A stretch of 64,000 bases of DNA from Rubrivivax benzoatilyticus JA2 = ATCC BAA-35 (GTDB lineage: Bacteria; Pseudomonadota; Gammaproteobacteria; Burkholderiales; Burkholderiaceae_C), in contig NZ_AEWG01000148.1 of the NCBI RefSeq assembly GCF_000190375.1, forward strand, positions 1-64,000, in the 5' to 3' direction. The notes beneath the pieces are model-generated. The model was not told the DNA's origin. It was given only the letters and a program-made list of their open reading frames with translations, and did no database searches. A program made the translations under genes and the position numbers. Position 1 is the stretch's first letter; each line of letters opens with the position of its first letter. Of the stretch, positions 1-64,000 are shown piece after piece.

Positions 1-609
1 GGCCGTGTCGGCGTCGGCGGTGTTGCCGGCGGCGTCGGCTTCCTCGGCCAGCTCGCACCAGTAGTGGGCGATGCGCGGCGCGTACGAGCCGGTGCCGCCC
101 TTGTCCAGGCGGGTGGCGATGTCGATCGCGGCGCGCCAGCTGCGCGAACGTTCCTGCAGCGCCAGCAGCGCCAGCCAGGCCTCGGTCTCGAAGGCCGTGC
201 CCTCGAGCGCACGGTAGGCCTGCTCGGCGCGGTCGAAGAGACCGGCGCGCATGTAGTCCTGGGCCAGCTCGTGCTGGGCGCGGTCGCGTTCGCCGGTCTT
301 CAGGTCGGCGCGCGACAGCAGGTGTTCGTGCACGCGCACCGCGCGCTCGAACTCGCCGCGGCGGCGGAACAGGTTGCCCAGCGCGAAGTGCAGCTCGGTC
401 GTGTCGGGGTCGTGCTGCACGGCCTCGATGAAGGCGTCGATGGCCTTGTCCTGCTGTTCGTTGAGCAGCAGGTTCAGGCCCTTGAAGTAGGCGCGCGGCG
501 CGTCGCGGTTGTCGCGGCGCACCTGGCGCAGGTCGAAGCGCGACGCGAGCCAGCCCAGCGCGAAGGCCACCGGCAGGCCGATCAGCAGCCACTGGAAGTC
601 GAAGTCCAT
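1..609 (-). CDS. lapB: LapB (YciM) lipopolysaccharide assembly protein, N-terminal part
   Basis: The first 203 codons of LapB, cut by the left window edge; the start is ATG at 609. The N-terminus (residues 1-19) is hydrophobic and fits the single membrane anchor of the family. It is followed by helical TPR-like repeats, for example around residues 30-60 and 65-100. LapB is an inner-membrane scaffold that, with FtsH, tunes LpxC degradation and so the LPS to phospholipid balance. The zinc rubredoxin-like C-terminal domain would lie outside the window. lapA lies 66 bases upstream on the same strand, the usual lapA-lapB pair. Identity is confident from the N-terminus plus neighbourhood. Confidence 0.9.
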   Translation of the reverse strand, partial: MDFDFQWLLIGLPVAFALGWLASRFDLRQVRRDNRDAPRAYFKGLNLLLNEQQDKAIDAFIEAVQHDPDTTELHFALGNLFRRRGEFERAVRVHEHLLSRADLKTGERDRAQHELAQDYMRAGLFDRAEQAYRALEGTAFETEAWLALLALQERSRSWRAAIDIATRLDKGGTGSYAPRIAHYWCELAEEADAAGNTADADTA

Positions 610-675
610 CGGGCGTCGGGGTTCTCGGACGGGAAATCGGGCGGCCCGATCAGGCCGCAACGGTGCGCCGGGCGC

Positions 676-981
676 TCACAGCCCCTCGCGCGGCGGGTGT
701 TCCAGCGGCAGCTCGGAGGCCGGCGCCGGGGCGGGGGCCGGCGCCACCGGGGCGGGGGCCTGCAGCCGCGCCTTGCGGCGTTCGCGCCACCAGCTCGGCA
801 GCATCGCCAGCACGCCGACGGCCGCGCCTGCGGCAAAGGCCGCGAGCACGACGATGACCATCGGGGCCTGCCACTCGGCGCCGAAGAACCAGCGCACGGT
901 CGCGTTCTGCTGGTTGTTCAGCGCGAACGCGAACAGCGTGAAGAAGACGAAGGCCCGGAAGAGCCAGAGGAGAAGGCGCAC
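676..981 (-). CDS. lapA: LapA-domain inner membrane protein
   Basis: A 101-residue protein with two hydrophobic segments (about residues 3-20 and 40-62) and a proline/alanine-rich cytoplasmic tail. It matches the LapA (DUF1049) architecture in size, topology and the conserved N-Q-Q turn after the first helix (residues 22-25). LapA works with LapB at the inner membrane in LPS assembly control. It sits 25 bases after ihfB and just before lapB, the standard beta-proteobacterial order. Sequence conservation in this family is low, so the call leans on topology and context. Confidence 0.85.
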   Translation of the reverse strand: MRLLLWLFRAFVFFTLFAFALNNQQNATVRWFFGAEWQAPMVIVVLAAFAAGAAVGVLAMLPSWWRERRKARLQAPAPVAPAPAPAPASELPLEHPPREGL

Positions 982-1006
982 GGCGCCGATTCTAGGAGCC
1001 GCCCGG

Positions 1007-1318
1007 TCAGGCGGCGTCGGTATCCCGGTCGGCCGGTTGGCGCGCGTCGACGGCTTCGCGCAGCGCCTTGCCGGGCTTGAAGTGCGGGACCAGCTTCTCC
1101 GGGATCACGACCTGTTCGCCACTGCGCGGGTTGCGGCCCATGCGCGGCGGACGGCGGTTGATCGAGAAGCTGCCGAACCCGCGGATCTCGATGCGGTGGC
1201 CGCGGGCCAGCGCGTCGGTCATCGCGTCGAGGATGGTCTTGACGGCGAACTCGGTGTCGCGCTGCGTCAGCTGCGAGAAGCGCTCGGCAAGACGGGCGAC
1301 GAGGTCGGATCGGGTCAT
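1007..1318 (-). CDS. ihfB: Integration host factor beta subunit
   Basis: HU/IHF family DNA-bending protein, 103 residues from the ATG at 1318; an upstream in-frame ATG at 1336 would add six unconserved residues. The start MTRSDLV, the segment IEIRGFGSF and the DNA-intercalating arm RNPRSGE with its conserved proline identify IHF beta. The C-terminus carries a short acidic extension. IHF-beta pairs with IhfA to bend DNA sharply in replication, site-specific recombination and transcription. It follows rpsA on the same strand, as in most proteobacteria, but a strong hairpin terminator lies between them. Its expression therefore probably relies on read-through or its own promoter. Confidence 0.95.
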
Positions 1319-1351
1319 GGCAGGGACGGATCGCAAGCGGCTGGAAACGCG

Positions 1352-1386
1352 AAAAGGCCCGCGCGCCTGGAAGGGGCGCGCGGGCC
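1352..1386 (-). terminator. Rho-independent terminator after rpsA
   Basis: A perfect 12-bp stem GGCCCGCGCGCC (1356-1367 with 1375-1386) and a short loop, followed on the minus strand by TTTT. It lies between the rpsA stop and the ihfB start, so it should end or attenuate the rpsA transcript. It is one of the strongest hairpins in the window. Confidence 0.8.
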
Positions 1387-1399
1387 GTGCAACGGCGAA

Positions 1400-3115
1400 T
1401 TACTCGCGGTTGTCGAGCTTGGCGCGCAGCAGGGCGCCCAGGCTGGTCGTGCCGGCGTTCTCGCGCTCGTTGGTCTGGCGCAGGGCCTGCATCGACTGCT
1501 GCTCGTCGGCGTTGTCCTTGGCCTTGATCGACAGCTGGATCGAACGCAGCTTGCGGTCGACGTTGATGATCATGACCGAGACTTCGTCGCCTTCCTTCAG
1601 CACGTTGCGCGCGTCTTCGACGCGGTCGCGGCTGATCTCGGACGCACGCAGGTAGCCGGTGACGTCGTCGTTGAGCTGGATCTCGGCGCCGCGCGGGTCG
1701 ACCGTCTTCACCTTGCCGGTGACGATGGCGCCGCGGTCGTTGAGCGTCGTGAAGCTGGTGAACGGATCGACGTCCAGCTGCTTGATGCCCAGGCTGATGC
1801 GCTCGCGCTCGACGTCGACGGCCAGCACGATGGCCTCGACTTCCTGGCCCTTCTTGTAGTTGCGCACGGCGGCTTCACCCGGCTCGTGCCACGACAGGTC
1901 GGACAGGTGCACCAGGCCGTCGATGCCCGCGGACAGGCCGACGAAGACGCCGAAGTCGGTGATCGACTTGACCGGGCCCTTGACCTTGTCGCCGCGCTTG
2001 ACGTTGGAAGCGAACTCTTCCCACGGGTTCGGCTTGCACTGCTTCATGCCCAGCGAGATGCGACGCTTGTCTTCGTCGATCTCGAGGACCATGACTTCGA
2101 CTTCCTCGCCCAGCGAGACCACCTTGGACGGGGCGACGTTCTTGTTCGTCCAGTCCATTTCGGAGACGTGCACCAGGCCTTCGATGCCCGGCTCGATCTC
2201 GACGAACGCGCCGTAGTCGGCGATGTTGGTGATCTTGCCGAACAGGCGCGTGCCGTTCGGGTAGCGGCGCGAGACGCCCAGCCACGGGTCGTCGCCCAGC
2301 TGCTTGATGCCCAGGCTGACGCGGTTCTTCTCGGCGTCGAACTTGAGGACCTTGGCCGACAGTTCCTGACCGACCTGCACCACCTCGCTCGGGTGACGCA
2401 CGCGGCGCCACGCCATGTCGGTGATGTGCAGCAGGCCGTCGATGCCGCCGAGGTCGACGAACGCACCGTATTCGGTGATGTTCTTGACCACGCCGTGCAC
2501 GATGGCGCCTTCGGTCAGCGTCTCGAGCAGCTTGGCGCGTTCTTCGCCCATCGAAGCCTCGACGACGGCGCGGCGCGACAACACGACGTTGTTGCGCTTG
2601 CGGTCGAGCTTGATGACCTTGAACTCCATGGTCTTGCCCTCGAACGGGCTCATGTCCTTGACCGGACGCGTGTCGAGCAGCGAACCCGGCAGGAAGGCGC
2701 GGATGCCGTTGACCAGCACCGTCAGGCCGCCCTTGACCTTGCCGCTGACCGTGCCGGTGACGAAGTCGCCCGACTCCAGCGCGTTCTCCAGCGCCATCCA
2801 CGACGCCAGGCGCTTGGCCTTGTCGCGGCTGAGGATGGTGTCGCCGTAGCCGTTCTCGACGGCGTCGATCGCCACCGCGACGAAGTCGCCGACCTGGACC
2901 TCGAGCTCGCCCTGGTCGTTCTTGAACTCGTCGATGGGCACGTAGGACTCGCTCTTGAGCCCGGCGTTGACGACGACGTGGTTGAACTCGATGCGCACGA
3001 CTTCGGCGGAGATCACCTCGCCGACACGCATGTCGGAGCTCTTCAGCGATTCCTCGAACAGGGCGGCGAAGGCATCAGCGCCGCTCTTGGCGATGACGGT
3101 AGTGGATACGGACAT
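1400..3115 (-). CDS. rpsA: 30S ribosomal protein S1
   Basis: A 571-residue protein with six S1 (OB-fold) repeats. The last four carry the canonical G-x-V-x-x-I-x-x-(Y/F)-G-A/V-F-V pattern, for example around residues 205, 290, 377 and 464. The length fits proteobacterial S1. S1 binds mRNA leaders on the 30S subunit and is needed to initiate on structured or weak-SD messages. It begins at ATG 3115, 142 bases after the aroA-cmk gene; cmk-rpsA-ihfB is a classic order. No anomalies are visible. Confidence 0.98.
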
Positions 3116-3257
3116 GTGGTTCCTGTGCCCGGAGGAGTTGAAGGCAGAGCCGGGCGGTGCTTGCAGCGGGGGCTGCGGGGTTCGTTGGACACACCCGCCG
3201 CGCCCGGTGGCCTGACGGCCGGAAGGGGAGCGCAGCGGAACCTGGGGAGAACGCGCG

Positions 3258-5294
3258 TCAGGCCGTGCGGCCGAACGGGCGGCGCTGTTGCCACCAAGCC
3301 AGCACCTGGGCCACCGAGGCTTCGATGGACAGTGCCGAGTTGTCGAGTTCCAGCGCGTCTTCGGCCGGCTTCAACGGCGAGACGCTGCGCGATCGGTCAC
3401 GCAAGTCCCGCGCCTCGAGGTCCGCGCGAAGGTCGTCGATATTAGCAGAAATTCCCTTGGAAATCAGTTGCTTATAGCGCCGCTCGGCGCGCTGGGCGGC
3501 GCTGGCCGTGAGGAAGACCTTCAGCGGCGCGTCGGGGAAGATCACGGTGCCCATGTCGCGGCCGTCGGCCACCAGGCCCGGCGCGCGGCGGAACGACAGC
3601 TGCAGCTCGTGCAGCGCCGCGCGCACCGCCGGCCAGACCGACACGCGCGAGGCCATCAGGCCGCTGGTCTCCAGGCGCAGCTCGTCGGTGATGTCGCGCC
3701 CGCGCAGCCAGGTGCGGCCGGCGTCGGCGCCGTCGCCGAAACGCAGGTCCAGACCGGCGGCCAGCGCCGCCAGCGCCGGCTCGTCCTCGGGCGAGACGCC
3801 GTCCCACAGCGCGGCGATGCCGGTGGCGCGGTACAGCGCGCCCGAGTCCAGCAGCGCGTAGCCCAGCGCCGCGGCGACCTCGGCGGCCAGCGTGCCCTTG
3901 CCCGAGGCCGTCGGGCCGTCGATCGTGATCACCGGCACCTCGGCCGGCTCGGCGCGCGCCAGGCCGAACAAGGCCTCGAAGTAGTCGGGGAAGGTCTTGG
4001 CGACGCAGTGCGGCTCGAGGATGCGCACAGGCACGCGCGCGCCGACGGTCGGGTTGAACGCCGCCAGCGACAGGCACATCGCCATGCGGTGGTCGTCGTA
4101 GGTGCGGATCTCGGCCGGCTGCCAGGCCTGCGGCGCGCGGACCTCGATGAAGTCGGCGCCTTCGACGACCGTCGCGCCGACGCGGCGCAGCTCGGCGGCC
4201 ATCGCGGCGATGCGGTCGGTCTCCTTGACGCGCCAGCTGGCGATGCCCTCGATGCGGGTCGGGCCTTCGGCGTACAGCGCCATCGCCGCCAGCGTCATCG
4301 CGGCGTCGGGGATGTGGTTGGCGTCCAGCGTGATGCCGGCCAGCGGCCAGCGCCCGCGGCGCACCTCCAGCCAGCCGGGGCCGGTGCGCACGTCGGCGCC
4401 CATCGCCTGGGCGGCCTCGACGAAGCGGATGTCGCCCTGGATCGAGTCGCTGCCGACACCTTCGATGCGCACCGCGTCGCCACCGGTGGCGGCGATCGCG
4501 CCCAGCGCGACGAAGTACGAGGCCGACGAGGCGTCGCCCTCGACGTGGATGTCGCCCGGCGAGCGGTAGCGGCTGCCCTGCGGGATCGTGAAACGCTGCC
4601 AGCCTTCGCGCCGCACGGCGATGCCGAAGCGCGCCAGCAGGTTGACGGTGATCTCGACGTAGGGCTTGGAGATGAGTTCGCCGTCGACCTCGACGACGAG
4701 ATCGCGTTCGCCGGCGGCCAGCGGCAGGGCCAGCAGCAGCGCGGTCAGGAACTGGCTGGAGACGTCGCCGCGCACGCGGATCGGCCGCTCCAGCGCCAGC
4801 CGGCCGCCGGCGCTGCCGCGCAGGCGCAGCGGCGGGTAGCCCGGCGTGCCCAGGTCCTCGATCGTGCAGCCCAGCGGGCGCAGCGCGTCGACCAGGTCGC
4901 CGATCGGGCGCTCGTGCATGCGCGCCACGCCGGAGAGCTCGAAGTCGCCTCCCTGCAGCGTCGCCAGCACGGCCAGCGCCGCGGCCAGCGGCCGCATCGC
5001 GGTGCCGGCGTTGCCGAGGAACAGCCTGGCCTCGTGCACCGACAGCCGGCCGCCCAGGCCGGTGACGGCCAGCGTGCCGTCGGCGTCGTGGGCGATGCCG
5101 CAGCCCAGCGCACGCAGCGCGTCGAGCATGACGCGCGTGTCGTCGCTGGCCAGCAGGTCGTGCACGCGTGTCGTGCCGTCGGCCAGGCCGGCGAGCAGCA
5201 GCACGCGGTTGGAGATGCTCTTGGAGCCGGGCAGCCGGACGGTGCCGGCCGCGCCTGCCATCGGCGGCAGGTCGAGGAAGGGGGTGCGGAACAT
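3258..5294 (-). CDS. aroA-cmk: Fused EPSP synthase / cytidylate kinase
   Basis: One 678-residue frame encodes two enzymes. Residues 1 to about 440 are 3-phosphoshikimate 1-carboxyvinyltransferase (AroA; N-terminal [18 protein letters not shown]-terminal DDHRMAM), the sixth shikimate step. From about residue 447 a cytidylate kinase follows with the P-loop GPTASGKGT and the later [12 protein letters not shown] segment, making CDP/dCDP. The frame also opens upstream to 5498, but homology starts at ATG 5294, 14 bases after tyrA. Separate aroA and cmk genes are adjacent in most relatives, so this looks like loss of the intervening stop. Fusions of this kind occur in some Burkholderiales. There is no sign of damage to either half. 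Confidence 0.93.
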
Positions 5295-5308
5295 CGGGTC
5301 GGAAAACG

Positions 5309-6190
5309 TCAGCGCTGGGCCGATCGCGGCGCGCCCATCTGCCAGCCGGCACGGCCTTCGGCGGCGGCGCGGATCATCGCCTCCAGCGCGTCGGTGTTGC
5401 CGTTCAGCATCAGCTGCTCGAAGGCGTCGAGCGACTGTCGAAAGCGCTGCGACTGCTTGAGGATCTCTTCGCGGTTGGCGGTCAGCACGTCGCGCCACAT
5501 CTCGGGGTTGCTGGCGGCGATGCGCGTGAAGTCGCGGAAGCCGGGGCCGGCGAGCGACAGGAAGTCGCGCCCGGCGGGCTGGCCGACCACCGCCGAGAAA
5601 TAGGCGAAGGCCAGCAAATGCGGCAGGTGGCTCACGGCGGCGAAGGCGGCGTCGTGGTTCTCCGGCGTCATCTTCAGCACCTGCGCGCCGATCGCCGACC
5701 AGACGTCGGTGGCCTTCTGCACCAGGTCGGGCGCGGTCTGCGGCAGCGGCGTCAGGATGACCTGGCGGCCGGCGTACAGCGCCGCGTCGGCGTGGCCGAT
5801 GCCGGCCAGTTCCTTGCCGGCGATCGGGTGCGCCGGCACGAAGGACGGCAGGCGCTCGCGCAGCACGCGGCGCGCGGCGTCGACGACATCGCGTTTGGTG
5901 CTGCCGACGTCCATGAACAGCACGCCCGGCTCGACGAGGTGGCGGATGGCCTTGAAGGTCGCCTCGGTGGCGGCCACCGGCACTGACAGCAGCACGATGT
6001 CCGAGCCGGCGACGGCCAGCAGCGCCGATTCGGCGACGACGTCGATGACGCCGAGCTTCTTCGCGCGTTCGGTAGTCGACGGGCTCTTGCTGTAGCCGAT
6101 GACACGCTTGACCAGACCGGCGCGCTTGAGCGCCAGCGCGAAGGAGCCGCCCATCAGGCCGCAGCCGATGACGCCGAGTTGCTGGAACAT
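5309..6190 (-). CDS. tyrA: Prephenate dehydrogenase family protein
   Basis: A 293-residue NAD(P)-dependent oxidoreductase for tyrosine synthesis (prephenate or arogenate dehydrogenase). The N-terminal Rossmann motif is [11 protein letters not shown] (residues 7-17). The conserved segments DVGSTK, HPIAGKE and the later MTPENHD..VSHLPH block, with a substrate-binding histidine, follow. The start ATG overlaps the pheA stop by four bases (ATGA), which implies translational coupling. Whether it prefers prephenate or arogenate cannot be told by eye. No ACT or chorismate mutase domain is attached. Confidence 0.95.
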
Positions 6191-7296
6191 CAGTGCACGT
6201 CCACCGGGTAGGCCCCGAGGATCTTGAAGAAGGCGCAGGCGTCGTGCAGTTCGCGCAGCGCGGCGCCGACCTTGGGCTCGTCGGGGTGGCCCTGCACGTC
6301 GATGTAGAAGTAGTACTCCCACTGGCCCGAACGCGCCGGGCGCGACTCGAAGCGCGACATCGAGACGTCGTGGCGCTTGAGCGGCACCAGCATGTCGTGC
6401 ACCGCGCCCGGCCGGTTCTTCACCGACAGCACGAGGCTCGTGCAGTCGTGGCCCGAAGGCTTGGGCACCGGGTGGCGGTCGGGGTGGGTGACGATCGCGA
6501 AGCGTGTGCGGTTGTGGGCATCGTCCTGGATCGCCGGGGCCAGCACGTGCAGGCCGAACTCGCTGGCCGCGCGCACGCTGGCGATGGCCGCGACGCTGGT
6601 GTCCAGCGAGGCCAGGCGCGCGCCTTCGGCGTTGCTTGACGCCGGGCGGCGCTCGGCGTCGGGCAGATGGTGGCTGAGCCAGCCGTGGCATTGCGCCAGC
6701 GCCTGCGGGTGGGCGCAGACGGCGCGGATGCCGTCCAGCGAGTTCTCGCGCCGCAGCAGGTTCTGGCGGATGAACAGGCTGGTCTCGCCGATGATGAACA
6801 GCGGCGTGTGCAGGAAGAGATCGAGCGAGCGCGCGACGACGCCTTCGGTCGAGTTCTCGACCGGCACGACGCCGAAGTCGGCCGCGCCCGAGGCGACGGC
6901 GTGGAAGACTTCGTCGATGCTCGCGCACTGCACGCGCAGCAGCGAGCTGCCGAAGTAGCCGATCGCCGCCTCTTCGCTGAAGGTGCCGGCCGGGCCCAGG
7001 TAGGCCACGCGGGTCGGTGTCTCCAGCGCGCGGCAGGCCGACATGATCTCGCGCCAGATCGGCGCGATGCTCGCGGTCTGCAGCGGCCCCGGGTTCACGG
7101 CCTTCATGCCGTCGATGACCTGGGCCTCGCGTTCGGGGCGGAAGACGACCGAGCCCTCGCGTTTCTTCAGCTCGCCCACCGCCAGCGCCAGGCCGGCGCG
7201 GCGGTTGAGCAGCTCGAGCAGTTCGCGGTCGACCGCGTCGATCTGCTGGCGCAGGCCGACGAGCTCGTCGGAGGACTCGACCTTGGGCGTCTTCAC
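6190..7296 (-). CDS. pheA: Bifunctional chorismate mutase / prephenate dehydratase
   Basis: A 368-residue P-protein for phenylalanine synthesis. Residues 10-90 are an AroQ-type chorismate mutase ([19 protein letters not shown]). Residues 97-280 are prephenate dehydratase with [12 protein letters not shown] and the catalytic TRFAIV motif. Residues 290-360 are the regulatory ACT domain, with the ESRP signature that binds phenylalanine. The start is GTG at 7296 and overlaps the stop of the upstream DUF2059 gene (GTGA). serC, usually just upstream in this operon, is missing here. Feedback inhibition by phenylalanine is expected from the ACT domain. Confidence 0.96.
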
Positions 7297-7897
7297 TTCG
7301 GTGCGCTGGCCGCCGCGGCGGGGGTGATGGCCTCGAAGCGCTTGCGCACGGCCTGCTCCAGCGCGCGCACCTTGGGTTCGACCAGCGGCTTGGTCTCGGC
7401 GACCAGCTTCTCACCCAGCGCGCGCTGCATGTCGCCGTTCATCGACTGGAACTTGCGGTTCACCGGCGATTCGAGGATGGTGACCAGCTGCTTGAGCTCT
7501 TCTTCGCTGAAGCGCTGCTCGAGGATGGCGCCGACGGTGCTCGGCGCGAGCTTGACGGCGCGGTCGCGCACGATCGGCGCCGCCTCGTCGGCGTACTTCT
7601 TGGCATCGGCCTGAAGGCCCTGGGCCAGCGCCGTGCGCTGTTCGGCGGGCAGCCGCTGCAGCGCCATCGCCGCCTGCTGCATCATCGCCAGCGCCGGCTG
7701 CTCGGCGAGCTGGCGCGCCATGTTCTCGATCGCCGGCTGCTGGATCTGCAGGATCTTGGCGACCAGGGCCTTCTTCGCCGGGCTCGACGGGGCGGTGGCC
7801 GATGCCGCGGGCGCGGTGGAGGCGGGCGCTGGCGCCTTCTGCGCCATGGCCGGGAGGGCCGCGGCAAGCGCCAGGGCAAGCACGAATCGTTGGGTCA

Positions 7898-7898
<1 letters not shown>
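7293..7898 (-). CDS. Exported DUF2059-domain protein
   Basis: A 201-residue protein with a clean signal peptide (MTQRFVLALALAAALPAMAQ, residues 1-20) and an Ala/Pro/Ser-rich linker to about residue 45. A helical domain follows, matching DUF2059 in the segment FSEEELKQLVTILESPVNRK. The family is periplasmic and of unknown function. The gene is locked between gyrA and pheA by four-base overlaps at both ends (ATGA and GTGA), the position where serC sits in many relatives. It may simply travel with the operon; no enzymatic motif is visible. Confidence 0.85.
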
Positions 7899-10582
<2,684 letters not shown>

Positions 10583-10850
10583 GCGTAACCGCGCGGCGCG
10601 CGAGCAAGAGCGGCCGGGCCGGAGCGGCCTGGCACGGGACGGGAGATTCTACGGTGCGGCGCTTGTCGTGGCAGCGCAACAGCGGGTCGAGCACGCCCAA
10701 GCACAGGGGTGAGAATGCAGGCGCGTCCGTGCCCTATGGCACAATCGTTCGCAGGTGGTAAGTACCCGGCGTGTCGGGATTTGCCCGGAGTTCAGGCTTT
10801 CGGTTTGGACGTATCGCAGTTCTGCTGCGGCTTTCCTCGAGAGGAGAAAC

Positions 10851-11495
10851 ATGAAGAAACTGAACAGGGTGGCGGTGCTTTTTGCAACCGCTGCGCTCGC
10901 CGCCCCGATCGCGGTCCTGGCCCAGGATAAGACGATCGACAACTGGCGCGCCTCGGACGGCACCGTCTGGAAGAACGGGACGAACGAGCTCTGCTGGCGT
11001 GACAGCAACTGGACCCCGGCCACTGCCGCGGCCGAGTGCGATGGTGCGTTGAAGCCCCCGGCGCCGGCCCCGGCGCCCAAGGTCGTGGCGCCCCCGCCGC
11101 CCCCGCCGCCGCCCCCGCCGCCGCCGGCTCCGGTCAGCGAGAAGGTCACCTTCGCCGCTGACGCGTTCTTCGACTTCGACAAGGCTATCCTGAAGCCCGA
11201 AGCGAAGGCGAAGCTCGACGACTTGGCCGCCAAGGCCAAGGCCGTCAACCTGGAAGTCGTCATCGCCGTGGGTCACACCGACGCCACGGGTCCGGATGGC
11301 TACAACCAGAAGCTGTCGGTCAAGCGCGCCGACGCCGTGAAGGCCTATCTGGTCGATCAAGGCATCGAGAAGAACCGCGTCTACACCGAAGGCAAGGGCG
11401 AGAAGCAGCCGGTCGCCGACAACAAGACCCGCGAAGGCCGCGCGAAGAACCGTCGCGTGGAAATCGAAGTGGTCGGTACGCGTACCAAGAAGTAA
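10851..11495 (+). CDS. ompA: OmpA-family outer membrane protein
   Basis: A 214-residue exported protein that starts at ATG 10851 behind a strong GAGGAG Shine-Dalgarno; longer in-frame starts are unlikely. It has a signal peptide (residues 1-24) and a short about 50-residue N-terminal segment with the Burkholderiales CWR...W motif. A polyproline linker spans about residues 75-95. The C-terminal OmpA peptidoglycan-binding domain has FDFDKA, GHTDATG and NRRVEIEV. It lacks an eight-strand barrel, so it anchors wall to membrane rather than forming the enterobacterial porin-like OmpA. It is divergent from gyrA, monocistronic, and ends at a good terminator. Confidence 0.93.
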   Translation: MKKLNRVAVLFATAALAAPIAVLAQDKTIDNWRASDGTVWKNGTNELCWRDSNWTPATAAAECDGALKPPAPAPAPKVVAPPPPPPPPPPPPAPVSEKVTFAADAFFDFDKAILKPEAKAKLDDLAAKAKAVNLEVVIAVGHTDATGPDGYNQKLSVKRADAVKAYLVDQGIEKNRVYTEGKGEKQPVADNKTREGRAKNRRVEIEVVGTRTKK

Positions 11496-11525
11496 TCGCC
11501 CGGAACCCATCGGGTTCCCCGCATG

Positions 11526-11548
11526 AAACCCCGCCTCGGCGGGGTTTT
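11526..11548 (+). terminator. Rho-independent terminator after ompA
   Basis: An inverted repeat AAACCCCGCC / GGCGGGGTTT ending in TTTT, 30 bases after the ompA stop and before ubiG. It is a textbook intrinsic terminator for a highly expressed gene. Confidence 0.85.
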
Positions 11549-11574
11549 CCGTTTGTTGCGCTTAGGATTCGAGC

Positions 11575-12279
11575 ATGACCGTCAACGCCGACGCCCAGGA
11601 ACTGGCCAAGTTCAGCGATCTCGCCCACCGCTGGTGGGACCCGGAGAGCGAATTCCGGCCGCTGCACGAGATCAACCCCCTGCGCCTGGACTGGATCGAC
11701 AGCCTGGCCGGGCTGCGCGGCAAGACCGTGCTCGACGTCGGCTGCGGCGGCGGCGTGCTGTCGGAGTCGATGGCCGGCCGTGCCGCGCACGTGACCGGCA
11801 TCGACCTGTCGACCAAGGCGCTCGGTGTCGCGCGCCTGCATGCGCTCGAGTCCGAGGTGATGAACCTCGAGTACCGCGAGATCGCGACCGAGGCGCTGGC
11901 TGCCGAGCGCCCGGGGAGCTTCGACGTCGTCACCTGCATGGAGATGCTCGAGCACGTGCCCGATCCGGCGTCGGTCATCGAGGCCTGCGCCAGGCTCGCC
12001 AAGCCCGGCGGCTGGGTGTTCTTCTCGACGCTCAACCGCAACCCCAAGGCCTTCCTGTTCGCGATCGTCGGCGCCGAGTACGTGCTGAAGATGCTGCCGC
12101 GCGGCACGCACGAGTACGAACGTTTCATCCGCCCGAGCGAACTCGCGCGCTGGTGCCGCGACGCCGGCCTGACGCCGGCCGGAAGCCGAGGCCTGCAATA
12201 CAACCCGCTGACCAAGCGCTACTGGCTGTCCGACGACACCAGCGTCAACTACCTCGTCGCGACGCGGAAGCCCGGCTGA
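11575..12279 (+). CDS. ubiG: Ubiquinone biosynthesis O-methyltransferase
   Basis: A 234-residue SAM-dependent methyltransferase that does both O-methylations of the ubiquinone ring. It has the SAM-binding motif VLDVGCGGG (about residues 51-59), the motif II/III segments [11 protein letters not shown] and [18 protein letters not shown], and the UbiG-specific HRWWDP near the N-terminus. The stop overlaps the gph start (TGATG), so the two are probably co-translated. ubiG-gph is a frequent beta-proteobacterial pair. Confidence 0.96.
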
Positions 12280-12941
12280 TGGCGCGTGCCGAGGTGGTGC
12301 TGTTCGACCTCGACGGCACCCTGGTCGACAGCGCGCCCGATCTGGCCGGCGCGGCCAACGACCTGCGCATCGCTCGCGGGCTCGCCCCGCTGCCGTACGA
12401 GCGCCTGCGGCCGATGGTCGGCACCGGCGCGCGTGGCATGGTCGGCGCCGCCTTCGGCCTGGCGCCTGGTGACGAAGGTTTCGAGCCCCTGCGCGACGCC
12501 TTTCTCGCGCGTTACGCCGAGCGTCTGCTGCAGGCCACCTGCGTCTTCGAGCACGTCGAGCCGGTGCTCGCGGCGCTCGACGGCGCCGGCCTGCGCTGGG
12601 GCATCGTGACGAACAAGGCGATGCGCTACGCCGAGCCCGTCGTGCGCGGGCTGGCGCTGCAGGCCCGTGCTGCAGCGCTGATCGCCGGCGACACCACGCC
12701 TCACGCCAAGCCTCACCCCGAGCCGCTGTGGGAGGCGGCACGCCGCCTGGGCGTCGCGCCAGAGCGTTGCGTCTACGTCGGCGACGACCACCGCGACATC
12801 GTCGCCGGCCGCGCCGCCGGCATGCACACGCTGGCCGCCGGCTGGGGCTACCTGGGTTGCGGCGAGCCGATTCACGCCTGGGGCGCCGATGCGGTGCTCG
12901 AAGAACCCTTCGCGCTCTTGAACTGGCTGGATCTGGCCTAA
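12279..12941 (+). CDS. gph: HAD-family phosphatase (phosphoglycolate phosphatase type)
   Basis: A 220-residue haloacid-dehalogenase phosphatase. Motif I is DLDGTLVD (residues 9-16), motif II is the TNK segment, and motif III/IV are the lysine before the PHPEPL block and GDDHRDI. Its position after ubiG and its sequence fit Gph; MupP (N-acetylmuramate 6-phosphate phosphatase) is a close alternative that the sequence alone does not exclude. It starts in the TGATG overlap with ubiG. The downstream ssrA promoter lies inside or just after its 3' end. Confidence 0.85.
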   Translation: MARAEVVLFDLDGTLVDSAPDLAGAANDLRIARGLAPLPYERLRPMVGTGARGMVGAAFGLAPGDEGFEPLRDAFLARYAERLLQATCVFEHVEPVLAALDGAGLRWGIVTNKAMRYAEPVVRGLALQARAAALIAGDTTPHAKPHPEPLWEAARRLGVAPERCVYVGDDHRDIVAGRAAGMHTLAAGWGYLGCGEPIHAWGADAVLEEPFALLNWLDLA

Positions 12942-12946
12942 ACTAG
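12918..12946 (+). promoter_or_regulatory. Putative ssrA promoter
   Basis: TTGAAC at 12918-12923, then a 17-base spacer and AACTAG (or TAAACT two bases earlier), ending 8-10 bases before the first base of the tmRNA. The -35 is good and the -10 is mediocre. It is proposed because the tmRNA needs a strong sigma-70 promoter and nothing better lies upstream. Confidence 0.35.
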
Positions 12947-12954
12947 GCACCTCA

Positions 12955-13328
12955 GGGACCGACCTGGCTTCGACGTGGGTGCGGAGTCGGCGCGGGGCAT
13001 GCCGAGCACCAGTTCGCTCGTAAATCCACTGGAAACAAAGTAACTGCGAACGACGAACGTTTCGCCCTCGCCGCTTAACACCGGTGAGCCTCGCAACAGT
13101 TGGCCGATGGGCTGGGTCTGAGGCGGCAACGCCGAAGACTGCGAGGTCATTCACATTGGCTCGTCCCGCGCCGGGTCACTCGGTGCGGGCCTAAAACCAA
13201 GTGACTCGGGGAACGGATAGCGTGCTGCTGCGCGATCCGGGCCCTCAAACTCAAATCAGCCAGCTACGCATGTAGAACCGTCCGGCGATGGCTTGCGGAC
13301 GGGGGTTCGATTCCCCCCGGTTCCACCA
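12955..13328 (+). ncRNA. ssrA: tmRNA (ssrA)
   Basis: A 374-base transfer-messenger RNA. The 5' end GGGACCG pairs with CGGTTCC before the encoded CCA, giving the 7-bp tRNA-like acceptor stem; the T-arm GGTTCGATTCC is clear. The internal tag frame (13046-13078) encodes ANDERFALAA and a stop, the canonical beta-proteobacterial tag recognised by ClpXP/SspB. tmRNA with SmpB releases ribosomes stalled on broken messages and marks the product for degradation. The 3' end is the integration site of the downstream element, which rebuilds the gene end. Confidence 0.98.
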
Positions 13329-13330
13329 TC
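13306..13330 (+). repeat. attL core (3' end of ssrA)
   Basis: The T-arm-to-CCA end of tmRNA, TTCGATTC then CCCCGGTTCCACCATC. A degraded relative occurs at 31491-31513. Tyrosine integrases that target ssrA use this region, and an integrase gene starts 171 bases away. The exact crossover point cannot be read from one sequence. Confidence 0.6.
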
Positions 13331-13359
13331 TAAGGCTCCGCAAGGGGCCGCAAAGCAAG

Positions 13360-13395
13360 AAGGCGCTAAGTAAATCAACGACTTAGCGCCTTTTT
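13360..13395 (+). terminator. Terminator just inside the left end of the element
   Basis: A perfect 12-bp stem AAGGCGCTAAGT / ACTTAGCGCCTT with a nine-base loop, followed by TTTTT. It now terminates ssrA transcription 30 bases past the CCA and shields the element. If the element inserted at the ssrA end, this terminator came with it. Confidence 0.85.
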
Positions 13396-13439
13396 CATGT
13401 CCGCATGAGACCGGACGAGCCCGCTTGCAGCCGGGCATC

Positions 13440-13499
13440 GTGTGTGTAGCTTCTGGTGTAACTGGGCCCGGTGTGTGTAGCTCTCCGGTAGAGTTACAC
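13440..13499 (+). repeat. Integrase arm-type repeats / int promoter region
   Basis: TGTGTGTAGCT occurs twice (13441-13451 and 13471-13481, 30 bases apart), and GTGTAACT (13456-13463) faces AGTTACAC (13492-13499). The first block resembles 31435-31458 near the right end. Repeated short sites at both ends in the same orientation are what integrase arm-binding or Xis/AlpA sites look like. They also overlap where the int promoter must be, which allows autoregulation. Confidence 0.45.
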
Positions 13500-13501
13500 G
13501 C

Positions 13502-14806
13502 ATGGCTACCGATACCCTGACCGACAAGGCTATCCGCGCCGCGCTGAAGCGCGCGGCCGAGTCCGGCAAGCTCGAACGACTGCCCGACGGTGCGGGGCTG
13601 CGCCTCGACGCGCAACCCACCGGCGCCGGCTGGTGGAGGTTCCGCTACCGCTTCGGCGGCGCTCCGCGGATGCTGTCGCTCGGCGTCTACCCTGAGGTGC
13701 CTCTGGCGCTGGCTCGGCAGCGGCGCGACGAAGCGCGCGCGGTGCTGGCCGCCGGCCGCGATCCCAGCGCGCAGCGCAAGGCCGAGAAGGTCGAGCGCGC
13801 CGAGCTCGCAGCCGCGCATGCGCTGGAGGACGCCGGCTTGCCGCCGACCGGCAGCTTCGAGGCAGTCGCGCGCGAGTGGCTGGAGCTGGTCCATGCGGTG
13901 AAGTGCAGCGAAGGGCACGCCGAGCGAACCCGGATCCGGCTTGAGCAAGACGCCTTCCCCTGGATCGGTCGCCGGCCGATCGCAGAGATCGAGGCGCCCG
14001 AACTGCTGAAGACCCTGCGCCGTGTCGTCGATCGGGGCGCAGTCGAGACCGCGCACCGGCTGAAGGACGCCTGCGGGCAGGTGTTCCGTTACGGCATCGC
14101 GACCGGGGCATGCGGCCGCAACCCGGCGGCGGATCTCCGCGATGCGCTGCCGCCGGTGCTGACGCGCCACCATGCCGCTGTCATCGAGCCCGCGAAGGCC
14201 GGCGAGTTGCTGCGCGCGATGGCCGACTACCACGGGCACCCCATCACCCGCGCGGCGCTGGCGCTGTCGGCGCTGCTGATGCTGCGGCCAGGCGAGCTGC
14301 GCCAGCTCGAATGGGCCTGGGTCGACTTCGACGCGGCGACGCTGACCGTCCCGCCCGCGCTGATGAAGCGGAAGAAGGCCGACAAGATGAGCGGGGCGCC
14401 GCACGTCGTCCCGCTGGCGCCCCAGGCGCTGGCGGTCTTCCGCGGGTTGCATCCCCTGACCGGCGCCGGCCGCTACTGCTTCCCGAGTCTGCAGACGAAG
14501 GATCGGCCGATGAGTGAGAACACGGTGAACGTGGCACTTCGCCGGCTCGGCTTCGACCGCGAGACGGCGACCGCGCACGGCTTCCGGGCGATGGCTCGAA
14601 CGATGGCCGTGGAGCGGCTGGGCGTGGCGCCGGAAGTCGTGGAGGCACAACTGGCGCACGCGGTCGCCGGCCCCCTCGGGCGTGCCTATGACCGGACGCA
14701 GTTCGTCGACCAGCGGCGCGAGCTGATGGTTCGATGGGCCGACTACCTGGACCGCCTGCGCGACGGGGCGCAGGTGATCACGCTGCCGGCTCGCTCCACA
14801 GGATGA
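13502..14806 (+). CDS. int: P4-type tyrosine integrase
   Basis: A 434-residue site-specific recombinase. The N-terminal DUF4102 arm-binding domain (about residues 5-95) has the family's LPDGAGLRLD start. A SAM-like core-binding domain lies at about 115-210 and the catalytic domain follows. The catalytic set is complete: Arg262 (LRPGELR), His359 and Arg362 (HGFR), His386 and Tyr396 (AYDR). It reads inward from ssrA with the att site immediately upstream, so it is the enzyme that integrated the element. The ATG at 13502 has only a weak Shine-Dalgarno. Confidence 0.95.
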   Translation: MATDTLTDKAIRAALKRAAESGKLERLPDGAGLRLDAQPTGAGWWRFRYRFGGAPRMLSLGVYPEVPLALARQRRDEARAVLAAGRDPSAQRKAEKVERAELAAAHALEDAGLPPTGSFEAVAREWLELVHAVKCSEGHAERTRIRLEQDAFPWIGRRPIAEIEAPELLKTLRRVVDRGAVETAHRLKDACGQVFRYGIATGACGRNPAADLRDALPPVLTRHHAAVIEPAKAGELLRAMADYHGHPITRAALALSALLMLRPGELRQLEWAWVDFDAATLTVPPALMKRKKADKMSGAPHVVPLAPQALAVFRGLHPLTGAGRYCFPSLQTKDRPMSENTVNVALRRLGFDRETATAHGFRAMARTMAVERLGVAPEVVEAQLAHAVAGPLGRAYDRTQFVDQRRELMVRWADYLDRLRDGAQVITLPARSTG

Positions 14807-14929
14807 CGAACCGCGCCAGCCGGGAACGCTGGCACCGGCACCCCTGCCGAACCGCGCAATGCGAGCCTGCCGTTCGGGTTTGGCGATGCGCACTGGGCGG
14901 CTGCCGGTGCCAGTCTTGAGGATGAAGAG

Positions 14930-15799
14930 ATGGACGACTTGGACGAAGCGCTGCAGTGGTCGCGCCGACGTATTCAGGACGCACTGGACGCGTCAGACCC
15001 TAGCGGCAAGCCCTGGGGCCTGCAGCAGGCGAAGTGGGGGGCAGACTCGTGGAAAGGGACAGGGCGCCTGGAGCTGTGGCAGGCGGTTGCCCTTAGCCTT
15101 GGCTTCATGCCGTTCACCCGCGTTGTCGCGTCTGCGTTGGTGAACAAAGTCGAAGATCCGCGCTGGATCAACGAGCCCGACTGGTTTCCCCGCCTTCGCA
15201 CGCTTCGACAGCTGGTCGAGTTCAGTGATCGCTTGAACATCGCGAGCCGATTCTTCCTGTCGGAAACGCCGCGGGACGGCGCTCTATTGGCCGTCGGCAC
15301 GATCGCCGAGGAGCGTTGGCGTACCTCGGTAGTACTGCGAGACTTTGCGCGGTGGGCGGCGTCGCAGGGGTGGACGATTCCCCATGGACTGAAGGAACTC
15401 GCTGATACGGCGGCGCCGGTGGAGGGCCGCTTCCAGAAAGGCGATCCGGCGAACGATCCTCAGGCGGCGACCAGTTGCCCACCCTCGGTGACTGTGGCGC
15501 CATGCGAGGCGATCGAGACGGAAGAGCAGCGGGTACCCACGTCTGTGACGAGGCACAAGATAAAGCGCCGAGCCGCCCCGCTGGACCCCGCGTTCGAGAA
15601 GGCGCGGGCCAAAGCCGGACCGGGCGCCGCCTGGTCGGTGGTTTGGGATGAACTGGTGAAGGACGCGCAGTCGGAGAGCCCAACGCCCCCCCTGGCCGAC
15701 GTAAAGGACGGGGTGGTCTTTTACGGCGTGGACCCGGCGCGAAAGCTGACGCGCGAGGCGTTTCGCAAGCGTATGGGACGGACGGCGCCCGGCCCGTAG
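14930..15799 (+). CDS. Hypothetical protein next to integrase
   Basis: A 289-residue soluble protein with no domain I recognise. The N-terminal half is Trp-rich (residues 28-55 include KPWGLQQAKWG and a LWQAVAL segment). The middle is low-complexity (about 165-215) and the C-terminus is basic (EAFRKRMGR). Residues 45-150 have spacing reminiscent of uncharacterised proteins found beside integrases in beta-proteobacterial islands, which is an impression only. The ATG at 14930 has a purine-rich GAGGATGAAGAG upstream. The coding frame is clean, with strong third-position GC. Confidence 0.75.
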   Translation: MDDLDEALQWSRRRIQDALDASDPSGKPWGLQQAKWGADSWKGTGRLELWQAVALSLGFMPFTRVVASALVNKVEDPRWINEPDWFPRLRTLRQLVEFSDRLNIASRFFLSETPRDGALLAVGTIAEERWRTSVVLRDFARWAASQGWTIPHGLKELADTAAPVEGRFQKGDPANDPQAATSCPPSVTVAPCEAIETEEQRVPTSVTRHKIKRRAAPLDPAFEKARAKAGPGAAWSVVWDELVKDAQSESPTPPLADVKDGVVFYGVDPARKLTREAFRKRMGRTAPGP

Positions 15800-15888
15800 C
15801 CGGACGAGTTCGGACGCCCGAGGACGCCCGAGGATGCCGCCGGACAGATGACTTCGCGTCGCGCCGCCCCGCCGGTCCACTGGCCGGC

Positions 15889-16260
15889 ATGACGCAACCG
15901 CACCATATCGGGCCACAAACGACCGGGAGCGCCCGCCCGACTCTTCCGACTCACTCTGCGCACGCGCTGGACGCGGTGCCCGCCCCGCTGGTCGACGTGG
16001 CGCTGATCGATGCCAAGGGGATCGTCGCCGCTGCCTGCGTGAGCGTGTCCACCTGGCATGAGCTGGTCCGCACCGGCAAGGCGCCGCAGCCGGTCATGCG
16101 CGCGCCGCGCTGTACTCGTTGGCGTGTGGCCGACATCCGCGACTGGCTGTTGGCGCGCTCCGTTGACGCGAGCGCCGCCGAGAAGGTCGATCGCGCTGCT
16201 CGAGCTGGCGCCGAGGGGGCCCGCCGCCGTCGTCAGCAGGCAGCACCGTCCACGTCGTGA
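15889..16260 (+). CDS. AlpA-like DNA-binding regulator
   Basis: A 123-residue protein with a central winged helix-turn-helix of the AlpA/MerR-like excisionase type. IVAAACVSVSTWHELVRTGK leads into RCTRWRVADIRDWLLARS at about residues 45-90. The N-terminus is disordered and the tail is Arg/Ala-rich. In P4-like elements AlpA activates int or acts as the excision factor. Its place near int supports that role, but another AlpA-like gene (23055) and an Xis-like gene (28635) share the element, so the division of labour is unknown. Confidence 0.75.
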   Translation: MTQPHHIGPQTTGSARPTLPTHSAHALDAVPAPLVDVALIDAKGIVAAACVSVSTWHELVRTGKAPQPVMRAPRCTRWRVADIRDWLLARSVDASAAEKVDRAARAGAEGARRRRQQAAPSTS

Positions 16261-16271
16261 GGTGCGCCGCC

Positions 16272-16667
16272 ATGACGACGCACAAGGAAAAAGGCCCCCA
16301 GCGTGTCGAAGCGCTGGGGGCGAAGAGCCCCCCTTCCAAGGGCCCGAGGACACGAACGAACGAGGGGAATGGTGCAGGACCGCGGAGGGCAGTGCACACC
16401 CACCTTTCCGTCTCGCCCGGGCCGATTTCGTGGCTGAGTGAAGCTCGCCCACCGGCCACCAGCGCCCAGACGCTCGCCGAGCTGCAGGCGCTCGCCGCGC
16501 GAGCGGGCTGGAGGCTCACGAGCAGCAGCGCGCCGATTGGCCGGCGGCAGTTCGTCCTGAGTCGCTGGGGGCGCGCGATCGACTGCGCCGACCTCGACGA
16601 CGTGCGTGCCGCGCTGGCGCGCGTGGGGGTGCGCCGGGACCAGGGGAAAGCGGTGGCTCTAGCATGA
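16272..16667 (+). CDS. Hypothetical protein
   Basis: 131 residues from ATG 16272, which has GAGG nine bases upstream. A GTG at 16257 overlapping the previous stop (GTGA) is the alternative start. The first half is polar and probably disordered. Residues 55-125 contain a compact alpha/beta-looking stretch (WLSEARPPATSAQTLAELQA, then GWRLTSSSAPIGRRQFVLSR) similar in style to small phage accessory proteins. It overlaps the replication gene start by four bases, so it belongs to the replication operon. Function unknown. Confidence 0.6.
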   Translation: MTTHKEKGPQRVEALGAKSPPSKGPRTRTNEGNGAGPRRAVHTHLSVSPGPISWLSEARPPATSAQTLAELQALAARAGWRLTSSSAPIGRRQFVLSRWGRAIDCADLDDVRAALARVGVRRDQGKAVALA

Positions 16668-17572
16668 GGCGCCCGAGCTTCCAGTTCTACCCGGCTGACT
16701 GGATCGCGAATCCGAATCTCCAGCGGTGCTCGTTCGCCGAGCGTGGTGTTTGGCTCGCGGTGCTGTGCCTCATGCACGACCAGGAACCTTACGGCATCTT
16801 GCGCTGGCCGCTGAAGGACATCGCACAGGCCGTCAGGTGTCGAGCTGCGGACCTGCGGGAGCTGGCCCGCAAGGGCGTGCTCAAGGGTTCCGAGGACTTC
16901 CTCGCCGAGCCCTACGTCTACGTGCCCAGGAGCGGCCGAAAGGACGGCCCGCCGGTCGTCCTGATCGAGGCCCAGCCTGGTCCCATCTGGTACAGCAGCC
17001 GCATGGTTAAGGACGAGTACGTGCGCGCCGTCCGCGGCGAAGGCGGCGGCAACGGCGCCGCACTGAAGGCGACACCGAAGGGCGCACCCAAGCCCCCCTT
17101 TGGTGAGGGCTTGGATGAGCACCCACCTCGCGCGCGGGCGCCACGCGCAGGCCCGTCTTCTTCATCTTCTTCTTCAGGTATCCCCCCTGTAGCCCCCCAG
17201 GGGGGCGCCGCCCCCGAGCCGGACTCCGAGACCAAAGCCGGCCCGAAGGCGCCGAAGGTTACTCTCAGGTCATGGCTCGAAGCTGTGCGAGCCCGGGGCG
17301 AACCGGCGATTCCCGAAGACGACCCCGTGCAGGATTGGGCGGAGAAAGTCGGGCTGCCGAGCGAGTTCGTCGAGCTTGGCTGGCGAGCGTTCAAGAGGCT
17401 CTACCTAGAGGATCGGTCGACCAAGCGATACACCGACTGGCGGGTCACTTTCCGCCTCGCGCTGCGGGGGAACTGGCTGAAGCTGTGGTGGCTTGACGGC
17501 CACGAGTACCGACTCACTACGGTCGGCGAGCAGGTCAAACGCGAGTTCGAGTGCGAAGGAGCCGCCGCATGA
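16664..17572 (+). CDS. DUF1376 (YdaU-like) phage replication protein
   Basis: A 302-residue protein whose N-terminus (FQFYPADWIA, residues 6-15) matches DUF1376 of YdaU-type replication proteins, a winged-helix domain of about 100 residues. A linker (120-190) with a serine run and a helical C-terminal domain (195-300) follow. Such proteins take the place of lambda O or a helicase loader and usually precede a DnaB or DnaC gene. Here DnaB follows directly with an ATGA overlap. Origin sequences may lie inside this gene, as in lambda, but I see no clear iterons. Confidence 0.8.
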   Translation: MRRPSFQFYPADWIANPNLQRCSFAERGVWLAVLCLMHDQEPYGILRWPLKDIAQAVRCRAADLRELARKGVLKGSEDFLAEPYVYVPRSGRKDGPPVVLIEAQPGPIWYSSRMVKDEYVRAVRGEGGGNGAALKATPKGAPKPPFGEGLDEHPPRARAPRAGPSSSSSSSGIPPVAPQGGAAPEPDSETKAGPKAPKVTLRSWLEAVRARGEPAIPEDDPVQDWAEKVGLPSEFVELGWRAFKRLYLEDRSTKRYTDWRVTFRLALRGNWLKLWWLDGHEYRLTTVGEQVKREFECEGAAA

Positions 17573-18966
17573 GGCCGGACGACGTCGACGTCTCAGAACC
17601 CCGGTCGGCCTTCGTGCCGCCGCACTCGGACGAGGCGGAACAGAGCGTTCTCGCTGCGGTGCTGGTCGAACCTGCGTGCTTCGACAGCGTCGCCGGCCTG
17701 CTGCGGCCCGAGAGCTTCTACTCCGGGCGCCACGCGGCGATCTGGTCTGCCATGACCGCGCTGCGGGCCGAGGGTGCCGGCCTCGACGCGGTCTCGCTCG
17801 TTGAGGCGCTTCGGGCGCGAGGAACGCTCGTCTTCGCTGGCGACCGCGAGTACATCGCCGCGCTGTCCGTCGCAGTGCCTTCGGCATCCCATGCCCGGCG
17901 GCACGCTGAGATCGTTGCAGCCAAGGCGGCGCAGCGCGAACTGATCGCCGCGGCCGGCGAGGCTCTCGACATCGCGCGGGAGCCGTCCAGCGACCTCGGA
18001 GAGAAGCTCGACCGTATCGGCGCCCGCCTGGCGGCCGTGCAGCGCACGCAGATGCGTCGGGCGCCGATTCGGCTCGCGGAGGCGGTGCAGCGAGTCCTCG
18101 ACCAGTGCGACGCGATGCAGCGCGGCGAAGGCGAAGAAGTCGGCTGGGCCACCGGTATCGGCCCGCTGGACGACGCACTGGCAGGAGGGTTGCGCCCCGG
18201 GGAGCTGTACGGCATCGCCGCGCGCCCAGGCATCGGCAAGTCAAGTGTCGCGCGGACCATCGCATACCGAATCGCTCGGGCGGGCACGCCGACGCTGGTG
18301 CTGAGCATGGAGATGCCGATTCGGCAGGTGGCAGGCGCGCTGATCGCGCAGTTCGGGCGCGTCGACTCGATGCGGATCCGAAGCGCCAGGCTCGAGTCCG
18401 AGGACTGGAACCGAATGCTGGACTTCGCCGAGGTGTCGCAGGACGCGCCCTTGTGGATCGACGACGAGCCCGGCCTGACCCTGGCCGCGATCGCAGGCAA
18501 GGCGCGGCACGTGAAGGGGCTCAAGGTGCTGGTCGTCGACTACCTGCAGTTGGCCGCCAGCACCCTGAAGGGCGCGACGACGAACGATCAGGTGGCCGAA
18601 CTCAGCAAGGGCCTGAAGCGGATAGCGATGGAGCTGGGCATTGCCGTCGTCGTGCTCAGCCAGTTGAACCGGCAGGTCGAGCAGCGGGGCGACAAGGAGC
18701 CCGTCATGGCGGACCTTCGCGACTCCGGTGCCATCGAGCAGGATCTGGACGTCGCCGTGCTGCTGTGGGAGGTCGTGAAGACAGCCGACGCGCAGAACCG
18801 TCCGATCGGCTGGAAGGTCGACAAGAACCGCCACGGGCCCAAGCCGCGCTGGCTGACCTATTTCGACGGCGCCCGCTACGAGTTTCAGCATGCGGCGGAG
18901 ACCATCGAGCAGGTCCGTGCCCGCTGCGCCCTGCCGGCGGCAGGCACGCGAAGGAGGTACGACTGA
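17569..18966 (+). CDS. dnaB: Replicative DNA helicase DnaB (phage-encoded)
   Basis: A 465-residue hexameric helicase. The N-terminal primase-interaction domain (about 20-120) begins HSDEAEQSVLAAVL. The RecA-like core has Walker A ARPGIGKSS (218-226), Walker B VLVVDYLQL (Asp324), and the H4 segment MADLRDSGAIEQDLD. The length fits DnaB. The ATG at 17569 overlaps the DUF1376 stop, so the pair is translationally coupled. A self-encoded helicase lets the element replicate independently of host DnaB regulation. It clearly differs from a host dnaB by location and neighbours. Confidence 0.95.
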   Translation: MRPDDVDVSEPRSAFVPPHSDEAEQSVLAAVLVEPACFDSVAGLLRPESFYSGRHAAIWSAMTALRAEGAGLDAVSLVEALRARGTLVFAGDREYIAALSVAVPSASHARRHAEIVAAKAAQRELIAAAGEALDIAREPSSDLGEKLDRIGARLAAVQRTQMRRAPIRLAEAVQRVLDQCDAMQRGEGEEVGWATGIGPLDDALAGGLRPGELYGIAARPGIGKSSVARTIAYRIARAGTPTLVLSMEMPIRQVAGALIAQFGRVDSMRIRSARLESEDWNRMLDFAEVSQDAPLWIDDEPGLTLAAIAGKARHVKGLKVLVVDYLQLAASTLKGATTNDQVAELSKGLKRIAMELGIAVVVLSQLNRQVEQRGDKEPVMADLRDSGAIEQDLDVAVLLWEVVKTADAQNRPIGWKVDKNRHGPKPRWLTYFDGARYEFQHAAETIEQVRARCALPAAGTRRRYD

Positions 18967-19100
18967 TGGCGGCTCTGCGCACGCGACGAGGGGGCCGGCG
19001 AGCCCGTCCACGATGGCGCCGCAGAACGTCAGAGCTTCGAGGTCGCGCCCGTCGTGCGGCGGACGCGTATGCGGAACCGGTCAGGGAGGAGACCAGATGA
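18966..19100 (+). CDS. Small Arg-rich peptide between dnaB and the XRE gene
   Basis: A 44-codon frame (MAALRTRRGGRRARPRWRRR...) that starts in a TGATG overlap with dnaB and ends in an ATGA overlap with the XRE gene. About a third of the residues are Arg, which in GC-rich DNA can arise by chance, so it may be only a coupling frame. The two tight overlaps are the argument for translation. No function can be assigned. Confidence 0.4.
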   Translation: MAALRTRRGGRRARPRWRRRTSELRGRARRAADAYAEPVREETR

Positions 19101-19930
19101 CGCCCATCGCTGTTGAGACCATGCAGCTGGACTTCGTGCAGAACCAGCCCACGCCGGCGGAGGCCGAGCTGGCGCCGCGGCCGCCGCATCGCAAGCGCCG
19201 CAGGGGCAAGACCGCCTACGACACGCCGACCGACGAGAAGCGCGCGTGGGGCCGCCGCCTGGCCGAGGCCCGCGAGGATGCCGGGCTGTCGCAGACCGAG
19301 GCCGCGCACCGTCTGGGGTACAGCCAGCAGGTGCAGCTCTCGCTGATGGAGTCGGGGCAGCGCATGCCTCCCTTGGACGTGCTCTTGGCGTGCACGCAGC
19401 TCTACGGCACCACGATGGATTTCCTGTGCGGGCTCGCGCCGGACTCCGACCGCGACCCGGCTCTCGGCATTCAACGGCAACTCGCTGCCGGGCTGTCGGC
19501 GGAGCTGCGCCGGGTCGTGGAAGCGATGTCGTCAGCGTCCGTCAACGTGGCGCGAGCGATAGGGCCCAACGCGGCGAGGCTGCGCCGGCTCGCGAGCCTC
19601 GTGCTTCAGGCGCAAGGCCAACTGGAACGCGTTCGGTCGGTTGCTCCCACCTTCGACGAGGAGGTTCGCGGCGGGTCGCTGCTGGTGCAGGCACTGAGAG
19701 AGGCCGCGGATGCAGCGAAGGCTGAGATGGCGGCTCTGGAGCGTCGCGAGCGCCAGGTGCGTCGGCGGGGCCTTGGCTCCGTGCTGGCTGCCGTCGGCGG
19801 CTTGAACCTCGACTGGTACCTGCACTGGCTGCCTCCAGAGCCTGGCAGCTTGGACGACGTCGGCGAAGAAGATGATGACGAAGAACCGAGCGTTGGAGAC
19901 GGCGCGGCTAGGCAGATGCCCGACGGCTGA
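19097..19930 (+). CDS. XRE-family helix-turn-helix regulator
   Basis: A 277-residue protein. The N-terminal 40 residues are basic (HRKRRRG). An XRE HTH spans about 48-105 (WGRRLAEAREDAGLSQTEAA, with the recognition helix near YSQQVQLSLMES). A helical, coiled-coil-like C-terminal half and an acidic tail (EEDDDEEP) follow. It lacks the Ser/Lys peptidase of LexA/CI repressors, so SOS self-cleavage is not expected. GGAGGAG precedes the ATG at 19097. It may regulate replication or the downstream terS module, where an inverted repeat at 20044-20081 is a candidate operator. Confidence 0.8.
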   Translation: MTPIAVETMQLDFVQNQPTPAEAELAPRPPHRKRRRGKTAYDTPTDEKRAWGRRLAEAREDAGLSQTEAAHRLGYSQQVQLSLMESGQRMPPLDVLLACTQLYGTTMDFLCGLAPDSDRDPALGIQRQLAAGLSAELRRVVEAMSSASVNVARAIGPNAARLRRLASLVLQAQGQLERVRSVAPTFDEEVRGGSLLVQALREAADAAKAEMAALERRERQVRRRGLGSVLAAVGGLNLDWYLHWLPPEPGSLDDVGEEDDDEEPSVGDGAARQMPDG

Positions 19931-19984
19931 GGCCGCGATAGTGGCGCGGCAGACACGCACCCCGGGACGCCGATTTCCTTCTGT

Positions 19985-20197
19985 ATGAGCGGCCCGTTTC
20001 GGCCTGCTCTAGGCGCGCGCTCACGCGCGCGACAGGTGCAGCAGGGGAAAGTTACGGCGGGCAGCCGCGTAAGTTTCTCCCGACGGAACCGGTCTCCTTC
20101 GACGTCAGGCGGAAAGGCCAAGGCGTGGGGCCGGCGTGAACAGGCGATGCTTCCGGACGACACGAACGCGGCGCCCGCCGCAGAGAGCAGTGAATGA
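19985..20197 (+). CDS. Possible small basic protein upstream of terS
   Basis: A 70-codon frame ending in an ATGA overlap with the small terminase gene. The sequence is Ser/Arg/Gly-rich and unstructured, with no family resemblance. It spans the inverted repeat at 20044-20081, so the region may be regulatory rather than coding. The overlap is the only positive evidence. Confidence 0.3.
   Translation: MSGPFRPALGARSRARQVQQGKVTAGSRVSFSRRNRSPSTSGGKAKAWGRREQAMLPDDTNAAPAAESSE
20044..20081. repeat. Inverted repeat upstream of terS
   Basis: GGGGAAAGTTACG (20044-20056) faces CGTAAGTTTCTCCC (20068-20081), an 11-base loop with one mismatch and one bulge. It lies between the XRE gene and terS. It could be an operator or an RNA hairpin; there is no T-run to call it a terminator. 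Confidence 0.45.
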
Positions 20198-21120
20198 GGA
20201 AGACCGCGCGCAAGGCCACCACGGACGTGGTGCTGCCGACTCAAGAGCCCCCAGGCAGCCCGCCAGCCCCGACCGCTGGCGGACGCGACGACGTACCGAC
20301 CGCTGCGCTGCTGCCGCCGCGTGAAGAGGCGTTCGCGACGCTGCTCGCAAAGGGTCGAAACCAGACCGACGCCTACCTCGAGGTGTTCCCCCGCTCGCGC
20401 ACCTGGAAGCGCAAGACGGTCTGGACGCGCGCTCACGAGTTGGCCAGCTCCGCCCAGATCCGTGAGCGGGTGCACTACCTCATGGCCGCCGCGGCCAAGG
20501 CCAACGAGGTCGACGTCGCGCTGGTCCTGAAGGAGTATCTGACCCGGCTGCGCGCCGACCCGCGCGAGCTGACCGAGATCCGGGTGTCGGCGTGCCGGTA
20601 CTGCTGGGGCGCTGGCCACCGACGGCAGTTCACCGACGGCGAACTCGAAGACGCCCGCGCCCGGCACGACGACCTGCGCGCGGCCTGCGTGGCGGCCGGG
20701 AAGGATGACCCCGGCGAGTTCGACGAGCGCGGCGGCGGCGGCTACTCGCGGGCGCTGAAGCCCAATGCCGACTGCCCGACGTGCGGCGGTGACGGCGAGG
20801 CCCGCGTGCGGCTGCGCGACTCCGAAACCTACAGCGAGGGCGCCATCGCGCTGTTCGGTGGGGTGAAGGAGACGAAGGAGGGGATCGAGGTGAAGCTGGC
20901 CGACCGCGACCACGCGCTGATGCAGCTCGCCCGGCACGTCAACTTCTTCGAGCAGGACAACGCACGCGACCTGAACCTCACGGTCGACGTCGCCGAGCTC
21001 GACGCCTTCTACGACGAGGCCATGCGCAAGTCTCGCGAGGCCGGCGAACGTGCTCGGGCGCGCGGCAGGGCGATCGCGGCAGAGGCGGCAGGTCTCCGGG
21101 AACCGGCCGCGGACGGCTGA
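20194..21120 (+). CDS. terS: Phage terminase small subunit
   Basis: A 308-residue protein. Residues 43-100 match the Terminase_2 helix-turn-helix region (FATLLAKGRNQTDAYLEVF, then KRKTVWTRAHELASSAQIRE). A paired-cysteine zinc site follows (Cys134/137 in CRYCWGAG and Cys194/197 in CPTCGGDG), an arrangement seen in Burkholderiales phage TerS proteins. TerS recognises the packaging site and recruits the large subunit. The large terminase normally comes next, but here an antirepressor fragment follows and no ATPase/nuclease is found anywhere in the element. A lone TerS is the signature by which some phage satellites redirect helper packaging. Confidence 0.85.
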   Translation: MRKTARKATTDVVLPTQEPPGSPPAPTAGGRDDVPTAALLPPREEAFATLLAKGRNQTDAYLEVFPRSRTWKRKTVWTRAHELASSAQIRERVHYLMAAAAKANEVDVALVLKEYLTRLRADPRELTEIRVSACRYCWGAGHRRQFTDGELEDARARHDDLRAACVAAGKDDPGEFDERGGGGYSRALKPNADCPTCGGDGEARVRLRDSETYSEGAIALFGGVKETKEGIEVKLADRDHALMQLARHVNFFEQDNARDLNLTVDVAELDAFYDEAMRKSREAGERARARGRAIAAEAAGLREPAADG

Positions 21121-21199
21121 CAGAGCCCGACAGCGTGACGTCGGAGTTCCAGCCGGGCCCGTTCCGGCCCAGCGCCAGGCCGCCTCGGCGGTGAGCTCC

Positions 21200-21976
21200 A
21201 TGCGCGGCGGCATGCCGAGAGCGACGCTTGCCCGGGCCCAGCATGTCGCCAACGACGTCGAGCCCGGCCGCCAGCAGCTGATCCCGCTGGCCCAGCACGA
21301 GATCGCCGGGGCCACCGTGCAGACCGTCGACGCCCGCGCGCTGCATGCGTTCCTCGAGGTCGGGAAGGTGTTCGCGGCCTGGGTCCAAGAGCGGATCCAG
21401 CAGTACGGCTTCACCGAGGGACAGGACTACGTGGTGACGGTTTCCAAAACTGGAATCCGTTCCAACGTCATCCAGAAGGACTACCACCTGACCCTCGACA
21501 CGGCGAAGGAGCTGGCCATGGTCGAGCGCAACGCGAAGGGCCGGGAGGCGCGGCGCTACTTCATCGAGTGCGAGAAGCGCCTGAAGGAGCGAGAGGCCGC
21601 CGGCGGGCGCCAGGTCGCCGCGCTTCCGGACTTCAGCAACCCCGCCGCCGCGGCGCGTGTAGAGCACCTGGCTGCGGCGCTGGCAGCCCAGAAAGGAAAA
21701 CAGCCCCGCGAGGGGCTGCTTCCTGAGACGACTTCCAACGGCGAGGGTTCGGAACCTTCTCGCTTCGCGCGTCACCAGCGTGGCCTAGATCTTCTGGCCA
21801 ACCGGCGAGCCGTGTCAAGAAGCGCGGGCCCTGCCGCGTGCGCCGTCCCTTGGATCTCGGGGCGGCTCGCGGTGCGGCGATCGGTAAGACCGCGAAAGCG
21901 GGCTCGGAACAGCACCCAGGATGTCACGCGCAGTCACACGGAGTCCCGTGCTGCACACAAAGGACCGACATCATGA
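21200..21976 (+). CDS. AntA/AntB-domain antirepressor, copy 1 (probably truncated)
   Basis: 258 residues from ATG 21200 (a second ATG lies at 21212). The AntA/AntB domain spans about residues 30-135: [37 protein letters not shown] and EARRYFIECEKRLKE. The DNA is nearly identical to copy 2 (30344 onward) in two blocks with a divergent centre. After about residue 160 the frame runs through a hairpin (21701-21718) into low-quality Arg-rich sequence, so the original C-terminal domain appears lost. Antirepressors of this class inactivate or bypass phage repressors. Whether this shortened copy works is uncertain. Confidence 0.7.
   Translation: MRGGMPRATLARAQHVANDVEPGRQQLIPLAQHEIAGATVQTVDARALHAFLEVGKVFAAWVQERIQQYGFTEGQDYVVTVSKTGIRSNVIQKDYHLTLDTAKELAMVERNAKGREARRYFIECEKRLKEREAAGGRQVAALPDFSNPAAAARVEHLAAALAAQKGKQPREGLLPETTSNGEGSEPSRFARHQRGLDLLANRRAVSRSAGPAACAVPWISGRLAVRRSVRPRKRARNSTQDVTRSHTESRAAHKGPTS
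21701..21718. terminator. Hairpin with GNRA loop inside the AntA tail
   Basis: CAGCCCC, GCGA tetraloop, GGGGCTG. On the minus strand it is followed by TTTTCCTTT; on the plus strand the T-run is weak. It sits inside the apparent C-terminus of AntA copy 1, which argues that this part of the frame is not original protein. It may end transcription from either side. Confidence 0.4.
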
Positions 21977-22623
21977 AATTCGAAATCGAGCCCCTCGGCC
22001 CCATTCCTCCGGAGGCACCCACCCTCCTTCTCCAGCAAGGCGACGACATCCGCATGCTGGTCAGGCGCGCGATCCACTCCCTCGGCGCGCTGGTTTCGCA
22101 GCTGAAGCCGTCCGACCTGCGGTTGCGCGTTGCCCTCATGGACGACGGCGAACGCTGGCTGCGCGCGCTGATCGCCGATGCGGAATCGCTCCGGAGCGAA
22201 CTGCAGAACGAGAAGTGCGCCCTGGACGAGCTGTGCCGGCAAGACGCGGTACAGCGCAATGCGCTGGACGGTGCCGTCACCGAGCTGATGTTCGCGGCCG
22301 ATGCCGAGCTCGCCACGCTGACGAAGACGATGCGCGACGTGATCGACGCTGGCGAGAAGTACATGCGCGGGGCCCTCCGGGAGGCCGGCGTTCCCAGCGC
22401 GGAGATCGACCGCATCGTGACCGAGAAGAACGCTGACCAGCGCGCGCAGACCGAGATGCGCATCAACGAGGCCTCGCGTAGGTACGACGTCCTCCATGCC
22501 TTTCTTCGCGATCCGCTGCGGCGCGTGCAGCAACTCGACGAGAGCACGCGGACCGCGGTCGAGGAACGTCAACGCCTCCGCTGCGAGCAGCGCAAGGCCA
22601 GCGGCCACGGCACCATGGGCTGA
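21973..22623 (+). CDS. Hypothetical coiled-coil protein
   Basis: A 216-residue, mostly helical protein from ATG 21973, with AAAGGA eight bases upstream and an ATGA overlap with the preceding frame. Residues 60-200 are rich in Glu/Arg/Leu heptad-like spacing (ELQNEKCALDELC, QRAQTEMRINEASRRYDVL). No enzymatic motif is visible. It heads a run of four or five small genes (21973-24175) in the same direction that looks like one accessory operon. Function unknown. Confidence 0.65.
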   Translation: MKFEIEPLGPIPPEAPTLLLQQGDDIRMLVRRAIHSLGALVSQLKPSDLRLRVALMDDGERWLRALIADAESLRSELQNEKCALDELCRQDAVQRNALDGAVTELMFAADAELATLTKTMRDVIDAGEKYMRGALREAGVPSAEIDRIVTEKNADQRAQTEMRINEASRRYDVLHAFLRDPLRRVQQLDESTRTAVEERQRLRCEQRKASGHGTMG

Positions 22624-22635
22624 AAGGACGACCAG

Positions 22636-23049
22636 ATGACGACGTCACATAGTCGCGGCGCCACTTCTGCGGCCGATGGCCAGATCGACAGGGAACTGTA
22701 CGAGCGCGCTGCGTACGCGCTGTTCTGGAAGTTCGAGTCCGTTCTGGAGCGCGCCGCCGTCGGTGAGCTACGGCCCCCCCAGGTCAGCGGAGACTCAGCC
22801 TCCTATCGCGCCTGCGCCGACAAGCTCGCCCAGCACGCGAACAAGGTCGCCCAGCACGCGAACAAGGTGCAAGAGGCGGCGCGATGCAGCCAGGCGCTCG
22901 CCCGGCTCCTTCGCGATCCGCACATGCAGCTCGAGCGCTTGGAGCCGTCGTTGCGAGCGCAGCTCGAGCAGAAGGCACGCGAGCTCGGATCAGCGCCGTG
23001 GGGGGGCATCCCCCTCTCGGCGTTTCCAGACCCGGAAGACGTGGAGTAG
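22636..23049 (+). CDS. Hypothetical helical protein with internal repeat
   Basis: 137 residues from ATG 22636, 12 bases after the previous gene. A perfect 21-base duplication (22827-22868) gives AQHANKV twice in tandem, which keeps the frame. The rest is helical with conserved-looking DRELYERAAYALFWKFESVL. No domain is recognised. The in-frame duplication indicates the frame is or was translated. Confidence 0.6.
   Translation: MTTSHSRGATSAADGQIDRELYERAAYALFWKFESVLERAAVGELRPPQVSGDSASYRACADKLAQHANKVAQHANKVQEAARCSQALARLLRDPHMQLERLEPSLRAQLEQKARELGSAPWGGIPLSAFPDPEDVE
22827..22868 (+). repeat. Tandem 21-bp duplication
   Basis: Two adjacent copies of CGCCCAGCACGCGAACAAGG plus T inside the gene at 22636. 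They are identical, so recent, and in frame (seven residues). Confidence 0.9.
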
Positions 23050-23054
23050 CCGTG

Positions 23055-23297
23055 ATGCCCAAGCAAGTCGCCATCGGCTCGGGCCCGCCCCTGGTCGCGT
23101 TGACGGGGCATCTTCTGACGTGGACTGAAGCCGCGGCTGTCATCGGGCTGTCCGCAAGGACGCTGCGCCGGCTGAATGCCGCCGGGAGGTTCCCGGAGCC
23201 GGTGGTGATCGCCGGGCTTCGTGGTCGGCGGTTCCGCCGCGAGGACATTGCGCGGTGGCTTGACGCGGCCGGCGAGCAGCCCGTTCAAGGCGAGTAG
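23055..23297 (+). CDS. AlpA-like DNA-binding protein (second copy)
   Basis: An 80-residue winged-helix protein from ATG 23055. TWTEAAAVIGLSARTLRRLN, then GRFPEP and RRFRREDIARWLD, is the standard AlpA/HTH_17 layout in which a short wing precedes the R-x-x-D-I-x-x-W-L helix. It is more typical of AlpA than the gene at 15889. It probably acts as a directionality factor or transcription activator. GGAG 9-12 bases upstream serves as Shine-Dalgarno. It is in the accessory operon with the genes on both sides. Confidence 0.75.
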   Translation: MPKQVAIGSGPPLVALTGHLLTWTEAAAVIGLSARTLRRLNAAGRFPEPVVIAGLRGRRFRREDIARWLDAAGEQPVQGE

Positions 23298-23300
23298 GAC

Positions 23301-23576
23301 ATGTCCAGCGACCGCGCCCCCGAGTTGTCGCGCGAGCAGCTCGCCACATCGCTGGCCGAGCTGCGTCGGCGCTCGCCGCGCATCCCCGTAGACCTCGACG
23401 CAGCGATGTCGACGGCGGTGTGGCGCACGCTCATCCGTGGGCACGCCGCAGCGCGCATGCTCGAGGCCACGCGTGCCCGTCGGCGACCGCCGGCCCTGAG
23501 CGGCCAGGTGAAGCTCAGGCCCATGCCGGACTTCGACTGCAGACGCGCCGCCGCCGGCGATCTCCGCGACCTGTAG
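23301..23576 (+). CDS. Hypothetical protein
   Basis: A 91-residue, basic, helical protein starting three bases after the AlpA-like gene. It has no recognised domain. The spacing and strand indicate the same transcript. The final residues (CRRAAAGDLRDL) carry no motif. Confidence 0.5.
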   Translation: MSSDRAPELSREQLATSLAELRRRSPRIPVDLDAAMSTAVWRTLIRGHAAARMLEATRARRRPPALSGQVKLRPMPDFDCRRAAAGDLRDL

Positions 23577-23809
23577 GCACGACGCAGGGCGGAACTCGCG
23601 GCGCGTCGCTTCGCGCCGTGTGGTGACGGCCAAGACCGCAAGTCCTTTGCGGCACAGCCGGGGCTGCGCCCCGCTGATCCTCCCGCGCGATGCATCCTGG
23701 GTCGACCCCTCTGGGGATGCCGCCCCGCATTCGCGCGTCCCCAGCGGTGCCCGCCTCAGGTGAGGATTTGGGGAGGATTTCCGCATCTCCGGGGACATCG
23801 ACGCCCGCG

Positions 23810-24175
23810 ATGCACTTCAACGATCGACGGTCAGGGAGCGACGCCGCGACGGCGTGGGTCGAGGCGGCCATGATCGTTCAGGCCGACGGCCACCTGCTGT
23901 TCGAGACCTTGGTCAGCGAGCTGCAGATGGCGGCGCGGCGGGCCGTCGCCACACTCGACCGCCGTCAGCGTGTGATGCTGTGGATGTCCTGCGAGCCCGA
24001 CGAGTTGAACGAGCACGCGGAGCTCTGGGACTTGGACAGCGCGCACGGGTTCGACCCGCTGACGCGCGACACGGGCGCGATCGAGAACGAGGTGGCGCGT
24101 CAGGTCATCCGCGACCTGGGCGCGGTGCGGATTGAGACGATGGACGAACGATGCGGCGCCGACGACGCAGCTTGA
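23810..24175 (+). CDS. Hypothetical protein
   Basis: 121 residues from ATG 23810; longer in-frame starts run back to 23690 and a shorter one begins at 23867. It is an acidic, helical protein (LVSELQMAARRAVATLDRR, then a WMSCEPDELNEHAELWDLD segment) with no family I recognise. The 233 bases upstream hold no gene I can support. It ends 48 bases before the convergent stop of the large gene on the other strand, so it closes the rightward transcription unit. Confidence 0.5.
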   Translation: MHFNDRRSGSDAATAWVEAAMIVQADGHLLFETLVSELQMAARRAVATLDRRQRVMLWMSCEPDELNEHAELWDLDSAHGFDPLTRDTGAIENEVARQVIRDLGAVRIETMDERCGADDAA

Positions 24176-24223
24176 GGGCGACTGCAACGCTGGATGTCGC
24201 GCTGAAGCTGAGTCGGCTGGCCG

Positions 24224-26380
24224 TCAGTGATAGTGGGTTGTCGGCGACCCGATGCCGCCGCAGCAGATGTGCGCGATCGATCGATCCCGCACGTCCTGCG
24301 TCAGCGGGGCCTGGGCGACGACCGTCGTGGGCGCCGGCGCCGAGCTGCTGACACGCTCCGGAATCGGCTCCACCGTCGGCGCTGGCGGAACCGCCGCCAC
24401 GGCCGGCACACGCGGCACGGTCGGCGAGTAGGCCGTCGTCACCTGAACCGTGCTCCGGGCGACGGCGGGCGAAGCAACCGACGGCACGGCGGCCTGACGC
24501 AGCAACTCCTTCTCCGACATCGCCCGGTGGAGCTGACTGGCCCGCACCGCCGGGCTGCTGCTGCGGAAGTAGGCGTCGTTGAACTGGATCTTGCGATCCT
24601 GGATCGCGTCGGTGATCTGCGCGTCCGTCATGCTTGCGAGATCGCGCCCCTTCAGCGAGGCGGCGATGATCTTCGAGGCATCGCCTCGGAACTGCGTGGC
24701 GGTCGAGAACACCGCTTCGCGAACCGATGCGCCGCGGCCGGACAGGTCGAAGCCCGCAGCCTTCAGCTTCGCCATCTCCGGCTCGTAGTGCGTGGCGATC
24801 ATGAACCGCCGTTGTGCGTCGCCGAAGGCCTGTTCATCGCGCTCGACGACCTGACGGTACTTGGCGTTGAACTCGGGCGTTCCCGGCGTCAGCCCGGCGA
24901 ACTGCGCGCCGTACTCCGGAGCCCACCGAAGGAACTCGGCCATCGTCCCTGTGTTCGTCGCGAGCTGGTGCTTGCCGTAGCTGACACCGCCGCGGTCGCC
25001 TCTGCCGCTCGAGATAGTCCCGACACCGCGCCCACCGGACTCGAAGCGCTCGCTGACCCAGCCGAGCTGACCAGCCTTCTCGCCAACCATCTCGCCGGCT
25101 TTGCTGCCGAGGTAGGCCCCGAGGACACCGCCGACCAGGGTGCCAGGGCCAGGCGCGATCATCGTGCCGAACGCAGCGCCGGCAGAAGCTCCTCCGACGG
25201 CCCCCGTGAAGCCGCCGACGTTCTCGGCCCGCTTTCGCGCACGCTCGTCGTCGGTCAAGCCGGCGTCGTTCGCGATTCGGCGGTCCTCCGCCAGCGCCAG
25301 CGCAGCCGTGGCGATCGTGCCGATCAGCGGCAGCTTCCCGAGAAGCCCTCGCAATCCGCCGGGCTTGGACGTCGCAGCCTTCGCTGCTTCTGCGTCCCCG
25401 GCACTGGCCAGCGTCGGGCCGAGGAGCGGCAGCTTCGACAGTGCGGCACGGATCCCACCCAGCATGCCGCTGATCTTCGTCCCGATGCCGGCGACGGTTG
25501 CGATGACGGGTGCCACAGCCGCCGGCAGCAGCGACCCGATCGCCGAGAGCAGGCCGCCACTCTCCCCGCGCGCGGCGCCGGCGGCGTCCTTGACGTCCTT
25601 GAGCCCGCGCTGCATCGAGCGCGCGGTGGCGGCGTCGTCGCGCCTGGCGCCGCGGATCTCGCGCCAGAGCTTGCGCAGCCAGGGAACGCTGGGATCGTCG
25701 CGCTCGCGGCGGCGGCCGGCGAAGTAGCTGGCGGCGCGGCCCAGCGGCGCGACGACATCACGCACCTCGGCGGCGGCGCCCACGATCGGGTCGATGCGTT
25801 CGACGCCGGTGACGGCGGCGCCAGCGCCGGAGGTCAGGCCGCCGGCGAGCCGGCCGACCGTTGCGATGACGCCGGAGCCGTCCTTCTGGCCACCGCCGAA
25901 CCGTCCGCGGGCGTCGCGCGCCTGGTCGCGCCGCGCGTCGGCCTTGGCGTCCTTGCGCGCCGCCTCCGCGGTGCGTGCCATCTGCTCGGCGGAGCGCGCG
26001 ACCGCGCCAGCAGCGCGCGAGTCGGCAGCGCTGGACGTGTCCGCGCCTCGGCGCGGCGCGAATCTGCGGTCCTCTCCTCTTGCGAGGTTGCGGTAGCCCC
26101 AAGCTCGTTCCGAGCGCGGAACAGGCGTGGCGATCTTGCGTGGCGCCGTGGGTGAGTCAACCGACGGTGCGCGCGCGGCGCGGTCAGCCGAGCGCGACAC
26201 GGGCGCCACGGGCTGGCGGCTGGAGGTGCCATGCCCATCGGGGCGGCGCTGCAGGACGTCGAGGATCTTTCCGGTGTTGTCCCGGATGTCGCCGAGCAGT
26301 TCGCTGTCTTCCTCGGCGGTGGTGTCGATCGGGGTGCCAACGAGCAGGCCGGAGGCGTCCGACTTGATGCGGTCGTTCAT
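24224..26380 (-). CDS. Virion-like protein with glycine-zipper segments and a peptidoglycan-hydrolase-like domain
   Basis: 718 residues from ATG 26380, with GAAGGA seven bases upstream. Residues 1-230 are disordered and Arg/Ala-rich. Hydrophobic Gly/Ala-rich stretches at 275-320 and 389-435 look like membrane-inserting glycine zippers. Residues 440-650 hold the pattern FESGG-x-G-x-GTISSG then GGVSYGKHQLATNTGT, which occurs in phage-associated lysozyme-like and VgrG-related proteins. Such layouts are found in tape-measure or DNA-ejection proteins that cut the wall during infection. It is the only virion-type gene in the element and lies opposite to its neighbours. A bacteriocin-like effector role is an alternative. 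Confidence 0.6.
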   Translation of the reverse strand: MNDRIKSDASGLLVGTPIDTTAEEDSELLGDIRDNTGKILDVLQRRPDGHGTSSRQPVAPVSRSADRAARAPSVDSPTAPRKIATPVPRSERAWGYRNLARGEDRRFAPRRGADTSSAADSRAAGAVARSAEQMARTAEAARKDAKADARRDQARDARGRFGGGQKDGSGVIATVGRLAGGLTSGAGAAVTGVERIDPIVGAAAEVRDVVAPLGRAASYFAGRRRERDDPSVPWLRKLWREIRGARRDDAATARSMQRGLKDVKDAAGAARGESGGLLSAIGSLLPAAVAPVIATVAGIGTKISGMLGGIRAALSKLPLLGPTLASAGDAEAAKAATSKPGGLRGLLGKLPLIGTIATAALALAEDRRIANDAGLTDDERARKRAENVGGFTGAVGGASAGAAFGTMIAPGPGTLVGGVLGAYLGSKAGEMVGEKAGQLGWVSERFESGGRGVGTISSGRGDRGGVSYGKHQLATNTGTMAEFLRWAPEYGAQFAGLTPGTPEFNAKYRQVVERDEQAFGDAQRRFMIATHYEPEMAKLKAAGFDLSGRGASVREAVFSTATQFRGDASKIIAASLKGRDLASMTDAQITDAIQDRKIQFNDAYFRSSSPAVRASQLHRAMSEKELLRQAAVPSVASPAVARSTVQVTTAYSPTVPRVPAVAAVPPAPTVEPIPERVSSSAPAPTTVVAQAPLTQDVRDRSIAHICCGGIGSPTTHYH

Positions 26381-26724
26381 GTGATGTCCTTCGTGTACGA
26401 GGGGCGGCGCCGCGGCCCGCATCGGGGTGGGCGCGGTGCGCGCGTCGCATGTTCCGACCTGACACCTCGCCTGGTGGGGCCGCTTTCCGGCGCTGGCGGG
26501 GACGGATCACGACGGTCGGCTTTCTGGCTAGGTGGCCGCGCCAACTACGCGTGCCAGAAGGTGCCAGGGGTGGTGCCAGCACTCGAGCGTGAACTGAACC
26601 GCCCGGCACGCGCGGCGCGTTGGCGGCCGCAGCTGCGTCGGACCTCGGGCAGACGGTTGCTCGACTCGCGTTCGTTTCGCCAGCACCTCGGCTGACCGTT
26701 GGATGGCGGCCAGGTGTACGGCCG
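26381..26724. other. Gap without a supported gene
   Basis: 344 bases between the start of the large minus-strand gene and the stop of the DUF4224 gene. It should hold the promoter of the large gene. The one visible pattern is GTGCCAG three times (26551, 26561, 26573) at 10-12 base spacing, about one helical turn, which could be a small regulator site. Confidence 0.4.
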
Positions 26725-27195
26725 CTACCCGGATCGCGATGAGGCGCTGGGTGGGCGTGGCCCGCTGCCTTGTGCCTTCTGGGATGCCTTGCGGGCACGC
26801 TGCTCCGCCTTGCGGGCACTCTCTGCGGCTAGCTCTGCAGCCTTTCGAGCGCGATCGGCGGCAAGTTGCTCCAGTCGCAGGCGCCGCTTTTCCGCCCATC
26901 GCTGAAGCGCAAGCTCAGCCTCGACGTCTGCCGCGTCCGCCTCACGTTGCCTCGCCTCCTCGGCAGAGTTCGGGCTGCCCAAGTGCCCTCGACAGACCGC
27001 CTCGTAGTGGGCTCGCTCGAGGATGATGGCGCCGGTCGGAAGGCGTCGCGCCCTCCAGAACCCGTGCTTGTGCAACTCCTTGAGCTGCTTCGCCGGCTGA
27101 CGGAAGCCGGTCAAGGCGGCGATCTCCTCGGTCGACAGGATCACGCTCGGGAACACGGCATCACGGCCGGTTGAGCCCTGGCCTGCTTCGTTCAT
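26725..27195 (-). CDS. DUF4224 phage protein
   Basis: 156 residues from ATG 27195 behind a good GAGGAA. Residues 18-75 match DUF4224 (ILSTEEIAALTGFRQPAKQL, then KHGFWRARRLPTG and a YEAVCRG end), a small helix-turn-helix-like domain common in prophages near int genes. The second half is an Ala/Arg/Glu-rich helix, probably coiled coil (residues 90-145). It reads away from the immunity leader at 27293, making a divergent regulatory region. A transcriptional or recombination accessory role is plausible but unproven. Confidence 0.7.
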   Translation of the reverse strand: MNEAGQGSTGRDAVFPSVILSTEEIAALTGFRQPAKQLKELHKHGFWRARRLPTGAIILERAHYEAVCRGHLGSPNSAEEARQREADAADVEAELALQRWAEKRRLRLEQLAADRARKAAELAAESARKAEQRARKASQKAQGSGPRPPSASSRSG

Positions 27196-27292
27196 CGCTT
27201 TCCTCTGTGAGCTGCTCTGCAGAGCGCTGACCGCGCCCCGGCGCATGGTTCCCCGGCAGTCTACGCATTGGCCCAGCGCTCGCGGCGTCGCG

Positions 27293-27322
27293 TTGACAGC
27301 TTCGGCCTCCCTCTGGCAAAGT
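27293..27322 (+). promoter_or_regulatory. Promoter of the immunity leader
   Basis: A perfect -35 TTGACA (27293-27298) and a weak -10 (CAAAGT at 27317-27322, 18-base spacer). It lies upstream of several hairpins, a terminator and the antisense-RNA-like region. Position and strength fit a leader promoter of the phage P4/P1 immunity type. Confidence 0.4.
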
Positions 27323-27372
27323 GAACGCGCCTCGAAAGAGGTGGGGCGTGGAAACCCCAAGGAAAAGCGGAG

Positions 27373-27401
27373 GCCGCACCCGTCAGTCACGCGGCTTTTT
27401 T
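27373..27401 (+). terminator. Leader terminator/attenuator
   Basis: GCCGC (27373-27377) with GCGGC (27391-27395) followed by TTTTTT. Two hairpins precede it: CCTC-GAAA-GAGG (27330-27341) and TGGGG/CCCCA (27342-27359). In the P4-type immunity circuit early leader termination keeps the element silent, and this hairpin is placed where such a terminator would act. Confidence 0.6.
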
Positions 27402-27423
27402 GCGTCCGTGCCATTCATTTTTG

Positions 27424-27550
27424 GATGGCCGAGAGGGCGGTTGTCACGGGGCAACCCGTGGCGGGGGAGCGAACCTCCTCGAAATACAAAACCCAGCGAT
27501 GGGGAATACGCCCGCCTGGCTTTTCCCAGGTTTCCAACCTCTCGGCCATC
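27424..27550 (+). ncRNA. c4/CI-like phage immunity antisense RNA region
   Basis: A 13-base perfect complementarity, GATGGCCGAGAGG (27424-27436) and CCTCTCGGCCATC (27538-27550), encloses three hairpins: CACGGG-GCAA-CCCGTG (27445-27460), a small GGAG/CTCC hairpin near 27466-27478, and CCTGG/CCAGG (27514-27529). It lies upstream of antirepressor genes. That recalls phage P1/P7 c4 RNA, which pairs with the icd-ant message, and phage P4 CI RNA. Frames across it resemble the apparent Icd/Ash-like products reported at such loci. The family assignment is from memory of these systems, not a search. Confidence 0.55.
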
Positions 27551-27613
27551 TTGCCGTGCGCGCGTGGAAACGCTCCGGCAAGACGTTCTCAACGTCTCGA
27601 AAAGGAGCGTTCC

Positions 27614-28204
27614 ATGCTCGACCGTCACACCCAGGCGCGCGCCGCCGCAATTTCCGCCACCGAACAGTCCGCCGAGCGCGAGCTCAAGGTCTACATCCAG
27701 CCCCATGGCCTCAACTACTGGGAGATCGAGGGCAGCCGAGCACAACTCGAAGCCGAAGGAATCGAGTTCCCTGCGGGCGTGACGTGGCCCGAAGGGGCCG
27801 GTCAATACTACTGGCGGTCCGGTAGTTTCCGCTTCCGCCTGACCCGCGCGCTCCCCGACGGCCTTAAGGGCCCCCGCAGGAACTACCCTGACCTCGACTG
27901 GTGGTGCGTGCGCTGCGACTACAACGACAGGCTCGACCCCGACCAACACGCCATCCTCCTGAAGAAGCGCGAACTCGCTGAAGCGATCCGCCTCGCGTCG
28001 CCCGATGGCCAGCGCGAAGCCGACCGCGCCTGGAAGGCGGCCCGAGACGTGGCGTTCCAGGAGTTCAAGGGCCGTATACCCGGGCTGGTGCGGCCGAAGC
28101 GAGGTCGAACGTCCCGCGTGGCCAGCGATCGGGGGCGCGCCGAAGGAAACGGGATCCCCGATCCCACCTCCGAGACGAGCGAGCCGACTGGAGGCGGGGA
28201 GTAA
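27614..28204 (+). CDS. Hypothetical protein downstream of the immunity leader
   Basis: 196 residues from ATG 27614 behind AAAGGAG, the first good Shine-Dalgarno after the antisense leader. The frame is open back to 27245 through the leader, but that part is RNA structure. The protein has a Trp/Tyr-rich core (VYIQPHGLNYWEIEGSRAQL, ITWPEG-like and WWCVRCDYNDR) and a basic tail. No domain is recognised. By position it is the gene most directly under the leader's control, comparable to icd in the P1 operon, but there is no sequence evidence for an Icd function. Confidence 0.6.
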   Translation: MLDRHTQARAAAISATEQSAERELKVYIQPHGLNYWEIEGSRAQLEAEGIEFPAGVTWPEGAGQYYWRSGSFRFRLTRALPDGLKGPRRNYPDLDWWCVRCDYNDRLDPDQHAILLKKRELAEAIRLASPDGQREADRAWKAARDVAFQEFKGRIPGLVRPKRGRTSRVASDRGRAEGNGIPDPTSETSEPTGGGE

Positions 28205-28459
28205 AGACCTCGGGCATTGCGGCCCTGGATGTCACCAGGCGCGCGATCGGTCCCTTCGTCGTCGCTGGCGCGGGAACTTTGGCGCTTCACGGCCGGAGCT
28301 GAGGCGCTGAACACCCAACATGGCGCGATGACGGCCGAGCTGCCGTCATCGCCACCTGGCTGGAAGCCGAGGCGTCCGGCGGGCGCCAGGTCGGCAAGAC
28401 ATCGTCGCAGTTTTGCGTTGATCTCCCCGACGTCTACGGTCGGACGCAGCCGGCATTCG

Positions 28460-28622
28460 CACTCCCGAAGCCCGCGCGCTGCATGCGTTCCTGGAGGTCG
28501 GGAAGGACTTCTCCAACTGGGTCAAGGATCGGATCGCGCAGTACGCTTTTCCGAGGGGCAGGACTACGTGGTGCACCTTTTCGCCAGTTACGGCGAAAAG
28601 GGTCAGGGCCGCCCGACCAAGC
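28460..28622 (+). pseudogene. AntA antirepressor remnant with a frameshift
   Basis: From about 28466 the DNA encodes ALHAFLEVGKDFSNWVKDRI in one frame, then SEGQDYVVHLFASYGEKGQG in the next. One T is missing near 28546-28552. The rest of the AntA domain (the LTLDTAKELAM part) is absent, and the remnant runs into the convergent Xis-like gene. The sequence is closely related to the intact copies at 21200 and 30018. Confidence 0.75.
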
Positions 28623-28634
28623 AATCCGCCAGCT

Positions 28635-28883
28635 TCAGCGCCTCTTCTCGGTCTCGACCCACCGAGCGTAGCCGGCGATGCTGATCAGCACCGAGCCGTC
28701 TGGCGCCTTTCGGTACTCCTTCCCGACGCGCCAGACGCCTTCGTCGATCTTCCGGCGGATCGCCTTCTCGGTGTAGCCAGTGATGTGCGCGGCCAGCGGG
28801 ATCCGGACGTAGGGCGCAGGTGCTACCAGCAGGTGATCGAGCGTCGGATCAGCAGAGCGGTCTCGGTGCGGCAACGTCAACAT
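28635..28883 (-). CDS. xis: Excisionase-like protein
   Basis: An 82-residue protein whose residues 25-80 read YVRIPLAAHITGYTEKAIRR, then KIDEGVWRVGKEYRKAPDG and SVLISIAGYARWVE. This is the layout of small phage excisionase-like proteins in which a MerR-type helix is followed by a GYxxWV helix. Such proteins bend att-site DNA and steer Int to excision. It reads leftward, against the antirepressor genes, and starts about 140 bases from the palindrome at 29023. No strong Shine-Dalgarno precedes the ATG. Confidence 0.7.
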   Translation of the reverse strand: MLTLPHRDRSADPTLDHLLVAPAPYVRIPLAAHITGYTEKAIRRKIDEGVWRVGKEYRKAPDGSVLISIAGYARWVETEKRR

Positions 28884-29253
28884 GTTGGGAGGTGCGGGGT
28901 TGGGCGTTGTGGTCAGACCGATGGGCGCAGCACCTCTCGGTCAACCGCCTTGGCTCAAGGCCGCCGCAGCCTTGAGCACGGTTCGCGTTCGAAGTCGGCG
29001 CGAGAACTCTAACGTATCTCATATACCGTATACGGTATGAATCGATCGGCAGGCGGGGCCCATCCATAGGGCAACGTCAAGCGACCGCGCGTCGCAACAC
29101 CGGCCCTGCCGAAGACCTACCGCGAAGCGCTGCAGGCGCTCGTGGCCGCGGAGACCGCGAAGGAAGCGCTGCAACTGCGCCTCGCCGAGCTGGCGGCTTC
29201 CGCCGTCCCCTCCACGCACCAGCGCCAGCCCGGCGCCACCGAAGGAGAACGCC
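28884..29253. other. Regulatory gap with an antirepressor remnant
   Basis: 370 bases between the divergent xis-like and KilA-N genes. It contains an AT-rich promoter-like stretch and a 16-bp palindrome (29023-29038). From about 29097 to 29261 there is an open stretch reading LPKTYREALQALVAAETAKE, which is the linker usual between the domains of phage antirepressors. It has no start of its own, and an in-frame TAG at 29067 cuts it from the ATG at 29037. It looks like the tail of a deleted antirepressor reused as the KilA-N leader. Confidence 0.5.
29023..29038. promoter_or_regulatory. 16-bp perfect palindrome, probable operator
   Basis: ATACCGTATACGGTAT, in an AT-rich island in otherwise GC-rich DNA, placed between the divergent xis-like and KilA-N genes and overlapping -10-like sequence. 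A two-fold symmetric site of this length fits a dimeric phage repressor such as an XRE protein. The ligand is unknown. Confidence 0.6.
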
Positions 29254-30003
29254 ATGCGTGACCTCGTCATCGCCGACACCGCCATCCGCACCGACTCGGC
29301 CGGCCGCTACTGCCTCAACGACCTCCACCGCGCTTCCGGCGCGGAGACGAAGCATCGCCCCAGCACCTGGCTGCAGAACCAGCAGACGCAGGCGCTGGTG
29401 TCCGAACTGGCCGCCGATGGGGCCTCACGGAATTCCGTGACCCCTCTCGCCACGGTCAACGACGGCCGCAACAACGGCACCTACGTCGCCAAGGAGCTGG
29501 TCTACGCCTACGCGATGTGGATCAGCCCGGCCTTCCATCTGAAGGTCATCCGCGCCTACGACGCGCTGGTCACGCAGCAGCCGCACCCCGGCGCGATCGA
29601 CATCCGCGACCCGAAGCAGCTCGCCATCGTCGCGCTGCAGCTCGTCGAGGTGAACCGCGACCTTCAGGCCAAGGTCGACACCATGCAGGTCGCCGTCGAC
29701 GCGCACCACCGCATCGCCAAGGCCAGCGCCGGCTCGCGCTGCGTGACCGACGCGGCGAAGGATCTGCAGGTGCGCCCGAAAGACCTCTTCTCCTGGCTGA
29801 GCGCGAACCGCTGGATCTACCGCCGCCCCGGCGGCTCGGGCTGGCTGGCGTATCAGGACCGCATCCAGGCCGGCCTGCTGGAGCACAAGGTCCACACGGT
29901 CGAGCGGCCGGACGGCACCGACAAGGTCGTCGAGAACCTCCTCGTGACGCCCAAGGGCCTGGCGAAGCTCGCCGTGGCCTTCAGAACCCCCAACGCCGCC
30001 TGA
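29254..30003 (+). CDS. KilA-N / KilAC phage antirepressor
   Basis: 249 residues from ATG 29254 behind GAAGGAGAA. Residues 1-105 are a KilA-N DNA-binding domain (YCLNDLHRASGAETKHRPST, then GTYVAKELVYAYAMWISPAF). Residues 110-135 are a helical linker, and 140-249 are the KilAC domain (VTDAAKDLQVRPKDLFSWLS, NRWIYRRPG..GWLAYQD). Both domains are intact, which makes this the best candidate for a working antirepressor in the element. It is followed 14 bases later by an AntA gene. Confidence 0.88.
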   Translation: MRDLVIADTAIRTDSAGRYCLNDLHRASGAETKHRPSTWLQNQQTQALVSELAADGASRNSVTPLATVNDGRNNGTYVAKELVYAYAMWISPAFHLKVIRAYDALVTQQPHPGAIDIRDPKQLAIVALQLVEVNRDLQAKVDTMQVAVDAHHRIAKASAGSRCVTDAAKDLQVRPKDLFSWLSANRWIYRRPGGSGWLAYQDRIQAGLLEHKVHTVERPDGTDKVVENLLVTPKGLAKLAVAFRTPNAA

Positions 30004-30017
30004 GAACGGAGACCACC

Positions 30018-31013
30018 ATGGCACAACAAGCGAAGATCCACGTCATCAACGAGCGCCAGCTCGCCGCACTGAACGTGCGCCTCATGCGCGGCTGGTGCGC
30101 GATGCCCGAAGGCCAGCGCGGCAAGTTCATCGAGCGGGCGAAGTCCGAGCTGGCCAGCCGGTTCAGCGTGCGCTACGTCGAGTCGATCCCGGCCGACCGC
30201 TTCGCCGGCGCGCTCGAAGCTGCCGAGCAGATCGTCGACGCGGCCATCGCCGAGCTGCACACGTCGGCGACGCCCTACCGCCGCCCGCACCGCCAGCTCC
30301 CGCTGGTCGACCCCGCCGCCACGGTGCCGGCCGCGGCCCGGTCCCAGCACGTCGCCAACGACGTCGAGCCCGGCCGCCAGCAGCTGATCCCGCTGGCCCA
30401 GCACGAGATCGCCGGCTCCACCGTGCAGACCGTCGACGCCCGCGCGCTGCATGCGTTCCTGGAGGTCGGGAAGGTGTTCGGCGCGTGGATCAAGGAGCGC
30501 ATCGACCAGTACGGGTTCTCCAACGAGGTCGACTACTTGATTTCCGAAACGGGAATCCAAGTTCCGCACCAAGGCGGAACCCGCCGCACGACACGCATCG
30601 ACTACCACCTGACCCTCGACACGGCGAAAGAGCTGGCCATGGTCGAGCGCAACGCGAAGGGCCGGGAGGCGCGGCGCTACTTCATCGAGTGCGAGAAGCG
30701 CCTGAAGGAGCACGAGGCCGGCGGCGGGCGCCAGGTCGCCGCGCTGCCGGACTTCAGCAACCCCGCCGCCGCGGCGCGCGCGTGGGCGGAACAGTTCGAG
30801 GAGCGCCAGCGCCTGGCGCTGGAGAACAAGGCCCAGGCCGAGGCGCTGGACGAGGCTGCGCCGAAGGTCGACTTCCATGACACCGTCGCCGACACCAGCA
30901 ACTGCGTGACGATCGAGGAGGCGGCGAGTGCCTCGAGAGCATGTCTACGGCCTGCAGCACGCACGCGCCGACGCTTGAAAAAGAAGAGAGGCACCCGGTG
31001 GTGCAGGGAATGA
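30018..31013 (+). CDS. AntA/AntB-domain antirepressor, copy 2
   Basis: 331 residues from ATG 30018 with GGAG upstream. The unusual N-terminal 110 residues (INERQLAALNVRLMRGWCAM, then SVRYVESIPADRFAGALEAA) form a separate helical domain absent from copy 1. The AntA/AntB domain spans 120-235 and a coiled coil follows (260-285). After FHDTVADTSN the beginning of a KilAC domain is visible (TIEEAA), and then the frame leaves it for a basic Arg/Lys tail, so the C-terminal domain is truncated or frameshifted near 30925. Two DNA blocks are almost identical to copy 1. Confidence 0.75.
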   Translation: MAQQAKIHVINERQLAALNVRLMRGWCAMPEGQRGKFIERAKSELASRFSVRYVESIPADRFAGALEAAEQIVDAAIAELHTSATPYRRPHRQLPLVDPAATVPAAARSQHVANDVEPGRQQLIPLAQHEIAGSTVQTVDARALHAFLEVGKVFGAWIKERIDQYGFSNEVDYLISETGIQVPHQGGTRRTTRIDYHLTLDTAKELAMVERNAKGREARRYFIECEKRLKEHEAGGGRQVAALPDFSNPAAAARAWAEQFEERQRLALENKAQAEALDEAAPKVDFHDTVADTSNCVTIEEAASASRACLRPAARTRRRLKKKRGTRWCRE

Positions 31014-31033
31014 GCCCGCGTCGGATGCCTCTC
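30984..31033 (-). terminator. Possible leftward terminator at the end of the antirepressor operon
   Basis: GAGAGGCA (30984-30991) and TGCCTCTC (31026-31033) form an 8-bp stem around a 34-base loop; on the minus strand the stem is followed by TTCTTTTTC. If real it would stop transcription coming from the right end of the element. The loop is long, so confidence is low. Confidence 0.35.
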
Positions 31034-31434
31034 CAGCCGCCAGCAAGCTGGACGACGTCAGTAGTCTCGCACAGGACGGCGGCGACCGCACCGTCTCGCG
31101 CATCACGAGCGTGAGGCATCGGGAAGTTCGGCACGCGGGTGGCGGTGAGTGCTGGCCTGACGTCGTCGGGCAGCACTCACGATGCACTAGCGCCCGGTGC
31201 GCGCCGCGCTGAAGCCTGAGTTGGCGCTGGAGAGCGGCGCGTCGGCGGTGTCGGCGCAATGGCTGGCGTTGATCTCCGGCCACGACGCTCCGAGCGCTTC
31301 GTGCTGCGCGGCGAATGCCCGGCCGACCCCGCGGGCGGTGCCGTGGCGATGCTGCTCTGCCCTGTGGCTGCGCTGCTGCCGAACGCCTGCAAGCCTGGCC
31401 GAGGATGCTCGGTGGCCAATGCACGCGGCACACC
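31014..31434. other. Right-end gap of the element without a supported gene
   Basis: 421 bases with no convincing frame. Visible structure: a perfect 10-bp inverted repeat GTGAGTGCTG / CAGCACTCAC (31145-31154 and 31171-31180). A minus-strand frame covers 31187-31537 (116 codons), but it crosses the right att region and shows no family features. It may be debris of deleted genes. Confidence 0.45.
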
Positions 31435-31458
31435 GTGTGTATAACTTTTGGTGTAACT
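31435..31458 (+). repeat. Right-end copy of the arm-type repeat
   Basis: GTGTGTATAACTTTTGGTG plus TAACT, matching 13442-13463 near the left end apart from a 2-base insertion and two substitutions, in the same orientation. It is the best conserved sequence shared by both ends of the element and so is probably bound by Int or a directionality factor. Confidence 0.5.
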
Positions 31459-31490
31459 CGTTGCAATTTTGAGACGGCTTCCCTCGTGAA

Positions 31491-31513
31491 TTCGAGTGAC
31501 CCCGGTCCCCATC
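31491..31513 (+). repeat. Degraded attR (displaced ssrA 3' end)
   Basis: TTCGAGTGACCCCGGTCCCC then ATC, against the ssrA end TTCGATTCCCCCCGGTTCCA then CCATC. It aligns with a few substitutions and two single-base deletions. The displaced copy is under no selection, so decay is expected. It is followed at once by a terminator that would suit ssrA. Confidence 0.5.
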
Positions 31514-31547
31514 CAAACCGAAACCCCGGCCGCGCAAGCGACCGAGG
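31514..31547 (+). terminator. Orphan terminator, probably the original ssrA terminator
   Basis: AAACCCCGGCCG and CGACCGAGGTTT with an inner loop, followed by TTTTTC on the plus strand. No plus-strand gene precedes it now except the element. It may also stop the leftward EamA transcript, though the T-run on that strand is poor. Confidence 0.65.
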
Positions 31548-31574
31548 TTTTTCTTCGTCTGCGCGCGGCGAGTG

Positions 31575-32489
31575 TCAGCGCCGGTTCGACGCCACGATGC
31601 CGCCGACGATCAGCGCGAAGGCCAGCGCGTGGTACGGGTGCGGCGGCTCGCCCAGCAGCGCTGCCGACAACAGCGCGGTGAACAGCGGCGTCAGGTTGGC
31701 GAAGAAGCCGGCGATCGCCGGGCCGACCTCGGCGACGCCGCGGCCCCAGAGGCGGAAGGCCAGCACCGACGGCCCGACGGCGATGAAGACCAGCGCCGCG
31801 ACGGCCATCGGCGACCACTGCACCGGCTGTGGCATCCAGATCGCCTCGCCGACGGCCGACAAGGTCGCCCAGCCGACGCCGAAGATCACCTGGACGAGCA
31901 GGAACTCGGCCCAGTTCCAGTCGGGCCGCTGCTCGCCGCGCATCGACGCCGCCGGCCGCGCCAGCTGCCAGCTGTAGCCGGCCCAGGCGAGGGCCGCGAC
32001 CAGGATCCACAGGTCGCCGGCGACGAGCCGGATCGTGCCCAGGCTGGACAGGTCGCCGCGCAGCAGCACCACCATCACGCCGGCCAGCGACAGCACCGCG
32101 CCGGCCAGTTGCCCGCCCCGCGGGCGCTCGCGATAGAAGAGGGCGCCGACGAGCATCATCCACAGCGGGATGCTGGAGGCGATCAGCGTGACGTTGATCG
32201 GCGTCGAGGTGTGCAGCGCCAGGTACTGCAGCGCGTTGTAGGCGCCCACGCCGAGCAGCCCGAGGCCGGCCAGCGGCCGCCAGCGGGCGCGGATCTCGGC
32301 GCGGCGCTCGGGTGTGCCGATCGCGCGCCAGCCCAGCGGCAGCAGGATGGCCAGTGCCAGCCACCAGCGCAGGCAGTTCAGCAGCAGCGGCGGCATCACC
32401 GGCGCCAGCAGGCGGCCGAGCAACGTGTTGCCCGCCCACAGCATGGGCGGCACGGTCAGCAGTGCCGCGATCCGGGGTGTGAGCGTCAT
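31575..32489 (-). CDS. EamA-family (DMT) transporter
   Basis: 304 residues from ATG 32489, with ten hydrophobic segments in two EamA halves (about 5-140 and 155-295). The halves carry the typical NALQYLAL and INVTLIASSIPLWMML segments in the first and VGPSVLAFRLWGRGVAEVGP in the second. The family exports metabolites such as amino acids or related compounds; the substrate cannot be read. The start overlaps the stop of the DUF2007 gene by four bases. This is the first host gene right of the element. Confidence 0.88.
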   Translation of the reverse strand: MTLTPRIAALLTVPPMLWAGNTLLGRLLAPVMPPLLLNCLRWWLALAILLPLGWRAIGTPERRAEIRARWRPLAGLGLLGVGAYNALQYLALHTSTPINVTLIASSIPLWMMLVGALFYRERPRGGQLAGAVLSLAGVMVVLLRGDLSSLGTIRLVAGDLWILVAALAWAGYSWQLARPAASMRGEQRPDWNWAEFLLVQVIFGVGWATLSAVGEAIWMPQPVQWSPMAVAALVFIAVGPSVLAFRLWGRGVAEVGPAIAGFFANLTPLFTALLSAALLGEPPHPYHALAFALIVGGIVASNRR

Positions 32490-32791
32490 GCCGCGGGCCT
32501 CTCGGCGCCGCAGCTCCAGCATTGCTCGAACGGCCCCTCGACGATCTCGTGGCAGCGGGCGCAGGCCCAGGTGTGGTGCGGCGGGTGCCGCCACTCGTCG
32601 AGCAGCGTCTGCGCGCGGGCGTGCTCGTCGTCGGGCACCCAGACCTCCGGCAGGCTCTGGTCGGGCGGGATCTCGCCGGCGATGCCGCTGGCGAAGGCGC
32701 GCTGCACGCTGGCGGCGATGCCGGCGGCGCCGAGCTGGTCGGCCCAGAGGGTGGCCAGCACGAGGTTGGGGGCTTGGATCAGTCTTCTCAT
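32486..32791 (-). CDS. DUF2007 protein with C-terminal zinc ribbon
   Basis: 101 residues from ATG 32791 (an alternative ATG lies at 32806). The start MRRLIQAPNLVLATLWADQL and the LPEVWVPDDEHARAQTLLDE segment match DUF2007, an ACT-like putative signalling domain of about 65 residues. The C-terminus has CARC and CWSC, a four-cysteine zinc ribbon that in this family usually begins near the end. Co-translated with the EamA gene. Role unknown. Confidence 0.75.
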   Translation of the reverse strand: MRRLIQAPNLVLATLWADQLGAAGIAASVQRAFASGIAGEIPPDQSLPEVWVPDDEHARAQTLLDEWRHPPHHTWACARCHEIVEGPFEQCWSCGAERPAA

Positions 32792-32868
32792 CGGGCGGGC
32801 GATCATGCCACCGCCGGTGTGGCGGTTCGGCATCGCTTAACCTGCGCGCTCGTCACGAGGAGAACACG

Positions 32869-33852
32869 ATGCCGCGCGCGATCCAGATCTCCGCCTTCGG
32901 CGGCCCCGAGGTGCTGCGGTCCGTCGACCTGCCGGTCGGCGAACCCGGACCCGGCCAGGTGCGCATCCGCCACCACGCCTGCGGGCTCAACTTCATCGAC
33001 GTCTACCAGCGCACGGGCCTCTACCAGAACCCGCTACCGCTGGTGCTGGGCATGGAAGGCGCCGGCATCGTCGAGGCCGTCGGCGACGGCGTGTCGCACC
33101 TGCAGCCGGGCGACCGCGCGGCCTACGCCGCCGGGACGCCGGGCGCCTACAGCGAGCTGCGCGTGATGCCGGCCACGCAGGTCGTGCAGCTGCCCGACGG
33201 CATCGACTTCGAGACCGGCGCGGCGATGATGCTCAAGGGCCTGACCGCGCAGTACCTGCTGAAGAAGACGCTGCCGGTCGAGGGCCTGCAGCCGGGCGAC
33301 TGGGTGCTGTTCCATGCCGCCGCCGGCGGTGTCGGCCTGATCGCCTGCCAGTGGGCGCGTGCGCTGGGGTTGCGCCTGATCGGCACCGCCGGCGGCGCGG
33401 CCAAGTGCCAGCTGGCGCTCGAACACGGCGCGGCGGCGATGATCGACTACACGCGCGAGGACTTCGTCGCCCGCGTCAAGGACATCACCGGCGGGCGCGG
33501 CGTCAAGGTCGTCTACGACTCGGTCGGCCGCGACACCTTCGACGGCAGCCTGGCCTGCCTGCGGCCGTTCGGCCTGCTGGCCAGCTTCGGCAACTCGTCG
33601 GGGCCGGTGCCGCCGTTCGCGATCGGCACGCTGGGCCCCAAGGGCTCGCTGTACGTCACCCGCGCGACGCTTTTCACCCACATCGCGACGCGCGAGCGAA
33701 CGCAGGAGATGGCCGACGAGCTCTTCGATGTCGTCGCCAGCGGCGAGGTCCGGATCCGCATCGACCAGCGCTGGGCGCTCGCCGACGTGGCCGAGGCGCA
33801 CCGCGCGCTGGAAGCCCGGCGCACGACCGGCTCGACGGTGCTGCTTCCCTGA
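32869..33852 (+). CDS. qor: NADPH:quinone oxidoreductase (zeta-crystallin type)
   Basis: 327 residues from ATG 32869 behind GAGGAG. A medium-chain dehydrogenase/reductase without zinc ligands. It has a GroES-like N-terminus with GLNFIDVYQRTGLY, the Rossmann motif AAAGGVG (near residue 148) and the YDSVG segment, all matching QOR. It reduces quinones by one electron using NADPH. Monocistronic, convergent with lspA. A 14-bp palindrome GCGCCGGCCGGCGC (33857-33870) lies just after its stop. Confidence 0.92.
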   Translation: MPRAIQISAFGGPEVLRSVDLPVGEPGPGQVRIRHHACGLNFIDVYQRTGLYQNPLPLVLGMEGAGIVEAVGDGVSHLQPGDRAAYAAGTPGAYSELRVMPATQVVQLPDGIDFETGAAMMLKGLTAQYLLKKTLPVEGLQPGDWVLFHAAAGGVGLIACQWARALGLRLIGTAGGAAKCQLALEHGAAAMIDYTREDFVARVKDITGGRGVKVVYDSVGRDTFDGSLACLRPFGLLASFGNSSGPVPPFAIGTLGPKGSLYVTRATLFTHIATRERTQEMADELFDVVASGEVRIRIDQRWALADVAEAHRALEARRTTGSTVLLP

Positions 33853-33908
33853 GCCTGCGCCGGCCGGCGCGGGGCGATTCGCCGTGCCCGGGTGGCGGTG
33901 CGGGTGCC

Positions 33909-34427
33909 TTACTTGCCGCCGCGGCGCACGCGCAGGATCTCGTCGAGCACGAGGCACACGGCGCCCAGCGTGATCGCCGCGTCGGCAACGTTGAAGCTGG
34001 GGAAGTAGCCGCCGCGGAACATCGGCTCGAGGAAGCCGAAGCGGAACTGCAGGAAGTCGATGACGTGGCCGTGCAGCAGCCGGTCGATGACGTTGCCGAC
34101 CGCGCCGCCGAGGATCATCGTCACCGCGAAGCTGAACAGCCGCTGCGACGCATGGTTGGCGAGCATCCAGACGATGACCGCCGAGGCGGCGACGCCGACC
34201 CCGACGAAGAACCAGCGCTGCCAGCCGGCCGCGTCGGCCAGGAACGAGAACGCCGCACCGCTGTTGTGCACGCGCACGATGTTGAAGAAGCTCGTGACGA
34301 CGCGGGCTTCGCCGTCCTGGAAGTAACCGAGGATCAGCGTCTTCGTGAACTGGTCCAGGACGACGACGATGAAGGCGAGGCCGAGCCAGAAGGGCAGGCG
34401 GTTGGACGTGCGCGAAGACGTGGCCAT
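33909..34427 (-). CDS. lspA: Lipoprotein signal peptidase
   Basis: 172 residues from ATG 34427 with four membrane segments. The two catalytic aspartates are in GNVIDRL and FNVADAAI, and the N-terminal DQFTK and the HNSGAAF motif are conserved. It cleaves prolipoprotein signal peptides at the lipobox after Lgt. In most proteobacteria lspA directly follows ileS; here a 4.3 kb histidine kinase gene separates them. It ends convergent with qor. Confidence 0.97.
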
Positions 34428-34513
34428 GAAGTCGTGATGCGGGTGGACCGCCGGGGCCGGCGGGCGGGCCGCTACTGTAGCGCGAGGCCGTCGCCGGCCC
34501 CCGCGCGGCGGCC

Positions 34514-38791
<4,278 letters not shown>

Positions 38792-38901
38792 TCGACACCG
38801 CCTCCCTTGTGCGCTGATGCGCTTGGCGGCGACGCGTTTCTAGCACAGGGCCGGCGCGCCGGCACGGAGGCCCCCCGGAGACATCCCCCGGGGATCGGGC
38901 G

Positions 38902-41745
38902 TCAGGCCACGCGCCTGGCCTCGCCGTCGCCGTACAGGTTGCTCGTGCAGCGCCCGCACAGGCCCGGGTGCGCCGGGTCGTGGCCGACGTCGTCGCGCCA
39001 GTGCCAGCAGCGCTCGCACTTGGTGTCGGTCGACGGCGTTACCGTCACCTGCAGCTCGTCGGCGGCGGCCAGCAGCGCCTTGGAGGTGATGAGCACGAAA
39101 CGCAGGTCCTCGCCGAGCGAGGCCAGCAGCTCGTGTTCCTCGGCCGGCGCGCCGATCGTCACGTTGGCCTGCAACGACGAGCCCACGGCGCCGGTGGTGC
39201 GCACGGCCTCGATCTCCTTGTTGACGCGTTCGCGCACGGCGCGGATGCGCGCCCACTTCGCCAGCAGCGCGGCGTCGGGCTCGGGGAAGTCGAGGTAGGT
39301 CTCGGTGAAGATCGACTCGGTCGTGCCGACGATCTTCCACGCTTCCTCGGCAGTGAAGCTGAGGAAGGGCGCCATCCAGCGCAGCATCGCCTGGGTGATC
39401 GTGACCAGCGCGGTCTGGGCGCTGCGGCGCGCCAGCGACTTGGGCGCCGTCGTGTACAGCCGGTCCTTCAGCGCGTCGAGGTAGAAGGCGCCCAGGTCCT
39501 CGCTGCAGAAGACCTGCAGCTTGGCGACCACCGGGTGGAACTCGTAGACCTCGTAGTGCTTCAGGATCTCGGCCTGCAGCTCGGCGGTGCGGGCCAGTGC
39601 CCAGCGGTCGATCTCCAGCAGCTCCTCGGGCGCCACGGCGTCGGCCTTGGCGTCGAAGTCCGAGGTGTTGGCGAGCAGGAAACGAAGCGTGTTGCGGATG
39701 CGGCGGTAGGCGTCGACGACGCGGGCGAGGATCTTGTCGTCGCCGGCGATGTCGCCCGAGTAGTCCGAGGCCGCGACCCACAGGCGGATGATCTCGGCGC
39801 CCAGCGTCGACGAGACCTTCTGCGGCTCGATGCCGTTGCCCAGGCTCTTGCTCATCTTGCGGCCCTGGCTGTCGACGGTGAACCCGTGCGTCAGCAGGCC
39901 GCGGTAGGGCGCGCGGCCGTACAAGGCGCAGGCCAGCAGCAGCGAGCTGTGGAACCAGCCGCGGTGCTGGTCGTGGCCTTCCAGGTACAGGTCGGCCTCG
40001 GGGCCTTGCTTGTGGAAGCCCTCGGGATGCTGGCCGCGCAGCACGTGCCAGAAGGTCGAGCCGGAGTCGAACCAGACCTCAAGGATGTCGCTGCTCTTGG
40101 TGTAGAGCGCGGCGTCCTCGGCGCCCAGGATCTGCTCGGCCGTCGTGCGGCTCCAGGCCTCGATGCCGCCGGCTTCGACGATGTCGGCCGCCTGGTCGAG
40201 GATCTCCATCGTGCGCGGGTGCAGGTCGCCGGTCTCCTTGTGCAGGAAGAAGGGCAGCGGCACGCCCCAGCTGCGCTGGCGGCTGATGCACCAGTCGGGG
40301 CGGTTGGCGATCATGTCGCGCAGCCGCGCCTTGCCGTTCTCGGGGTAGAAGCCGGTGGCCTCGATCGCGTCCAGCGCCATCTGGCGCAGCGTGCGCGGCG
40401 CCTTGTCCTTCGTGAAGACGCCTTCACCCTCGTCCATGCGGATGAACCACTGCGCCGCGGCGCGGTAGATCACCGGGCTCTTGTGGCGCCAGCAGTGCGG
40501 GTAGCTGTGGGTGATGGTCTCGGTGGCGAGCAGCCGGCCGGCGCGTTGCAGCGTGTCGAGGATGACCGGCACCGCCTTCCAGATGTTCTGGCCGCCGAAG
40601 AGCGGGAAGTCGGCGGCGTAGCAGCCGTTGCCCTGCACCGGGTTCAGGATCTCGTCGGTCTTCATCCCGTGCGCGACGCAGGAGTTGAAGTCGTCCAGAC
40701 CGTAGGCCGGGCTGCTGTGCACGATGCCGGTGCCGTCGTCGGCGGTGGCGTAGTCGGCGAGATACACCGGGCTCAGGCGGTCGTAGCCCGGGTCGGTGTC
40801 GGCCAGCGGGTGGCGGAAGTTGAGGCCACCGAGCTTTTCGCCCTTGGTCGTCGCGACGACCGTGCCTTGCAGGCCGTAGCGCCCCAGGCACTTCTCGACC
40901 AGCGATTCGGCCAGCACCAGCAGGCCGCGCTCGGTGTCGACCAGCGCATAGTCCAGCGCCGGGTTCAGGTTCAGCGCCTGGTTGGCGGGGATCGTCCAGG
41001 CGGTCGTCGTCCAGATGACGATGAAGGCCGGCTTGGCGATAGCCGGCAGGCCGAAGGCGGCGGCCAGCTTGTCGGGCTCGGCCGCCGGGAAGGCGACGTC
41101 CAGCGTCTGGCTCTTCTTGTCGGCGTACTCGATCTCGAACTCGGCCAGCGAGCTGCCGCAGTCGAAGCACCAGTAGACCGGCTTCAGGCCGCGGTAGACG
41201 AAACCGCGTTCGATGACACGCTTGAAGGCGCGGATCTCGCCGGCCTCGTTGGCCGGGTCCATCGTCGCGTAGCGGTGCTCCCAGTCGCCGAGCACGCCCA
41301 GGCGCTTGAAGTCGGCCATCTGCAGCGCGATCTGCTCGGTCGCGTAGGCGCGGCTCTTGGCCTGCATGTCGTCGCGGCTCAGGTGGCGGCCGTGTTTCTT
41401 CTCGATCGCGTTCTCGATCGGCAGGCCGTGGCAGTCCCAGCCGGGCACGTACTGGGCGTCGAAGCCCTTGAGCTGGCGCGCCTTGACGATCATGTCCTTC
41501 AGGACCTTGTTGACCGCGTGGCCCATGTGGATGGCGCCGTTGGCGTACGGCGGGCCGTCGTGCAGCACGAACAGCGGCTTGCCGCAGCGCGCGTCGCGCA
41601 GGCGCTTGTAGAGGCCTTCGTCCTGCCACTGCTTGATCCACGCCGGTTCGCGCTTGGCGAGGTCGCCGCGCATCGGGAACGGGGTGTCGGGCAGGTTCAG
41701 CGTCGCGCGGTAGTCGGGCGCGGCGGCGTTCGTGGAGTCGGTCAT
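38902..41745 (-). CDS. ileS: Isoleucyl-tRNA synthetase
   Basis: 947 residues from ATG 41745. Class I synthetase with the HIGH-type motif HMGH (in [14 protein letters not shown]), the KMSKS loop ([10 protein letters not shown]), the CP1 editing domain and a C-terminal zinc finger (CERCW near residue 915, then CGRC). The length fits the bacterial type. It charges tRNA-Ile and edits valine. Normally it forms an operon with lspA and lies near ribF, but both links are interrupted here. Confidence 0.97.
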
Positions 41746-41961
41746 GTCGGTCGGCACCGGGCGGTGCGGAGGCGGTGCATAAGCGGTCGTCGAGGCGCGC
41801 GTGCGGGCACGGCGCGAGACGGCGGGGGCGGTCAGGCGCGAAGGCGCTGCGTCCGCGTAATTCGGTCGCGCGTCGTCTGCCGCCGCGTGGAGGTGTTCCG
41901 CCACGACGGGTCGAGCCGAACGATGGACAATCGCATCAGCCGATTCTACCGAGGCGCTGCT

Positions 41962-42819
41962 TTGAAGCTCCGCATCCGTCCGCCGGCGCTGGCCCTGACA
42001 CTGCTCGTCGCCGCCTCCGCTCGGGGCGAGGAGGCGCCGGAGCCCCCGGTGACACCCCGCGCCCCGGCGGCCGAAGCGGACGACGACGGCCCGCCGCCGC
42101 GGCGGTTTGAAGGTGTCGTCGGCGTGCTTGCCTCCTGGGGGAGTTCGCACCATGGCCGCGGCGGCCCCGACGCTTCGCTCGAACCCGGCTTCTACCTGCG
42201 CTGGGGGCGGCTCACCGTCAGCAACGCCGGCGCCTTCGCCACCCGCCGCGCCGACGACGTGACACGCGGCCTGGGGCTCGACCTGACGAGCGGCAGCCGG
42301 CTGCGCACCCATCTCTCGCTGCGCTACGACCGCGGCCGCGACGACGACGAACCGGCGCTCGAAGGCCTGGGCGACGTGCGGGCGACCGTGCGGGCCCGGC
42401 TGGGCGCGAGCTGGCGGCTCGACGACGGCTGGCGCCTGTCCGGCGGCTGGAGCCCCGACCTGCTGGGCCGTGGCGGCGGGTCCTTCGTCGACCTGGGCCT
42501 GTCGCGCGAGCGCCCGCTGGCGCCGCGCACACGCTGGAACGCGTCGCTGCGGCTGACGGCGGCCGACCGCCGCTACATGCAGAGCTACTACGGCATCGAC
42601 GAGCAGCAGGCCGCCGCCAGCGGCTACCCGGTCTACTCGCCCGGCGCCGGGCTGCGCGACCTGCAGGGGGTGCTCGGGCTGCGCCACCAGCTGTCCGAGG
42701 ACTGGGTGGCACTGGCCGGGGTGTCGCTGCGCCGGTTGCTCGGGCCGGCGGCCGACGGGCCCTCGGTCACCGGCAAGACCGGCTGGAGCCTGGGATTCGG
42801 CCTCGGCCGGCGCTTCTGA
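41962..42819 (+). CDS. MipA/OmpV-like outer membrane protein
   Basis: A small beta-barrel protein. The TTG at 41962 (GAGG seven bases upstream) starts a normal signal peptide, [20 protein letters not shown]; the ATG at 41923 would add 13 residues that spoil it. After an acidic linker, alternating hydrophobic/polar strands run to the final C-terminal Phe (GLGRRF), as for outer-membrane barrels. The layout matches MipA/OmpV proteins ([38 protein letters not shown]). MipA scaffolds murein enzymes, but most family members are uncharacterised. It lies between ileS and ribF on the opposite strand. Confidence 0.8.
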
Positions 42820-42820
42820 G

Positions 42821-43783
42821 TCAGCGCGGCTGGGCGGCGAACCAGGCGCGGGCGTCGGCCTCGTCCTGGGCGATGCCCTCGCGCAGCGCCTCCAGCGACG
42901 GGTAGCGGCGCTCGTCGTGCAGCTTGTGCAGCAGCTCGACCCGCAGCACGCGGCCGTAGCCGGCCTCCGGGCCCAGCGGCCATTCGAGGCAGTGCGTCTC
43001 CAGCAGCACACGCCCGGCGTTCTCCACCGTCGGCCGCGTGCCCAGGCTGGCGACACCCGGCAGCGCGCGTTCGGCCAGGCCGTACACGCGCACGACGAAG
43101 ATGCCGCCGGCCGCCGGCCGCGGGTGCGGGAAACGCAGGTTCAGCGTGCGGAAACCCAGCTCGCGGCCGAGCTTGCGGCCGTGGATCGCGTGGCCGCTGA
43201 TCGAATACGGCCGCCCCAGCAGCACCGCGGCGCGCTTCATGTCGCCGGCAGCGAGCGCGTCGCGCACCGCCGAACTCGACACCCGCAGGCCGTGCACCTC
43301 GTAGCTCAGCATGCGCGCGACGTCGAAGCCCAGCCGCGTGCCGGCCTCGTCGAGCATTGCGTAGGTGCCTTCGCGGCGCGCGCCGAAACGGAAGTCGTCG
43401 CCGACCAGCACGTAGCGTGCGTTCAGGTTCTTCTGCAGCACCTGCTCGACGAAGGCCTCGGGCGCCAGAGACGCCAGGCGCTCGTCGAAACGTGCGACGA
43501 CGACGTGGTCGACGCCGCAGCGCTCCAGTTCGGCCAGCTTGTCGCGCAGCGTCGCGATGCGCGCCGGCGCGCGCGACGCGTCGCCGGCGCGGCGGGCGAA
43601 GAAGTCGCGTGGATGCGGCTCGAAGGTCATCACGCACGAGGCCAGGCCGCGATGCCGCGCCTCGTTGACCAGCATCGCGAGCATCGCCTGGTGGCCGCGG
43701 TGCACGCCGTCGAAGTTGCCGATCGTCAGCGCGCAGCCGGCCTCTCGCAGCCCGGGGTGGTCGAATCCTCTGAAAACGCGCAT
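42821..43783 (-). CDS. ribF: Bifunctional riboflavin kinase / FAD synthetase
   Basis: 320 residues. The N-terminal nucleotidyltransferase has [10 protein letters not shown] (near residue 22) and the VGDDFRFG segment. The C-terminal flavokinase domain (from about 180) has the [20 protein letters not shown] start with its conserved G-x-x-x-G-R motif. It makes FMN and then FAD. The stop lies one base from the convergent MipA-like gene. Confidence 0.96.
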
Positions 43784-43799
43784 GGCCGCGGATTCTCGT

Positions 43800-44498
43800 T
43801 CAAGCGCCGGCGAAGATCGCCTCGGGCTCGACCCAGCACCAGCGCCCCGGCGCCAGGTCGGCCGGCAGCGTCAGTGCGCCGAAGGCGCTGCGGTGCAGCG
43901 CCTCGACGCGGTTGCCGGCGGCGGCGACCATGCGCTTGACCTGGTGGTACTTGCCTTCGGCCAGCACCAGGCGCAGCGTGTTCGGGCCGGTGCACTGCGC
44001 CTGCAGCGCACGCACCGGCTGCGGGTCGTCGTCGAGCACGACGCCGGCCAGCAGGCGCTGCACGACGGCCTCGTCGACGGGGTGCTTGGTCGTCGCCTCG
44101 TAGACCTTGGGCACATGGTGCTTGGGGCTGGTGAGGCGGTGGATCAGCTTGCCGTCGTCGGTGAACAGCAGCAGCCCGGTCGTGTCTTCGTCGAGCCGGC
44201 CCACCGGCTGCACGCCGCGCGTGCGCAGCGGCGGCGGCAGCAGGCTCATCACGCTGGGGTGGTGGCGGGGCTTCTGCGAGCACTCGTAGCCGGCGGGCTT
44301 GTGCAGCATCACCAGCGCCGGCTGGCGGAAGGGCCACTCGCGGCCGTCGACCTCGAAGACGAGGCCGGCGGTGTCGAAGTCGGCCGAGGGGTCGTCGACG
44401 ACCTGGCCGCCGACACGCACCGCGCCGCAGTCGACCAGCCCGGCGCAGACGCGGCGTGTGCCGAAGCCCTGGGTGAAGAGGATTTGTTCGAGTTTCAT
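43800..44498 (-). CDS. rsuA: RsuA-family 16S rRNA pseudouridine synthase
   Basis: 232 residues. It has an N-terminal S4 RNA-binding domain (MKLEQILFTQGFGTRR) and the catalytic motif GRLDEDTTGLL with the nucleophilic Asp. YHQVKRM near the C-terminus is the family motif III. Most like RsuA, which modifies U516 of 16S rRNA. The start overlaps the stop of the P1-family peptidase gene (ATGA). Confidence 0.9.
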   Translation of the reverse strand: MKLEQILFTQGFGTRRVCAGLVDCGAVRVGGQVVDDPSADFDTAGLVFEVDGREWPFRQPALVMLHKPAGYECSQKPRHHPSVMSLLPPPLRTRGVQPVGRLDEDTTGLLLFTDDGKLIHRLTSPKHHVPKVYEATTKHPVDEAVVQRLLAGVVLDDDPQPVRALQAQCTGPNTLRLVLAEGKYHQVKRMVAAAGNRVEALHRSAFGALTLPADLAPGRWCWVEPEAIFAGA

Positions 44499-45475
44499 CA
44501 GGGGGCGAATTCTCGCGCCGACGGCAGGCCGGGCCGGCCGGTGGCCGAAAGCAGCGCGTCGAGCACCGCGGCGGCCACCGCTTCGGCGGCCAGCACGTGC
44601 AGCAGCGTGGCCGGCGCCGCCGGGCCGCGGCCGGTGGACAGGCCGAACAGGGTGTCGCCGTCGCTGGCGGTGTGCACCGGGCGGATCGTGCGCGCCAGGC
44701 CGTCGTGGCCGGCGGTCGCCAGGCGCTGCGCCTGGGCCTTGGTGAGCGGCGCGTCGGTGGCGACGACACCGATCGTCGTCGCGCCGGCCAGCGGCGCGGC
44801 GGCGTGTTCGCCGGCGAGATAGCTGGCGACGGTGTCGCGCAAGCCGCGGCCGTCGTCGCGGCGCGCGCCGGCGACGATGCGGCCGCGCTCCGGGTCGACG
44901 ACGTCGCCGACGGCGTTGACCGCGACGAGCGCCGCCACCGTCACGCCACCGGCGCGGCGCGAGGCGGTGCCGATGCCGCCCTTCATCGCGTGCTGCGGCC
45001 CGAAGAGCTTGCCGACGCTGGCGCCGGCTCCGGCGCCGACGCTGCCACGTGCGAAGGCGCCGCTGGTGGCCGCCTCGCAGGCGGCGTAACCCGCCGCCGC
45101 GTCGGGGCGCGCGGCCGGGCGCAGCCAGAGGTCGAACAGCACCGCCGCCGGCACGATCGGTACGACGGCCGGGCCGACAGCGACGCCGCGGCCGCGTTCC
45201 TCCAGCCAGCGCATCACGCCGCCGGCGGCGTCCAGGCCGTAGGCGCTGCCGCCGGCCAGCAGCAGCGCGTGCACGGCCTCGACGGTGTTCTCCGGGCGCA
45301 GCAGGTCGGTCTCGCGTGTGCCCGGCGCGGCGCCGCGCACGTCGGCGCCGGCGACCGAGCCTTCGGGGCAGAGCACGACGCTGCAGCCGCTCAGGCCGTC
45401 GGCCAGCGTGTGGTGGCCGACGGCGAGGCCGGCGACGTCGGTCAGGGCGTCGAGCGTGTCGAGGGGCGCGGGCAT
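44498..45475 (-). CDS. P1-family (DmpA/S58-type) peptidase
   Basis: 325 residues. N-terminal-nucleophile family with the conserved start LTDVAGLAVGHHTLADG, the GGSAYGLDAAGGVMRWLEE segment and the VGAGAGASVGK stretch. The self-cleavage region near GATTIGVVATDAPL is kept, with T-T as the likely nucleophile area. DmpA-like enzymes are aminopeptidases/amidases made by autoproteolysis. The role here is unknown. Co-translated with rsuA. Confidence 0.88.
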   Translation of the reverse strand: MPAPLDTLDALTDVAGLAVGHHTLADGLSGCSVVLCPEGSVAGADVRGAAPGTRETDLLRPENTVEAVHALLLAGGSAYGLDAAGGVMRWLEERGRGVAVGPAVVPIVPAAVLFDLWLRPAARPDAAAGYAACEAATSGAFARGSVGAGAGASVGKLFGPQHAMKGGIGTASRRAGGVTVAALVAVNAVGDVVDPERGRIVAGARRDDGRGLRDTVASYLAGEHAAAPLAGATTIGVVATDAPLTKAQAQRLATAGHDGLARTIRPVHTASDGDTLFGLSTGRGPAAPATLLHVLAAEAVAAAVLDALLSATGRPGLPSAREFAP

Positions 45476-45515
45476 GGCGCGACTGTAGCGGCCGGCCCGC
45501 CGGCGCCCCGGCGCT

Positions 45516-46643
45516 TCAGACGAAGACGCCAGCCGTGTCTTCCATGCGTGCGGCGACTTCGCCGAGGTGGTGCAGCGTGTCGCCGAAGGCCAGCTCCAGC
45601 ACCGTCAGGCGCTTGAAGTAGTGGCTGCCGGCGTATTCGTCGGTGACGCCGATGCCGCCGTGCATCTGGATGCACTGCTGGCCGACGAAACGCATCGCCT
45701 GGCCGAGCTGCACACGCGCCTGGGCGACGGCGCGGCGGCGTTCGGCCGCCGGCGCGCCGAGCTTCAGCGTCGCGTAGTAGCTCATCGAACGTGCGAGTTC
45801 GAGCTGCATCTTGGCGTCGGCGACGCGGTGGCGCAGCGCCTGGAAGCTGGCGATCGGCACGCCGAACTGGCGGCGCGTGTTCAGGTACTCGACGGTCATC
45901 GCCAGCAGCCGGTCCATCAGGCCGACGCCTTCGGCGGCGATGCCGGCCAGCGCGATGTCCACCGCATGTTCCAGGCGCTCGAGGCCGTCTTCGGCGATCA
46001 GCGCGGCCGGCGCGGCGTCGAAGCGCAGGTCGGCGGCGCGTGCGCCGTCCTGCGTCGGGTAGGGCGTGATCGCCGCGGCGCCGGCTTCGACGACGAACAG
46101 GCCGATGCCGGCACGTTCGCCGTCGCTGCCGGCGATGCGCGCCGGCACGATGAAGGCGTCGGCCTCGTCGCCGGCCGGCACGGCGATCTTGGTGCCGGTG
46201 ACGACCCAGCCGTCGCCGCGGCGTTCGGCGCGGGTCGCCGGGCGATCCAGCGCCCAGCGTGCGGCGCGCTCCTGCTGTGCCAGAACGACGAGCGCCGAGC
46301 CATCGGCGATGCGCGGCAGCCACTCGCGCTGCAGCGCCTCGGGCGCGGCGGCCAGCAGCGCCGGCACGGCGAGCGCGGCGTTGGTCCACGGCGCGTGCAC
46401 CAGGCCGCGGCCGAGCTCCTCGTTGACGAGCATCGCCTCGACCGGGCCCAGGCCCAGTCCTCCGTGGGCCTCGGGCACCGCCAGGCCGGCGAGCCCGAGT
46501 TCGGCCAGTTCGCCCCAGACGGCGCGCGAACGGCCGCCGGCCTTGGCCAGCGCGTGCCGGCGTTCGAAGGCGAAACCCTTGTCCACCCAGCGCCGAACGG
46601 CTTCGCGCAGCGCCTGCTGGTCGTCGGTGATATCGAAGTCCAT
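45516..46643 (-). CDS. pimD: Acyl-CoA dehydrogenase, small-subunit type (PimD-like)
   Basis: 375 residues. N- and C-terminal helical acyl-CoA dehydrogenase domains with a central beta domain. It has the EYLNTRRQFGVPIASFQALR block and the C-terminal IQMHGGIGVTDEY motif, as in the small partner of two-gene dehydrogenases. It pairs with the gene at 46649, five bases upstream, an arrangement used for pimeloyl-CoA dehydrogenase (PimC/PimD) and for related steroid or dicarboxylate degradation. FAD-dependent alpha,beta-desaturation is expected. The substrate assignment is inferred from the pair only. Confidence 0.8.
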   Translation of the reverse strand: MDFDITDDQQALREAVRRWVDKGFAFERRHALAKAGGRSRAVWGELAELGLAGLAVPEAHGGLGLGPVEAMLVNEELGRGLVHAPWTNAALAVPALLAAAPEALQREWLPRIADGSALVVLAQQERAARWALDRPATRAERRGDGWVVTGTKIAVPAGDEADAFIVPARIAGSDGERAGIGLFVVEAGAAAITPYPTQDGARAADLRFDAAPAALIAEDGLERLEHAVDIALAGIAAEGVGLMDRLLAMTVEYLNTRRQFGVPIASFQALRHRVADAKMQLELARSMSYYATLKLGAPAAERRRAVAQARVQLGQAMRFVGQQCIQMHGGIGVTDEYAGSHYFKRLTVLELAFGDTLHHLGEVAARMEDTAGVFV

Positions 46644-46648
46644 GGAGT

Positions 46649-47821
46649 TCACCCCAGCACGGTTTGGGCGACGATGTTGCGCTGCACCTCGTTGGAGCCG
46701 CCGTAGATCGTCGTCTTGCGCAGGTTGAAGTAGCTGCCCATCAGCGGTGCCAGCGCGTCGTGCTGCCAGCCGGCCGCCGCGGTGTCGGCGGCCTCGTCGC
46801 GGCGCGCCACGGTGCCGGGGCCGCCGGCGAGCATCAGCAGTTCGGCCGCGCGCTGCTGGATCTCGCTGCCGCGGATCTTCAGCAGGCCGGCGATGTCCAG
46901 GCTCTGCTTGCCGCTCTTCTCGGCCGACAGCACGCGCAGCACCAGCATCTCCAGCGCGACGATGTCGACTTCCAGCAGCGCGATCTGGTCGCGCAGCCGG
47001 GCGTCGTCCCAGACGCCTTCGGCCTGGGCCAGCGCCTTCAGCCGTTCGAGTTCGCGCTTGGAGCGGTTGACCTCGGCGATGTTGGTGCGCTCGTGCGCCA
47101 GCAGCAGCTTGGCGTAGGACCAGCCCTTGTTCTCCTCGCCGATCAGGTTGGCCGCCGGCACCTCGACGTTGTCGAAGAAGACCTCGTTGACCTCGGGCTC
47201 GCCGTCGAGCATGACGATCGGCCGCACGCTGACGCCGGGGCTCTTCATGTCGATCAGCAGGAAGCTGATGCCGGCCTGCGGCTTGCCGTCGCTGGCGGTG
47301 CGCACCAGGCAGAAGATCCAGTCGCCGTGCTGGGCGAGCGTCGTCCAGGTCTTCTGGCCGTTGACGACGTAGTGGTCGCCGCGGCGCTCGGCGCGTGTCT
47401 TCAGCGACGCCAGGTCCGAGCCGGCGCCGGGCTCGCTGTAACCCTGGCTCCACCAGACCTCGCCGCTGGCGATGGCCGGCAGGAAGCGCCGCTGCTGCTC
47501 GGGCGTGCCGAAGGCCATGATGACCGGCGCGACCATCACCGGGCCGAAGGGCAGGATGCGCGGCGCGCCGGCGAGCGCACATTCCTCCTCGAACAGGTGC
47601 TTCTGCACCGCCGTCCAGCCCGGCCCGCCGAAGGCGCGCGGCCAGCCGGCGGCCAGCCAGCCCTTCTGGCCCAGGATCCGGGCCCAGCGCTGGTTGTCCT
47701 CGCGTGTCAGCGCCCGCGCGGCGCGCACCTTGTCGCGGATGTCCGCCGGCAGGTGCTCGCCGACCCAGGCGCGCACCTCCTGGCGGAAGGCCTGTTCTTC
47801 CTCGGTGAAATCGAGGTCCAT
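46649..47821 (-). CDS. pimC: Acyl-CoA dehydrogenase, large-subunit type (PimC-like)
   Basis: 390 residues with the full acyl-CoA dehydrogenase fold. It has FEEECALAGAP, the FAD/substrate block WWSQGYSEPGAGSDLASLKT and WTTLAQHGDWIFCLVRT, and the C-terminal KTTIYGGSNEVQRNIVAQ. These traits are typical of the large partner in heteromeric enzymes such as PimC. It heads a two-gene operon. The neighbours do not reveal the pathway, so the exact acyl-CoA remains open. Confidence 0.82.
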   Translation of the reverse strand: MDLDFTEEEQAFRQEVRAWVGEHLPADIRDKVRAARALTREDNQRWARILGQKGWLAAGWPRAFGGPGWTAVQKHLFEEECALAGAPRILPFGPVMVAPVIMAFGTPEQQRRFLPAIASGEVWWSQGYSEPGAGSDLASLKTRAERRGDHYVVNGQKTWTTLAQHGDWIFCLVRTASDGKPQAGISFLLIDMKSPGVSVRPIVMLDGEPEVNEVFFDNVEVPAANLIGEENKGWSYAKLLLAHERTNIAEVNRSKRELERLKALAQAEGVWDDARLRDQIALLEVDIVALEMLVLRVLSAEKSGKQSLDIAGLLKIRGSEIQQRAAELLMLAGGPGTVARRDEAADTAAAGWQHDALAPLMGSYFNLRKTTIYGGSNEVQRNIVAQTVLG

Positions 47822-47917
47822 CGTCGTCTCCTCGCGGCCGTGAACGGCCGGCTCTCGTGGCCGGCTCGTTGTAGCACGCGGGTTTCGGGCCGCCTTGTCC
47901 CTGCCGGGACAGCGCGG

Positions 47918-48577
47918 TCAGCGGGCCTCGAGGCGCAGCACGTCGCTGTCGCGCTGCATCTTGAAGCGCGACAGGAAGCTGTTGCCGAGCAGCACCATCG
48001 GCATCGCCTGCGGCACGACGACGGCCTGCACGTGGGTGATCTCGACCTCGCCGACACGCACCCGCGACAGCGTCACGCGGTGCGCGGTGGCGGTGCCGTT
48101 GGCGGTCTGCACCAGGCCGGGCTCGCCGTTGCGCCAGGCGATGCCCAGGCGTTCGGCGTCGGCCTGGCCGAGCGCGATCAGCGTCGCGCCGGTGTCGACC
48201 ATGAAGTTCACCGGGCGGCCGTTGATCGCGCCCTGGGTGACGAAATGCCCGCCGGGGCCGGCGGGGATGACGATCTCGCGCGCGCCGGAGACGACACCGC
48301 CGCTGCCGGCCACACGCGAGGTGCCGCCGCCGGGGCGCAGCACCAGGCGCTGGCCGCCGACCTCGACGACCGCAGCGTCGGCGTCCAGCTGCAGCAGCTT
48401 GACGCCGCGCGCGCTCTCGCCGACGGCCAGCGTCACCGGCTGGCCGCCGATGACGAGCAGCGCCTTGCGCCCCATCTGGCCGGCCAGCGAGACGTCCTGC
48501 GCCGCGGCCGGCAGCACGGCCGCGGCCAGGAGCGTTGCCGCGATGCGCAGCGCCTGGCGACGGCCGGCGGCGTTCAT
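47918..48577 (-). CDS. Exported retropepsin-like aspartic protease (TIGR02281 type)
   Basis: 219 residues. A signal peptide covers residues 1-26. A beta-rich segment follows, and then a single-lobe aspartic protease domain with FMVDTGATLIALG (catalytic Asp near residue 128) and the later LLGNSFLSRF flap/hydrophobic motif. Such proteins act as homodimers in the periplasm. The ATG overlaps the stop of the YajQ gene (ATGA), so the two are co-expressed although their roles look unrelated. Confidence 0.85.
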   Translation of the reverse strand: MNAAGRRQALRIAATLLAAAVLPAAAQDVSLAGQMGRKALLVIGGQPVTLAVGESARGVKLLQLDADAAVVEVGGQRLVLRPGGGTSRVAGSGGVVSGAREIVIPAGPGGHFVTQGAINGRPVNFMVDTGATLIALGQADAERLGIAWRNGEPGLVQTANGTATAHRVTLSRVRVGEVEITHVQAVVVPQAMPMVLLGNSFLSRFKMQRDSDVLRLEAR

Positions 48578-49080
48578 CAGTCGCGGAAGTTGTTGAAGGT
48601 CAGCGGCAAGTCCGAGATTTCCTTCTTCAGCAGCGCGATCGCCGCCTGGAGGTCGTCCCGCTTCGCGCCCGAGACACGCACCGCGTCGCCCTGGATCGCG
48701 CCCTGCACCTTCAGCTTGCTGGCCTTGAGCGCCTGCTGGATCTTCTTCGCGTGTTCGGCGTCGATGCCGGCCTTGACCTTGACGGCGAGCTTGAGCTTGT
48801 CGCCGCCGAGCTTCTGCGGCTTGGCCGTGAGGTCGAGGAAACGCACGTCGACGTTGCGCTTGGCCAGGCGCGAGAGCAGCACGTCGCGCACCTGCTCGAT
48901 CTGGAAGTCGCTGTCGGCGTAGAGCACGAGTTCGCGCTCCTTGGCCGATTTCTCGGTGAGTTCGACCTTCGCGCTCGACCCCTTGAAGTCGAAGCGGTTG
49001 CCGATTTCCTTGTTCGCCTGGTCGAGTGCATTGCGCAGTTCGACCAGATCGGGCTCGAGGACGGTATCAAAGCTGGGCAT
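48577..49080 (-). CDS. yajQ: YajQ-family nucleotide-binding protein
   Basis: 167 residues starting [20 protein letters not shown] and ending with the family-typical [10 protein letters not shown]; two ferredoxin-like domains. Members bind cyclic-di-GMP or nucleic acid, and some act as co-regulators. From the start at 49080 it is divergent from murB, with only 14 bases between the starts, so their promoters must overlap the opposite genes. Confidence 0.95.
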
Positions 49081-49094
49081 GGGAAAATTCTGCC

Positions 49095-50132
49095 ATGTCC
49101 CCCGTCGCCTCCCCGCTGCAGATCGAGTCGCGCGTGTCGCTGCGCGAGCACAACAGCTTCGGTCTGCCCGCCGTCGCCCGCACCCTGGTGCGCGTGCGCA
49201 GCGAGGCCGACGTGCGCCGTGTCGTCGACCACCCCGAGTTCGGCCGTGCCCCCAAGCTGATCCTGGGCGGCGGCAGCAACCTCGTGCTGACACGCGACGT
49301 CGACGCCGTCGTGCTGAAGATCGAGATCGAGGGCCGGCGCTTGGTGGCCGAGACCGAGGACGCCTGGATCGTCGAGGCCGGGGCCGGCGAACGCTGGCAC
49401 GACCTCGTCGCCTGGACGCTGGAGCAGGGCCTGCCCGGGCTGGAGAACCTGGCGCTGATCCCGGGCACGGTGGGCGCGGCGCCGGTGCAGAACATCGGCG
49501 CCTACGGCATCGAGCTGAAGGACCGCTTCCACTCGCTGGACGCCGTCGACCTCGTCACCGGCCGCAGCGTCACGCTGGATGCGGCGATGTGCCGCTTCGG
49601 CTACCGCGACAGCGTCTTCAAGCAGGCCCTGGCCGGCAAGAGCGTCGTCACCCGCGTGCGCCTGCGCCTGCCCAAGCCCTGGGTGCCGGCGTTGGGTTAC
49701 CTGGACCTGGAACGCAAGATCGCCGAGACCGGGAACACGCACCCGGATGCACGCACGATCTTCGACTGGGTCTGCGCCATCCGCCGCGCCAAGCTGCCCG
49801 ACCCGGCGGCCATCGGCAACGCCGGCAGCTTCTTCAAGAACCCGGTGGTCAGCGCCGAGCAGTGCCGCGACATCATCGACCGCGACCCGGAGATCGTGCA
49901 CTACCCGCTGCCCGACGGCAGCGTCAAGCTGGCCGCCGGCTGGCTGATCGACGCCTGCGGCTGGAAGGGCAAGTCGGTGGGCCGGGCCGGGGTCTACGAG
50001 CGCCAGGCGCTGGTGCTCGTCAACCGCGGCGGCGCCAGCGGCGCCGAGGTCGTGACGCTGGCGCGTGCGATCCAGGAAAGCGTCTACGGCCGCTTCGGCA
50101 TCCGCCTGGAGCCCGAGCCGGTCATCGTCTGA
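49095..50132 (+). CDS. murB: UDP-N-acetylenolpyruvoylglucosamine reductase
   Basis: 345 residues, type I MurB. It has the FAD-binding GGGSNLVL motif (about residues 58-65), the [16 protein letters not shown] block, the catalytic Ser in [10 protein letters not shown] and the C-terminal Glu region. It makes UDP-MurNAc, the second committed step of peptidoglycan synthesis. It is separate from the dcw cluster, as is usual, and next to yajQ. The ATG at 49095 fits the family start. Confidence 0.96.
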
Positions 50133-50144
50133 ACGCCCGGCGCT

Positions 50145-51017
50145 CTACGCGAGCGCCGTGTCCAGCCCCATCATCAGCACGAAGCCGAGCATCAGCCCGG
50201 CGGTCGCCCAGCGCTCGTGGCCCTGGCGGTGCGACTCGGGGATGACCTCGTGGCTGACGACGAACAGCATCGCCCCGGCGGCGAACGCCAGCGCCCAGGG
50301 CAGCAGCATGGCGGCGCCGGCCACCGCCGCGGCGCCCGTCACGGCGGCCACCGGCTCGACGAGGCCGGAGGCCGCACCCAGCAGCGCGGCGCGGCCGCGG
50401 CTCATGCCGGCGGCGTGCAGCGCCAGCGCGACGACCAGGCCTTCGGCCACGTCCTGGAGCGCGATGCCACCGGCCAGCGCGGTGGCGCGCGCCGCCTCGG
50501 CGCCGACCGCGGCGACGCCTATCGCCAGGCCTTCGGGGATGTTGTGCAGCACGATCGCCAGCACGAACAGCAGCACCCGGCGCGGGCGGGCGTCGCGGCC
50601 CAGCGCGTGGGCGTGCGGCAGCAGGTGTTCCAGCAGCATCAGCACGGCGGCGCCGCCCAGCAGCGCCAGGCCGATGCCCGCGGCCCGCGGCCCGGGGGCG
50701 AGGCCGGCGGCCTGCGCCGCGTCCAGCGCCGGGTTCAGCAGCGAGAAGCAGGTGGCGGCCAGCATCACGCCGGCGCCGAAGCCGAGCAGCGTGTCCTGCG
50801 TGCGCTGGGCCGGCGCGCGGGCCAGCAGCAGCGGCATCGCGCCGAGCGCGGTGGCCAGCGCCGCGGCGGCACCCAGCGCACCGGCGTGGGCGACCGCCGG
50901 CGCCGTGGCCAACGCGTGCCAGACGTCGGCCAGCACGATGGCCGCGCCCGCGGCGCAGAGCACGACGCCCAGCCACTGCGCCGGCCGCAGCAGCCTGCGC
51001 GTGCCGGCCCTGTTCAC
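50145..51017 (-). CDS. ZIP-family metal transporter
   Basis: 290 residues from GTG 51017, overlapping the previous stop (GTGA). About eight membrane segments. Metal-binding motifs are HNIPEGLAIG (TM4) and the VVSHEVIPESHR block, with a DVAEGLVVAL segment (TM5) between them. A His-containing loop HLLPHAHALG precedes TM4. ZIP proteins import zinc, iron or manganese. A Fur-like site 5' of the operon suggests iron or zinc control. The gene ends 12 bases from convergent murB. Confidence 0.9.
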   Translation of the reverse strand: MNRAGTRRLLRPAQWLGVVLCAAGAAIVLADVWHALATAPAVAHAGALGAAAALATALGAMPLLLARAPAQRTQDTLLGFGAGVMLAATCFSLLNPALDAAQAAGLAPGPRAAGIGLALLGGAAVLMLLEHLLPHAHALGRDARPRRVLLFVLAIVLHNIPEGLAIGVAAVGAEAARATALAGGIALQDVAEGLVVALALHAAGMSRGRAALLGAASGLVEPVAAVTGAAAVAGAAMLLPWALAFAAGAMLFVVSHEVIPESHRQGHERWATAGLMLGFVLMMGLDTALA

Positions 51018-51382
51018 GGCTCGGCCCGGTCCAGGGGCCGCAGCGTGAAGCGTGCCAGCCGTGCGGCAAGCGTCTGCAGCCGCACGGCTTGCTCGTCGTC
51101 GGCCACCAGCGGCCCCAGGCGCGCCAGCGGGCGGCTCGCGGCGTCCAGGCAGGTCAGGCGCCAGCACACCGGCAGCAGCGTGTCCTCGGCGCTGTCCAGC
51201 AGCAGCCGCAGCATGCGCTCGTGCACCGTGAAGGCGCGCTGGCCGTAGGCCGCCACCAGGCGCTCGCCCTGGTGGTGGAAGGCGCACAGCAGACGCGGCT
51301 CGTCGGGCTCGAGGCCGAGGCGGATGTGCATCGCGATGCGCTGCCAATGCCGCAGCGCGGCCTGGGTTTCGGCCGGGCACAT
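51014..51382 (-). CDS. Hypothetical protein co-transcribed with the ZIP gene
   Basis: 122 residues from ATG 51382; an internal ATG at 51331 is possible. Soluble, with a pattern RLGLEPDEPRLLCAFHHQGE and a run LRLLLDSAEDTLLPVCWRLT that suggests a small alpha/beta fold. I recognise no family. It is locked between a 14-codon leader frame (TGA-G-ATG) and the ZIP gene (GTGA), so it is part of the metal operon. Confidence 0.6.
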   Translation of the reverse strand: MCPAETQAALRHWQRIAMHIRLGLEPDEPRLLCAFHHQGERLVAAYGQRAFTVHERMLRLLLDSAEDTLLPVCWRLTCLDAASRPLARLGPLVADDEQAVRLQTLAARLARFTLRPLDRAEP

Positions 51383-51383
51383 C

Positions 51384-51428
51384 TCAGCGGCTCCGGCGTG
51401 GGATGGTGGGGAAAGCGGATGCGCTCAT
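51384..51428 (-). CDS. Possible 14-residue leader peptide
   Basis: ATG at 51428 behind CGAGGAG encodes MSASAFPTIPRRSR and stops one base before the next ATG. The Shine-Dalgarno is stronger than that of the following gene, which suggests a leader that hands ribosomes on. There is no further evidence for a peptide function. Confidence 0.35.
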   Translation of the reverse strand: MSASAFPTIPRRSR

Positions 51429-51521
51429 CGCGAGCTCCTCGGCGGGTGGGCACCGGGCCGGCCTGGACGCCGGCGGGCAGGGTTCGGGTTGGCGGCTTCG
51501 GTGACGCCATGAACCATGCTA

Positions 51522-51545
51522 CATGAGAATAAGTCGCATTTGCAA
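51522..51545 (-). promoter_or_regulatory. Fur-like box upstream of the ZIP operon
   Basis: TGAGAATAAGTCGCATTTGC (51524-51543) keeps the left half TGAGAAT and the trailing CATTTGC of the extended Fur consensus; the right inner half is degenerate. It is an AT-rich island about 95 bases upstream of the leader frame. Zur or another Fur-family protein is also possible given the ZIP cargo. Confidence 0.45.
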
Positions 51546-51591
51546 AACAAGAGGCGGACGAATCCGTCGCCCGCGCGGCGTCGGCGGCCTG

Positions 51592-53889
<2,298 letters not shown>

Positions 53890-54464
53890 GCCGAACGGCT
53901 GTAGTAGACGGGCGTGCGGAGCTCCTCGTCCGAGTCGAACGGGTAGATCACGAACAGCGGACCCTTGTCGCGCACCGCCATCGGGCGGTCGTCGAGCAGC
54001 CGGGCGACGATCAGGTCATGGCGCGCGGCGTCGTCGAACGGGATGTCGACCCAGTAGTCGTTCAGCGCGATCGCGCGCAGCCGGCTGCCGCGCGCCGCGG
54101 CGGCGGCGAGCACGTCGCGCAGCAGCGGGCCGGTGAAGCGGCGCGCCGTCGAGTACCAGGGCGTGCGGGTCACGAAGCTCGTCTGCGGCAGGCGCTCGAG
54201 CATCGGCATGTCGAAGTCGGCGCGGGTGCCGGCGTTCGGCGACAGCACGCGCCCGGTGAGCGTCAGCACCACCTCGCCGGCGGGCGCCTCGAGGGCCGCC
54301 GCGACGCCGCACCACGAGCCCAGCGCCAGCGCCGCACCGGCGGCAAGCACGCGGCGGCGCCCTCGGTCGTGCGAGGTCGCGGCAGACGAGGCGGCGACGG
54401 CGGAGCGTTCGGGCACGTCCGGATTCTAGGGGGATCGTCCGCCCGGAACCCCCTCTTCGAAGGA

Positions 54465-55778
54465 TCAGCGGCGCACTTCGTTGCGCTCGCCCGGCGCCGG
54501 CGTCAGGCCGTAGGGCTGCACCAGCTCCCAGACGTGCGGCGGCACCATGTTCTTCATCTTCGCCGGCTGCTCGCGGCGCAGGTGCAGCACGGTCTCGACG
54601 GCCTTCATCTCCAGCCGCGCGCGTGCGAATTCCAGCCCGCGCGGGCCGACCTTGGGCATCAGCCAGCCGACGATGGGCCGCAGCCAGGCCGGCATGCGGC
54701 GCAGCGGCAGGCCGCCGGCGGCGCGTTCGGTGTTGGCGAGGAAACCCTTGACCGGGCCTTCGCGCTTGCCGGCGCTGCCGGGTTCGGCCAGCGTCACCTC
54801 GTCGCCGAGCAGGCCGAGGATCTTCTCGCCGCGTTCGTTGCGCACCAGCAGCCACTGCTCGCCTTCGCCGCCCATGTAGCCGACGGTGATGTCGGCCAGC
54901 ACGTTGCTGTAGTCGACGCAGGTGCGGCAGGTCAGCGGGAAGAAGTCGGTCGGCAGCTGCGACAGCGGCAGCTGCAGAAAGGGCACGCGGCGCTGGCGGC
55001 CGTCGTCGAAGCGGATCTCGACGTGGTAGTCGGCGCGGAACTCGAGGTAGGTGATCGACTCCGGCTTCGGCGTCAGCAGGCCGAGGAAACGGTGGAAGTT
55101 CTCGGTCGTCGTGTTGTCCGAACACGGCGTGCCGATGACGTAGAGCTGCTCCAGCCCCAGCTCCTGCTCCAGCGCCCGCAAGGCGTAGACCTGGCACGGG
55201 ATGCCGATCACCGCCAGCCGCTTGTGGCCGGCGGCCACCGCCGGCTCCAGCAGCGACAGCAGCGGCGCGTAGCCCATGCGCATGCCGCGGCAGCGCGCCA
55301 GGTCGCCGGGTTTCGTCACCAGCGTGGGCACCGGGCGCCAGCGGTCCTCGGGGTCGGGGGCCATCGTCAGCACGGCGTCGACGGCGCCGGTCTCCAGCAG
55401 GCGCTCGGCCAGCCGCGTCGTGATGCCGGTCCATTGCGCGCCCTCGGACGGGCGCTTCAGCGCCGCGCGCCACATGCGGCGGAACGGGCCGAAGTACCGC
55501 TCGTCGGCCCGCGCCGGGTCGCGCGGACGGCCGTGCACGCGGGTCTCCATCGCGGCGTAGTCGGGCTGGATGAACTGGCAGGCGCGGCCGCAGCGGCGCG
55601 GGTCGGCGCTGCGCGAGACGCCGCAGTCGGTGCACAGCGTGCGGGTGGGGGCGGCGTCGTGGGGAATGGGGGACTTCAAGGCAGGGGCGCTCGTTCGCGG
55701 GACCGCCCGATCATCGCCCAAGCCGGGCCCGGCCGACCCGACCTGACGCAGACCCCCCGCAGCGGCGGGCACCGTCAC
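54465..55778 (-). CDS. bciB: FrhB-family 3,8-divinyl chlorophyllide 8-vinyl reductase (BciB)
   Basis: 437 residues from GTG 55778 in a GTGA overlap; the first 45 residues are not conserved-looking, so a later start such as TTG 55679 is possible. The F420 hydrogenase beta-subunit (FrhB) fold is clear: an N-terminal cysteine cluster CTDC and CGRAC-type for Fe-S binding, VTKPGDLARCRGMRMGYAP, GIPCQVYALRALE, GTPCSDNTT and PLTCRTC. Family members of this length in phototrophs reduce the 8-vinyl group in (bacterio)chlorophyll synthesis. If the host is not a phototroph, another F420H2 or ferredoxin-linked reductase is the alternative. No other photosynthesis gene is in the window. Confidence 0.75.
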   Translation of the reverse strand: MTVPAAAGGLRQVGSAGPGLGDDRAVPRTSAPALKSPIPHDAAPTRTLCTDCGVSRSADPRRCGRACQFIQPDYAAMETRVHGRPRDPARADERYFGPFRRMWRAALKRPSEGAQWTGITTRLAERLLETGAVDAVLTMAPDPEDRWRPVPTLVTKPGDLARCRGMRMGYAPLLSLLEPAVAAGHKRLAVIGIPCQVYALRALEQELGLEQLYVIGTPCSDNTTTENFHRFLGLLTPKPESITYLEFRADYHVEIRFDDGRQRRVPFLQLPLSQLPTDFFPLTCRTCVDYSNVLADITVGYMGGEGEQWLLVRNERGEKILGLLGDEVTLAEPGSAGKREGPVKGFLANTERAAGGLPLRRMPAWLRPIVGWLMPKVGPRGLEFARARLEMKAVETVLHLRREQPAKMKNMVPPHVWELVQPYGLTPAPGERNEVRR

Positions 55779-56929
55779 CGGGAGCGCTCGGCCCGCAGGT
55801 GCTCGATCTTGGCCGCGTACAGCGCCTGCGCCTGCGGCGTCGGACTGGTCTCGCGCGCGACCTCGAGGTGCCGCAGCGCCTGGCGCTGGCGGCCCAGCAG
55901 CAACTCGGTGCGCGCGAGCCAGTAGTGGAACTCGTGGTAGCCGGCGTCGCGCGCCACCTCGCGTGCGAACAGCTCTCGGGCGCCTTCGAGGTCGCCGCGG
56001 CGCAGGGCCTCGATGCCGGCGTCGAACCAGCGGAACGGCGGCGCTTCCTCGAGCGCCTGCAGCCGCGCCTGCAGCGTGCCGGCCTCGGTTTTGCGGCCCT
56101 GCTGCCCGAGCAGCTGCGCGAGGTTGGCCAGCGCGCTGCGGTTGGCCGGTTCGCGCTCGAGCAGCGTGCGCCAGACCGACTCCGCGGCGTCGGCCAGGCC
56201 GCGGCGGCGGTAGACCACGGCCAGCGTGTTGTGGCCGGCCGAGAAGTGCGGGTCCTGGTTCAGCGCCTCGCGGGCGTGCCAGTAGGCGTCGTCGAGCCGG
56301 CCTTCGGCCAGCGCCTCGGCGGCGCGGTTGTTCATGAACATCGCCAGCACGGTGGCCTGGGAGATGCTGCGCCAGCGCAGGCCCGCGACCTGCTCGCCGG
56401 GCAGGAAGTCGACGACGAGCGCGCTGTCGGTGCTGCGCAGCACCTGGCCCGCGGCGGCGGCCGGCCAGCCCAGCGACACGTTGACGTGGCCGTTGAGGGT
56501 CAGCAGGTCGCCGCTGCGGTTCCAGCTCTCGTCGACGGCGACGCTGCGGAACTGCACCGGCAGGCCGGCCTCGCGCGCAAAGGCCGCGGTCATCGCCACC
56601 AGCGACAGGCAGTTGCCCGAGCGCGCCGCGAAGGTCTCGGCGGCGGTGCGTGTCACCCCTTCGTAGTCCAGCGCCAGCGAGCGGCGGCTGTACAGCAGCT
56701 CGACCAGCGCCCGGCGCGGGTCCTCGCTGTGGCGCAGCCCGGCGCCGTCGAGGTGGGCCCGCATCGCGTCGTCGACGGCCAGCACCGCGGCCGCGTCGGG
56801 CAGGCGCGCCGGCGGCGCGAAGGCGGCGTCGCGGGTCGGCAGCGGCGTGCGCGCCGGCAGCGCATCGACCGTCGTGCAGCCGACGACGGCGGTGCAGGCC
56901 AGGAGGAGCAGGGCGAGGGTAGGGCGCAT
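55775..56929 (-). CDS. Lipoprotein with transglutaminase-like and TPR domains
   Basis: 384 residues. Lipoprotein signal peptide with lipobox VVGC (Cys18). A transglutaminase-like region (about 55-190) includes SGNCLSLVAMTAAFAREAG (Cys near 107) and LNGHVNVSL (His). At least four TPR repeats follow (195-375). Transglutaminase-like/TPR proteins are common but uncharacterised exported proteins. The gene is translationally coupled to bciB; a functional link is not evident. Confidence 0.8.
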   Translation of the reverse strand: MRPTLALLLLACTAVVGCTTVDALPARTPLPTRDAAFAPPARLPDAAAVLAVDDAMRAHLDGAGLRHSEDPRRALVELLYSRRSLALDYEGVTRTAAETFAARSGNCLSLVAMTAAFAREAGLPVQFRSVAVDESWNRSGDLLTLNGHVNVSLGWPAAAAGQVLRSTDSALVVDFLPGEQVAGLRWRSISQATVLAMFMNNRAAEALAEGRLDDAYWHAREALNQDPHFSAGHNTLAVVYRRRGLADAAESVWRTLLEREPANRSALANLAQLLGQQGRKTEAGTLQARLQALEEAPPFRWFDAGIEALRRGDLEGARELFAREVARDAGYHEFHYWLARTELLLGRQRQALRHLEVARETSPTPQAQALYAAKIEHLRAERSR

Positions 56930-56993
56930 CGTGACGCTCCCGCCGCGGCAGCGCGGCCGCGGTGATCCTACGCCGCCGTCGGCCGGCGCGTGT

Positions 56994-57227
56994 TCACGCG
57001 GCCGCGGGGTCGCCGGCCTCGATCTGGCCGTTCAGGCGGGCTGCGGCGGCCCGCAGCTCGGGGTTGGCGGAGGCTGCCGCGCGGTCAAGCAGGCCGCGCG
57101 CGTAGTCGGCGTCGTGCTGCAGGCGTTCGACGTGCAGGAACACGCCTTCGTTGGCGAACAGCCATTTGAGGTCGATGACGTCGACCAGCTCCAGCGAGCT
57201 CCCGGAGCCTTGGGTTTCGGCATTCAT
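56994..57227 (-). CDS. Small hypothetical protein
   Basis: 77 residues from ATG 57227 behind GGGAG. Acidic, helical, with VDVIDLKWLFANEGVFLHVE and a tail of LRAAAARLNGQ. No family recognised. Single gene between the TPR lipoprotein and the divergent S10 peptidase; the 257 bases upstream must hold both promoters. Confidence 0.6.
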   Translation of the reverse strand: MNAETQGSGSSLELVDVIDLKWLFANEGVFLHVERLQHDADYARGLLDRAAASANPELRAAAARLNGQIEAGDPAAA

Positions 57228-57484
57228 CGCACACTCCCGCCTCGTGGGCTGTTCGTTCGACGCACGGCACCGGTCGGGCGCCGCCTGCACGATAGCGCCG
57301 CGGCCTGCCCGCCGGGCCGGCAATCGCTGGAGTCGGCTCTCCAATTCCGTCTGGTGAACTTTCCGCGGTTTCCGTGGGCCTGGACGTTGTCCGGACTCCA
57401 CAGCGTCGCCGCCGGACGGCGCGTTAAGCTGCGGCCGCCGCCGGCCAGCCGCCGCGGCATCCGCCGAGAACGATCACGAATCCC

Positions 57485-58972
57485 ATGGCCGACACCCCGA
57501 CTCCTCCCGACCCCGACAAGACCTCCGACCGCCGCCACCGCGAGCGTGTCGAACAGCTGCTCGCCCGCCCGCCGGTGCGTGCGGCCGGCACGCTGGCACT
57601 GGCCGACCGGCGCCTGGACTACGCCGTCAGCGCCGAGTTCATCCCGGTGGCCGGCGAAGGTTTCGACGGCGCGCTGGCCGAACCGCAGGCCGCGGTGATG
57701 ACCACCGCCTACCAGCTGCAGGGCGCCGCCGCCGGCTCCCGCCCGGTGTGTTTCGCCTTCAACGGCGGGCCGGGTTCGGCGTCGATCTGGCTGCACCTGG
57801 GCGCGCTGGGGCCGAAGCGGCTGGTCGTGCCGTCCGACGGCAGCATGCCGGCGGCGCCCTACACCGTCAGCGACAACCCGCTGAGCTGGTTCGAGCACTT
57901 CGACCTGGTCTTCGTCGACCCGCCGCACACCGGCTGGTCGACGACCGCCAGCGAGGCCGCACGCAAGAAGCTGCTGTCGGTCGACGGCGACGTGAAGGCC
58001 CTGGCCGAGGTCGTGCGCACCTGGCTGACGCGGCACCGCCGCTGGGGTTCGCCGGTCTACCTGGCCGGCGAGAGCTACGGCACGACACGCGGTGCGGCGC
58101 TGGCCGACAAGCTGCTGGACGGCGGCGTCGCACTCGCCGGCCTGGTGCTGGTGTCCTGCGCGATGGACCTGCAAAGCCTGTCCTTCGACCCGGGCAACGA
58201 CCTGCCGTACGCGCTGTTCCTGCCGGCCTATGCCGTCGTCTCGCAGTACCACGGCCTGCTGAAGGGGCCGCTGGGGGCGTCGCGCGAAGCGGCGCAGGCC
58301 GCGGCCGAAGCCTTCGTCGACGAGGACTACGCCGCCGCGCTGCTGGCCGGCGCGCGGCTGTCGGACAAGCGCCGCGCCGCCGTCGCCCGCCGCGTCGCCG
58401 AACTCACCGGCCTGCCGCGCGCGCTGGTCGAGGAGAAGAACCTGCGCATCGCCGACCAGGACTACTTCTTCGAGGCGATGCGCGCCCAGGGCCGCCAGGT
58501 CGGCCGGCTCGACGCCCGCGTGACCGGCCCGATGGCCGCGCGCCGCACGCGCGACTGGGAGTTCGACCCCGGCATCGAGGCCATCGCCGCGCCGTACACG
58601 ATGGCCGCGATGGCCTATTTCGGCGAGCTCGGCCTGACGACCGAGCAGCGTTACGAGACCCTGTCGCACGAGGCCCACCTGGCCTGGAACTGGAACCGCG
58701 GCGAGGCCCAGGGCAACGCCTACGCCAGCACCAGCCGCGACCTCGCGCGTGCGCTGCGCCGCAACCCGCAGCTCAAGGTCTTCGTCGCCAGCGGCCGCTA
58801 CGACCTGGGCACGCCGTACAGCGCCAGCGACTGGTCGCTGGCCCAGCTCGACGCCCCGTCCGAGGTGCTGGCACGCATCGAGCATCACTACTACGATGCC
58901 GGACACATGATGTATACCCGGGAAGAGGACTTGACCAAACTCAAGGCCGACATCGCCCACTGGCTTGGATGA
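57485..58972 (+). CDS. S10-family serine carboxypeptidase-like peptidase
   Basis: 495 residues with no signal peptide. Alpha/beta-hydrolase of family S10 with FNGGPGSAS (oxyanion), the nucleophile in GESYGTTRG, the acid in GRYDLGTP and the His in DAGHMMY. Cytoplasmic bacterial members are poorly known. The stop overlaps or lies eight bases before the pfkA start, so the two may be one transcript. Confidence 0.88.
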   Translation: MADTPTPPDPDKTSDRRHRERVEQLLARPPVRAAGTLALADRRLDYAVSAEFIPVAGEGFDGALAEPQAAVMTTAYQLQGAAAGSRPVCFAFNGGPGSASIWLHLGALGPKRLVVPSDGSMPAAPYTVSDNPLSWFEHFDLVFVDPPHTGWSTTASEAARKKLLSVDGDVKALAEVVRTWLTRHRRWGSPVYLAGESYGTTRGAALADKLLDGGVALAGLVLVSCAMDLQSLSFDPGNDLPYALFLPAYAVVSQYHGLLKGPLGASREAAQAAAEAFVDEDYAAALLAGARLSDKRRAAVARRVAELTGLPRALVEEKNLRIADQDYFFEAMRAQGRQVGRLDARVTGPMAARRTRDWEFDPGIEAIAAPYTMAAMAYFGELGLTTEQRYETLSHEAHLAWNWNRGEAQGNAYASTSRDLARALRRNPQLKVFVASGRYDLGTPYSASDWSLAQLDAPSEVLARIEHHYYDAGHMMYTREEDLTKLKADIAHWLG

Positions 58973-58979
58973 TCGACTC

Positions 58980-60044
58980 ATGCACATCGGAATCCTGACC
59001 GGCGGGGGCGACTGCCCCGGCCTCAACGCCGTCATCCGCGCGGTGACGCTGTCGCTGATCAACGAGTGCGGTGCCCGGGTCACCGGCATCGAACGCGGTT
59101 TCCTCGGCCTGCTGACACGTTCGTCGCGGCCGCTGGACACCGCCGCCGTCGCCGGCATCCTGGCCGAAGGCGGCACGATCCTCGGCACGCACAACAAGTG
59201 CGACCCGTTCCACTACTTCGGCGCCGGCGGGGCCGACTGCTCCGCCCAGGCGATGGACTACGTGCGCGAGCTCGGCCTGGACGCGCTGGTGGCCATCGGC
59301 GGCGACGGCACGATGGCCATCGCGCACAAGTTCGAGGCGCTGGGGCTGCCGGTCGTCGGCGTGCCCAAGACCATCGACAACGACCTGTTCTGCACCGAAC
59401 GCACCTTCGGCTTCGACAGCGCGGTGGCCGTCGTCGCCGAGGCGCTGGACCGCCTGGCGACCACCGGCCGCAGCCACGGCCGGGTGATGATCGCCGAGAC
59501 GATGGGCCGCTACGCCGGCTGGATCGCGCTCGAAGGCGGCATGGCCGGCGGCGCCGAGGTCATCCTGATCCCCGAGATCCCGTTCAGCGTCGAGGCCGTG
59601 GCCCAGCGCTGCCGCGAGCGTGCCGCGCACGGGCTGTCGACGATCATCTCGATCGCCGAAGGCGCCGCACCCGAAGGCGGCGGGCTGACCGTGCAGCGCA
59701 CGATCGCCGACAGCCCCGACCCGCTGCGCCTGGGCGGCGTCGGCAACTGGTTGCAGCAGCAGCTGGAGCCGCGGGTCGACTGCGAGGTGCGCACGACGCT
59801 GCTGGGCCACATCCAGCGCGGCGGTTCGCCGACGCCGTTCGACCGCGTGCTGGCCACGCGTTTCGGCTACCACGCGGCGCAGCTCGTCGAAGCCGGGCAG
59901 TACGGCCGCATGGTCGCGCTGCAGGGCGACGCCGTCGTCAGCGTGCCGATCTCCGAGGTGGCCGGCAAGAACCGCCTCGTGCCGCGCGACCACGAGCTCG
60001 TGCGCGCCGCACGCGGCATCGGCGTCTCGCTCGGCGAGCAGTAA
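58980..60044 (+). CDS. pfkA: 6-phosphofructokinase
   Basis: 354 residues from ATG 58980 (an earlier ATG at 58965 overlaps the peptidase stop). GGGDCPGLNAVIR at the start, GGDGTM and PKTIDND in the active site. The residues corresponding to E. coli Gly104 and Gly124 are Gly and Lys. Gly at the first position favours ATP, while Lys at the second is shared with PPi-dependent enzymes. The mixed G/K state is known in ATP-dependent enzymes outside enterics, so the phosphoryl donor should be tested. Convergent with the cupin gene (0-base gap). Confidence 0.9.
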   Translation: MHIGILTGGGDCPGLNAVIRAVTLSLINECGARVTGIERGFLGLLTRSSRPLDTAAVAGILAEGGTILGTHNKCDPFHYFGAGGADCSAQAMDYVRELGLDALVAIGGDGTMAIAHKFEALGLPVVGVPKTIDNDLFCTERTFGFDSAVAVVAEALDRLATTGRSHGRVMIAETMGRYAGWIALEGGMAGGAEVILIPEIPFSVEAVAQRCRERAAHGLSTIISIAEGAAPEGGGLTVQRTIADSPDPLRLGGVGNWLQQQLEPRVDCEVRTTLLGHIQRGGSPTPFDRVLATRFGYHAAQLVEAGQYGRMVALQGDAVVSVPISEVAGKNRLVPRDHELVRAARGIGVSLGEQ

Positions 60045-60521
60045 CTACAGCAGCCGGTGCAGGTCGGGCGCCAGGCGCCCGACCGCCGAACGCAGCGCCG
60101 CGTCGTCGCGGCCGAAGTCGAAGTCCTGGAACTCGAAACCCGGGCCGACCGTCGCGCCGCAATAGGCGTAGTCGCCCACCGGCTCGGCGGTCTGCCACCA
60201 GTCGGCCGGCACGACGTGGCGCCGGCGGTCGGTGTCGAGCACGACGTGTTCGAGCGTCTGCAGGTCCGGCGACAGCAGCCACAGCGTCAGCGGCCCGCCT
60301 TCCAGCAGGTGCCAGACCTCGCAGGAGCGCACGCGGTGCCAGGCCGAGTGTTCGCCGTGCACGAGCAGGAAGTCGATCGTCGTGATGCCGCGGCGTTCGC
60401 CACGCGCCGTGGCGACGGTCTGCTGCGAGCGGTAGAGCTCGGCGTAGTGGCCGCCCTCGGGGTGCGGCTGCAGCTTCAGCTGGTCGATCAGCGCCTGGGC
60501 GCGTTCCGGCAGATCGTTCAC
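60045..60521 (-). CDS. Cupin (DUF985) protein
   Basis: 158 residues from GTG 60521 with AAGGG upstream; an ATG at 60596 would add 25 residues and overlap the SDR gene. Cupin_5/DUF985: LKLQPHPEGGHYAELYRS, then TTIDFLLVHGEHSAWHRVRS and the metal-like HLLEGG segment. Members bind sugar or nucleotide-like ligands; the role is unknown. It follows the SDR gene in the same direction. Confidence 0.85.
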   Translation of the reverse strand: MNDLPERAQALIDQLKLQPHPEGGHYAELYRSQQTVATARGERRGITTIDFLLVHGEHSAWHRVRSCEVWHLLEGGPLTLWLLSPDLQTLEHVVLDTDRRRHVVPADWWQTAEPVGDYAYCGATVGPGFEFQDFDFGRDDAALRSAVGRLAPDLHRLL

Positions 60522-60588
60522 TGGAGCACCCTTCGGCCTGCGGCCGGTCCCGCCACGCGGGAATGAGCGCCGGACAAGTCCTGAGCGC

Positions 60589-61326
60589 TCATGCATCCCT
60601 CACGTCGGCCACCGGCTGCTGGCCGAAGTCGGCGCGCTCCAGGTAGCGCAGCAGCTTGGCGGCGGCGGTCTCCGGGCTGTCGAGCATGCCGCCTTCGTGC
60701 AGGCCGACGAAACGTCCGCGGTCGGTGAAACGTGCCGGGTCGGCGCTGCGCAGCTGCACCTGCATGTCGGTGTCGATGACACCCGGCGCCAGCGACACGA
60801 CCCGCGCGCCGTTGGGCCGTGCCGCCTCTTCGAGCGCGATCGCGCGCGCCAGGTGGTCCATGCCGGCCTTGGCGGCGCAGTACGAGGCGCTGCCGGCCAT
60901 TGCGCGGCGGCCCAGGCCCGAGGACACGAACAGCAGCTTGCGTGGCACGTTCCAGGCCGCGGTGCTGCGCAGGAAGGCCGAGGCCAGCAGCATCGGCGCC
61001 TCCAGGCCGACACGCAGCGCGTTGGACAGGTCGGCCGCGCCGACCTCGCCCAGCGGCGCCAGCTCGGAGATCACGCCGGCGTTGTTGACCAGCGTCACCG
61101 AGGCGAGCACGCCCGGGTCCTGCGCGTCGAGCCAGGCCGACAGCCGGCGTGCGGCCGGTGCCGGGTCGGCGAGGTCGACGGTCCAGGCGATCAGCGCCGG
61201 GTGTTCGAGCGGCGGCGCCCGCCGGGCCAGCGTCAGCACGCGGTCGCCGCGTTCGAGCAGCTGCTGCACCAGCGCCAGGCCCAGCCCGCGCGAGCCACCG
61301 GTGACGAGGGTGAGGGAGGTCTTCAT
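60589..61326 (-). CDS. Short-chain dehydrogenase/reductase (sepiapterin-reductase-like)
   Basis: 245 residues from ATG 61326. It has TGGSRGLG (NADP-binding, residues 8-15), NNAG, and the catalytic Ser with Tyr/Lys in SYCAAKAG. The APGVIDTDMQ segment after the active site is typical of the sepiapterin-reductase-like or YciK-like SDR groups. Substrate unknown. Confidence 0.85.
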   Translation of the reverse strand: MKTSLTLVTGGSRGLGLALVQQLLERGDRVLTLARRAPPLEHPALIAWTVDLADPAPAARRLSAWLDAQDPGVLASVTLVNNAGVISELAPLGEVGAADLSNALRVGLEAPMLLASAFLRSTAAWNVPRKLLFVSSGLGRRAMAGSASYCAAKAGMDHLARAIALEEAARPNGARVVSLAPGVIDTDMQVQLRSADPARFTDRGRFVGLHEGGMLDSPETAAAKLLRYLERADFGQQPVADVRDA

Positions 61327-61351
61327 CGCTTCGAGCATACTGGCGCCGCCC

Positions 61352-62068
61352 ATGAATCGTGTCCTGAAAAGCCCGTTCCTCGTCGCGCTGCTGGCCGGCG
61401 TCGTCGTTCTCGTCATCGCCTTCGTGCCCGCGTTCTGGCAGGTGCTGCGCGGCAGCAGCACGGCGCCGGTGTCCGCGCCCGAGGCGCCGTGGAGCATCGC
61501 CGCCCGCGGCGACAGCGTTTCCGCTTTCGGCCTGCAGCTGCCCGGCAGCACGCTGGCCGACGCCGAGCGCCGCTGGGGCGAAGGCCTGCAGCTCGCGGTG
61601 ATGGCCGAAACCGGCCAGCCCGGGGCGCTGGAAGGTTATGTCGAGCGTTTCGACAGCGGCGGTGTCGGCGGCCGGCTGCTGCTGGCCACGGCGCTGGACG
61701 ACGCCGAGCTGCTGCGCCTGCAGCAGACCGCCGCCGAGCGTCAACCCGCCGGCGGCACGCTGTGGCGCTACCCGCTGCGCGCCAGCGAGCGCCAGGCGCT
61801 GGGCGCCGCGCCGCTGGTCGGCCTGAGCTTCATCCCGGCGGCCAACCTCGATGCGCAGACGCTGCGCCAGCGTTTCGGCGAGCCCGACGAGATCATCGCC
61901 CCGGGCGGCCGGCTCGAGCACTGGCTGTACCCGGCGCGGGGCCTGGCGATCGCCGTCGACGCCGAAGGCCGCGAGCTGCTGCAGGTCGTCGCGCCGGCCG
62001 ACTTCGAGCGCCGGCTGCGCGCTCCGCTCAAGGCAGCGGCTTCGCCTGCAGCATCGGCCCCACGCTGA
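61352..62068 (+). CDS. Membrane-anchored hypothetical protein
   Basis: 238 residues with one N-terminal transmembrane helix (about 7-28). A soluble domain follows, in which SVSAFGLQLPGSTLADAERR and WGEGLQLAVMAE begin a repeated alpha/beta pattern. No family recognised; a periplasmic protein is likely. It starts 25 bases from the divergent SDR gene. Its last 41 bases overlap the convergent flavin reductase gene. Confidence 0.65.
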   Translation: MNRVLKSPFLVALLAGVVVLVIAFVPAFWQVLRGSSTAPVSAPEAPWSIAARGDSVSAFGLQLPGSTLADAERRWGEGLQLAVMAETGQPGALEGYVERFDSGGVGGRLLLATALDDAELLRLQQTAAERQPAGGTLWRYPLRASERQALGAAPLVGLSFIPAANLDAQTLRQRFGEPDEIIAPGGRLEHWLYPARGLAIAVDAEGRELLQVVAPADFERRLRAPLKAAASPAASAPR

Positions 62069-62600
62069 AGAACGCGCCGCCGGCGACGTGGTGGATCGTG
62101 CGCAGGGCCTCGTGCTCGGGCGCGAACTCCCAGCGCCCGGCGCGGAACACGCGCGCATCGGCCTGCGCCGCGACGACCTCGGCGAGGAACAGGTCGTAGG
62201 CCTGCTCGAGGTGCGGCTCGCGCAGCAGCCGGCATTCGAGCCAGCCGACGCAGCCTTCGACCAGCGGCGCGCCGGTCGCGCGGCCGGCGAAGGCGCCCAG
62301 GCCATGACGCCCGAACTTGTCGACACCGTCGTGGCCGCTGGTGTTGCCCACCGTCAGCGTGGCGTCGGCCAGCGCGACGCAGGGGATGCTGAGCGCGAAC
62401 TCGCCGGCGGCGTCGAGCAGCGTGCGCGTGAACGTGCTCTTGTCGAGCACGACGGCGACCTTGGGCGGGTCGAAGTCCAGCGGCATCGCCCAGGCCGCGG
62501 CCATCACGTTGCGCCGTCCGCCGTGGGCCGCGCTGACGAGCACCGTCGGGCCGTGGTTCAGCAAGCGGTAGGCGTGTTTCAGATCGACGTCTTGTCTCAT
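62028..62600 (-). CDS. Flavin reductase family protein
   Basis: 190 residues. FMN-binding split-barrel of the flavin reductase-like type: LNHGPTVLVSAAHGGRRNVM, AWAMPLDFDPPKVAVVLDKS and the later GWLECRLL block. It supplies reduced flavin or acts as an FMN oxidoreductase. The C-terminus overlaps the tail of the plus-strand gene by 41 bases, so one of the two stops is likely read through dense overlap. Confidence 0.88.
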   Translation of the reverse strand: MRQDVDLKHAYRLLNHGPTVLVSAAHGGRRNVMAAAWAMPLDFDPPKVAVVLDKSTFTRTLLDAAGEFALSIPCVALADATLTVGNTSGHDGVDKFGRHGLGAFAGRATGAPLVEGCVGWLECRLLREPHLEQAYDLFLAEVVAAQADARVFRAGRWEFAPEHEALRTIHHVAGGAFFSVGPMLQAKPLP

Positions 62601-62611
62601 CGTCTCGGGCT

Positions 62612-63244
62612 TCAGAAGTCGGCCGCGCGCTCAAAGGCGAGGCGTTCGCCGGTGACGGGATGCGGGAAGGCCAGGCGCTCGGCGTGCAGCAGCAACCGCG
62701 GCGCCGCGGCCGCGAGTTCGGGCGGTGCGTAGAGGTCGTCGCCGAGCATCGGGTGGCCGATCGTCGCCAGGTGCAGGCGCAGCTGGTGCGAGCGCCCGGT
62801 GACGGGCTCGAGTTCGACCCGCGTGCGCCCGGCCGCGCGGTCGCGTGCCAGCACGCGCCAGCGGGTCAGCGAAGGTTTGCCGTGCTCGTGGCAGACCTTC
62901 TGCCGTGGCCGGTTGGGCCAGTCGCAGATCAGCGGCGCGTCGACCTCGCCGGTGTCCTCGGCGATCAGCCCGGCGACGACGGCGACGTAACGTTTGTCGA
63001 CGCGGCGCTCGGCGAACGCGATCGACAGCGTGCGCTGCGCCGCCGCGCCGCGGCCGTAGACCATCAGCCCCGAGGTCGCCATGTCCAGCCGGTGCACGGT
63101 CAGCGCGTCGGGCCAGCAGGCCTGGGCGCGTGCGACCAGGCAGTCCTGCTTGTCGGGGCCGCGCCCGGGCACGGCCAGCAGCCCGGCGGGTTTGGCCAGC
63201 ACCAGGCAATGCTCGTCGGCGTACAGGCAGTCGGGTGGCAACAT
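62612..63244 (-). CDS. rluA: RluA-family pseudouridine synthase
   Basis: 210 residues from ATG 63244. It lacks an S4 domain, as RluA does. VLAKPAGLLAVPG, the catalytic HRLDMATSGLMVY and the C-terminal RSHQLRLHLATIGHPMLGDD are all conserved. RluA modifies U746 of 23S rRNA and tRNA U32. It sits 11 bases after the flavin reductase start in the same direction. Confidence 0.92.
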   Translation of the reverse strand: MLPPDCLYADEHCLVLAKPAGLLAVPGRGPDKQDCLVARAQACWPDALTVHRLDMATSGLMVYGRGAAAQRTLSIAFAERRVDKRYVAVVAGLIAEDTGEVDAPLICDWPNRPRQKVCHEHGKPSLTRWRVLARDRAAGRTRVELEPVTGRSHQLRLHLATIGHPMLGDDLYAPPELAAAAPRLLLHAERLAFPHPVTGERLAFERAADF

Positions 63245-63585
63245 CGGCCGCGAGCATAACGAGCGCCGTGGCGTGCACGCCGCAGCCGGGGGCGCCTGGG
63301 TTGACGCCTCCAGATCGCGCGGCGCACAGTGCGCGGCTGCCATCCACTCGCCACACAGGAGGCCGCCATGGAACATCGGGACCTTGCCGTTCACGGCCTT
63401 CGCCGCGCCGCGCGCTGACGCGCGAGTTCCGGATCTCCCGCCCGGCCACGCCGGGCTGCTGAAGTCCTCCGCCCGCCGGCCCCCGGCGCGCCGACAGGCC
63501 CTCCCCATCGAGCCCCGCCTGGCCTCATGCGCCGGCGGACCGGTCACGCGCGGCCGCCGGCCGCGCCACGGGACTTCAGTTCATC
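63245..63585. other. Gap between rluA and rsgA
   Basis: 341 bases with promoters for the divergent genes expected. The only coding-like signal is AGGAGG before ATG at 63368, opening a 16-codon frame to 63418 (MEHRDLAVHGLRRAAR). It has a good Shine-Dalgarno but no other support. Confidence 0.35.
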
Positions 63586-64000
63586 ATGTCTCTTGTTTCC
63601 CCGTACGAGCGGCTGCAGGCCATCGGCCTGACGCCGCAGCTTCTTTCCTCCCTGCCGTTTCCGCTGCCCGAAGGTGATGCCGCGCTGATGCGCGTCGCCG
63701 AGGTGCACCGCGACGGCCTCGTGCTGCACGACGGCGAGGCCACCGCGCCGGCACGCGCCCGCCCGGCGCTGCTGCAGGCGCTGGCCGCCGACGCCGACGC
63801 GCTGGCCGTCGGCGACTGGGTGCGTGCCGAACGCAACACCTTCGGCGAATGGTGGGTCGACGCACGCGTGCCGCCGCGCACGCAGCTCGCGCGCCGCCTG
63901 CACGACGGCCGCGAGAAGGTCGAGCGTGTGGTGCTGGCGAGCAACGTCGACACCGCGCTGCTGGTCATGGGCCTGGACCACGACTTCAACCTGCGTCGGC
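63586..64000 (+). CDS. rsgA: Ribosome small subunit-dependent GTPase A, N-terminal part
   Basis: 138 codons from ATG 63586, cut by the right edge. An OB-fold-like N-terminus (VHRDGLVLHDGEATAPARAR), then VERVVLASNVDTALLVMGLD and FNLRR, leads into the circularly permuted GTPase domain, whose motifs lie beyond the window. RsgA helps mature the 30S subunit. Confidence 0.9.
   Translation, partial: MSLVSPYERLQAIGLTPQLLSSLPFPLPEGDAALMRVAEVHRDGLVLHDGEATAPARARPALLQALAADADALAVGDWVRAERNTFGEWWVDARVPPRTQLARRLHDGREKVERVVLASNVDTALLVMGLDHDFNLRR

Follow-up and report, generated by a model that had tools for sequence, protein, structure and literature searches.

A probable phage satellite at the Rubrivivax ssrA gene with its own small terminase and tape-measure genes

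The window analysed here, a stretch of 64,000 nucleotides from Rubrivivax benzoatilyticus JA2, contains an integrated element of 18.2 kb (about 13332-31513) at the 3' end of ssrA, whose tmRNA was detected at 12955-13328; features are on the + strand unless stated otherwise. This extent comes from comparison with an empty ssrA site in R. gelatinosus DSM 1709 (locus L067), in which bases 1-1444 match window 11890-13333 and bases 1417-3784 match window 31491-33856, the right flank of the element, which bears out the ssrA insertion and the ends claimed by the first-pass annotation. The left junction (13326-13332) holds a short core, CCATC, common to the empty site, the right junction (31491-31513) is an imperfect copy of the ssrA end, and two repeats (13439-13463 and 31434-31458) are judged arm-like from their sequence.

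The element opens with a tyrosine integrase (13502-14806; Phage_int_M 2.3e-35, Arm-DNA-bind_3, Phage_integrase), followed by an ORF without family match (14930-15799), an AlpA/Xis-like regulator (15889-16260; phrog_66 1.8e-6, the AlpA label of the window copy coming from PHROG alone), a leader with a long GC hairpin (16249-16457), a presumed replication protein (16664-17572), a DnaB-like replicative helicase (17551-18966; phrog_19 5e-89), an XRE regulator common to P1-like phages (19097-19930) and a terminase small subunit, TerS, of the Terminase_2 family (20194-21120). Next come an AntA antirepressor ORF (21050-21976), whose AntA part is missing from a sister element in DSM 1709, the unknown genes g10 (21973-22623) and g11 (22636-23049), both kept in the sister, g10 with a weak relative in the viral contig locus L124, a second AlpA-like gene assigned by family match (23055-23297), and two more unknowns, g13 (23301-23576), the best conserved of the shared proteins (91%), and g14 (23690-24175). 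The right part holds a tape-measure gene discussed below, a DUF4224/excisionase-like gene (26725-27195, -; family match), the unknown and fast-evolving g17 (27614-28204; dN/dS 0.70), fragments of a third AntA copy (28369-28573; families D3, D5 and D16), an excisionase-like gene (28635-28883, -; phrog_9668 1.8e-12), a KilA-N/KilAC antirepressor (29254-30003; family match) and an AntA antirepressor (30010-31013, its start placed by inference inside ORF 29517-31013). Family scans of the ORFs thus recovered the integration, excision-type, DnaB, XRE, TerS and antirepressor genes that had been proposed; they yielded no conjugation or mobilisation family, and a PADLOC scan of 10 small element proteins gave no defence match.

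Replication had been ascribed to DUF1376 and DnaB. DnaB was found, and the ORF scans showed no dedicated primase, but DUF1376 is undetectable in the window copy, the protein at 16664-17572 having no match in Pfam (E<=10) or PHROGs (E<=0.01), whereas the sister element encodes a true DUF1376 (Pfam, 1.3e-29). The leader, 82.8% identical to that of the sister, had been described as c4/CI-like. A c4 antisense RNA was not supported, since Rfam returned no C4 match at E<=10, the c4 motif as we wrote it had no exact match in viral contigs and the fold z-scores were weak (-0.37 and -1.47), and the stretch is retained as a conserved leader only.

None of 20 scanned element ORFs matched TerL (the large terminase), capsid, portal, tube, sheath or baseplate, and tblastn with 62 proteins of the phages Rb1, DC1 and P1 (E<=0.01; lysis represented by one endolysin only) matched the two sister elements only at TerS, the C-terminus of the tape-measure protein (TMP), DnaB, DUF1376, PmgG, HTH and KilA, the DUF1376 and PmgG matches falling in the DSM 1709 sister. 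The reported lack of large terminase, portal, capsid and tail tube therefore stands, but the phrase 'no structural genes' was wrong, because the 732-codon ORF at 24224-26422 (-; start probably 26380) is a tail tape-measure homologue, an injection muramidase of P1/Rb1-like phage type with its muramidase domain kept. In P1-like phages the TMP gene sits between the tube and baseplate genes; here it stands alone on the minus strand. Its protein ends are invariant in 7/7 aligned proteins. The idea of a shorter ruler for a shorter tail is unsupported, satellite TMPs (664-897 residues) overlapping phage TMPs (542-1008) in length. The element thus has no complete virion gene set, as expected of a satellite, nor the TerL, major capsid, tube, sheath and baseplate genes that would mark a P1-like prophage, and its shell and packaging motor would have to come from another virus.

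The sister element of DSM 1709, 17.4 kb long and in tRNA-Ser, has the same core but different integrase and replication genes, and each of the two genomes has the other's integration site empty. The conserved compact layout that the first-pass annotation had proposed to seek in related genomes is thus found at another site, and a complete prophage of which the element is a deletion did not appear in the searches made. The tyrosine integrase and the reciprocal empty sites point to a recombinase of the element's own, by which it probably moves. Between the two sisters, dN/dS is 0.24 for TerS, 0.28 for TMP and 0.30 for XRE; TerS and TMP, both intact, have by these ratios evolved under purifying selection since the sisters diverged. 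Signs of decay are the AntA fragment and g14, whose N-terminal part differs here and which looks frameshifted in the sister. Close relatives occur in only two of 81 genus genomes. Searches run without positive control turned up neither an Rb1-type capsid (81 genus genomes) nor a DC1-type TerL (41), hence no resident helper of either type. In the window's own genome the TerL profile matched only weakly, whereas DSM 1709 carries a single strong TerL away from the sister element (G024 contig 1, phrog_2, 1.8e-81), and the prophage bearing it could be a helper.

Further relatives came from IMG/VR, where they were confirmed by a seven-row TMP alignment only; scans with TerS, a two-row TMP alignment and XRE confirmed none. 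The 16 capsid, motor, tube and baseplate genes tested are all absent from three of the 30 IMG/VR loci that hold this TMP family, and two of these three also carry PmgG. One of them, L144, is a complete 13.9 kb element between att repeats, with an unrelated TerS of another family; the candidate loci L124 and L129 may be incomplete. The window element, its sister and L124 form one clade in the XRE (100/100) and TMP (100/99) trees. For the TMP tree there were 37 sources; 15 that had no full TMP by a motif rule were set aside, including L129 with its C-terminal QDL, and two identical rows were removed. These trees do not support one common origin for all the candidates. Megablast of the element found no match in plasmids and nothing in phages beyond a KilA-N stretch in two records. 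No further satellite was seen in genomes G604, G731 and G546; G444 and G304 were searched with window and DC1 proteins only.

We favour, at a probability of about two in three, the reading that the element is a phage satellite whose helper is probably a contractile-tailed phage of the P1/Rb1-like type. This had been the proposal of the first-pass annotation, which loses its wording on structural genes, DUF1376 and c4 but is otherwise favoured, neither of the findings it had named against itself having turned up. The reading draws on (i) exact insertion, reciprocal empty sites and a core that stays conserved while integrase and replication genes are exchanged, (ii) low dN/dS of TerS, TMP and XRE and the invariant TMP ends, with motor, capsid, tube and baseplate undetected, (iii) recurrence of the gene combination in three of the 30 IMG/VR loci, in one case beside a TerS from a different family, and the clade shared with L124 in both trees, and (iv) the precedent of PLEs, whose virions hold PLE-encoded TMP; against it count the missing helper, relatives in two of 81 genomes, some decay and candidates that are not one clade. 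Judging from gene content, we infer that redirection of packaging by its own TerS and chimeric tails with its own TMP are the best reading of how it works. Helper entry would free the element through the XRE/antirepressor circuit, AlpA/Xis-type proteins would assist excision, and the element's replication protein and DnaB would copy it. Its TerS would then steer helper TerL onto satellite DNA, and its TMP would substitute for the helper tape measure, giving chimeric tails on helper heads.

A deleted prophage, already named as the main alternative, remains the chief rival, although we consider it unlikely. The element would be a cut-down P1-like prophage that kept one tail gene and its early region as far as TerS, lost the rest before the sisters split and moves only through its still-working integrase. 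The replication-DnaB-XRE-TerS order does resemble Rb1, and the AntA and g14 damage and the restriction to two hosts in the genus sample would suit a relic; such a relic fits poorly with the purifying selection that TerS and TMP have experienced since the sisters diverged, with separate integration of the two sisters by different integrases and with recurrence of the same reduced set in L144 beside an unrelated TerS. It is improbable that the element is a satellite whose TMP works against the helper, by tail-assembly interference or as a lysin, instead of being built into satellite virions: PICIs and P4-like satellites have tail-assembly inhibition systems, according to the available part of PMC11364771, and the gene is alone on its strand, but both invariant TMP ends and the retained muramidase domain are as expected for a protein assembled into a tail. 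An integrative element that is spread otherwise than by packaging, its phage genes serving unrelated functions, is very improbable, for although it has its own integrase, excisionase-like and replication genes, the ORF scans showed no conjugation or mobilisation family, and the selection acting on TerS and TMP is purifying.

The satellite reading can be set against known systems. SaPIs use TerS, PICIs carry a primase-replicase, in place of which DnaB was recognised in the element, with a TMP in addition, and P4-like satellites have the P4 primase and capsid-size genes, neither of which appeared among PHROG matches of 20 element ORFs in scans that used no P4 query. The element resembles PICIs in having an integrase, an AlpA-type regulator and a replication module together at one end, and a packaging gene beside an incomplete virion set, differing from them, as they are described in the available parts of PMC11364771 and PMC11389934, in its 18.2 kb versus 10-15 kb (PMC11364771); unlike cfPICIs, it has no detected capsid gene of its own. 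With P1-like phages (P1, Xanthomonas phage Rb1 and the G076 and G193 prophages) it shares homologous TMP, TerS, XRE and DnaB, and through the sister PmgG, but it lacks terminase motor, capsid, tube, sheath and baseplate and spans 18 kb, while the Rb1 and P1 records measure 91-95 kb. The closest parallel in its own TMP gene is the PLEs of Vibrio cholerae (helper ICP1), whose tmp deletions lower transduction and whose TMP is shown to be built into chimeric contractile tails; the available text of PMC12987554 describes PLEs as the first satellites known to build such tails, mentions that tmp genes are predicted in further putative satellites and reports putative tmp genes for some cfPICIs (Extended Data Fig. 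10, legend), so that, as far as this text extends, chimeric tails with a satellite TMP are so far demonstrated for Vibrio PLEs only. Unlike PLEs, the element resides in Rubrivivax, the genus of R. gelatinosus DSM 1709, has P1/Rb1-like phages as its closest, carries a phage-type TerS and has no recognised tail chaperone or baseplate-hub gene among queries that contained no PLE proteins.

At somewhat less than even odds, helper TMP may have been captured at least twice by satellites of P1-like phages and paired with a private TerS from one or the other of two families. If true, chimeric tails would not be peculiar to Vibrio but a rule at which satellites arrive convergently, and the element would offer an unrelated test case outside Vibrio, in a non-pathogenic bacterium, with R. 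gelatinosus DSM 1709, a type strain, as host of the sister. Dedicated parasites of P1-like phages would exist, and the pairing of TerS and TMP would show what satellites find worth owning when all else is borrowed. Such a minimal kit of packaging address and tail ruler would make a large contractile-tailed helper carry a 14-18 kb satellite.

The element lies directly downstream of the tmRNA gene (12955-13328), its integration target, and opens with a tyrosine integrase gene (13502-14806). In Rubrivivax gelatinosus DSM 1709, the ssrA neighbourhood is the same minus the element, and this empty locus matches the window at 11890-13333 and 31491-33856, with a 28-base overlap of the two matches within it. 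Because the empty site matches both flanks, the element can be delimited to approximately 13332-31513, which confirms the ends proposed in the first-pass annotation. Similar 25-base repeats found near its left and right ends are, we infer, integrase arm sites.

Scanning 20 ORFs of the element against Pfam and PHROGs identified the integrase, AlpA/Xis-type genes, DnaB, an XRE regulator, a small terminase (TerS, 20194-21120), two AntA antirepressors and a KilA-N regulator, with several ORFs being unknowns. Pieces of a third AntA copy occur around 28369-28573. The ORF previously labelled DUF1376 has no family match. XRE, TerS and DnaB also match the P1-like Xanthomonas phage Rb1 (27-33% identity). 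The leader at 16249-16457, for which Rfam gives no fitting family, contains a long GC hairpin and is conserved in the DSM 1709 relative described below, although the overlying ORF diverges.

DSM 1709 harbours a sister element of 17.4 kb, bounded by a 14-base repeat and tRNA-Ser(GCT). Four blocks of the window (19143-21156, 21609-23578, 23835-28107 and 28620-28826) are collinear in it at 79-92% identity, and a fifth (30028-30374) is also common to both but occupies a different position in the order. The tRNA-Ser(GCT) site is empty in the window genome, just as ssrA is empty in DSM 1709, and the integrases are 30% identical; these reciprocal empty sites therefore point to two separate integrations of a common core. 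Eight of nine shared genes have dN/dS of 0.17-0.49 (g13 0.17, TerS 0.24, the tape-measure gene TMP 0.28, XRE 0.30), the ninth being g17 at 0.70; in g14, the N-terminal part is different in the window and the sister copy has an apparent frameshift. The replication region of the sister differs, with a true DUF1376 gene, an unknown gene and then a PmgG-like head-morphogenesis gene (phrog_1114, 7.3e-46). In the sister, the first antirepressor is missing its AntA portion, and a Rha-type regulator (PF09669) stands in its place, further right. AntA-type copies occur three times in the window (21230-21657, 28466-28573 and 30336-30778), two of which share stretches of 204 and 179 bases at 88-97% identity, and the same flanks enclose the Rha-type domain in the sister; as far as sequences tell, these copies and the swap suggest that antirepressor domains have been exchanged. 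Extra genes at the right end of the sister (7658-9374 of its locus) comprise a nuclease-like gene (phrog_452) and two others, one of which may be SRAP-like; PADLOC returned no match for the two right-end genes scanned.

The 732-codon TMP ORF (24224-26422, minus strand) combines a VgrG3-like muramidase domain (PF21277, 3.5e-59; PDB matches 4noo and 4nso) with a tape-measure PHROG (phrog_167, 2.3e-9), and is a tape measure. Its relatives sit in the tail module of Rb1 and of two prophages (in genomes G076 and G193); in G076, P1 Tub (tube protein) matches directly upstream (E 7e-5) and P1 BplA directly downstream (3e-16), and the corresponding place in P1 is occupied by sit, whose annotation names it a putative injection transglycosylase and also a putative tail ruler. 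The capsid protein of G076 shares 58.5% identity with its Rb1 counterpart and 23% with P1 gp23, and these phages were therefore grouped with P1. A seven-protein TMP alignment has invariant N-terminal (D..G.L.G) and C-terminal (QDV.DR.IAH...GG) residues around a variable middle. Deep TMP relations are based on these short conserved termini and on a middle that is modular. In alignment searches, TMP matched 12/399 family and 10/399 order genomes, and many of these matches cover just the muramidase or a glycine-rich stretch.

Against both sister elements, we searched 62 proteins of Rb1, phage DC1 and P1, five of them non-structural (E<=0.01), and TerL, capsid, portal, connector, tube, sheath, baseplate and endolysin found no match in either. 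The matches were TerS, the TMP C-terminus and an HTH protein, with PmgG and DUF1376 queries matching the sister only, and DnaB and KilA queries the window only. The single Terminase_2 match in the window genome is the element's own TerS, and a TerL-profile search gave one weak match, inside a 1242-aa frame. DSM 1709 has one strong TerL outside the sister (contig 1, 583963-585633; phrog_2, 1.8e-81), possibly that of a resident prophage or helper.

Close TerS relatives occur in 2/81 genus genomes (with weak partial matches in two more, 66 and 47 bits), and any TerS match in 16/399 family genomes including the window's, at 18 places. Of 12 places examined among the 17 outside the window genome, six have a DC1-type TerL, two of these at 28-30% identity only. 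The G076 TerL was found by profile, G193 was checked with the DC1 query only, and neither DC1 nor Rb1 queries found a TerL in G413, G312, G417 or G323 contig 21. On G413 contig 18 (475-13904), an int-HNH-DnaB-HTH-TerS element adjoins tRNA-Arg. Beyond it come two large ORFs, of 513 and 747 aa and with no PHROG match, up to the contig end; no TerL was found there.

At the level of sequence, the insertion, the sister's separate integration, the retention of TerS and TMP, and the lack of a detectable motor or shell are established. A cut-down prophage is the main alternative, though a clearly less likely one. The preferred reading is a satellite that would depend on a helper phage, whose TerL would be redirected by the element's TerS and whose ruler would be replaced by its TMP. 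Helper searches with DC1-type and Rb1-type queries, run without a positive control, were empty. There is precedent in PLE, the Vibrio cholerae satellite: there, a satellite TMP is built into the virion to the exclusion of the helper's, and tmp deletions lower transduction by 96 to about 99.9%; the authors of that study add that tmp genes are predicted in further candidate satellites (PMC12987554). Searches of the open-access PMC literature gave no title or abstract opening that describes satellites of P1-like phages, or this element.

The same layout is found elsewhere. Searching IMG/VR with the seven-row TMP alignment gave 30 loci, 27 of which carry at least one of 16 P1-like structural/motor genes; three (L124, L129 and L144) carry none, and these 16 proteins likewise have zero matches in the window element, the sister and G313. 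L144, a 14.2 kb contig, is complete, since the last 30 bases of tRNA-Pro recur 13.9 kb away with one mismatch; it encodes integrase, AlpA, replication initiator, DnaB, XRE and TMP, and its TerS belongs to a different family (phrog_309, 1.2e-55), its small right-hand ORFs being left out of the family scans. L129 (14.2 kb, its ends being contig ends) has integrase, replication initiator, XRE, TMP and two unrelated TerS, one per family (11062-11751 and 12908-13726), perhaps for use with helpers of two different types; it also has other virion genes, because a tail protein (phrog_1722) and PmgG are present. L124 (9.3 kb) has a replication gene, DnaB, PmgG, TMP and XRE, and may be cut because the contig stops inside or right after TerS. 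In G313 (contig 66, 1249-14250), a relative adjoining tRNA-Met has DUF1376, a replication gene, XRE, a frameshifted TMP and the same tail protein as L129; no TerS was found in it, and the 17 kb beyond contain lower-GC3 genes. The window element, its sister and L124 form a clade in both the XRE (15 rows, 100/100) and TMP (20 rows, 100/99) trees. L144 falls among phages in both trees, and L129 does so in the XRE tree; these positions therefore indicate repeated origin, or repeated exchange, of the combination.
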